Of a stretch of DNA of 35,642 nt, positions 1 to 35,642 are shown piece by piece. The first letter of the stretch is position 1. Every line of letters starts with the position of its first letter. The position numbers and the translations under genes are program-made. Where the stretch lies: assembly GCA_029055625.1 (NCBI GenBank), contig JAIDCY010000098.1, positions 1-35,642 on the forward strand. Reading direction: 5' to 3'. The stretch is from Ruminococcus sp. (GTDB lineage Bacteria > Bacillota > Clostridia > Oscillospirales > Ruminococcaceae). Below the pieces are notes generated by a model that was given only the letters and a program-made list of their open reading frames with translations, did no database searches and was not told where the DNA came from.

Positions 1-37
1 CTTTTATAACTATGCATTATGAATTATTAATTACAAA

Positions 38-3000
38 TTAATTAAGTATGTCTTTTAATGTTTCCATGAGGGTGTCAATATTGATAGGTTTTGCGATATG
101 TCCGTTCATACCGGCGTTTATCGCTTCCTGTCTGTCTTCGTCGAAAGCGTTGGCGGTCATTGCAACTATCGGAATATTCGCCTTTTCCTTATCGTCGAGT
201 TCCCTGATTATCTTTGTCGCCTCGTAACCGTTCATAATCGGCATCTGAATATCCATTAATATTAAGTCGAACTTATCCGCCGGATTGTTCTTTATCATCT
301 CAACCGCTACTGTTCCGTCATCTGCGGTTTCTATCACAAAGCCGACGTTTTCGAGTATTGCAAGAGCGATTTCCTGGTTCAGTTCATTATCCTCAACAAG
401 CAATATTTTCTTACCGTCAAAACGCATCTCTTCGACTTCTTCCGCTTCCGATTCCGAACCGTCGCCGTATGGTTTTGCAAGTACTTCACGCAATTCTGAG
501 AAGAATATCGGTTTTGAACAGAACGCCGTCACACCGGCTTCACGTGCTTCATCTTCAATATCCGTCCAGTCGTAAGCGGTCAGAATTATAATCGGTGCTA
601 TATCGCCTATAACTTTACGTATCCGGCGGACGAGTTCTATTCCGTTCGTATCCGGCATTGACCAGTCTATTATATACGCACTGTATGGCTCGTTCTGTTC
701 TATCGCAAACTGCGTACGGATAAGTGCTTCTTTTCCTAAAGTCGTCCAGTCGGGATGCATACCTATCGCTGAAAGCATTTTACTTACGCTTACACACGTA
801 TTTACATCATCATCTACCACCAATGCCCTGAGGTCTGCGAGGTGTTCGATTTTCTGCGATTTTCCGGTAGTTTCCGTCACTCTGAACCTCAATTGCACTA
901 TAAATTCTGAACCTTTTCCCTCTTCACTCTCGACAAGTATCGTACCGCCCATCATATCGACGATATTTTTAGTTATCGCCAGTCCTAATCCTGTACCCTG
1001 TATTCCGCTGACTGTAGCGGTCTGTTCACGCTCGAACGGTTCAAATACGTGCTTCAGAAATTCCGGACTCATTCCGATACCTGTATCTTTTACCCTGAAT
1101 TCGTATGATGCGTAATTATCCTGTTCCTCTGCCGTCTGGATAACTCTTACGCTTACCATTCCGCCCGGCTTCGTATACTTCATTGCGTTACTCAGTATAT
1201 TTAACAATACCTGATTCAGTCGCAGTTTATCGCAGATTATCATTTCATTCGTCACGTCGAGGGTATCGATATAAAATTCAAGCTGTTTCGATTTTACATC
1301 TGCCTGAACGATTGTTTTCAAATCGTGCATTATATCCGGCAGACTGACCTCTTTTTCCTCGATTTTTACCTTACCGCTTTCAATACGGCTCATGTCGAGG
1401 ACATCATTTATCAGGCTTAACAGGTGATTACTCGACGTAAGAATTTTCCCTAAATAGTCCTGCACCTGCTGTTTGTTATCAATATGTGTCACTGCCAGCG
1501 ACGTAAAACCGATAATTGCATTCATAGGCGTTCGTATATCATGCGACATATTATTTAAAAATGTCGTCTTGGCGTTATTGGCATACTGTGCCTGTGCGAG
1601 TGCTTCCGACAGTATCTCATTCTGTTCCTGTTCCCGCTGAATCATGTCATCAATGTTACGGAATCCCGCAAGTATTACGTTTTCATCAGAACTGTCTTTC
1701 ACTTTTACGTAAGTATACTGGAAATGATGTTCTTCACCGTCCGCCTTTATCCTGTAACTTCCGTTATACTCCGTATTTTCCGTGAGATGTTTCCTTACAC
1801 TATCAAGCGATAATGCTTCCGTCAGATACTCTCTGTCATCTTCGTGCACCCTCGTATCGATATAATGCTGTAGTATCGGCATATATGGGTGTTCCTCGCC
1901 GGAATCTTTCTTTAATCCCTCCACGACATACCCCTCAAGTTTTACTATCCTTGCCGTACCTGCTTTATCGTTGACGGCGTATACGTTCGTATAGTCGTGG
2001 CTTAAAGCCTCTACTATCGCAAGCTGTTCCGACATTTCTTTGTTTGCCTGCTCGGTAGCGTTCAGCAGTCTTACGTTCCAACGTCCTTTTAAATAAAGTA
2101 TAAGTACAACGCCGGAAATAAGCACTATCACAAATTCAATGGCAAGCATCATGGTTGGATTGGATTTAAGATATTCAAAAAAATCAATGTCATCAACGGT
2201 ATACGTTGTATAATTTGAAACAAGCTGATTCATCATTTCCGACGGAATCTGCTGTATGCACTTGTTGAGTATGGTTACGAGTTCATGGTCGGTACTGTTC
2301 CGGATATACATTCTGAAATCTATATTCATGTTGTTTGTCACGCTGTAGTAAAGCGAATGTGTTTTATCGTTATTCACGAAAAGACGGGCGGCATATGCGT
2401 AAACGTATGCGGCATCTGCTTTTTTGTCAAGAACAGCCTGCATGGCTTCCTCACGTGTGGGATAGTTTACGAAATCAACATCATCGAGTACGTTGACTAT
2501 AAATTCTCTGCTCTGCGAATCCGCTACCGCAACTTTCCGGATATCCCCGACAAAATCCTTTCTTGTAACTCTTGAAATACCTGTTGTGAGATACGGATCT
2601 GTATTGAATCCACGGTATTCTGAATTTTCCATAACCGGTACGGGCTTTATGTTATCAATGACTATATCGACGCTGTTTGTATCTGCGGTATTGTAGTAAT
2701 CTTCCTTGCTTTCCGGCACAACCACTTCATATGGAAGTCCGGCAATCTCCATGACATAGCGGAAATAATCCGGCAGAATACCTTTCAGTTCACCGTTTTC
2801 AACATATGAATAAGGCTCTCTGTTACCGAGGGCTGTTATCGTAATCTGCTTTTCACCGGAAGCTATTTTATTTATATATTCCAGTTCACGTTCCGTAAAA
2901 GTAAGCTCCGAAGAATAAACAGGTCCGTAATTCTGATAAAACAGTAAATTTTTCCAGTCACCTTCATTCAGGTCCATCTGCTCGATAGCGTAATTTATCT

Positions 3001-3694
3001 CGTCGAGAAGTTCGGTATCACCTTTCCGGACGATTGCATAGAAATTATCCTCCTCTATAACGTCAAGTGTCTTTTCGTTTTCGGCTTTTCTAAGATTACT
3101 GGAAAGTATAGCATCAACTTCACCTGTCTGCAATGCCGAAGCAAGCGTATCAGCGTTATCATATTCCTTTGCAGTGTATAAAAAACCTCTTTTTTCCGCA
3201 AAGTTCGCAAGGCTGTCATTCTGACTGCTACCTTTCAGAAGTCCTATCACCATGCCGTCATATGTCCGGTAGTCAGTGCTGTGTATCTTCATATTGTCAA
3301 GCTTTACCGAAAGAATAGTAGAATTTCTTCCGATAGGATAGGAAAAATCGAATTTCTCTTCACGTTCAGCGGTTCTGCGTGCAGATGTGACGACATCTAT
3401 TTCTCCGTTTTCCAACATACTTTGCATATCATTCCATGACCTGTCATAACCCGTATACTCAAAATTCAGGTGCGAATACTCGGAAATCAGATTCAGAAAT
3501 TCTATTCCGTATCCTGTCAGTTTTCCTTCTTCGTCTTTCATGTGATAGCCTTCAAAATCAAAGATACCAGCCCTGACCGTTCTGTTATCCGTTTCTTCTG
3601 TTGCGGAAACTGTTATACAACCGGTTGCGATAAAATTCATACATATCATAAACGCTATCATAAGTTTAAGATATGCCTTGTAACCAGTCTGCAT
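38..3694 (-). CDS. Hybrid sensor histidine kinase with two solute-binding (SBP3) domains and two receiver domains
   Basis: This is a membrane-bound phosphorelay sensor of 1218 residues. An N-terminal signal/anchor segment (about 8-30, with an MNFIATGCITV stretch that resembles a lipobox but is not a clean one) is followed by two family-3 solute-binding-like domains (about 38-255 and 285-505), one transmembrane helix (about 512-535) and a PAS-like region (about 560-690). The kinase core has the HisKA phospho-acceptor in NMSHDIRTPMN, an N-box near DKLRLNQVLLNILSNAMK, G1 DTGIGM and G2 GTGLGLA. Two receiver domains follow, with acceptor Asp in IIDWSMPD and LILMDIQMP; the last starts near residue 1095. 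The family role is to sense extracellular small molecules such as amino acids and pass phosphate down a relay. No output regulator or Hpt protein is adjacent, so the target is unknown. It is transcribed alone from its own promoter. Confidence 0.93.
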   Translation of the reverse strand: MQTGYKAYLKLMIAFMICMNFIATGCITVSATEETDNRTVRAGIFDFEGYHMKDEEGKLTGYGIEFLNLISEYSHLNFEYTGYDRSWNDMQSMLENGEIDVVTSARRTAEREEKFDFSYPIGRNSTILSVKLDNMKIHSTDYRTYDGMVIGLLKGSSQNDSLANFAEKRGFLYTAKEYDNADTLASALQTGEVDAILSSNLRKAENEKTLDVIEEDNFYAIVRKGDTELLDEINYAIEQMDLNEGDWKNLLFYQNYGPVYSSELTFTERELEYINKIASGEKQITITALGNREPYSYVENGELKGILPDYFRYVMEIAGLPYEVVVPESKEDYYNTADTNSVDIVIDNIKPVPVMENSEYRGFNTDPYLTTGISRVTRKDFVGDIRKVAVADSQSREFIVNVLDDVDFVNYPTREEAMQAVLDKKADAAYVYAYAARLFVNNDKTHSLYYSVTNNMNIDFRMYIRNSTDHELVTILNKCIQQIPSEMMNQLVSNYTTYTVDDIDFFEYLKSNPTMMLAIEFVIVLISGVVLILYLKGRWNVRLLNATEQANKEMSEQLAIVEALSHDYTNVYAVNDKAGTARIVKLEGYVVEGLKKDSGEEHPYMPILQHYIDTRVHEDDREYLTEALSLDSVRKHLTENTEYNGSYRIKADGEEHHFQYTYVKVKDSSDENVILAGFRNIDDMIQREQEQNEILSEALAQAQYANNAKTTFLNNMSHDIRTPMNAIIGFTSLAVTHIDNKQQVQDYLGKILTSSNHLLSLINDVLDMSRIESGKVKIEEKEVSLPDIMHDLKTIVQADVKSKQLEFYIDTLDVTNEMIICDKLRLNQVLLNILSNAMKYTKPGGMVSVRVIQTAEEQDNYASYEFRVKDTGIGMSPEFLKHVFEPFEREQTATVSGIQGTGLGLAITKNIVDMMGGTILVESEEGKGSEFIVQLRFRVTETTGKSQKIEHLADLRALVVDDDVNTCVSVSKMLSAIGMHPDWTTLGKEALIRTQFAIEQNEPYSAYIIDWSMPDTNGIELVRRIRKVIGDIAPIIILTAYDWTDIEDEAREAGVTAFCSKPIFFSELREVLAKPYGDGSESEAEEVEEMRFDGKKILLVEDNELNQEIALAILENVGFVIETADDGTVAVEMIKNNPADKFDLILMDIQMPIMNGYEATKIIRELDDKEKANIPIVAMTANAFDEDRQEAINAGMNGHIAKPINIDTLMETLKDILN

Positions 3695-3725
3695 TATATA
3701 AATACCTCCTTATTTAAAAATTTTC

Positions 3726-3740
3726 ACCGGTTTTTCCGGT
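3726..3740 (-). promoter_or_regulatory. Hairpin in the 5' leader of the hybrid kinase
   Basis: A perfect ACCGG-AAAAA-CCGGT hairpin lies between the predicted -10 box and the Shine-Dalgarno of the kinase gene. On the minus strand it is followed by a short A/T-rich run. It could stabilise the leader or attenuate transcription. No known riboswitch is recognised. Confidence 0.35.
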
Positions 3741-3747
3741 TAATATA

Positions 3748-3776
3748 AGTATAGCATTTATCATGCAGATTGTCAA
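3748..3776 (-). promoter_or_regulatory. Sigma-A promoter of the hybrid kinase
   Basis: On the minus strand TTGACA (3771-3776) and TATACT (3748-3753) are separated by 17 bp, close to the vegetative consensus. The start codon is about 50 nt downstream. Confidence 0.8.
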
Positions 3777-3819
3777 TTCAATTCATAATTTATAATTCAT
3801 AATTATGCATTCTTAATTA

Positions 3820-5163
3820 TTAATTCTTTACCATGAGTACAACACATTCAACGTGTTTAGTACGTGGGAAAAGGTCAGCACCGCATACTTTTTTAACGTC
3901 GTAACCTGACCGGCTGAATATTTCCGCATCTCTCGCACACGTTGCAGGATTACAGGAAATCATTACTATCTTATCGGGTTCAGTATCCGTAATAATGCGG
4001 ATAGTCTCCGGCGTACAGCCTTTGCGTGGTGGGTCTATAACGATTATGTCGGGTTTCATACCCAGTTCAAAGAAAACTTTTCCGGCATCTCCGCAGTAAA
4101 AACCAGCATTTCCGATACCGTTTGATTTTGCGTTATTACGGGCATTTTCTACCGCTTCCGGTACTATCTCAATACCGATTACTTTTCCGGCTTTCTCCGC
4201 CATGGATAATCCGATTGTACCTGCTCCGCAGTAGAGGTCAGCTATTACGTCATCCGGAGCAGGTGAGGCAAATTCAAGGGCTTTCCTGTAGATTTTTTCC
4301 GCCTGTACCGTGTTCACCTGATAGAATGACTGTACGGAAATTTTTACCTTATTACCACACATATTATCTGAAATAGTATCGCTACCGTACAATGTAATAC
4401 ATTTACTGCCCATTATAACATTGGTTCTTTCGGGATTCACGTTAATTACTATACTTTTTACTTCCGGAAATTTGGTTGTAATAATGCGACATAAAGCGTT
4501 AAACTGTCTTGAAACGTCTTTCCGTACGACTATACAAAGCATTATCTCACCGGAATACGTCCCCTGCCTGATGTATACGTGACGCACTATCCCTGTATGC
4601 GTAAGCTCCGAGTATACGGATATTTTATGCAGATTTATATATTCAATTACGGTATCGAGAATATCACGGAAAATGACAGGTTGTAACTTACAGTCGGAAA
4701 CCGGTATAACTCTGTGGCTTCTTTCCGCATAAAATCCGCTTATAACTTTACCGTCCGAGACCGTCAGCAGATACTGTGCCTTGTTTCTGTAACGTTCGGT
4801 ACAACCGGCTTTTATGAACTCTTCGTATTCCGGAGCAAGTCCGCCGATTCTCCGGAAAGCGTCTTTAATGATACCGTCTTTTATACGACATTCCGCATCA
4901 TAGCTGATATGGCGGAACACGCACCCACCGCACTTACGATATACCGGACAGTCGGGGGTTATCCTGTCAGGCGACGGCGTTATAACTTCGTCCACTATTC
5001 CGTATGCGTAACTTTTCAGTACTTTTACTATCTTTACCCTGCATACGTCACCTGTAGCGGTATCCGGTACGAATACAGCCATTCCGTCTACCCGTCCTAC
5101 TCCGTTCCCCTCTGAAGTGATACCGGTTATTTCAACGTTCACAAACTGATTTTTTTCAGGCAT
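3820..5163 (-). CDS. rlmD: TRAM-domain 23S rRNA (uracil-5-)-methyltransferase, RlmD/RumA family
   Basis: This SAM-dependent enzyme methylates C5 of a uracil in 23S rRNA. The N-terminal TRAM domain spans about 4-60. Iron-sulfur cysteines lie in CPVYRKCGGC, with a further Cys in the DAECRIK stretch. Motif FYQVN precedes the SAM-binding motif DLYCGAGTIGLSMA, then IDPPRKG and the catalytic cysteine in MISCNPATCARD near the C-terminus. At 447 residues it has the normal family length. The ATG at 5163 has GAGGAG eight bases upstream, placed inside the end of the hemZ-like gene; the two reading frames overlap by 25 bp, so they are translated from one message. Which uracil is modified cannot be told from sequence: Firmicutes members may do U747, U1939 or both. 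Confidence 0.88.
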   Translation of the reverse strand: MPEKNQFVNVEITGITSEGNGVGRVDGMAVFVPDTATGDVCRVKIVKVLKSYAYGIVDEVITPSPDRITPDCPVYRKCGGCVFRHISYDAECRIKDGIIKDAFRRIGGLAPEYEEFIKAGCTERYRNKAQYLLTVSDGKVISGFYAERSHRVIPVSDCKLQPVIFRDILDTVIEYINLHKISVYSELTHTGIVRHVYIRQGTYSGEIMLCIVVRKDVSRQFNALCRIITTKFPEVKSIVINVNPERTNVIMGSKCITLYGSDTISDNMCGNKVKISVQSFYQVNTVQAEKIYRKALEFASPAPDDVIADLYCGAGTIGLSMAEKAGKVIGIEIVPEAVENARNNAKSNGIGNAGFYCGDAGKVFFELGMKPDIIVIDPPRKGCTPETIRIITDTEPDKIVMISCNPATCARDAEIFSRSGYDVKKVCGADLFPRTKHVECVVLMVKN

Positions 5164-6611
5164 TTTATAAGCTCCTCTTTTTTCGTCATGAGATTATCAA
5201 AATTACTTATATACTCGTAAGGATATTTATAATTATGAATCCTCGTTATTTTTTTGTTATCCGGATAAACTAATTTTGTAGAAGCTCCGCCACCTGCTCC
5301 TATAATAGTCTGTGTTTCGTCCATGATGTATATATTATAGTAACTCTCGTAACCCTTTTTTGCATACCCGATATTTTCGAGATTTCCTACCGTGTTTTTC
5401 TGACGGTACATATAATAAGGCTGATAATCGCTTGTCATGAGTTTCTGTATACTGTAATCCACCATTTCCTGAGCAGGATTAGTAATATTTTCCAACCCCT
5501 GGGCGAACAGGTTTGAAGAACGTTTCAGCGTAAGAGTATGTATGGTAATGCTTTCCGGTGAGATGTCAACAATCCTGTCAAGAGTGTTCCGGAAACTTTC
5601 CGGCGTATCTTCAGGCAATCCGGCGATAAGGTCAGTATTTATATTACGGAATCCCGCTTTTCTTGCGAGTTCGTATGCTATTAACGTATCTTCTGCGGTA
5701 TGCCTTCTGCCTATTGCCTGCAGTACGTCATTGTTTAACGTCTGCGGATTTATTGAAATCCTGTCCGCACCGAGTGACTTTATTATATGCAACTTCTCTT
5801 CCGTAATAGTATCAGGTCTGCCAGCCTCGAAACTATATTCCCGTATATTATCAAGGTCAAAATTTTTCTGTACACACTCCATAATAGTACGTATATCCTG
5901 AGCAGGTATGGCGGCAGGAGTTCCACCGCCGAAGTAAACCGTATCAACCGGAGTATTATTTTCTTTTATCATATAGCCTATTATCTCAAGTTCCCGACAC
6001 AGACACCTTACATAATCGGGTATGAGTTTCCCTGCCGATTCTATCGAGTGCGACACAAACGAACAGTAACTACATCTTGAAGGACAGAACGGTATGGATA
6101 TATAAAGGCTTACCGCTTTATGGTTGATATTCTCAAGTATCGGCATCTGATTTACGGCGGTATCGTATGCGAGTTTTAACTTCTCCGGTGAAAGTTCGTA
6201 CTTTTCCGTAAGTATTTCCCGGATTTCTGAAAATTCTGCTCCCCGTTCCATCAGTTCCGTTACTTTCTTTACCGGTCTTATACCTGTCATCATACCCCAC
6301 GGCGTGCTTATACCGGTAACGTCTTTCAGTATATGATATATAAGTCTGCAAAGTTCGTGCTCTGTGTACTTTTCGTCAATGGGCTGTATATTTTTTTCAC
6401 TCTGATATTTTTTACCGTCAATGCATATCTGTGTGAATATCCTGTTATTTTCAACTCCTGCGACTACATAATTATTACCTTTCGCATTTTCCGGATTTTC
6501 TGAAAACTGAAATTTCTTTACAGGATAAAACATCTTCAATATTGATTCTGTTTCATATTTAAAAGAATTTCCAATCAAAACCACCGGCATTTTATTAATA
6601 TTATTATCCAT
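5139..6611 (-). CDS. hemZ: Radical SAM coproporphyrinogen dehydrogenase, HemZ-like
   Basis: This is a 490-residue radical SAM protein of the HemN/HemZ group. The 4Fe-4S/SAM motif is CPSRCSYC (CxxxCxxC) near residue 180, after a variable N-terminal domain of about 150 residues that is typical of HemZ. FGGGTPAA, the SAM-binding GGTP loop, follows, and then the TIM-barrel strands NTDLIAGLP. HemZ homologues in Clostridia lie in the same recJ-relA-MBL neighbourhood, which supports the name. The real substrate is uncertain, because many anaerobes with this gene lack a full haem pathway. Its ATG overlaps the TAA of the upstream MBL gene by one base (TAATG), implying coupled translation. Confidence 0.85.
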   Translation of the reverse strand: MDNNINKMPVVLIGNSFKYETESILKMFYPVKKFQFSENPENAKGNNYVVAGVENNRIFTQICIDGKKYQSEKNIQPIDEKYTEHELCRLIYHILKDVTGISTPWGMMTGIRPVKKVTELMERGAEFSEIREILTEKYELSPEKLKLAYDTAVNQMPILENINHKAVSLYISIPFCPSRCSYCSFVSHSIESAGKLIPDYVRCLCRELEIIGYMIKENNTPVDTVYFGGGTPAAIPAQDIRTIMECVQKNFDLDNIREYSFEAGRPDTITEEKLHIIKSLGADRISINPQTLNNDVLQAIGRRHTAEDTLIAYELARKAGFRNINTDLIAGLPEDTPESFRNTLDRIVDISPESITIHTLTLKRSSNLFAQGLENITNPAQEMVDYSIQKLMTSDYQPYYMYRQKNTVGNLENIGYAKKGYESYYNIYIMDETQTIIGAGGGASTKLVYPDNKKITRIHNYKYPYEYISNFDNLMTKKEELIKCLKKISL

Positions 6612-7240
6612 TATTTTCTGAATCTCCTGAGATATGGATTTGAATTTCTTTCGTATTCAAGTTCCGTATTATCACCGTGTCCCGTCAGGACTTTATAATT
6701 TCCTTCGAGATTATACAGCTTTTCCAGTGACTGCACCATCATTTCAGGATTTCCGCCGTCGTAAGTGGTTCTGCCTATCGAACAGCAGAAAAGAGTATCA
6801 CCGGAAAAAATTACGTCCTCACAGATATAACACACGCTACCCATAGAGTGACCCGGAGTATGCATTACTTTGAAATTACAGTCACCGTCGGAAATAATAT
6901 CGCCGTCGTGTATAATTTTATAATCACTCACGGGGCAGAAATCTGACCATGAAATCAAATCTGAAAGTGATAATACCGAACTTGTCAGCATAGGAGCATC
7001 ATTTTCATGTATATATACTTCCGACCCTGTTTTTTCCACTATCTCCGAAACACCGTTCATATGGTCATAATGTCCGTGTGTCAGGAGTATCTTATTTAAC
7101 TTCAGTTTCTTCATACTAAGAAATTCGTAAAGTAAACGTGCATTTCCGCCGACGTCAACCGCTATACATTGACCTGCTCCGGTTTCCGCAACAAAACAAT
7201 TAGCACGGAGTTCACCGAGTTGTAAAGTATGGATTTTCAT
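6611..7240 (-). CDS. Metallo-beta-lactamase-fold hydrolase (glyoxalase II-like)
   Basis: A compact 209-residue MBL-fold protein. The metal-binding signature THGHYDHMNG (HxHxDH) is near residue 55, HTPGHS supplies the next histidine, SGDTLF the bridging aspartate and TGHGDNT the last histidine. The length fits short hydroxyacylglutathione-hydrolase-like proteins without the extra C-terminal domain. In Clostridia a gene of this type sits between relA and hemZ; its physiological substrate is not established. The start directly abuts the relA stop (TAAATG), with a strong AAGGAGG Shine-Dalgarno inside the 3' end of relA. Confidence 0.87.
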   Translation of the reverse strand: MKIHTLQLGELRANCFVAETGAGQCIAVDVGGNARLLYEFLSMKKLKLNKILLTHGHYDHMNGVSEIVEKTGSEVYIHENDAPMLTSSVLSLSDLISWSDFCPVSDYKIIHDGDIISDGDCNFKVMHTPGHSMGSVCYICEDVIFSGDTLFCCSIGRTTYDGGNPEMMVQSLEKLYNLEGNYKVLTGHGDNTELEYERNSNPYLRRFRK

Positions 7241-9520
7241 TTATTTTTCCTCCTTATTTGAAGAACGTTCTGCAGATATAACACCGGATATTTTCCGTAT
7301 CTTCTCAAAAAGTCGCTTCAGCTGTTCGATATTGGATATTATTATAGTACTTTCAAAAAGTGCGTTACCGTTTTTCAGGGTTCTTGATGATGAATGGACT
7401 ATCGGAATACGTGCGTCGTATAAAAGCTCTGTAATATCATGTACCAGTCCTACACGGTCTACTGCTATTACCTCAAAGCTTGTATGCAGTCTGACAGGCT
7501 TTTCCGCATTCCAGCTTACTTTTACCCACCTTTCCAGTTCTTCCGGTATATTACGTCTGACAGCCGAAACATAGTTTATACACTCTGTATTATGTATAGA
7601 AAGTCCGTAACCTCTCGTTATATATCCCACAATATTGTCCCCCGGCAACGGATTACAACACTGTGCACATTTATAATTTATACCGTTCACGTCGTCAAGA
7701 ATAATTCCGTCATGTATGTTATTGCCTGTTACCGTGACAGGTGCGGTGTGTACGTTACCTGTACCGTACATCTTATTATATTTATCCTTCAGACGTGGTA
7801 TTATACTCACAAGCTGTATTCCGCCGTATCCGACAGATGCGTAAAAATCATCGAGTGTATCGCAGTTATGCTTTTTTATGTCGTTACCTAAAAATTCACT
7901 GTACTTCGCTTCCGGTACGTTTATACCGTTTTTCCGGAACTCTATTTCAAGTCTTGTACGTCCTTCCCTTATATTCTCCTCCCGACGCTCATTCTTGAAC
8001 CACGTCCTTATACGTGACTGTGCATAATTGGTCTTCGCTATCTGCAACCAGTCACGGCTTGGTCCTTTGTTAGGGTCTTTGGATGTTATAATCTCGCAGA
8101 TGTCGTCATGGTGGAGTTCGTAACTCAACGGCACAAGTCTGTTATTTACTTTCGCCTGTATCGCTTTATGTCCTACCTCTGTATGTATCTTGTACGCAAA
8201 ATCTATAGGATTAGCACCGATTGGTAACATGATTCTTTTCGCCTTCGGGGTGATTATGGAAATATTATCCGGCGAAAGTTCGGTATTTATCACGGAAATA
8301 ATAGTTTCAGGGTCATTTGAAGACTCGCACGCCTCCATGATTCGACTAATCCATGAAAGGTCTTTACCCGCTTTACTGTCACTGTTTATAAGTGACTTGT
8401 ATTTCCAGTGGGCTGCCAGTCCGTATTCCGCTACCCTGTGCATCTCCCATGTACGAATCTGTACCTCAAACGTTACACCGTCGGGACTTAATACGGTCAG
8501 GTGTATCGACTGGTAACCGTTGGACTTCGGATTATCTATATAATTTTTAGTCCGTGAAAGTATCGACGGATAGTCCTTTATAATATCAGACATTGCGATA
8601 AAACATTCTTCCCTTGTATTTACTATCACACGCAATGCGTATCTGTCATAGATTTCTTCAAAATTTTTCTGTTTCTTGTAAATCTTGTTCCATATACCGA
8701 AAATACTTTTAACACGACCCTGAACAAACGGCTTTTCGGAATAGTGCCCGGTATGTACAAGCATATTTTCTATATTGTTTTTCGTACTCTCGATAAACTC
8801 GTTACGTTCTTTCAGGTCACTGTTAAGACGTTCTTCAATTTCAATGTATGACGACGGCGAGATATAGAAAAATGCGAGGTCCTCGAACTGGTCTTTGAGT
8901 TCGTTCATACCGAGACGGCGTGCAATCGGTATATATACGTTTTTCGTCTCGTATGCTATACGCTTCTGCTTATCCGGTGAACAGTATTTCAATGTACGCA
9001 TATTATGCAGACGGTCGGCGAGTTTTACGATAATAACCCGTATATCCCTTGAAGTTGCTGTGAGAATTTTTACTATCGCTTCCGCTTGCTGTTCGCTTTT
9101 CGTCATATCGTTCATACGTTTCATTTTAGATACGCTGTCTACAATCAGTGCGATATCGAGACCGAAATTTCTTCTCAGGTCTTCAAACGTCGTGTCTGTA
9201 TCTTCTATTACGTCGTGGAGCAGAGCGGAACATATAGCGTCTGTATCCATTTTCAGTTCAAGGGTTATATATGCAACTGCCAGAGGATGCGTTATATAAG
9301 GCTGACCTGATGAACGCTTCTGTCCTTCATGAGCCTTTTTAGCGAAGTTATAGGCGGAAATTATCTTGCTGAGGTCATATTGTACGTCATCGTCCATAAT
9401 TTTCTGAATAATCATATCAATTGTGAAATCATCATTATAATTCCTTATGCTTATCGGTACTATATCGATAACAGAATTATCATCAACAAGTACTTTCTTC
9501 TGAGTGTTTCCGGAATCCAT
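7241..9520 (-). CDS. relA: Bifunctional (p)ppGpp synthetase/hydrolase RelA/SpoT
   Basis: This is the long stringent-response enzyme that makes and degrades (p)ppGpp. In its 759 residues are the HD hydrolase domain with an intact HD pair (ALLHDVIEDT) and the synthetase domain with the conserved YALRVIV strand and NPKSNGYQSIH. The TGS domain starts near IITPKAKRIMLP. A zinc-finger-like CAQCCNPLPGD precedes the C-terminal ACT domain (VDRVGLVHDIT). Both catalytic halves look intact, so a bifunctional Rel is predicted. It lies 48 bp after recJ. The apt and dtd genes that often accompany it in Clostridia are absent here. The ATG at 9520 is preceded by AAAGGAG. Confidence 0.95.
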   Translation of the reverse strand: MDSGNTQKKVLVDDNSVIDIVPISIRNYNDDFTIDMIIQKIMDDDVQYDLSKIISAYNFAKKAHEGQKRSSGQPYITHPLAVAYITLELKMDTDAICSALLHDVIEDTDTTFEDLRRNFGLDIALIVDSVSKMKRMNDMTKSEQQAEAIVKILTATSRDIRVIIVKLADRLHNMRTLKYCSPDKQKRIAYETKNVYIPIARRLGMNELKDQFEDLAFFYISPSSYIEIEERLNSDLKERNEFIESTKNNIENMLVHTGHYSEKPFVQGRVKSIFGIWNKIYKKQKNFEEIYDRYALRVIVNTREECFIAMSDIIKDYPSILSRTKNYIDNPKSNGYQSIHLTVLSPDGVTFEVQIRTWEMHRVAEYGLAAHWKYKSLINSDSKAGKDLSWISRIMEACESSNDPETIISVINTELSPDNISIITPKAKRIMLPIGANPIDFAYKIHTEVGHKAIQAKVNNRLVPLSYELHHDDICEIITSKDPNKGPSRDWLQIAKTNYAQSRIRTWFKNERREENIREGRTRLEIEFRKNGINVPEAKYSEFLGNDIKKHNCDTLDDFYASVGYGGIQLVSIIPRLKDKYNKMYGTGNVHTAPVTVTGNNIHDGIILDDVNGINYKCAQCCNPLPGDNIVGYITRGYGLSIHNTECINYVSAVRRNIPEELERWVKVSWNAEKPVRLHTSFEVIAVDRVGLVHDITELLYDARIPIVHSSSRTLKNGNALFESTIIISNIEQLKRLFEKIRKISGVISAERSSNKEEK

Positions 9521-9568
9521 AAATAAAAATTCTCCTTTCGTGAATAATTGCGTAGACTTAAAAAAAGT

Positions 9569-11596
9569 TTATTTTCCTGATTTCTTCTTAAGTACGATAA
9601 TTACCGGTGCGGAACAGAAATCAGATTTTTTTGTGGTAACCGCCTTTTTTATTACGTTATCGGCGAAAGATACCGTAACTATACCTAACTGACGGAAAGC
9701 CTCCACAATAACGTTCAATTTACAGTAGTTTATTTCCTTAAAGGATTTCAGGTAAAGTTTATCAGAGGATATGCCTGCTCCCGACGGTATAGCTGTATAT
9801 ATCTTTACCGCTTCTTTACGGTCAGGTATCATTCCGTGATAATAATTTTCCGGTAAATCCTCACCTCGTGTGAAAGATTCAAAAATTTCAATGGCGGAAA
9901 AATATTTATTCTGATTGAATCCGTGTGGTCGTATATCCTGTATAAAAATATTTACGCTCATATTTCCGTTGAATTCATTGATTCCGAGTGTAACTATCAT
10001 ATCGCATAAATCGCCGGTCTGAACGGTCAGCGATTCCGGAGACATGAAAAACGCCAGAGCTTCCAGACGGTGCTTTTCAATCTCTATCCGTAATTTACTG
10101 TGCTTGCCCTCAGAAAGTGGCATTATCTCATTAATACGGACGTTCTGTACTAAAAAACAGGGTTTTTCATTATCTTCTCCGTATGGTTCAAGTACACTGA
10201 GGTCTTCTATATTTTTAATATTAATCATATCGGCAGTAATCACAGCATCTGCCTGTATCGTATAACGTGGCATCTGCTTATGATTTTCCAGTGCATACCT
10301 TTCAAGCAGATTTCTGAAATCTTCCGTCATACCCTGTTTTATCGTAAATCCGCCTGCACTCTTATGACCACCGAATTTTTCGAGAGTATCGGAAGTGTAT
10401 GTGAGAGCATCAAACACGGAAAAATCGCCGAATGCACGGGCAGAACCTCTTATCTCACCGTCTTCCGTCTCCGTTGCTATGAAACATGGTTTTCCGTATC
10501 GTTCTTCAATACGTGATGCTACTATCCCGACTACTCCGTGATGCCAGCCCTTACCACATATGAATATTACCCTTTCACGTATAATTTCCGGTTTTTCGTC
10601 AATCATACGGTAAATATCGCTGATTATCAGGTTTTCTTCCTGCCGACGCTTTGTATTGAGTTCGTCGAGTTCCTGTGCTATAATAAGTGCATTTTCGTAA
10701 TCGTCACACATGAAAAGTTTCAGTGCCTGCTCCGGATTTCCGAAACGTCCGGAAGCGTTGATACGTGGTGCGATTCTGTAACCGATTGAATCGCTGTCGA
10801 TATCCTTTCTGATATTACATACTTTCTTCAACGCAATCAATGCCGGTCTGTCTGTACGGTTTATAAGGCTTATCCCATGATTTACAATATATCTGTTCTC
10901 ACCGGTAAGGCTTACTACATCGGCGATAGTCGCAACCGCTGCCAGATCGGCGAACTGTTCGAGAGCGATTACATAATTTCCACCTTCGAGACCGGCGACG
11001 AGTTTCAACGCAAGTCCCGCACCGCACATATATTTAAAAGGTGATGTGCAGTCATGGCGGTGTGGGTCAACAACAGCCTCCGCACGTGGTAACGTCTCGC
11101 CTGGCTGGTGATGGTCTGTTATGACAAGTTTCATACCGAGAGAGTATATATATTCCGCTTCTTCAATCGCAGATATACCGTTATCGACGGTAAGAATGAG
11201 TTCTGCACCCTGTGAGTGTATGTAGTCTATCGCCTGCCGGTTAAGACCGTAACCCTCAGAGCGTTGTGGGATATAGTACATAGCTTCCGCATCCAGTCCC
11301 ATAAAATACGAGTACATAATTACAGTCGACATTATGCCGTCGCAGTCGTAATCACCATAGACACATATTTTTTTCCGGCTACTGATATATTCGTTTATTA
11401 TATCCACCGCTTTGTCCATATCCATTATAAGAAACGGGTCTGAAAGTTCTTTTATATTGATACTGTCAAAAACTTCCTCCGGTGTCCTGAAACCCCTTGC
11501 TGTAAGTACGGTTGCCGTCAGCGGTGATACGATACATTTTTTTTCAATATTCCGTATAATATCGCCGTCCGGATTGTTTACAACCCAGTTTTTCAT
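9569..11596 (-). CDS. recJ: Single-stranded-DNA-specific 5'-3' exonuclease RecJ
   Basis: This DHH-family nuclease acts in recombination and mismatch/base-excision repair. Of its 675 residues, the N-terminal DHH domain carries YGDYDCDGIMS, TVDNGI and VITDHHQPGE, the Mn-binding motifs. The DHHA1 domain has the RNA/DNA-binding GGHKSAGGF. An OB-fold region and a C-terminal extension (about 560-675) follow, usual for Firmicutes RecJ. It is the first gene of the leftward recJ-relA-MBL-hemZ-rlmD operon and has a near-consensus promoter about 40 bp upstream. A GGAGGA site precedes the ATG. One of only two GATC sites found in the window lies inside this gene (10945-10948). Confidence 0.95.
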   Translation of the reverse strand: MKNWVVNNPDGDIIRNIEKKCIVSPLTATVLTARGFRTPEEVFDSINIKELSDPFLIMDMDKAVDIINEYISSRKKICVYGDYDCDGIMSTVIMYSYFMGLDAEAMYYIPQRSEGYGLNRQAIDYIHSQGAELILTVDNGISAIEEAEYIYSLGMKLVITDHHQPGETLPRAEAVVDPHRHDCTSPFKYMCGAGLALKLVAGLEGGNYVIALEQFADLAAVATIADVVSLTGENRYIVNHGISLINRTDRPALIALKKVCNIRKDIDSDSIGYRIAPRINASGRFGNPEQALKLFMCDDYENALIIAQELDELNTKRRQEENLIISDIYRMIDEKPEIIRERVIFICGKGWHHGVVGIVASRIEERYGKPCFIATETEDGEIRGSARAFGDFSVFDALTYTSDTLEKFGGHKSAGGFTIKQGMTEDFRNLLERYALENHKQMPRYTIQADAVITADMINIKNIEDLSVLEPYGEDNEKPCFLVQNVRINEIMPLSEGKHSKLRIEIEKHRLEALAFFMSPESLTVQTGDLCDMIVTLGINEFNGNMSVNIFIQDIRPHGFNQNKYFSAIEIFESFTRGEDLPENYYHGMIPDRKEAVKIYTAIPSGAGISSDKLYLKSFKEINYCKLNVIVEAFRQLGIVTVSFADNVIKKAVTTKKSDFCSAPVIIVLKKKSGK

Positions 11597-11632
11597 AAAA
11601 AAAATCCTCCCTGTTCAGAATAGAGTATATTT

Positions 11633-11661
11633 ATTATATCACTATCCGATAAAATTTTCAA
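11633..11661 (-). promoter_or_regulatory. Sigma-A promoter of the recJ operon
   Basis: On the minus strand TTGAAA (11656-11661) and a perfect TATAAT (11633-11638) are 17 bp apart, about 37 bp ahead of the recJ start codon. It lies back to back with the promoter at 11707-11735. Confidence 0.8.
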
Positions 11662-11706
11662 TAGAATGTGTACAAAAAAATATCATAAAAATTTCAGTCA
11701 TTACCC

Positions 11707-11735
11707 TTGAAACGAGTGGTTATTTGTGGTATAAT
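11707..11735 (+). promoter_or_regulatory. Extended -10 sigma-A promoter of the frameshifted small gene
   Basis: TTGAAA (11707-11712) and TATAAT (11730-11735) are 17 bp apart, with TGG directly before the -10 box (an extended -10). It points to the gene at 11802. An AT-rich repeat (11752-11790) fills the leader. Confidence 0.7.
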
Positions 11736-11801
11736 AATACTGTCCGTGCATTGATAATTCATAATTGAGAATGCATAATGCATAATTATAGGAGAATAAC
11801 C

Positions 11802-12289
11802 ATGAAAATTAAACTCAGATTTATAATACCGTTCATTGTAGTTATTATATTAATTACAATAATTTTAATAATAAACAATAAACCTGTTGAAATGAAACTC
11901 CGGCAGTAAAAAAACTCGTATCGGACATAGACAGAATAGAAATTGAAAAAGGTGAATATCTTTTTGGTTATAAGAGTAATTATATAATTGACTTTAAAAC
12001 CAATACTTATACTTCCGTATACAGTGATAGCGACAGTGAGGAAAATGAAGAATATATCGGACATTTCAGCGATGAAGTAAAGGAAAATTTTGTCCGTCAG
12101 TTAAATATGTACGGTTTTTTCAGTTGGCAGGACTATGTAAACTTAAACGTTGAAGACGGAGGATATACAGAATTTCTTATAGTATATAACGACGGTACAC
12201 AAAAAGAGATATGGTGCGATAATGCCTGTCCCGATACATATGATGCGGTATGGGAAGCCGTCCGTGAGTTAAGGAGTAACAGCTATTGA
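11802..12289 (+). pseudogene. Small membrane-anchored protein gene, split by a -1 frameshift
   Basis: An ATG at 11802 with TAGGAGA upstream opens a 35-codon frame. It encodes a basic N-terminus and a hydrophobic helix (FIIPFIVVIILITIILII), and stops at TAA 11907-11909. The continuation lies in another frame: after an in-frame stop at 11888-11890 it runs open from NETPAVKKLVSD to the TAA at 12289. Restoring one base in the A run near 11895-11897 would give one protein of about 162 residues with a single N-terminal anchor and an acidic extracellular domain ending in VWEAVRELRSNSY. The second half has no good ribosome site of its own. I do not recognise the family. A sequencing or assembly error is equally possible. 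A good promoter and terminator frame the locus. Confidence 0.6.
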
Positions 12290-12294
12290 AGAAT

Positions 12295-12333
12295 AAAAAA
12301 AAGTTCCGGAGCAGGTAGAGTTCCGGACTTTTT
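12295..12333 (+). terminator. Intrinsic terminator containing a GGAGCAGG octamer
   Basis: An A-rich left arm ending in GTTCCGGA pairs, with one bulge, with TCCGGAC followed by a T run (12329-12333). The loop side holds GGAGCAGG at 12308-12315. It ends the transcript of the frameshifted gene ahead of the sigma-factor gene. Confidence 0.65.
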
Positions 12334-12406
12334 AATAATTATGAATTAATTCCGCACATTCCGACGGTCTGAAACGTCATAGATATATGAAGGGAGGTTT
12401 TTTGTT

Positions 12407-12868
12407 GTGTCAATCGATTTGCACAGTCAGTATGACAAGATATACAGATATTGTTATATCCGTATCCGTAACCGTGAAACTGCGGAAGATATTACACAAG
12501 AAACTTTCCTTCGCTTTCTTGAGAAACCGCAGTATCACAATATAAATAAAGACCTTCAGTATCTGTATACGATAGCCGGTAATCTGTGTACGGATTTTTA
12601 CCGCAAAAAGCGTACGGAAGAACTTCCCGACGATATACCTGATATTTCCTGTAACGAGGAAACTATAATTGAAAACGTCGCACTGAGTATCGCACTTGAA
12701 AAGTTACCGGCAGAGGACAGGGAAATAATACTTTTAAGATACGTGAATGAAGAACCGGTCGGAGTGATAAGCAAACTGTATAATATATCAAGATTTGCTC
12801 TTAACCGCAGGATAAAGAAGATTCTTGAATTTCTGCGGAACGAGTTTGAAAGGGAGGATTTTAAGTGA
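12407..12868 (+). CDS. RNA polymerase sigma factor, ECF-like sigma-70 family
   Basis: A 153-residue alternative sigma factor. Region 2 spans about 5-70 (YDKIYRYCYIRIRN, then TAEDITQETFLRFLEKP and LYTIAGNLCTDFYRKKR). Region 4 (about 100-150) has LPAEDREIILLRY and a helix-turn-helix. There is no region 3, as in ECF factors. It starts at GTG 12407 with GGGAGG upstream, and its TGA overlaps the GTG of the next gene by four bases. The downstream membrane protein is the likely anti-sigma partner (inference from context). Its own promoter was not identified. Confidence 0.85.
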   Translation: MSIDLHSQYDKIYRYCYIRIRNRETAEDITQETFLRFLEKPQYHNINKDLQYLYTIAGNLCTDFYRKKRTEELPDDIPDISCNEETIIENVALSIALEKLPAEDREIILLRYVNEEPVGVISKLYNISRFALNRRIKKILEFLRNEFEREDFK

Positions 12869-14271
12869 ATAAAAAGTCAAAAAAGACTTTAAAAAACGCC
12901 TTCAATATTCCCGAACCAACAAGAAAAGATGAATTTCTTAACAGTCTTCCGGTCAGACAAAAAAAAAGTCATTCATTTAACGTACCTTTGTACATTTCTA
13001 CGGCAGTAACGGCGGTAATAGTAATCGGGATATGGGGTGGTATAAAAAATCTCCCACACTTTGACCCACCACAAATTACGGATACGTCGATATATAGCGA
13101 AACTACAGAACAGTTACGGCGTACGGAAATTACATCAGTTCAGACGACGGAAACGGTTAAATCGTCCGTATCGGAATACGTTACAGCTACTGCCACTTCT
13201 AAAACGTCCGCAACCTCTGCAATATCTGAAATTACTTCCGGAAGCTCCGTTACAACTGCAAGCTCTTCCAACTCAAGAACTACTACTGAAACTTCCGGAA
13301 CAGGTACGATATTTACGGAAACTGAACCGGAAACCCTGACTTCCGTTACTACCGGAAAAAACAATACTACTTCATATATATATACAACGGAAATATTTAC
13401 TACAGAAACAACTTTCCGACAAGAAACGGAATCGCCGGAAACTACTTTAAAAACTACAAAAACGTTCCGTACTACCACAAACACTACACGGACACATTTC
13501 ACCATTACCGCCACGACGACAGCAACCACTACAACCACTACCACCGAATCAACCGTAAACGTTACTACTGTAACCACTACCGAAGAACTGGTCAACGACG
13601 TTACTACTACAATATCTATTGAAAACGAACCGCCTTTTTATGAAACAACACAGACATCAGGTGCTACAATAGATGCTCCGCCAGTACCGATTACTACTAC
13701 ACCTGCTCCACCGTCTGGCGGAAACTCACATATTGATTTTACAGTAGTTCCGGCTGTCCGGTACTATCCGGAGGGTGAAATATATTTCACCGACAGTACA
13801 GAAGAAGATAATATACCACCGTCCAACAACGCACCGGATTATACAGGAATATTCCGGCAGATGATAACGGATTCTGATTTGATAGCGATAGTAGAGGTAG
13901 ACGAGATAATATATACCGGTATCGACGGCGTACCGTATACGCAGGAGAATGTAACAGTAAAAGATGTGATATACGGTGATATGCGGAAAAATTCGAGAAT
14001 ATCAGTATACTGTCAGGGCGGATATATACCGGCAGAGGAATATTTCATGAACGTATATGAGGAAAATGTAACGGTATTTGATTACGCCGGAAACAGAAAA
14101 TTTTCCGAGGCAGGCGATACGTATATGTGTTTCCTGAAAAAAAGAGACAACATTTATTATCTGACGGGATTAAACGACATAAGCAAGTTTGAAATCCATG
14201 AAGATTATTTTGTAAATATAAATAATGGGTATTCACTTACTTTACAGGAAATAGAAAACTTTTTAAATTAA
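12865..14271 (+). CDS. Membrane protein with Thr/Ser-rich stalk, putative anti-sigma factor/sensor
   Basis: This 468-residue protein starts with a short basic cytoplasmic region (1-40), followed by one transmembrane helix (41-60). A very long Thr/Ser-rich stretch (about 75-255, many TTT and TTE runs) and a Pro/Thr linker (about 260-290) come next. The C-terminal domain (about 325-468) contains SDLIAIVEVDEI, TVKDVIYGDM and FLKKRDNIYYLTG. A GTG start overlaps the sigma-factor stop, so the pair is translationally coupled. The layout (cytoplasmic N-terminus, one helix, stalk, outer domain) resembles transenvelope anti-sigma sensors such as RsgI, but I see no RsgI N-terminal domain. The stalk may be glycosylated or cross the wall (inference). 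The 151-codon Val-rich frame on the other strand is only a shadow of its Thr codons. Confidence 0.7.
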   Translation: MNKKSKKTLKNAFNIPEPTRKDEFLNSLPVRQKKSHSFNVPLYISTAVTAVIVIGIWGGIKNLPHFDPPQITDTSIYSETTEQLRRTEITSVQTTETVKSSVSEYVTATATSKTSATSAISEITSGSSVTTASSSNSRTTTETSGTGTIFTETEPETLTSVTTGKNNTTSYIYTTEIFTTETTFRQETESPETTLKTTKTFRTTTNTTRTHFTITATTTATTTTTTTESTVNVTTVTTTEELVNDVTTTISIENEPPFYETTQTSGATIDAPPVPITTTPAPPSGGNSHIDFTVVPAVRYYPEGEIYFTDSTEEDNIPPSNNAPDYTGIFRQMITDSDLIAIVEVDEIIYTGIDGVPYTQENVTVKDVIYGDMRKNSRISVYCQGGYIPAEEYFMNVYEENVTVFDYAGNRKFSEAGDTYMCFLKKRDNIYYLTGLNDISKFEIHEDYFVNINNGYSLTLQEIENFLN

Positions 14272-14286
14272 TAGGAGGATATATTT

Positions 14287-15369
14287 ATGAAAAAAATTTT
14301 ATCAGCCCTTATTTCAGCGACGGTAATATTAAATGCCGTGCCTTTGGTATCTGTTGCGGAGGAAACTACAGAAACATCAGACGAAATGCCGTATACAGTC
14401 GACGATAACAGCGTTATTTTTGAGGGTGGCAATGATTTTGACTATATAATCAGTACAAATTTACCGTTCAGTACGGAAAGAAATGACAACTCAACTACTT
14501 TCACACCGGAGCAGGACGGAAAGTATATAGTTTCACGTGTATGGCTTGAAGAAAGTATAATAAATTACGATACAACGGTAACCATAGACGACGAAGAAAC
14601 GGAAATGAATACACACTGTCATTATTTTTATCCGCACATACAGAATTTTGAGATAACGTATAATAAAAATACTGGTACGCAAGTTGAATTTTCGGGCGAA
14701 CACAGATATTACAATGAAAGTACAGTCAATGAAAAAATAAAGACAAACCCTTCAATGGCTTGTTACGACTACATGGAAATGAGTACGGAAGATATTTTAG
14801 ACCGTTCAGCATATTACGCATTTGTATCAAGCCACCTGCTCCGTGACACCGGTGCATTTCTGACATACTATGACTACGGCTGGAACGACGAAAAAGATAA
14901 ATCGATATACTGTATAGATTACGGATATAACGCAAATGAAACCGGTAAAATAAATGTAAATGTCAGCGGAAATGCGGAGATACTAAAGACGGTGTACGGC
15001 GGAAGTTATATCGATGGTAATTTTGAATTTGCGACGTGTGATATGGTACCGTATATCCTCATAGAACCTACTGCCGACGGTTATGCGGAAGTTTATGCTT
15101 CTGCTTTAAACCCTATGGGTTCGACCGTACTTACCATTGAAAACGGTCAGTTTAAACCGGAAAGATTTACACAGGGTTGCGTACTGGAAACCGGTGACCT
15201 TAATTACGACTATGAAATGAATATAGCGGATGCGGTAATATTTCAGAAATATCTTCTCGGACAGACTGATTTGACTTCAACGCAGTACACCTGTGCAGAC
15301 CTGAATTATGACGGTCATGTAGATGTATTCGATATGGTCACTTTCCGACAGGAAGTAATTAATAATTAA
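14287..15369 (+). CDS. Secreted dockerin-containing protein of unknown function
   Basis: A 360-residue exported protein. The signal peptide (1-24) has hydrophobic core ILSALISATVILNAV and likely cleavage after SVA. A central region (about 30-295) of unknown fold is rich in Asp, Asn and Tyr and has no recognised catalytic motif. The C-terminal type-I-like dockerin (about 302-360) has two Ca-binding loops, GDLNYDYEMNIAD and ADLNYDGHVDVFD, each followed by a helix. Dockerins plug proteins into cohesins of cellulosomal scaffoldins or cell-surface anchors. The gene lies 15 bp after the membrane sensor gene, so it is co-transcribed with the sigma-factor pair. That suggests it is a target or a structural partner of the signalling system (inference). 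Confidence 0.85.
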   Translation: MKKILSALISATVILNAVPLVSVAEETTETSDEMPYTVDDNSVIFEGGNDFDYIISTNLPFSTERNDNSTTFTPEQDGKYIVSRVWLEESIINYDTTVTIDDEETEMNTHCHYFYPHIQNFEITYNKNTGTQVEFSGEHRYYNESTVNEKIKTNPSMACYDYMEMSTEDILDRSAYYAFVSSHLLRDTGAFLTYYDYGWNDEKDKSIYCIDYGYNANETGKINVNVSGNAEILKTVYGGSYIDGNFEFATCDMVPYILIEPTADGYAEVYASALNPMGSTVLTIENGQFKPERFTQGCVLETGDLNYDYEMNIADAVIFQKYLLGQTDLTSTQYTCADLNYDGHVDVFDMVTFRQEVINN

Positions 15370-15378
15370 AAATAACGC

Positions 15379-15407
15379 TTGACAAACTGAAAACATTGTG
15401 ATATAAT
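15379..15407 (+). promoter_or_regulatory. Consensus sigma-A promoter of the riboflavin operon
   Basis: A perfect TTGACA (15379-15384), a 17-bp spacer and a perfect TATAAT (15402-15407). The start point is expected near 15413, exactly where the FMN riboswitch begins. Confidence 0.93.
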
Positions 15408-15412
15408 GGAAA

Positions 15413-15524
15413 CATCTTCGGGGCAGAGTGAAATTCTCTACCGGCAGTGATAGTCTGCGAGCCTGAAAGGGTTGAACCGGTGAAATTCCGATACCGACGG
15501 TTAAAGTCCGGACGTGAGAAGATG
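15413..15524 (+). ncRNA. FMN riboswitch (RFN element)
   Basis: This is the aptamer that binds flavin mononucleotide in the leader of the rib operon. P1 is perfect: CATCTTC (15413-15419) pairs with GAAGATG (15518-15524). Between them are the conserved RFN blocks GGGGCAGAGTGAAATTC, CCGGCAGTGAT, AGCCTG, GAACCGGTGAAATTCCG and CCGACGGTTAAAGTC. It sits just after the promoter and just before a terminator that leads into ribD. FMN binding should favour termination and repress the operon. Confidence 0.97.
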
Positions 15525-15550
15525 ATATATTTTCACGCTATAACCATATC

Positions 15551-15582
15551 CCCCGAAAGTAAAAATTTTCGGGGATTTTTTT
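15551..15582 (+). terminator. Riboswitch-controlled intrinsic terminator
   Basis: The stem CCCCGAAA (15551-15558)/TTTCGGGG (15567-15574) has an 8-nt loop and is followed by a run of seven T. It lies 26 nt past the FMN aptamer and directly before the ribD Shine-Dalgarno, and serves as the expression platform for transcription attenuation. Confidence 0.92.
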
Positions 15583-15598
15583 ATCGGAGGTGTTGTAA

Positions 15599-16684
15599 TT
15601 GACCCACGAAGAATACATGAAAATTGCCATAGACCTCGCAAAAAACGGAGCAGGTTTTGTGAATCCAAATCCGCTTGTAGGGGCGGTAATAGTAAAAAAC
15701 GGAAGAATAATCGGCAGAGGCTGGCACAGAAAATACGGTGAACTTCATGCGGAACGTAACGCATTTGCGGATTGTGCGGAAGACTGTACCGGTGCTGATA
15801 TGTACGTAACGTTAGAACCGTGCTGTCATTACGGAAAAACCCCACCATGTACGAAAATTATCATAGAGAAGAAGATAAAACGAGTATATATAGGTTCGTC
15901 AGACCCTAACCCGAAAGTATCGGGGAACGGTGTACGGATTCTGAGGAAAAACGGTATAGAAGTAATCGAGGGAGTACTTAAAGAACAGTGCGATGCTCTG
16001 AACGATATATTTTTCCACTATATCACGACAGGTAAACCGTTTGTCACAATGAAGTACGCCATGACGTTGGATGGAAAAATAGCCTGTTATACAGGTTTAT
16101 CAAAATGGATAACGGGAGAATCTGCGAGACAGCACGTACAGTATGAGAGATTAAGACATATGGCGATAATGGTAGGGATAGGGACGGTAATTACTGATAA
16201 TCCTATGTTGAACTGCCGACTTGAAAACGGACGTAATCCGGTACGGATAGTATGCGATACAAAATTGAGGACACCATTTGAAAGTAATATAGTACGTACA
16301 GCCAAAGAAATAGATACAATAATAGCCACCTGCTCCGACGATACGGAAAAAATAAATCAGTTTGAAAAATCCGGCTGTCGTGTTATGAGGGTTGAAAAAT
16401 CGGGAGAACATATCGATTTAAATGACCTTATGGAGAGAGTAGGGGCAGAAAAAACAGATAGTATACTTTTAGAGGGTGGCGGAGAACTGAATTATTCCGC
16501 CCTGAAAGCCGGTATAGTAAATAAGGTGCAGGCTTACGTATCGCCTAAAATTTTCGGTGGTGAGGGAGCGAAAACAGCGGTATCAGGAGCAGGTGTTGAA
16601 ACTCCCGACGAAGCGTACAGGGTCAGACGTACGGAAATACGACGAATCGGGGAAGATTTTCTTATAGAGGGGTGGATAAAGTAA
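15599..16684 (+). CDS. ribD: Bifunctional diaminohydroxyphosphoribosylaminopyrimidine deaminase / 5-amino-6-(5-phosphoribosylamino)uracil reductase
   Basis: This enzyme catalyses the second and third steps of riboflavin synthesis from GTP. The N-terminal cytidine-deaminase-like domain (about 1-145) has the zinc motif HAERNAF and EPCCHYGKTPPC. The C-terminal NADPH-dependent reductase domain (about 148-361) has TMKYAMTLDGKIA, TGESAR and LEGGGELN. At 361 residues it has the standard length. The start is TTG at 15599, with GGAGG nine bases upstream right after the terminator T run. It abuts ribE with no gap. A GGAGCAGG octamer lies in the early coding region (15647-15654). Confidence 0.96.
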   Translation: MTHEEYMKIAIDLAKNGAGFVNPNPLVGAVIVKNGRIIGRGWHRKYGELHAERNAFADCAEDCTGADMYVTLEPCCHYGKTPPCTKIIIEKKIKRVYIGSSDPNPKVSGNGVRILRKNGIEVIEGVLKEQCDALNDIFFHYITTGKPFVTMKYAMTLDGKIACYTGLSKWITGESARQHVQYERLRHMAIMVGIGTVITDNPMLNCRLENGRNPVRIVCDTKLRTPFESNIVRTAKEIDTIIATCSDDTEKINQFEKSGCRVMRVEKSGEHIDLNDLMERVGAEKTDSILLEGGGELNYSALKAGIVNKVQAYVSPKIFGGEGAKTAVSGAGVETPDEAYRVRRTEIRRIGEDFLIEGWIK

Positions 16685-17326
16685 ATGTTTACCGGAATTA
16701 TTGAGGAAATCGGGACGGTAAAAGAGATACTGTATAGTGGAAGTAGTTCATATATAGAGATACAGGCGGACAGGATTTTTGAGGATATGCACATAGGCGA
16801 CAGCATAGCGGTAAACGGTCTGTGCCTGACGGTGACGGATTTCAATAATAAAGTATTCCGTGCGGACGTAATGAATGAGACATTGAAGCGTTCATCTTTA
16901 GGAAGTCTGAAAACCAGAAGTAAAGTCAATCTGGAGCGGGCGATGTCAGCAGTCGGACGTTTCGGGGGGCATATAGTTTCCGGACACATTGACGGTACAG
17001 GAATTATTTCAGGTATTAAAAATGACGGTATCGCCATATGGTACACTATCACCGCAGAACCTCAGATTATGCGATATATCGTTGAAAAAGGTTCTGTAGC
17101 GATAGACGGTATAAGCCTTACTGTAGCGAAAGTAACGGAAAAAAATTTCAGTGTTTCGATAATACCACACACCGCAGGGAATACTATACTTTCGTACAGA
17201 AAAACCGGTGATATTGTGAATCTCGAAAACGATATAATAGGAAAATATGTTGAAAAATTCATACGTCCGGAAAAACCGGAAAGTAATATTTCAATGAAAT
17301 TTCTTTCAGAAAACGGATTTATATAA
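16685..17326 (+). CDS. ribE: Riboflavin synthase alpha subunit
   Basis: It dismutates two 6,7-dimethyl-8-ribityllumazine molecules to riboflavin. The N-terminus MFTGIIEEIGTV is diagnostic. Two lumazine-binding repeats follow, each with a C-terminal SxxT pattern (NGLCLTVTDF at about 42 and DGISLTVAKV at about 140). The linker GGHIVSGHIDG holds the conserved His. It is 213 residues, the normal size. The ATG follows the ribD stop at once; the AGAGGGGTGG Shine-Dalgarno is inside the end of ribD. Confidence 0.96.
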   Translation: MFTGIIEEIGTVKEILYSGSSSYIEIQADRIFEDMHIGDSIAVNGLCLTVTDFNNKVFRADVMNETLKRSSLGSLKTRSKVNLERAMSAVGRFGGHIVSGHIDGTGIISGIKNDGIAIWYTITAEPQIMRYIVEKGSVAIDGISLTVAKVTEKNFSVSIIPHTAGNTILSYRKTGDIVNLENDIIGKYVEKFIRPEKPESNISMKFLSENGFI

Positions 17327-17376
17327 TTAATAATTAAAAATTAAGAATTATTAATTATAAATTTTTAATTAAAAAG
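17327..17376. repeat. AT-rich palindromic intergenic repeat inside the rib operon
   Basis: The gap between ribE and ribBA is filled by AATTAATAATT, AATTAAGAATTATT and AATTATAAATT units that can fold into a long A/T hairpin. It belongs to a dispersed family in this window and has no terminator-like G/C stem, so read-through to ribBA is expected. Confidence 0.7.
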
Positions 17377-17389
17377 AGGAGGTTATTTA

Positions 17390-18589
17390 ATGTTTGAGTA
17401 TAACACAGTTGAAGAAGCAGTAGAAGCACTCCGGAACGGTGAGATAATCCTTGTCACCGACGACGAAAACAGGGAAAACGAGGCGGATATGATATGTTCT
17501 GCGGAGTTCGCAACTACTGAAAACGTAAACTTCATGGCAACGCACGCCAAAGGATTAATCTGTATGCCGATGAGTAAAGAACTGTGCCGGAAACTGTATC
17601 TTCCGCAGATGGTAAGCGAAAATACTGATAATCACTGTACGGCGTTTACGGTAAGCATAGACCACGTAAACACTACAACCGGCATATCAGCGGAAGAAAG
17701 AGGATATACCGCACGAATGGTAGTTGACGATAACGCAAAGCCGGAAGATTTCCGCAGACCTGGGCATATGTTTCCTCTTACCGCCAGGGACAACGGCGTT
17801 CTGGAGCGTGACGGACATACGGAAGCAACCGTCGACTTGATGAAAATAGCCGGATTAAAAGAGTGCGGATTATGTTGTGAGGTAATGCGTGAAGACGGTA
17901 CAATGATGCGTGCCGGAGAGGTACAGGAAAAGGCGAAGGAATGGGGCTTCAGGTTCATAACAATACAGGCAATAAAGGATTACAGGAAGTGTAACGATAA
18001 ACTTGTTGAACGTGTTGCAGATACGAAACTGCCGACGAAATACGGAAATTTCCGTGCGATAGGCTTTATCAACAGACTGAACGGTGAACATCATGTAGCT
18101 TTAGTCAAGGGCGAAATCGGCGACGGTCAGGACGTATTATGCCGTGTACACTCGGAGTGCCTGACAGGTGACGCATTCGGTTCACTTAAATGTGATTGCG
18201 GTCAGCAGTTTTCATCTGCAATGAATATGATTGAAAAAGAGGGCAGAGGAATATTACTTTACATGAGACAGGAGGGCAGAGGCATAGGATTAATAAACAA
18301 GCTCCGTGCATACGAGTTACAGGACAGGGGCATGGACACTCTCGAAGCGAATATAGCGTTAGGATTTCCGGCGGATATGCGGGAATACTATATCGGAGCA
18401 CAGATTCTGCGTGAGTTAGGCTGTAAGACGTTGCGGTTGCTGACGAACAATCCGGATAAGGTTTATGGTCTGAACGGTTTCGGACTTGAAATAAAGGAGC
18501 GTATACCGATACAGGTAGAAGCGACAGATTACGATATGTTTTATCTGAAAACGAAAAAAGACAAAATGGGTCACATACTGAATTTTTAA
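17390..18589 (+). CDS. ribBA: Bifunctional 3,4-dihydroxy-2-butanone-4-phosphate synthase / GTP cyclohydrolase II
   Basis: It makes both precursors of lumazine. The DHBP synthase half (about 1-200) has [13 protein letters not shown] and the RRPGHMFPL and GHTEATVDL motifs. The GTP cyclohydrolase II half (about 205-399) has the zinc cysteines in [14 protein letters not shown], the catalytic RQEGRGIGL and LTNNPDK. At 399 residues it has the usual fused length with nothing missing. An AGAGGAGG site precedes the ATG. It is the third enzyme gene of the FMN-controlled operon. Confidence 0.97.
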
Positions 18590-18601
18590 GGAGGCTATAA
18601 C

Positions 18602-19069
18602 ATGAAGATTTATGAGGGAAAATTAGTAGCGGAGAGTACGAAAATAGGGATAGTTGTTGCGAGGTTCAACGAGTTCATAACGTCGAAGCTGTTAGGCGGT
18701 GCAGTCGATACGCTGAAACGTCACGGAGTAGCGGAGGAAAATATAGACATCGCATGGGTTCCCGGAGCATTTGAAATACCGCTGATTGCCAAGAAGATGA
18801 CGGCAACCGGTAAGTATAATGCGGTGATATGTCTTGGTGCGGTAATAAGGGGCAGTACGTCACATTATGACCTCGTATGCAACGAAACAGCAAAAGGTAT
18901 CGCACAGGTTTCACTGAACAGTGATATACCGGTGATGTTCGGAGTAATCACGACGGAGAATATAGAACAGGCGATAGAGCGAGCAGGTTCGAAAGCGGGG
19001 AATAAAGGTAGCGAGTGTGCGGAAGGTGCTATTGAGATGATAAACCTGATAAGAGAGATTGAAAAATGA
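18602..19069 (+). CDS. ribH: 6,7-dimethyl-8-ribityllumazine synthase
   Basis: This 155-residue icosahedral-capsid-forming enzyme condenses the butanone phosphate with the ribitylaminouracil. Typical motifs are [38 protein letters not shown] with the catalytic His, [10 protein letters not shown] and [20 protein letters not shown] lies ahead of the ATG. The stop overlaps the start of the HAD gene by four bases (ATGA). Confidence 0.97.
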
Positions 19070-19716
19070 TAAATCTGATTTTCGATTACGACGGCACTAT
19101 TCACGACAGCATGAAAACATACGCTCCGGCATTCCTTAATACGTGTAAATGGCTGTGCGACAGTGGGTATATAGAAAACGCCGAGTATACCGACAGACAA
19201 ATAAGTTACTGGTTAGGGTTCAACTCGTCGGATATGTGGGAACAGTTTCAGCCGGATTTATCGCCGGAAATACGGGAAAAAGCACGTATAATGTTAGGAC
19301 AGGATATGGCACAGCGAGTAGAAAACGGAGAGGGAAAATTATACGAAAATGCGGAGCAGGTACTTGAAACGTTGAGAGATACCGGATATAACCTTATATT
19401 CCTGAGTAACTGCCGTATGGAATACATGGAACGTCATAAGCGGGTTTTCGGACTGGACAGGTATTTCAGTAAATTCTACTGTTGCGAAGGATTCGGTTTC
19501 ATACCGAAGTATGAGATATTCAGGAAAATAAAACCTGCTCATAACGGAGATTTTATAATAATCGGTGACAGATTTCACGATATCGAAACAGCGGTAAAAA
19601 ACGGTATTAAATCAATCGGTTGCGGATACGGATACGGTACACCGGAAGAACTTACCGAAGCTGATATAATCGTGAATGACATAACAGAAATCCCCGAAGC
19701 AGTAGATAGATTATAA
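19066..19716 (+). CDS. HAD-superfamily (subfamily IA) phosphatase, candidate riboflavin-pathway phosphatase
   Basis: A 216-residue HAD hydrolase. Motif I is [10 protein letters not shown] with both catalytic Asp residues, a helical cap follows (about 20-90), motif II is LSNC, motif III the Lys of IPKYEIF, and motif [10 protein letters not shown]. The phosphoglycolate-phosphatase-like group has this size. The four-base overlap with ribH, and its place as the last gene before a strong terminator, tie it to the riboflavin operon. Riboflavin synthesis needs removal of phosphate from 5-amino-6-(5-phosphoribitylamino)uracil, a step done by HAD enzymes and usually not encoded in rib operons. The assignment to that step is inference. 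Confidence 0.85.
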
Positions 19717-19720
19717 ACAG

Positions 19721-19757
19721 AAAAAAATCCATGATGTAACAATCATGGACTTTTTTT
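19721..19757. terminator. Bidirectional intrinsic terminator between the rib operon and the ABC transporter
   Basis: The perfect stem TCCATGAT (19728-19735)/ATCATGGA (19742-19749) has a 6-nt loop. It is flanked by A7 on the left and T7 on the right, so it can terminate the rightward rib transcript and the leftward ABC transporter transcript. Confidence 0.9.
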
Positions 19758-19841
19758 GTATTTCGCTTGTGAAATTTTTTTGCATCCGGCGTGTGAATTT
19801 TGCGTTTCGTATGTGATTTTTGTATTTTGCGTGTTAATTAT
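19758..19841. repeat. Degenerate tandem repeat of about 20 bp
   Basis: There are four imperfect copies: 19758-19781, 19782-19801, 19802-19821 and 19822-19841. The last three have exact 20-bp spacing and a consensus near GCATTTCGCGTGTGAATTTT. It lies in the gap between two convergent genes and runs into an AT-rich repeat. It is not CRISPR-like, as there are no spacers. Confidence 0.6.
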
Positions 19842-19865
19842 GCATTATTAATTATTAATTAATTG
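19842..19865. repeat. AT-rich intergenic repeat
   Basis: GCATTATTAATTATTAATTA units of the dispersed AT-rich family lie against the stop codon of the ABC transporter gene. Confidence 0.6.
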
Positions 19866-22820
19866 TCAGTCGGTACGTAACGCTTCTACAGGGTCTTTTT
19901 TCGACGCAACCCTTGACGGTATAACACCGGCGATAAGTGTTAAAGCCATACTTATTACTACAAGTACAACTCCGGCGACTGGTGGTACATAAGCGTTGAG
20001 ATTGTCAAGGGTGGTCAGAGAGTGGATAATAAGATTAATAGGGATAGTAAGCAGTACAGATGCACCAATGCCGATAAGTCCGGCGGTGAGACCTACAATC
20101 ATAGTTTCCGCATTGAAAACCGTTGAAACATCATGTTTTGATGCACCTATCGCACGGAGTATACCAATTTCCCTTGTACGCTCCAGAACAGAAATGTAAG
20201 TAATAATACCAATCATGATAGAAGAAACAACAAGAGAGATACCTACAAAGGCGATAAGAAGATAAGATATACCGCTGATAATGCTTGTAACCGACGACAT
20301 AAGGAGTGCGACGTAATCGGTATAGTGTATTACGTCATCTTCAGAGACGGAATTGTTATATTCCCCGATAATATCAGCAATATCGTCTTTATCCTCAAAA
20401 GATTTAACGTAAATGCTGATACTTGACGGGTCAGAAATATCCGCATTGCCGAGGAGTTTTAAATTATCGTCATAAGTGGAAGATGATACTTCAAGCGGAA
20501 TAAAGTTATCGTAAATTTTTACGTAAAAATCATCAATTATGTTCATCCGGGTTAAACGTCGGGCGAGTTGTTCGTCGGTATATTCAGAAAGTTTTCTTTC
20601 CGTTTCCGCAGTAGATTGTATCATATACTGAGCGGTAACCACACCCATAAGTGCCTCATTGAAATCTTCTTCACTCATGGTCTTGATGTATTCCGTAACC
20701 TGTGAACTGTCAACGCCCATCTGTTCGGCGTAAAAACCTGCAACAGCTGATTGTTTAGCCTCGTCGGACATTGCAGAAATACTGTTCTGTACGTCTTTTA
20801 ATAACTGTTCCTCATCAGGTAATGCGGAAACATACCGGAAAACCTCCGCTTTTTTAGCATCATCAGCGGATTTTATGAAATTTTTGGCGAAAGAAATTTT
20901 TTCTTCTGTATCGGGTTCTTCGTAATCGTCAGTAAGGAATACAGAACCCGTAATAATATCTGTATCAGGATTATCAATCTGTTCTTTCATAATGTCGCTG
21001 TTACCGGACTGTTCTATTACATACTTTGTAAGCATGGGAGTATAACCGATATATCCGGAAATCATACCCATATCAGTATCTTCGTTAGGCTTTATGAATC
21101 CGACTACTTTTAACTCCGTACCGATACTATCGGATGTGTACAGATAATCAAGACCGGTTTCAGTAGTCGTCAGGTTTGTATAACCGTTGCCGTTTTCGTT
21201 AGGCTGATAGTATTCACATGGAAGAATAAGTTTGAATTTTTTGTCAAGTATTTCATCTGCATTCCATTCAAGAGTACCATAATTTTCTATATTCTCACCA
21301 CTCATAGCGGATTTAAGGATTCTTGAAAATTCTTCCGGTTCTTTAAGACCCATTGCGTAGGCGATAATATCAGGAAGTTCGTTGTTTTTCGTAAGTACTA
21401 CCACAATTTCATCATAATTTTCAGGTAATCTTCCGCTCACTACTTCATACTGATTTTTAATAAGTTCGCTTACCTGCGTATCGTCTTCATTACCTAACAT
21501 TTCCGACATAACGTCAAGACCCATCATTGATAACTGCATACTTGCCATAGGGTTAGCACTGGTAACGTTTGAAGTATCGGATATTCCGAGGGCGTGGGTA
21601 TACATTTCCATAAAGTCAACTTTCATTATAGTACCGTCAGGTGTTTCCGTAAATACGGGAATATCGACGTCATAGGTATAAGAAATAGCGGTAGATTTAT
21701 CCCGGACGGTATCATTTTCTTCAAGGAATTTCTTAAAGTCTTTCATGTTGTTAATCTGACGTGCGGAGGTGTTCATAGTATTGAACATATCGTAAATATC
21801 GACGTTTGAATATACCTTGTTGTTGTCGAAAGTTTTATTTTCGTCAATATTCTGTTGCATCATTGAAGCCATCATAGCGGATGTATCAGCGGTTTCACGG
21901 GTAATCTGTAGCGGATAGGAAGAAAGCGTTTCCTCCTGAACGTTGTTGATGTAGTCGTTTATACCGGTTGACAGCGATAAGATAGTAGCGATGCCGATAA
22001 TACCGATTGAACCGGCAAAAGATGTCAACAGGGTACGTCCTTTTTTTGTCATAAGATTGTTAAGTGAAAGAGATAATGCCGTAACAAATGACATAGAGAC
22101 ACGTTTTTTACGTTGCGGTTTAAGTTCTTCCGCCTGCTCCGGAGTGTAAGGGTCGGAATCGTCTGTAAGCTGACCGTCTTTAATGCGTACAATTCTTGTA
22201 GCATACTGTTCAGCGAGTTCCGGGTTATGAGTGACCATTACAACAAGTTTATCCTTAGCTATTTCCTTAAGAAGTTCCATAACCTGTATACTTGTTTCAC
22301 TGTCGAGAGCTCCGGTAGGTTCATCAGCGAGAAGTATATCGGGATTGTTGATTAACGCACGGGCTATCGCTACACGTTGCATCTGACCGCCTGACATCTG
22401 ATTCGGTTTTTTGTGTAACTGATTTCCGAGACCTACTTTTTCAAGAGCTTCTTTAGCACGTCGACGCCGTTCCGCCTTTGATACTCCGGATATAGTCAGA
22501 GCGAGTTCAACGTTAGCAAGTACGGTCTGATGAGGAATCAGGTTGTAACTCTGAAAGATAAACCCGATAGAATGATTTCTGTATGCGTCCCAGTCCCTGT
22601 CCTTATACTTCCTGGTAGAAACGCCGTTGATAATGAGGTCACCGGAAGTGTAATGGTCAAGACCGCCTATGATATTAAGCATAGTAGTTTTGCCACAACC
22701 AGAATGTCCCAGTATAGCTACAAACTCATTTTCACGGAACGTAACATTAACGCCGTTGAGAGCGGTTACAATGTTTTCACCGTTACCATACTGTTTAAAG
22801 ATGTCTTTTAATTGTAACAA
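19866..22820 (-). CDS. ABC transporter, fused ATPase and MacB/FtsX-type permease
   Basis: One chain holds an ATPase and a membrane half. The ATPase (about 1-225) has Walker A GHSGCGKTT, signature MSGGQMQRVAIARAL and Walker B ILLADEPTGALDSE, the LolD/MacB pattern. Then comes a helix (TLLTSFAGSIGIIGIATIL), a large extracytoplasmic domain of about 500 residues, and three C-terminal helices with the FtsX-like SVLERTREIGILRAIGASK. The family uses ATP to move substrates mechanically or export peptides. I chose TTG at 22820: AAAGGGTG lies six bases upstream, and a start at the upstream in-frame ATG (22880) would fall inside the -35 box. GTG at 22829 is an alternative. Expected length is about 984 residues. 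It is a single-gene transcript. Confidence 0.88.
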   Translation of the reverse strand: MLQLKDIFKQYGNGENIVTALNGVNVTFRENEFVAILGHSGCGKTTMLNIIGGLDHYTSGDLIINGVSTRKYKDRDWDAYRNHSIGFIFQSYNLIPHQTVLANVELALTISGVSKAERRRRAKEALEKVGLGNQLHKKPNQMSGGQMQRVAIARALINNPDILLADEPTGALDSETSIQVMELLKEIAKDKLVVMVTHNPELAEQYATRIVRIKDGQLTDDSDPYTPEQAEELKPQRKKRVSMSFVTALSLSLNNLMTKKGRTLLTSFAGSIGIIGIATILSLSTGINDYINNVQEETLSSYPLQITRETADTSAMMASMMQQNIDENKTFDNNKVYSNVDIYDMFNTMNTSARQINNMKDFKKFLEENDTVRDKSTAISYTYDVDIPVFTETPDGTIMKVDFMEMYTHALGISDTSNVTSANPMASMQLSMMGLDVMSEMLGNEDDTQVSELIKNQYEVVSGRLPENYDEIVVVLTKNNELPDIIAYAMGLKEPEEFSRILKSAMSGENIENYGTLEWNADEILDKKFKLILPCEYYQPNENGNGYTNLTTTETGLDYLYTSDSIGTELKVVGFIKPNEDTDMGMISGYIGYTPMLTKYVIEQSGNSDIMKEQIDNPDTDIITGSVFLTDDYEEPDTEEKISFAKNFIKSADDAKKAEVFRYVSALPDEEQLLKDVQNSISAMSDEAKQSAVAGFYAEQMGVDSSQVTEYIKTMSEEDFNEALMGVVTAQYMIQSTAETERKLSEYTDEQLARRLTRMNIIDDFYVKIYDNFIPLEVSSSTYDDNLKLLGNADISDPSSISIYVKSFEDKDDIADIIGEYNNSVSEDDVIHYTDYVALLMSSVTSIISGISYLLIAFVGISLVVSSIMIGIITYISVLERTREIGILRAIGASKHDVSTVFNAETMIVGLTAGLIGIGASVLLTIPINLIIHSLTTLDNLNAYVPPVAGVVLVVISMALTLIAGVIPSRVASKKDPVEALRTD

Positions 22821-22851
22821 TAAATTCACCCTTTCGTTTAAGATAGAAATT

Positions 22852-22880
22852 ATTATAACATAACTTGAAAAATAAGTCAA
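22852..22880 (-). promoter_or_regulatory. Sigma-A promoter of the ABC transporter
   Basis: On the minus strand TTGACT (22875-22880) and TATAAT (22852-22857) are 17 bp apart. The start point is expected near 22845, leaving about 25 nt of leader before the TTG start codon. Confidence 0.8.
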
Positions 22881-22889
22881 TGATTTTCA

Positions 22890-22933
22890 CATAAATTTCA
22901 TAATGATTTTATAATGATTTCATTGTGATTTCA
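22890..22933. repeat. 11-bp direct repeats upstream of the ABC transporter -35 box
   Basis: Three copies match TAATGATTTYA closely (22901-22911, 22912-22922, and the weaker 22923-22933). A partial copy lies at 22890-22900, nearest the -35 box. One-turn spacing next to a promoter suits an activator site or an A/T-rich UP-like element. Confidence 0.6.
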
Positions 22934-22956
22934 TAACAGGGTTAAATAAATTCATG

Positions 22957-22988
22957 AAAAAAACATCTCCGTATATTTCAACGGAGAT
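22957..22988 (-). terminator. Intrinsic terminator of the ppa-prs operon
   Basis: The perfect stem ATCTCCGT (22965-22972)/ACGGAGAT (22981-22988) has an 8-nt loop. On the minus strand it is followed by T7 (A run at 22957-22963). Confidence 0.85.
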
Positions 22989-23008
22989 TTAAATTAATTA
23001 TGAATTAT

Positions 23009-24142
23009 TTATTTCATACCGTACTTACGGAGCAGGTTTTGAATTTTTTCGTGTGGGTCAATAATCTTACTGATAGAAACATCATGATTGATAGCCTCGA
23101 TAAAATAGGCGATATACTTTGAAACATCGACTTCATGAAACCACGGACGCTCCAGAAGTTCAGGGGTTCTGTATGTAAGATTAGTACCGAAAACGCCGTC
23201 AATGTATCCGTCATTATAGGCTTTGTCGAATTTTTCAAGCCCGTTAGTAAATATAGCGTAAGTGGCATATGTAAAGATTCTGCCTGCTTTCTTTTCCTTG
23301 AGAGCATAGGCGAGGTCAAGCATGGATTCGCCGGAAGAAATGATGTCATCGGCAACAAAAACGTCCTTACCCTCTACGGAGTTACCGAGATATTCATGAG
23401 CGACAATAGGATTTCTGCCGTTAACGATAGTGGAATAGTCACGGCGTTTATAAAACATACCCATTTCAACACCCAGTACGGAAGCATAGTACATATTCCG
23501 GTTTAACGCTCCCTCGTCCGGACTTACCACCATAAACTTTTCTTTGGAGAGGTCAATATCTCTGATGTCTTTCAATAAAGTTTTGAGTACCTGATATGTA
23601 GGCATAACGTTATCAAAACCCATAAGCGGTACTGCATTCTGAACCCGTGGGTCGTGAGCGTCGAAAGTAACTATATTAGATACGCCCATAGCTTCAAGCT
23701 CCTGTAAAGCACACGCACAGTCAAGCGATTCTCTGTAACTTCTTCTGTGCTGACGTCCGCCGTAAAGATTCGGCATGATAACTGTTATACGGTGAGCCTT
23801 ACCGCTTGCCGACTGGATAATTCTTTTGAGGTCCTGAAAATGGTCATCAGGAGACATCGCATTCTGCATACCGAAGTAATCATATTTGATATTGTAGTTT
23901 CCGACATCTATAATAATAAATAAGTCCTTACCCCTTACGGTAGACTTTATCAGACCTTTGGCATCACCTGACGAAAAACGGGGACATTCGCTCTCAACAA
24001 GAAAAGTTTCCGTATTGTTTCCGTGCCACCTGATAAGATAATCATTGATTTTGTCGCCGAGTTCCTTTACGCTTTCCATAGCGATAACGCCGATAGGTGC
24101 GACGTTCGGCTGACTGAATAAATTTTCACTTGAAGCTGTCAT
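23009..24142 (-). CDS. prs: Ribose-phosphate pyrophosphokinase (PRPP synthase), long divergent form
   Basis: It makes PRPP from ribose 5-phosphate and ATP for nucleotide, His and Trp synthesis. At 377 residues it is longer than the usual 310-320, with about 20 extra N-terminal residues and insertions. Visible family motifs are MPNLYGGRQHRRSYRESLDC (the canonical form has RQDRK), FDAHDPRVQ, VVSPDEGALNR in place of the usual PDxGG loop, and the PRPP-binding VADDIISSGESMLD, where the canonical motif has TGGT. The changes in the PDxGG and PRPP loops mean activity should not be assumed, but I recall such long forms as common in Clostridia. It lies 30 bp after the pyrophosphatase gene. Confidence 0.82.
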   Translation of the reverse strand: MTASSENLFSQPNVAPIGVIAMESVKELGDKINDYLIRWHGNNTETFLVESECPRFSSGDAKGLIKSTVRGKDLFIIIDVGNYNIKYDYFGMQNAMSPDDHFQDLKRIIQSASGKAHRITVIMPNLYGGRQHRRSYRESLDCACALQELEAMGVSNIVTFDAHDPRVQNAVPLMGFDNVMPTYQVLKTLLKDIRDIDLSKEKFMVVSPDEGALNRNMYYASVLGVEMGMFYKRRDYSTIVNGRNPIVAHEYLGNSVEGKDVFVADDIISSGESMLDLAYALKEKKAGRIFTYATYAIFTNGLEKFDKAYNDGYIDGVFGTNLTYRTPELLERPWFHEVDVSKYIAYFIEAINHDVSISKIIDPHEKIQNLLRKYGMK

Positions 24143-24172
24143 AAAAAATAAAATCCTTTCACAATAAATTTT

Positions 24173-24703
24173 TTACTTACAGAAATTTTCGATATATCTT
24201 TCAATATCTTCAGAGATGATACGCTTTGCGGATTCCGCATTTTCCACCTCATTGACGGCGGTTGCCTTATGTTCGAGTTCCTTGTATACGGTAAAGAAGT
24301 GGCTCATTTCATCAAAGATGTGTCTGGGAATCTGGTCAATATCCTTGTAAATGTTGTAATTCGGGTCATCGAAAGGGATAGCAATAATTTTATCGTCGTG
24401 ATGTCCGTTATCGAGCATACGGATAACGCCGACGGGATAGCATTTGACGAGAGCAAGGGGAATAAGTTTTTCCGAACAGAGTACGAGAACGTCAAGGGGG
24501 TCAAGGTCTTCAGAGTAAGTACGGGGGATAAAGCCGTAATTTGCGGGATAGTGCGTTGAAGTATGAAGTATTCTGTCCATTTTGATTAAACCGGTGTCCT
24601 TGTCGAGTTCATATTTGATTTTGCTTCCCTTGCTTATTTCTATAACGGCATAGAAATTTTCAGGAGTTATGCGTTTCGGGCTTATTTTGTGCCAGATATT
24701 CAT
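24173..24703 (-). CDS. ppa: Inorganic pyrophosphatase, family I
   Basis: It hydrolyses pyrophosphate to phosphate and drives PRPP-using and polymerising reactions. Its 176 residues show EISKGSKIKYELDKDTGLI, HYPANYGFIPRT and the metal-binding signature EDLDPLDVLVL. Further along are VGVIRMLDNGHHDDKIIAIP and the C-terminal HFFTVYKELEHKA, all in family order. It is co-transcribed with the PRPP synthase gene, a sensible pairing because PRPP-consuming enzymes release pyrophosphate. The AT-rich repeats lie in its leader. Confidence 0.93.
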   Translation of the reverse strand: MNIWHKISPKRITPENFYAVIEISKGSKIKYELDKDTGLIKMDRILHTSTHYPANYGFIPRTYSEDLDPLDVLVLCSEKLIPLALVKCYPVGVIRMLDNGHHDDKIIAIPFDDPNYNIYKDIDQIPRHIFDEMSHFFTVYKELEHKATAVNEVENAESAKRIISEDIERYIENFCK

Positions 24704-24723
24704 ATATTTTAAACCTCCGCTTC

Positions 24724-24870
24724 ATTAAGAATTAATAATTAAGAATGTATAATCAAGAATTATTATAAACTATGAATTGATTTCACTTTGCAGGATTTTC
24801 AGACCTGACGGCGATATTTTTTCATAATTAAAAATTATGAATTATGCACTCTTGATTATGCATTATAAAT
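24724..24870. repeat. Two blocks of AT-rich dispersed repeat in the ppa leader
   Basis: 24724-24778 has AAGAATTAATAATTAAGAA and ATAATCAAGAATTATT units. 24826-24870 has CATAATTAAAAATTATGAA, ATTATGCA and GATTATGCATTATAA units. They lie between the ppa promoter and its start codon, so they would be transcribed. Confidence 0.65.
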
Positions 24871-24872
24871 AT

Positions 24873-24900
24873 AGTATAGCATTTTTTCAGGATTTGTCAA
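24873..24900 (-). promoter_or_regulatory. Sigma-A promoter of the ppa-prs operon
   Basis: On the minus strand TTGACA (24895-24900) and TATACT (24873-24878) are 16 bp apart. The leader to the ppa start codon is long (about 165 nt) and made of AT-rich repeats. Confidence 0.7.
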
Positions 24901-25036
24901 TAACGCCGGAAAAATTCGTCATATTGATATAAAAAATCCGGAATTATCGCAAAACTTTCATAATAATATTACCTTTCACGGAATAATGTTAATAAAATAT
25001 TAACCAGTCATATAATTAATATAATCATGATTTCTA

Positions 25037-25065
25037 TTGATTTTTTAAGGGAATTACTGTAAAAT
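25037..25065 (+). promoter_or_regulatory. Sigma-A promoter of the GGDEF gene, overlapped by a direct repeat
   Basis: TTGATT (25037-25042) and TAAAAT (25060-25065) are 17 bp apart. The 13-mer GATTTTTTAAGGG occurs at 25039-25051 over the -35 box and again at 25075-25087 over the Shine-Dalgarno, exactly 36 bp apart. Confidence 0.65.
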
Positions 25066-25098
25066 AGAAGTAACGATTTTTTAAGGGGATGAAAAAAG

Positions 25099-27030
25099 AT
25101 GCCTGTATACAGAGTTGCCGTAATAATAGCCGGAATAGAACATAGTTACCAGAGCGAGATATTGAACGGAATATCAGAATCGGCGAAAGAGTGTTCAATA
25201 AATGTGGAAGCATTTATATCGTTTATAGGGTCAATGGGCAATCCTGTACATGATACCGGAGAATTCAACATATTCAATCTGCCGGATTTCAGCAGTTATG
25301 ACGGTGCGATACTGATTACTAATACAATAGACTATCCGCCGGTAGTAAATAATATCATAAACCGGATAAAACAGGCGGAGATTCCGGCGGTGAGCATAGA
25401 CAACGATGTATCAGGACTTTATCATATAGGGATAGACAATAAAAAAGCTATGCGGAAGATAACGGAACATCTGATAAATGAACACGGCTTCCGGACGTTC
25501 AGTTATATTTCCGGACCGGCAGACAATCCGGAGAGTGCGGACAGGCTGAAGTCATTTAAGGAAGTACTAAAAGAAAACGGGATAACAATTGGCGAGGATA
25601 ACATATATTACGGAGATTTCCGGTCACCTTCAGGAAAAAACGGAGCGGAATACTTCCTGAGACAGTGGAAAGAGTTACCGGACGCTCTGATATGTGCAAA
25701 TGACGTTATGGCAACTACTGCAATAAATCGGCTGACGGAAGCAGGTTACAGAATACCGGAGGATATAGCAGTAACAGGGTTTGACCATACGTACAATACG
25801 CATAATTACCAGATAGAAATAACATCAGTAAAAAGACCTTTGAGGTATTCCGGAAAGCTTGCCTGTGAGATGTTGTACAGACACTTCCGGAACGAGGAGC
25901 AGGCACGGAGTATAACGCTTGAAATGTCGGCACATTTCACGGAGAGTTGCGGATGTCCGGTTAAAAATCCGGTGGATGTAAATATATTCAGACAGTTTAA
26001 CTATACGAACTATACAAGATTTGAGAAGACACAAAGTTATATGACAATGTTCAATCATCTTTCATGCGTACTGCTGGGGTGTAATACTTATGAACAGTAT
26101 ATCGAATCATTGAAGGATTTTGTAAAGGAGATACAACCGGAAGAGTTTTATTTTTGTCTTTGTGAAAACTGGAAAGCAGAGTCACTGACAGATGAGAATG
26201 CATATCAGGAAAGCGAAGATGCACCGATACCGTCAGAATATACGGAAAAAATAATAGTACCGATAGCATACAGACAAGGGATATTTTACGAAGAGATGAT
26301 AATAAACCGGAGAGAGATATTACCGGCAGTAGCGAGAGTGAATAAATCGGGCAGATTTTACTATCTCGTACCGTTGCATTTCGGTAAAAGATGTTTAGGA
26401 TACATGGCGATAATGAATCCGAGAGTAAACATACATAATTCAATGTTTGAGACGTTATGTATAAGTATAAGCAATTCACTGGAGAATATACGTAAATTAA
26501 TGTGTCTGAATACGGCGGTAAAGCATCTGCGGAAACTTTACGCACAGGATACTTTATGCAGAATATATAACCGTAACGGATTCATGAACGCCACGAGGGA
26601 AACTTATAACGAGTGTATAGAGAAAAAACGGGAAATAATGTTAATGTTCATAGACCTTGACGGACTTAAGATAATTAATGACACATTCGGTCACGATGTG
26701 GGAGACGTTGCGATATGTAACATAGCAGACGTTATCAGGGTATCATGTAAAGAAGATGAAGTATACTGTCGGTTCGGCGGTGACGAGTTTATAGTATTCG
26801 GGGCAGGATATGGTGAATATGATGCAATGAAACTTACCAGACGTATAGAAGAGAACATAAAAAAGATAAACGATACAAAAATATACCCGTTTGAACTGAA
26901 TGCGAGTACAGGATATATAATCGCCCGACCTGAACCACACGAGGATATATTTCATTTCGTGACGGAAGCGGACAAAGTGATGTATAAACAGAAACGGCGG
27001 AAAAAATTATCAAAATATCTGAAAACGTAA
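25099..27030 (+). CDS. Diguanylate cyclase with LacI-type ligand-binding domain
   Basis: A 643-residue protein. The N-terminal half (about 1-290) is the periplasmic-binding-protein-like ligand domain of LacI repressors, with VYRVAVIIAGIEHSYQSEIL, GIDNKKAM, FRTFSYISGPADNPES and DALICANDVMATTAINRL, but there is no helix-turn-helix and no signal peptide. A middle GAF-like region (about 300-470) follows. The C-terminal GGDEF domain (about 485-640) has LYAQDTLCRIYNRNGF, MFIDLDGLKIINDTFGHDVGD and an intact RFGGDEF. The canonical RxxD inhibitory site is replaced by KEDE. It should make cyclic di-GMP in response to an intracellular sugar-like ligand (inference). Start ATG at 25099, AAGGGG ten bases upstream. 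Confidence 0.9.
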   Translation: MPVYRVAVIIAGIEHSYQSEILNGISESAKECSINVEAFISFIGSMGNPVHDTGEFNIFNLPDFSSYDGAILITNTIDYPPVVNNIINRIKQAEIPAVSIDNDVSGLYHIGIDNKKAMRKITEHLINEHGFRTFSYISGPADNPESADRLKSFKEVLKENGITIGEDNIYYGDFRSPSGKNGAEYFLRQWKELPDALICANDVMATTAINRLTEAGYRIPEDIAVTGFDHTYNTHNYQIEITSVKRPLRYSGKLACEMLYRHFRNEEQARSITLEMSAHFTESCGCPVKNPVDVNIFRQFNYTNYTRFEKTQSYMTMFNHLSCVLLGCNTYEQYIESLKDFVKEIQPEEFYFCLCENWKAESLTDENAYQESEDAPIPSEYTEKIIVPIAYRQGIFYEEMIINRREILPAVARVNKSGRFYYLVPLHFGKRCLGYMAIMNPRVNIHNSMFETLCISISNSLENIRKLMCLNTAVKHLRKLYAQDTLCRIYNRNGFMNATRETYNECIEKKREIMLMFIDLDGLKIINDTFGHDVGDVAICNIADVIRVSCKEDEVYCRFGGDEFIVFGAGYGEYDAMKLTRRIEENIKKINDTKIYPFELNASTGYIIARPEPHEDIFHFVTEADKVMYKQKRRKKLSKYLKT

Positions 27031-27031
27031 A

Positions 27032-27060
27032 AAGAGACTGTATAAAAAACAGTCCCTTTA
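27032..27060 (+). terminator. Probable intrinsic terminator of the GGDEF gene
   Basis: AAGAGACTGT (27032-27041) pairs with ACAGTCCCTT (27049-27058) with one mismatch and a 7-nt loop. The T run is short, so strength is uncertain. Confidence 0.55.
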
Positions 27061-27085
27061 ATTCATACAGGAAAGCAGAAAATAA

Positions 27086-28039
27086 TTATTTTTTCATGGC
27101 ATTAATGATACTTTCCATATTTGCATCAGTCTGGTATATAACAGGAAGTTCTGACTTGTTTTCAGGATATTCAAATTCCGTATTGTTTCTTGTTTCTTCA
27201 ACTAAAAGATGTGTGAAAAATCTTTCCCAGCTGAAAAACTCCTGACTTTCGATATAGTCAACAGGCGACTTCAGAATAGTTTTTATACGGTTGTTTTCTG
27301 CGAATATATCAGATTTAAGTATCAGCCATTCAAAACTTTCAGGCAGAAAGAAATCTGTTCTGTTATTGTTTATTGCCTTGAAATGAACAAGTTCTCTTAT
27401 CTCTGCACCAAGTGCGGAGGAATCCGCTATAACAAGTATCCTTTTATTCTTATACCTGTCAAGCAGATTAATTATACCGCTTTTTCCGTGTGATGAAATA
27501 CACCTTACCCTATATTTTTCTGTAGCCCTGGTGAACAGCTGAAATCCTGATTTGCTGTCCTCCGTTATTACAATATCATAAGGAAAATTCAATATATCCT
27601 TAACCCTGATGTTTCTGTAGATGCTTTCAAGTTTCGGATTACCATTATTTTTTATTATTTTCTTTATGCAGTCTATACTGTATGGAATCTGTGGCAGGGG
27701 TTCTCTTGTGATGAGTACGTAATAATTATCTGATTGCCTTATAGCCTGTGCGAATGCCTGAGAAGTAATGAAACGTGTACTTTCTTCAACAAATACAACG
27801 CTGTTGTGTGTATCGGAAAGTTCCTTCTTCCAGTTTCTGCCTTCAAGTACAATACAAGGTTTATCACATTTCAGAGTAACACCGCTGGATTTTCCCAGTT
27901 CTGAATAGTTCCTTACCATGTTGATTAACTTGGTTTTTCCCGTTCCGCTGTCACCTGTAATTACGGTGACATTTCTTTCAAGTATAAAGCTGAAGGTTAT
28001 GTGACTGTTCTTCACATAGATTTTAATTTTACCTTTCAT
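27086..28039 (-). CDS. Uncharacterised P-loop ATPase, partner of a DUF4869-like protein
   Basis: I do not recognise a named family. The protein has about 317 residues. It starts with a beta-rich segment and Walker A TGDSGTGKTKLI (about 30-41); VVFVEES at about 82-88 is a Walker B candidate. The segment YYVLITREPLPQIPYSID follows. The rest (about 130-317) has no known motif, but NKRILVIADSSALGAEI looks like a second alpha/beta unit. I chose ATG 28039, with GAGAGGTG six bases upstream, over GTG 28048, which lies inside that ribosome site. It overlaps the upstream gene by 11 bp. No membrane segments. The pair could be a regulatory, toxin-antitoxin-like or defence module; nothing in the sequence decides this. 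Confidence 0.65.
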   Translation of the reverse strand: MKGKIKIYVKNSHITFSFILERNVTVITGDSGTGKTKLINMVRNYSELGKSSGVTLKCDKPCIVLEGRNWKKELSDTHNSVVFVEESTRFITSQAFAQAIRQSDNYYVLITREPLPQIPYSIDCIKKIIKNNGNPKLESIYRNIRVKDILNFPYDIVITEDSKSGFQLFTRATEKYRVRCISSHGKSGIINLLDRYKNKRILVIADSSALGAEIRELVHFKAINNNRTDFFLPESFEWLILKSDIFAENNRIKTILKSPVDYIESQEFFSWERFFTHLLVEETRNNTEFEYPENKSELPVIYQTDANMESIINAMKK

Positions 28040-28490
28040 TTGTTTCACCTCTCAGATAGTGATATGCAAGCAACAGAAATTCCAGGGGGTCTGTTATAAT
28101 CTTTCTTCTTCCGTCGTTTATTACCCTGACTGCAAAATTATTACCAAAATTCATAACATGATGCAGACATACGGTTATATCAAGGTTTTCCGCCATTTCA
28201 AGCAGATATTTTGCACAATTATCACCGCAGTTTGATATATTGAATATCTTTTTAGGCTGATTGTGTATCAGTAAAAGCGTTTTAACACCTGCGGAAAGTT
28301 CTTTTGAACTGAATGTATTAAAAATATCGTTTTTTATGATGTCTTCCCCTATAACTTCGGAATCATCAATATCAGATATAATCCGCCTTGCAAAATCATC
28401 TGTTATCCATGATTTGTCATACTGATTGCGATAATATACATCTGTATTATATATTTCATTATCAAGGCTGCCAAAAAAAATCCTGAGCAT
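28029..28490 (-). CDS. DUF4869-like protein
   Basis: A soluble protein of 153 residues, upstream of and overlapping the P-loop ATPase gene. Characteristic stretches are MLRIFFGSLDNEIYNTDVYY at the N-terminus, LSAGVKTLLLIHNQPKKIFN, SNCGDNCAKYLLEMAE, and LDITVCLHHVMNFG near the end. These match my memory of the DUF4869 family of Firmicutes, whose function is unknown. It begins with ATG at 28490, with GGAGATG upstream, and a possible TATAAT lies about 45 bp further up. No catalytic motif is evident. Confidence 0.6.
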   Translation of the reverse strand: MLRIFFGSLDNEIYNTDVYYRNQYDKSWITDDFARRIISDIDDSEVIGEDIIKNDIFNTFSSKELSAGVKTLLLIHNQPKKIFNISNCGDNCAKYLLEMAENLDITVCLHHVMNFGNNFAVRVINDGRRKIITDPLEFLLLAYHYLRGETNER

Positions 28491-28574
28491 CTGAACATCT
28501 CCTTTAAATTAAGTATCACTTCTTTAACAGCAATTATACATATCGTAATATATTTAACAGATTGATTGTTCATT

Positions 28575-28601
28575 AAAAAAGAGCATATAAAAATGCTCTT
28601 G
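28575..28601 (-). terminator. Intrinsic terminator of the C39-peptidase dockerin gene
   Basis: The perfect stem AAGAGCAT (28580-28587)/ATGCTCTT (28594-28601) has a 6-nt loop, and a T run follows on the minus strand (A run 28575-28581). Confidence 0.75.
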
Positions 28602-28625
28602 TTTTCCGGGATTATGCATGATAAA

Positions 28626-29939
28626 TCAGTTTACGGAAACCGCCTGACGTCCCATCTCGTTATATCTCAGTTTGATTTTATCATAGTCATAAGCGATATT
28701 ATTATATAACGGGTCGGAGACATATATAAGTCCGTTGTCCAGGTCATAACCGGTAAGTACAACGCAATGTTCATAGGCTCGCCATTGTACCTGCTCACCT
28801 GCCGGAGTAGTCCATATGCTTGTAAGATACGATTTATGCAGATTGCCACTTGTAATCCATATCAGAACCGGTCTGTCATTATCAATATATTCAGTCAGCA
28901 GACCGTCAAAATCAGTGCCGGTAATATTACGTGCCATACTGTATGCCCCGATATTGTTTAAGTATCTGTTGGCAGTTGTGACGATACACGGGGCGTAACA
29001 ACCATACGAATATTCAGATGCGGGATTACCTGCAAAAGTCGTTCTGAAATCCGCACCATAATAAATACCGTTTTCCCAGTAAAAATCCATTTTAGGAAGA
29101 TAATTTCTTGCCATATCAGTTTTATCTGCCGGATATCCAAGATGATTAAGAAGTATTGTTAATGATGTTACTTCACAGCCTGTCGGCAGTTCCGGATTCT
29201 GTGCTATATTTTTTACATCAATAATTTTTTTGTTTTCCTTGATAACTGGTGGCGGTGGTTCTGATACGTCCGAAATCTGCCATTTTACCGTATCCGCATA
29301 ATAATCATATCGGGAAATTTCAATCTGAACCAGTAACGCCGATATAATATCTTCCTCAATATCCTGTTTTACTTCGTTCATTGATACATTAACAGATTGA
29401 TTGATATATTCAACTCCCGTTACTGTTCCGTAAAGTCCGGAAATAATATTCAGTAACAAAACGGAATTTTCAAAAAAGCCGTCATTATAAATTTCCGTAT
29501 ATCTGACAACGATTTCTTCATCAAAATATATACTCAGAAAATCTTTTAATTCGTTTACGGAACGTGCGGTAAATATTCTGTCTTCTTCATTGGAGTTAAA
29601 AAATTCTTCAGTATATCCACTGCTGAACATAGCATAACTGACGTTGAAATCTATTGATTTTTCCGTTTCAAGAAGTGATTTCTGCATTGAGCATAAATCA
29701 AATATATCAAGTCTTCCGTCATTGCAGAAGTCCGCATTTTCCCAGCTTTCAGGAGTTGAATTTTCGTCAGTAAGAAGCCATTTCTGAAACGTAACTATAT
29801 CCGACAGATTAAAAACACCGTCTGAATTGACATCGCCTGTTATATCCGTATTTTCTGCCCTGACCGGAAATGATGGTAATATTAATATACTTCCTGTAAA
29901 AATTAACATTAAAAAATATGTACTGATTTTTTTAAACAT
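28626..29939 (-). CDS. Secreted dockerin protein with C39-like cysteine peptidase domain
   Basis: A 437-residue exported protein. The signal peptide is 1-28 (hydrophobic core TYFLMLIFTGSILIL, cleavage near VRA). The dockerin is near the N-terminus (about 34-92), with loops GDVNSDGVFNLSD and ADFCNDGRLDIFD. A middle region (about 100-225) and a PPPP linker come next. The C-terminal papain-like C39_2 domain (about 240-437) has the catalytic Cys in LPTGCEVTS, the His in YEHCVVLTGYD and the Asp in YVSDPLYNN. The triad is complete, so peptidase or peptidase-like activity is expected, perhaps on the cell wall or surface proteins. A near-perfect promoter precedes it and a terminator follows: a one-gene unit. 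Placement of the dockerin at the N-terminus is unlike the usual C-terminal position. Confidence 0.87.
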   Translation of the reverse strand: MFKKISTYFLMLIFTGSILILPSFPVRAENTDITGDVNSDGVFNLSDIVTFQKWLLTDENSTPESWENADFCNDGRLDIFDLCSMQKSLLETEKSIDFNVSYAMFSSGYTEEFFNSNEEDRIFTARSVNELKDFLSIYFDEEIVVRYTEIYNDGFFENSVLLLNIISGLYGTVTGVEYINQSVNVSMNEVKQDIEEDIISALLVQIEISRYDYYADTVKWQISDVSEPPPPVIKENKKIIDVKNIAQNPELPTGCEVTSLTILLNHLGYPADKTDMARNYLPKMDFYWENGIYYGADFRTTFAGNPASEYSYGCYAPCIVTTANRYLNNIGAYSMARNITGTDFDGLLTEYIDNDRPVLIWITSGNLHKSYLTSIWTTPAGEQVQWRAYEHCVVLTGYDLDNGLIYVSDPLYNNIAYDYDKIKLRYNEMGRQAVSVN

Positions 29940-29975
29940 ATAATTTTTCTCCGATAAATATTAAAATTATTTCCC

Positions 29976-30004
29976 ATTATAACATAAAAGAATTTATTTG
30001 TCAA
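29976..30004 (-). promoter_or_regulatory. Consensus sigma-A promoter of the C39-dockerin gene
   Basis: On the minus strand a perfect TTGACA (29999-30004) and a perfect TATAAT (29976-29981) are separated by 17 bp, about 37 bp ahead of the ATG. Confidence 0.9.
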
Positions 30005-30062
30005 GTCAAAGAAAAAATTATAACAATAAACATTTCCGGAGCAGGTGAAAAATTTTTTATTA

Positions 30063-30743
30063 TCAGTTAATCTGAAAATATTTATCTAAGTCTTCCGGAG
30101 TTACCGGTTCACAACCCAGTCCGTACCTGAATACTTCTATCTCCTTGATTTCCGGTAAATTAAGTGCCTCTATATCGTTAATCATTTTGATTACGTTTTC
30201 TGCGGAACGGTTTTCAAGCATTATCTCAACAGTCTGTCTGTATGGTTTCTTTGGATATGGAGAAGTAGGATTAATATTACTATACTGCGATACCGATTTT
30301 ATATTATCCACACCCCTGAAATCGTCGGCTGTCCAGATGCGTTCCGGAACGCTGTACTGATGTTTTATTTCGATATTGATTCCGGAACTGTCAAAACGGA
30401 AGGCATCCTCAATAGTAGTCGTACAGGGTGTGAATTCGTCTACAACTATCGGACTTTTTACCGGATATTCGTCTGAACTGTTATGGATAAGCAGTTCCTT
30501 TTTCATCATGGACAGGTCAAAGATATCAAGTACGCCGTCTTCGCAGAAGTCAACCGCCTGATAGTTATTAAGTGTTACATCTTTTCCGATAATCCAGTTC
30601 TGAAACAAAGATACATCTGCAACAGTGAATTTGCCGTCACCGTTGGCATCTCCCATAATAAAATCTTCTGCCGTACTGTATGCCGGTACTAATGCCGTCG
30701 CCGTAAGCAGTACGGATATAACAGCTGATACAAATTTTTTCAT
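30063..30743 (-). CDS. Secreted dockerin protein, tandem paralogue 2
   Basis: 226 residues with a signal peptide (1-26, core AVISVLLTATALV, cleavage near STA). The dockerin (about 30-88) has GDANGDGKFTVAD and VDFCEDGVLDIFD. A C-terminal domain (about 105-226) of unknown function contains RIWTADDFRGVDNI and ENVIKMINDIEALNLPE. The protein is homologous over its whole length to the gene 19 bp upstream, and the two dockerin regions share 71 identical bases. The C-terminal domain carries no known catalytic motif. A GGAGCAGG octamer lies just past its stop. Confidence 0.85.
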   Translation of the reverse strand: MKKFVSAVISVLLTATALVPAYSTAEDFIMGDANGDGKFTVADVSLFQNWIIGKDVTLNNYQAVDFCEDGVLDIFDLSMMKKELLIHNSSDEYPVKSPIVVDEFTPCTTTIEDAFRFDSSGINIEIKHQYSVPERIWTADDFRGVDNIKSVSQYSNINPTSPYPKKPYRQTVEIMLENRSAENVIKMINDIEALNLPEIKEIEVFRYGLGCEPVTPEDLDKYFQIN

Positions 30744-30762
30744 GTTAATTACTCCTTCTTAA

Positions 30763-31332
30763 TCATATTAATCCCGGTTCCCAGCTTGTAGGTCTTACCA
30801 TATAGATTTCCTCAATGTTCAGACTTTCTATGTCGTGAATCATTTTCAGTACGTTTTCTTTACTACGTTCTTTGAGGAAAATGTGTAAAGTCTGCCTGCT
30901 CCATGCCGGTGGTGTAACATCTTGTATATAATCAATGTTTTCCACATCTTTGAAATCTTCGGCAGTCCATACACGTTTCGGATATTGTTGTTTCATGGTT
31001 ACTACTACCACGTAATTCACAAAAACATCAATACTGGTATTAATATATGGTCTGAACTCGTCGGTACAGTATTCTTTTTTCATCATGGACAGGTCAAAGA
31101 TATCAAGTACGCCGTCTTCGCAGAAGTCAACCGCCTGATAGTTATTCAGTGTTACGTCTTTTCCGATAATCCAGTTCTGAAACAGTACTACATCTGCAAC
31201 CGTAAACTTTCCGTCACCGTTTGCATCGCCCATAATTACATCTTCCGCACCGGTGGATATTCCCGTCACGTTTACCGCAGTAATTGCCGTCGCCATGACC
31301 GCAATTGCTATCCTTTTTAACTTATTTTTCAT
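30763..31332 (-). CDS. Secreted dockerin protein, tandem paralogue 1
   Basis: 189 residues, the first gene of a tandem pair. The signal peptide is about 1-29 (core IAIAVMATAITAV). The dockerin (about 33-90) is nearly identical to that of the next gene. The C-terminal domain is shorter, with RVWTAEDFKDVENI and ENVLKMIHDIESLNIEE matching its neighbour. It lacks the roughly 20-residue Thr-rich segment found after the dockerin in the paralogue. GAAAGGAGC precedes the ATG. Function unknown. Recent duplication or gene conversion is likely. Confidence 0.85.
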   Translation of the reverse strand: MKNKLKRIAIAVMATAITAVNVTGISTGAEDVIMGDANGDGKFTVADVVLFQNWIIGKDVTLNNYQAVDFCEDGVLDIFDLSMMKKEYCTDEFRPYINTSIDVFVNYVVVVTMKQQYPKRVWTAEDFKDVENIDYIQDVTPPAWSRQTLHIFLKERSKENVLKMIHDIESLNIEEIYMVRPTSWEPGLI

Positions 31333-31426
31333 AAAACAAGCTCCTTTCTGAAATTTGCGTTACATATAATAAATGTCGGTTTATTACCTGATTTTTCCGT
31401 TATTCAGAAAATTTTGTACAGATACA

Positions 31427-31476
31427 CAAAAAAATCAATGACAGACCGTACTTTATTGTACATATCTGCCATTGAT
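31427..31476 (-). terminator. Intrinsic terminator of the LRR-transglutaminase gene
   Basis: ATCAATGACAGA (31434-31445) pairs with TCTGCCATTGAT (31465-31476) with one mismatch. The loop holds a second small GTAC/GTAC pairing, and T7 follows on the minus strand. Confidence 0.7.
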
Positions 31477-31491
31477 TATATTTAATCATAT

Positions 31492-33690
31492 TCAATTATT
31501 GATTAACTGCCTGATTCTCACCAGGTCGAAAGCATCAACAACACCATCAGAATTTACGTCGGCAAGTGATAAACCGTCGGCATCCATTTCTTCCTGACAT
31601 AACAGGTATTTATTTAATTTTATCATATCTTCACTATTTATCACATTATCCTGATTCACGTCGCCCATAGTATAATTATTCTTTACTATCATTTCTCTCA
31701 TTCTTACCATATCGAAAGCATCAACAACACCGTCAAAAGTAAGGTCAGCGAGTACGAAACCGTCATAATCAATATCATTTTTATTAAGAATATTCCTTTT
31801 TAATATTACCATATCGGCAATACTTAATCTTTTATCCTGATTCACGTCCCCCATACTGTAAACACATTCCGGTAATATATTTTTCTGAAAATGATGCAGT
31901 GATGACGGTATATCTGCCGACCATTCCGCATGACTTCCGCCGGATTCTCTTAATTCCTCGTCGGATTTCAGAAACCATTCATGAGAAACCGTTTCGCCGT
32001 CGTCCCACGTTGTATCAACATGGAAGTAATTGTTACCTGCTTTTACTATGTTCCATGCGTGATTTTTGCTCTCTATATAATAAGATTCTATACCGGCTGT
32101 ATTGAATAGAATATTAGCAATTCTTGCGTAACCCTCGCATACCGTGGAATCGTTCATGAATACGGAAGCGTCATTATGGTTTTTCCTGTCCATCCCGATA
32201 CCATCATCATATACCGTATTTTCACAAATCCAGTCGTGAACAGCTTTTATTTTCTGTACGTCCGACATATTTTCATTTGTCACCTCACTGACTATTTTTT
32301 CCGCCTGTGAGATGACGTACATATTAATAAATCCCACATCATCAACGCCGAAAAAGTTACGTGATACAAAATCTTTCATATCGGGGGTGAAATCGCCGGT
32401 TGTATCGTCGAAAAGTTTTTTGTTATTTATGGTCATGAGGTCCGGACATATACTGACAGCATTTGTCATAGGTGTGCTGAGGTCTTCAACATTTATATTT
32501 TTCAGCCTGTTACAATCATAGAAACTTGCTTCATTCAACTTTGAATTTCCTTTTATAGTAGCCTCTTCCAGTGACGGACATTCAAAAAACGCCCTCGTAT
32601 TTACTACAGCATTATTCAGTTCCACATCTGATAAATACAGACAGTTACGGAAAGCATATTCTCCGACAGTTGAATCAATATCAATCTTTAAATCGGTAAT
32701 ACCTGTATTCTCAAAGGCATTTTTTCCTATATTTACTTTAGTACAGCTTTCAGGATATGGTATATAATCAAGACTTGTACAGCCTGAGAAAGTGTTATTT
32801 TGTATGGTAAAAGTTTCCGGATTTCCACGGAAGTTTATTTTACGCAGATTTTTACAGTTCTTAAATAAACCGTCATCAAGTGCATTAATATATGATGGGA
32901 GCGTTATTTCTTCAAGGTCAGAACCTGCAAACCCGAAAATCCACAAACCCGAAAACCTTACATTGTCCGGAATAGATATACTTTTTATGTTTTTTGGCAT
33001 TTTAAAGCTGTTGACTATACTCATTACATGGAGACCATCGATATACTGAGGTATAACGATTTCCGTATTATTGCCGACGTACCCTGTTATTTCCGCCGTC
33101 ATATTACCATAAGATAAATTATAAGTCCATTCGCCGTCTGTCAGGTCACGTGTTACGTCAGATGTACGCATATATTCATCTGTTACTTTGTCCTTAAATT
33201 CCGGTGGTATTTCAACAGAAGTATTTTCAAATGCGGTATCACTTATCAGTTGTATATTGTCATGAAATATAACTGTTTCCAGATTTGAACAGTCTTTAAA
33301 CATATTACTGGGGATAACGTGTAAACTTTCCGGAATGTTTACGGATACCACTGAAGAATTACTGAATACTTCCGCATCGAAATAATCTATAGTATCGGGT
33401 AACGTTACATTTTTAATATTCTGATTATCTTTGAATACATATCTGTCAATCGTTGTAACCGTATAATCAAAGAGCTGTTCAGGAATAACAATATTTTCGT
33501 CAGTACCGGTATATTTTATAAGTTCGAGTGCACTGGAACCCGGGAATGTTGGTCGGAAAAACATACCATTATATCCTATCTCTTCACGCTCATAATATTT
33601 ACTATAAGCGGAAATACTGTTGCTCAGCCCCGAAACAGTAAAAAAGTTACAGACAGTAAGAAGTGTTGCGATTATTCTGTTGAATTTCAT
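31492..33690 (-). CDS. Secreted LRR (BspA-type) and transglutaminase-like protein with two C-terminal dockerins
   Basis: 732 residues in order: signal peptide (about 1-28); BspA-like leucine-rich repeats (about 60-420, with repeated NIKNVTLPDTI, NLETVIFHDN and NLRKINFRGN units and short non-LRR interruptions); a transglutaminase/protease-like domain (about 470-590) with Cys in STVCEGYAR, His in KNHAWNIV and Asp in HVDTTWDDG, a complete triad; then two dockerins (about 613-670 and 676-732), each with two Ca loops (GDVNQDKRLSIAD/ADLTFDGVVDAFD and GDVNQDNVINSED/ADVNSDGVVDAFD). Double dockerins could bind two cohesins or give dual-mode binding. The LRR region suggests adhesion. The gene has its own promoter and terminator. 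Confidence 0.9.
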   Translation of the reverse strand: MKFNRIIATLLTVCNFFTVSGLSNSISAYSKYYEREEIGYNGMFFRPTFPGSSALELIKYTGTDENIVIPEQLFDYTVTTIDRYVFKDNQNIKNVTLPDTIDYFDAEVFSNSSVVSVNIPESLHVIPSNMFKDCSNLETVIFHDNIQLISDTAFENTSVEIPPEFKDKVTDEYMRTSDVTRDLTDGEWTYNLSYGNMTAEITGYVGNNTEIVIPQYIDGLHVMSIVNSFKMPKNIKSISIPDNVRFSGLWIFGFAGSDLEEITLPSYINALDDGLFKNCKNLRKINFRGNPETFTIQNNTFSGCTSLDYIPYPESCTKVNIGKNAFENTGITDLKIDIDSTVGEYAFRNCLYLSDVELNNAVVNTRAFFECPSLEEATIKGNSKLNEASFYDCNRLKNINVEDLSTPMTNAVSICPDLMTINNKKLFDDTTGDFTPDMKDFVSRNFFGVDDVGFINMYVISQAEKIVSEVTNENMSDVQKIKAVHDWICENTVYDDGIGMDRKNHNDASVFMNDSTVCEGYARIANILFNTAGIESYYIESKNHAWNIVKAGNNYFHVDTTWDDGETVSHEWFLKSDEELRESGGSHAEWSADIPSSLHHFQKNILPECVYSMGDVNQDKRLSIADMVILKRNILNKNDIDYDGFVLADLTFDGVVDAFDMVRMREMIVKNNYTMGDVNQDNVINSEDMIKLNKYLLCQEEMDADGLSLADVNSDGVVDAFDLVRIRQLINN

Positions 33691-33732
33691 ATGTATTTTT
33701 CCTTTCTTTTAATATATTTTCATGATAATTTC

Positions 33733-33761
33733 ATAATAGCACTATCTGTATGATTTGTCAA
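33733..33761 (-). promoter_or_regulatory. Sigma-A promoter of the LRR-transglutaminase dockerin gene
   Basis: On the minus strand TTGACA (33756-33761) and TATTAT (33733-33738) are separated by 17 bp. It lies back to back with the sigma-factor gene at 33881. Confidence 0.8.
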
Positions 33762-33880
33762 GAGCTTTATAAAAAATATTTCCGAAAAAATTTTTTTTCG
33801 TAAAGTGTCAGAAAGTCCTGTTGCATTTCGTATTAGTAAGTGAAGGAGGTAAAACGGAATCATAAAGGAGGTACCAGACT

Positions 33881-34432
33881 TTGAAGATTACAGAAGAAAA
33901 TTTTTTAAAAGAGTTACAGCGAAGGAATGAGGACGCTCTGGAATTTGTTGTAAGAAATTATGGTGGATTATTAAAGGCAGTAATTCGACGTATTTTATAC
34001 GATTATCCGGAAGATGCAGAAGAATGTTTATACGATACCGTTCTGAAGATATGGAAACATATAAATTCCTATAATAAAAAGAACAGGTTTGAAAACTGGA
34101 TTTCCGCAATTGCAAAATATACCGCTCTCGACCGATTAAGAACTATTAAAAGACTTTCACCCATGGAAGACATTGATATGTCAGCCGTTTCAGATGACAC
34201 TGTTTTTACGGGAAACGCATCATTTGATGAATTTTTTGAAGAACTTATATCATGTCTCAAAGAGGAAGACAAATTGATTTTTATAAAAATTTTCTGGTAT
34301 GGTGAGAGCGTGGACAGTCTCGCTTCACAGCTTGGAAAATCGCAGAATTTTCTTTACAAGCGTATTTCCAGAGGAAAACAAAAAATTATAAAGCATAATC
34401 CGGATTATTTCAAACAGGAGAAACGATTATGA
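33881..34432 (+). CDS. RNA polymerase sigma factor, ECF-like sigma-70 family
   Basis: 183 residues. Region 2 (about 15-90) contains EDALEFVVRNYGGLLKAVI, YPEDAEECLYDTVLKIWK and FENWISAIAKYTALDRLR. Region 4 (about 110-170) contains LKEEDKLIFIKIF and a helix-turn-helix with SLASQLGKSQNFLYKRIS. It starts with TTG at 33881, and AAAGGAGGT lies eight bases upstream. A four-base overlap (ATGA) couples it to the DUF4179-like membrane protein, its probable anti-sigma factor. It is not closely similar to the sigma factor at 12407, so the two respond to different signals (inference). Confidence 0.87.
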   Translation: MKITEENFLKELQRRNEDALEFVVRNYGGLLKAVIRRILYDYPEDAEECLYDTVLKIWKHINSYNKKNRFENWISAIAKYTALDRLRTIKRLSPMEDIDMSAVSDDTVFTGNASFDEFFEELISCLKEEDKLIFIKIFWYGESVDSLASQLGKSQNFLYKRISRGKQKIIKHNPDYFKQEKRL

Positions 34433-35580
34433 ATGAAAAATTATATCAGCTTCTTAATAATGATACGAACGAACTGCCGGAAGCAGAAACGATAAGCAGT
34501 CAGGAGGTAAACGATATTATGAAACGTTTCAGAGAAGAAAAAAATACTCTTCCGGTAAGAAAAAGACGTAAGCCTAAAATGAGTGCGGTTTTACTCGTTG
34601 CAGTAATCGCCGCCTGTTGCGGAACTACTGCATTTGCGGTGACACATAGCAGTTTATTCAGGAATCTTGAAGAAAACAAAACAAAAACTTATGTTGATGA
34701 TAACGGCACGGAGTGGAAGCTTGACAAAACCCCCGATTTAAACAACTATGAAATGATAGAATCATTTGCGAATACGGAAGAAACTACCGAAAGCGTAACG
34801 AATGATGAAATATCCGTTTCAATTGACAGTACGTATTGCGATGGCAGAACGTTAGTACTCGGACTTACGGGAAGTCTTAATAACGGAAATCCCGACGGAT
34901 GCAAATATGTAAACCTTGATTCAATAAAAATTGATTTCGGGGATGTTGTTTTTGATACACAAAGCAGATTTAAAGGAGCTACAAATTATTCGTGGTTACA
35001 GGGTAACATGATGCTTGATGACGGAACGGAAAACAGTTTCAGCGGACAGATTACACTGAAACTTACTGATGACAGCCTTATTACAGAATCAGAAGACGCT
35101 GTTATTACCCTTGAAAATATATGGGCTGGTGACGGATATTACAATAAGAAATGTGACCTTGATAATATCGTAATAAATAAACATATTGACGTTGATAAGG
35201 AACTCATTAACGGAAATGCAATCGAACTGGCGGAAGACGGATATAAAATCAGCCTTTCCGATTACAGCCCCGCAAGTATTCACTTTGAATGGGAGTATCC
35301 GAAAGAATTTGACGAAAAAAATATGACGGAAAGCATTATGATAGACGGTTATGAAGCCCCAGTGTATTCTATGGTAATATTCTTCTATGATGAAGACGGT
35401 AATGAACTACCTTTCCTTAATGAAAATATCGGAACAGGTTCTCTCACAACTCCGTCAGTTGATGTGGTATACGCAAGAATACTTAACAAACAGGAACATA
35501 CTGACAGTGAACTTTATTACGGTATGAAGGTTTATAAAGAGTTCCGGATTGATTTAAATGAACTCAAAAATGAGGAATAA
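34429..35580 (+). CDS. Putative anti-sigma factor, DUF4179-like membrane protein
   Basis: 383 residues. A cytoplasmic N-terminus of about 48 residues (EKLYQLLNNDTNELPEAET, then DIMKRFREEK) is followed by a basic patch RKRRKPK. One helix (about 51-72, AVLLVAVIAACCGTTAFAV) leads to an extracellular domain of about 300 residues. A DUF4179-type segment lies near NDEISVSIDSTYCDGRTLVL. The family is typically encoded after ECF-like sigma factors and sequesters them at the membrane. The ATG overlaps the sigma stop. The final 62 bp of the window hold no recognised feature. Confidence 0.75.
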   Translation: MNEKLYQLLNNDTNELPEAETISSQEVNDIMKRFREEKNTLPVRKRRKPKMSAVLLVAVIAACCGTTAFAVTHSSLFRNLEENKTKTYVDDNGTEWKLDKTPDLNNYEMIESFANTEETTESVTNDEISVSIDSTYCDGRTLVLGLTGSLNNGNPDGCKYVNLDSIKIDFGDVVFDTQSRFKGATNYSWLQGNMMLDDGTENSFSGQITLKLTDDSLITESEDAVITLENIWAGDGYYNKKCDLDNIVINKHIDVDKELINGNAIELAEDGYKISLSDYSPASIHFEWEYPKEFDEKNMTESIMIDGYEAPVYSMVIFFYDEDGNELPFLNENIGTGSLTTPSVDVVYARILNKQEHTDSELYYGMKVYKEFRIDLNELKNEE

Positions 35581-35642
35581 AAAGAAAAACCGGTAAAATA
35601 TTAATTATAACTCCTTGAATATGTTGATATAAACAAAGAACG

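Follow-up and report, generated by a model that had tools for sequence, protein, structure and literature searches.

One Ruminococcus lineage carries hundreds of copies of the octamer GGAGCAGG, a number far beyond what chance or codon usage can account for, and some protein therefore probably reads this word to recognise the lineage's own DNA in repair or DNA exchange. It is built around GAGCAGG, a strict core of 7 bp set in a softer frame, CGGAGCAGGT. We tentatively regard it as a lineage-specific self-recognition word, with a Chi-type signal of the AddAB nuclease as the likeliest reading and a DNA-uptake tag nearly as likely. The Chi-like or uptake-like recognition word proposed in an earlier note on this DNA thus survives our tests. 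Codon use, a protein motif or an RNA function does not account for the word, but the tests did not separate Chi from uptake. Either reading would provide a working handle on a genus that degrades fibre in the rumen and gut; a Chi word, if true, would aid recombineering and explain which entering DNA survives, while an uptake word, if true, would reveal self-tagged exchange of genes within the gut and supply a transformation tag. Our literature search returned nothing on this word, nor any Ruminococcus paper on Chi sites or uptake sequences, and a 2021 paper (PMC8022716) gives just five species with a known Chi word.

The window, i.e., the whole stretch of DNA analysed, spans 35,642 nt of Ruminococcus sp. 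(GCA_029055625.1, contig JAIDCY010000098.1) and contains 19 copies of GGAGCAGG (9 on the plus and 10 on the minus strand), against a mean of 0.18 and a maximum of 2 in 100 dinucleotide shuffles and 0.51 expected under an order-2 Markov model. The positions and strands given in the earlier note were exact on recount, as were its six further GAGCAGG cores (heptamer total of 25) and its two intergenic copies, with the other 17 being genic (12 co-oriented and 5 antisense, by our count on the window ORFs). On the minus strand, co-oriented copies lie in a tRNA uracil-5-methyltransferase-like gene (4220..4227; gene 3820-5163(-)), which also holds an antisense plus-strand copy (4256..4263) forming an inverted pair with the first, a radical SAM gene (5293..5300; 5139-6611(-)), a metallo-beta-lactamase-fold gene (7173..7180; 6611-7240(-)), a RecJ-like gene with two copies (9774..9781 and 10726..10733; 9569-11596(-)), an ABC/FtsX gene (22133..22140; 19866-22880(-)), and a gene without a Pfam match (30895..30902; 30763-31332(-)). 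Those on the plus strand lie in a dockerin gene (14508..14515; 14287-15369(+)), a RibD-like gene (15647..15654 and 16586..16593; 15599-16684(+)), a HAD hydrolase gene (19353..19360; 19066-19716(+)), and a GGDEF gene (25896..25903; 25099-27030(+)). The dockerin and RibD-like genes each carry an antisense minus-strand copy as well (14835..14842 and 16329..16336, respectively), and the last two antisense copies are found on the minus strand in the gene at 12865-14271(+) (13702..13709) and on the plus strand in a ribose-phosphate pyrophosphokinase-like gene (23029..23036; 23009-24142(-)).

Both intergenic copies are on the plus strand. The first (12308..12315), previously placed in a terminator, does lie within a terminator-like hairpin (~12298-12333; z of -4.2 and -4.7 for the two strands, both with T-tracts), but the stem consists mostly of a TCCGGA-type repeat and not of two paired words. 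The second (30038..30045) sits just past a gene end, as had been described, 17 bases beyond the stop codon of the gene at 30063-30743(-), and its folding is not significantly better than that of shuffles (z of -1.0 and +0.9).

The excess extends far beyond the window, with the whole assembly (2,505,683 bases) containing 948 octamers against 44 of the reversed control; the wider consensus CGGAGCAGGT suggested from the window is likewise borne out across the assembly, with 352 decamer copies compared to 4 for the reversed control. With the word masked, an order-3 model predicted 17.7 copies of GAGCAGG in 605,842 bases sampled from the own assembly (G000), where 404 occur, and 11.0 in 449 kb of a relative used for comparison (G039), where 201 occur. 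In the own genome there is one core per 1.5 kb and one octamer per 2.6 kb, and the order-3 enrichment of GGAGCAGG (27.8-fold) compares with 1.7-fold for E. coli Chi. The 21 one-mismatch variants of the core, when summed, displayed no excess in either genome (566 vs. 563.3 expected in G000, 407 vs. 422.1 in G039), and the near-miss excess was all in the flanks (flank variants 108 vs. 6.5 expected; core variants 32 vs. 24.8). An apparent depletion of near-miss words was gone once the word was masked before the background was built. Among copies aligned between G000 and G039, the word was kept more often (9 of 23 cases) than permuted words (64 of 319), in line with the Chi-type reading.

That protein sequence does not account for the word had been argued from the window, and this holds, given most copies vanish on synonymous-codon shuffling in both gene orientations: in the own sample, co-oriented copies number 158 against 23.2 after shuffling, and antisense copies 63 against 4.7, with the caveat that the shuffle is an imperfect null, which further words (e.g., TCCGGAA) also exceed. 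Because shuffling removes most copies in both orientations, the word acts as DNA, not as protein or RNA. The word is in excess outside genes too (23 octamers), and flank preference is similar among co-oriented, antisense and intergenic copies. The idea that the word arises as a side effect of codon usage, a recurring protein motif or biased mutation draws on the Gly-Ala-Gly reading behind 91 of the 158 co-oriented copies, and on certain transversion neighbours of the core that fall below expectation in both genomes (C4A at 0.40 and 0.23 of expected, G6C at 0.27 and 0, G7C at 0.30 and 0.43). The earlier statement that the word is read in different frames is true of several frames, but the use is uneven, with co-oriented copies mostly encoding Gly-Ala-Gly or x-Glu-Gln-x. 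Against such a by-product stand the shuffles and the similarly flanked antisense and intergenic copies, and strong depletion of transition neighbours, as predicted by targeted repair or a deamination bias, is absent (lowest ratio 0.72); we consider this explanation highly improbable.

Under the Chi-type reading, AddAB would enter at a double-strand break and degrade DNA up to a correctly oriented GAGCAGG, where destruction of the end would stop and single-stranded DNA would be passed to RecA. With one core per 1.5 kb, loss of own DNA would be limited, while DNA without the word would stay degradable. An AddB is encoded in the own genome (G000:C87) with an AddA-size ORF adjoining, TIGR02773 being its best family with a score below the curated cut-off. 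Across the genus, 88 of 100 genomes gave an AddB match, the own included, as did 55 of 55 good assemblies, none of them at the curated cut-off. The known Chi words of AddAB and RecBCD (E. coli GCTGGTGG and those of S. aureus, B. subtilis and L. lactis) are, like GAGCAGG, short, asymmetric and G-rich with a strict core, and S. aureus GAAGCGG and B. subtilis AGCGG share its GG ending. Like them, GAGCAGG is over-represented along the chromosome, in a genome that encodes a cognate-type AddB.

Several observations count against Chi. The earlier note saw no strong polar role for the word, and indeed its strand bias equals that of its permutations: on a G039 contig, 104 of 156 copies lie on the leading strand (67%), compared to 64% across 104 composition-matched permuted words, unlike E. 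coli Chi in our positive control sample (63 of 77 leading by assigned replichores). An apparent polarity in G019, where 39 of 40 copies seemed to lie on the plus strand, is likely a listing artefact, with a minus-strand copy absent from the second listing. The extra flank bases of GAGCAGG are softer than those of Chi words, and we know of no soft flanks for Chi. Additionally, the word is limited to certain lineages although AddB is near-universal, and many non-enriched congeners carry AddB with nearly the same pocket.

Strong enrichment was found mainly in two separate Ruminococcus branches and was absent from many congeners, so that the suggested conservation in related Ruminococcus applies to only part of the genus. 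In 243 genomes drawn from other genera of the family, decamer counts reached at most 47 (control 21). Most of the strongly enriched genomes belong to two AddB clades that are separate yet have one core word in common (12 and 4 rows; three overlapping locus pairs were left out of the word count in the second), which would be explained by a conserved, easily switching reader. No replacement 7- or 8-mer of comparable strength was seen in the G013, G019, G020 and G030 samples or in pooled named loci, a further point against Chi, although a weak word might escape notice in samples of this size (56 to 225 kb) and those of G002 (17 kb) and G032 (20 kb) were too small. TCGGGA, on the other hand, shows enrichment of 2.5 to 8.7 fold in all Ruminococcus samples tested for it and would suit a genus-wide Chi better than GAGCAGG. 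Enriched and non-enriched congeners offer a ready comparison toward the reader of the word.

Such a comparison highlighted residue 206 of AddB, four residues beyond that aligned with B. subtilis F210, a residue of the Chi-binding site in the portion of PMC4824097 consulted. Among genomes with data, Asn occupies this position in 14 of the 17 that show the strongest enrichment (the others being two T and one S) and in 4 of the remaining 68. Tested against the decamer ratio, N206 gave a tree-corrected t of 3.2 and ranked first of 3,326 AddB residue tests, but it was spotted after display of 23 pocket positions, and its rank by four indices was 97, 1, 120 or 9 of 3,326. With AddA as the null (60 genomes), AddA columns reached 1.2e-6 against 6.9e-7 for N206 on the decamer, and 22 AddA tests were at or under the N206 p value on the octamer. 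Removal of the main clade left N206 at rank 40 on the octamer and rank 8 on the decamer among 3,086 tests, and an independent-pair test, with at most 6 pairs, had no power. Exceptions run in both directions, with N206 but no octamer enrichment in G009 and G047, and T206 with enrichment in G076 and G025. The link of N206 to enrichment is fragile, and the AddB pocket column scan is suggestive but weak against the AddA null.

Alternatively, GAGCAGG could be a DNA uptake sequence, where a type IV pilus/ComEA/ComEC system prefers tagged DNA and transformation has raised the word genome-wide, a possibility to which we give only slightly less credence than to the AddAB reading. Equally uncertain is what it would entail, namely a Gram-positive tag that rose in two distinct branches of a single genus and a pilin or other receptor reading seven strict bases. 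Like the uptake words of Pasteurellaceae (USS) and Neisseriaceae (DUS), GAGCAGG is strand-neutral beyond composition, in very strong excess, and built of a core with graded soft flanks. The excess of the decamer by mismatch load (265, 10.2, 2.2 and 1.4 fold under an equal-base-composition model) is near that of the uptake word of A. pleuropneumoniae (146, 11, 2.1 and 1.3) and unlike that of E. coli Chi (6.7, 2.5, 1.6 and 1.2), both calculated here from a table in the accessible section of PMC1939737. The all-or-none 7-bp core without near-miss excess is, in contrast, unlike the three-base essential core of the Neisseria uptake word (PMC3630211, as far as its excerpt goes). Sequence-specific uptake is named only for two Gram-negative families, Pasteurellaceae and Neisseriaceae, in the part of PMC5031613 at hand, and our literature search found no uptake sequence reported for any Gram-positive; the USS/DUS also differ in their intergenic concentration. 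Intergenic sequence (~8% of the total) holds 23 of 243 octamers, about the coding density, which counts against uptake and leaves the earlier argument from the terminator and gene-end copies weak. Close word pairs were not in excess either (12 vs. 16.2 expected).

By family matches, the own genome encodes a ComEC family protein, a ComEA-type domain (above cut-off), and two adjacent T2SSE-family ATPases, taken to be PilB and PilT on the basis of their sizes and their order. The presence of AddB, ComEC and ComEA cannot discriminate between the readings because they are near-universal (88, 90 and 97 of 100 genomes, respectively). A PilB-type match occurs in all 20 most enriched of the 100 genomes, and the 13 genomes without one have octamer ratios of at most 1.5 (p = 5e-5, no tree correction). 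This link is weak after tree correction (t of 1.4 to 2.3), five sister pairs compared by eye differ little, and Fisher's test for the top 20 gave 0.065. The own assembly also contains five exact 16-bp palindromes of the word (gap 0), against ~0.09 expected under independent placement (arithmetic from whole-assembly counts), an expectation that the CC flank preference lifts several-fold by our estimate. These palindromes are not terminators because they have no loop, and inverted word pairs at gaps of 1-12 were absent in G000.

The same palindromic double copies would also fit another kind of DNA-level word, e.g., one bound by a nucleoid or segregation protein, or one used by a modification enzyme with selection for frequent sites, which we hold to be rather unlikely. 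The segregation words of FtsK (KOPS) and SpoIIIE (SRS) resemble GAGCAGG in being G-rich, of octamer size and repeated through the genome, but they are directional and strongly polar, unlike GAGCAGG, and ~950 copies are many for a segregation site. Methylation by itself gives no reason for enrichment. Consistent with such a word, copies in five contigs were spaced slightly more evenly than at random (CV 0.73-0.88, p of 0.005 to 0.21). As for word-poor stretches, considered as candidate foreign DNA, the own sample has a single gap of >6.5 kb, and the longest gap in G039 overlaps a 3,037-codon ORF.

The earlier note claimed 19 copies of the octamer in the window, all of which were found at their positions, against 0.18 expected from shuffles and 0.51 from an order-2 Markov model; the octamer has the top z among all 8-mers there. 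The Markov-based 8-mer count that it proposed, run on 592 kb of genomic sequence, again placed the octamer at the top (240 copies versus 8.5 expected, order-3), and the whole assembly (2,505,683 bases, 151 contigs, 92% complete) carries 461 forward and 487 reverse copies, compared to 21 and 23 of a control word with the same letters reversed. The octamer is thus genuine as a DNA word, strongly enriched throughout the genome and restricted to certain lineages.

Codon use was rejected as its cause, with synonymous shuffling within each gene yielding 23.2 co-oriented copies versus 158 observed, and 4.7 antisense copies versus 63 observed. In fold terms, antisense copies are enriched no less than sense copies, which makes action at the RNA level unlikely. 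Octamer density is about equal in intergenic and genic sequence (23 of 243 copies in about 8% of sequence), and strong depletion of transition neighbours, as targeted repair would produce, was absent among the core variants. Across 37,948 aligned bases (80% identity) of this genome (G000) and G039, a relative in which the word is enriched, 9/23 words are kept versus 64/319 permuted words.

The 7-bp core, GAGCAGG, was counted 404 times in 605,842 bases of G000 (17.7 expected) and 201 times in 449 kb of G039 (11.0 expected), the word having been masked before each background was built. Its 21 one-mismatch variants, when summed, lie near expectation (566 versus 563.3 in G000; 407 versus 422.1 in G039), and the core is therefore read as a case of all-or-none recognition; taken one by one, they vary between 0 and about 2 fold, with certain transversion variants below expectation in both genomes alike. 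Flanking bases show a graded preference (C 50% at −2, G 60% at −1, and T 51% after the core) that is similar in co-oriented, antisense, and intergenic copies. The decamer of core plus flanks, CGGAGCAGGT, has 103 copies versus 1.4 expected, with near-misses comprising 108 flank variants (6.5 expected) and 32 core variants (24.8 expected).

Named relatives of its AddB, of the AddAB helicase-nuclease, put the window among Ruminococcus records, many labelled R. flavefaciens. Conservation of the word in related Ruminococcus, a check raised in the earlier note, held for some of 100 genomes and failed for many: the octamer/reversed-control ratio is 21 in G000 and G039, 14–16 in G027, G049, G078, and G090, and 1 or less in many others, small ratios meaning little because the control word is itself codon-dependent. 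The decamer separates genomes more sharply (five largest decamer:control counts 352:4, 339:4, 151:5, 133:2, and 106:13; 59:0 in G090 and 51:0 in G049), and reaches at most 47 copies in any of 243 genomes of other genera in the family. In AddB trees, the strongly enriched genomes form a main clade of 12 and a separate second clade of 4 (G068, G064, G090, and G049), while G025 and G086 (ratios near 4) sit outside both; G053 and G014 yielded AddB fragments only. Non-overlapping loci of the second clade (45 kb) contain 6 octamers versus 0.87 expected and 11 cores versus 3.4. A Ruminococcus AddB, 74% identical to that of the window genome, was also noted in locus L208 (JAMPEF010000001.1), from a MAG whose label, Alistipes senegalensis, is probably wrong.

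Ranked first, if tentatively, is a Chi-like signal, for which we infer AddAB as the reader. Counted in its favour are the strict, G-rich, asymmetric word and the identical core in two unlinked AddB clades, and AddB is near-universal in the genus (88/100 genomes; 55/55 good assemblies); counted against it is the missing enrichment in many congeners with an almost identical AddB pocket. By alignment, AddB residue 206 lies four residues past the position of B. subtilis F210, a Chi-binding-site residue according to PMC4824097. Among the 17 genomes with data that are most enriched, residue 206 is N in 14, T in 2 (G076 and G025), and S in 1 (G026); among the remaining 68 with data it is N in 4. A gap falls at this position in 3 genomes. 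Under four enrichment indices, N206 gave tree-corrected t values of 1.8, 3.2, 1.7, and 2.6, ranking 97, 1, 120, and 9 of 3,326 residue tests, respectively, and AddA columns, where no role is expected, come near it in association strength; we regard the N206 link as a lead, not a result.

Polarity was analyzed in the first 360 kb of one G039 contig (GC skew positive in 17/18 bins), where 104/156 heptamers lie on the plus strand, taken as leading, and their orientation tracks not only that of the genes but also that of replication (Fisher p = 0.0007). Permuted words of equal composition (n = 104) are 64% leading, so composition explains the bias, and no Chi-type polarity of the heptamer beyond base composition was found on this contig. 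For this reason we do not assign the word to the Chi family. That some other DNA-level reader recognizes it, ranked third, seems unlikely. The octamer splits 81 to 30 in six skewed contigs of G000; E. coli Chi, for comparison, has 63/77 copies leading in 350 kb of K-12, on assumed replichores. Copies of the word are spaced a little more evenly than chance would give (CV 0.73–0.88 across five contigs; p 0.005 to 0.21).

A second word, the hexamer TCGGGA/TCCCGA, exceeded its order-3 expectation 2.5–8.7 fold in all Ruminococcus samples examined, comprising eight single genomes (G000, as the window, L001–L040, and L130; G039, G002, G078, G013, G019, G030, and G020) and two pooled sets, among them named T loci within L208–L287. 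It is enriched in samples both with and without GAGCAGG enrichment, reaches only 1.2 fold in E. coli, and on the G039 contig is split 117 to 105 between the strands, without clear bias. TCGGGA may be a separate genus-wide signal and, if a genus-wide Chi exists, is a better fit for it than GAGCAGG, which further complicates the Chi reading.

That the word is a DNA uptake sequence, ranked second, is possible but rather doubtful, and we do not assign it to that family either. It is strand-neutral and strongly over-represented, and the decamer, at 265, 10.2, 2.2, and 1.4 fold by mismatch load, comes near the A. pleuropneumoniae uptake word (438/3, 947/86, 2,635/1,252, and 14,278/10,796 seen/expected) and is unlike E. 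coli Chi (1,008/151 and 8,855/3,579) in the counts printed in PMC1939737. G000 is predicted to encode ComEC, a ComEA-type domain, and two adjacent pilus-type ATPases. A PilB-type match is missing in 13/100 genomes, none enriched (p = 5e-5, uncorrected); however, the link falls to t of 1.4 to 2.3 when tree-corrected, with Fisher 0.065 for the top 20 genomes, and five sister pairs compared by eye differ little. The genomes that lack the match are scattered over several AddB-tree branches, some of them nearly complete as assemblies. The exact 16-bp palindrome CCTGCTCCGGAGCAGG occurs five times in G000 (contig:position C11:9543, C17:7365, C75:7442, C105:16549, and C110:825) and twice in G039 (C7:6243 and C42:4110), more often than by chance; a search for inverted word pairs at gaps of 0–12 found these alone, each with zero gap. 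If copies were placed independently, about 0.09 would be expected in G000 (arithmetic on octamer counts), although the CC flank preference raises this several-fold by our estimate. The strict seven-base core and the lack of intergenic concentration also count against uptake, and the literature searched held no Gram-positive precedent.

Between two divergent genes of the window lies a terminator-like hairpin (12298–12333) with T-tracts on both strands, formed from TCCGGA repeats and containing one GGAGCAGG copy. Elsewhere in the window (28626–33690) are three closely spaced dockerin genes, which suggest a cellulosome-linked secreted set: one also encodes a C39-like peptidase domain, another has LRR and transglutaminase-like domains, and in the remaining one no other domain was found.
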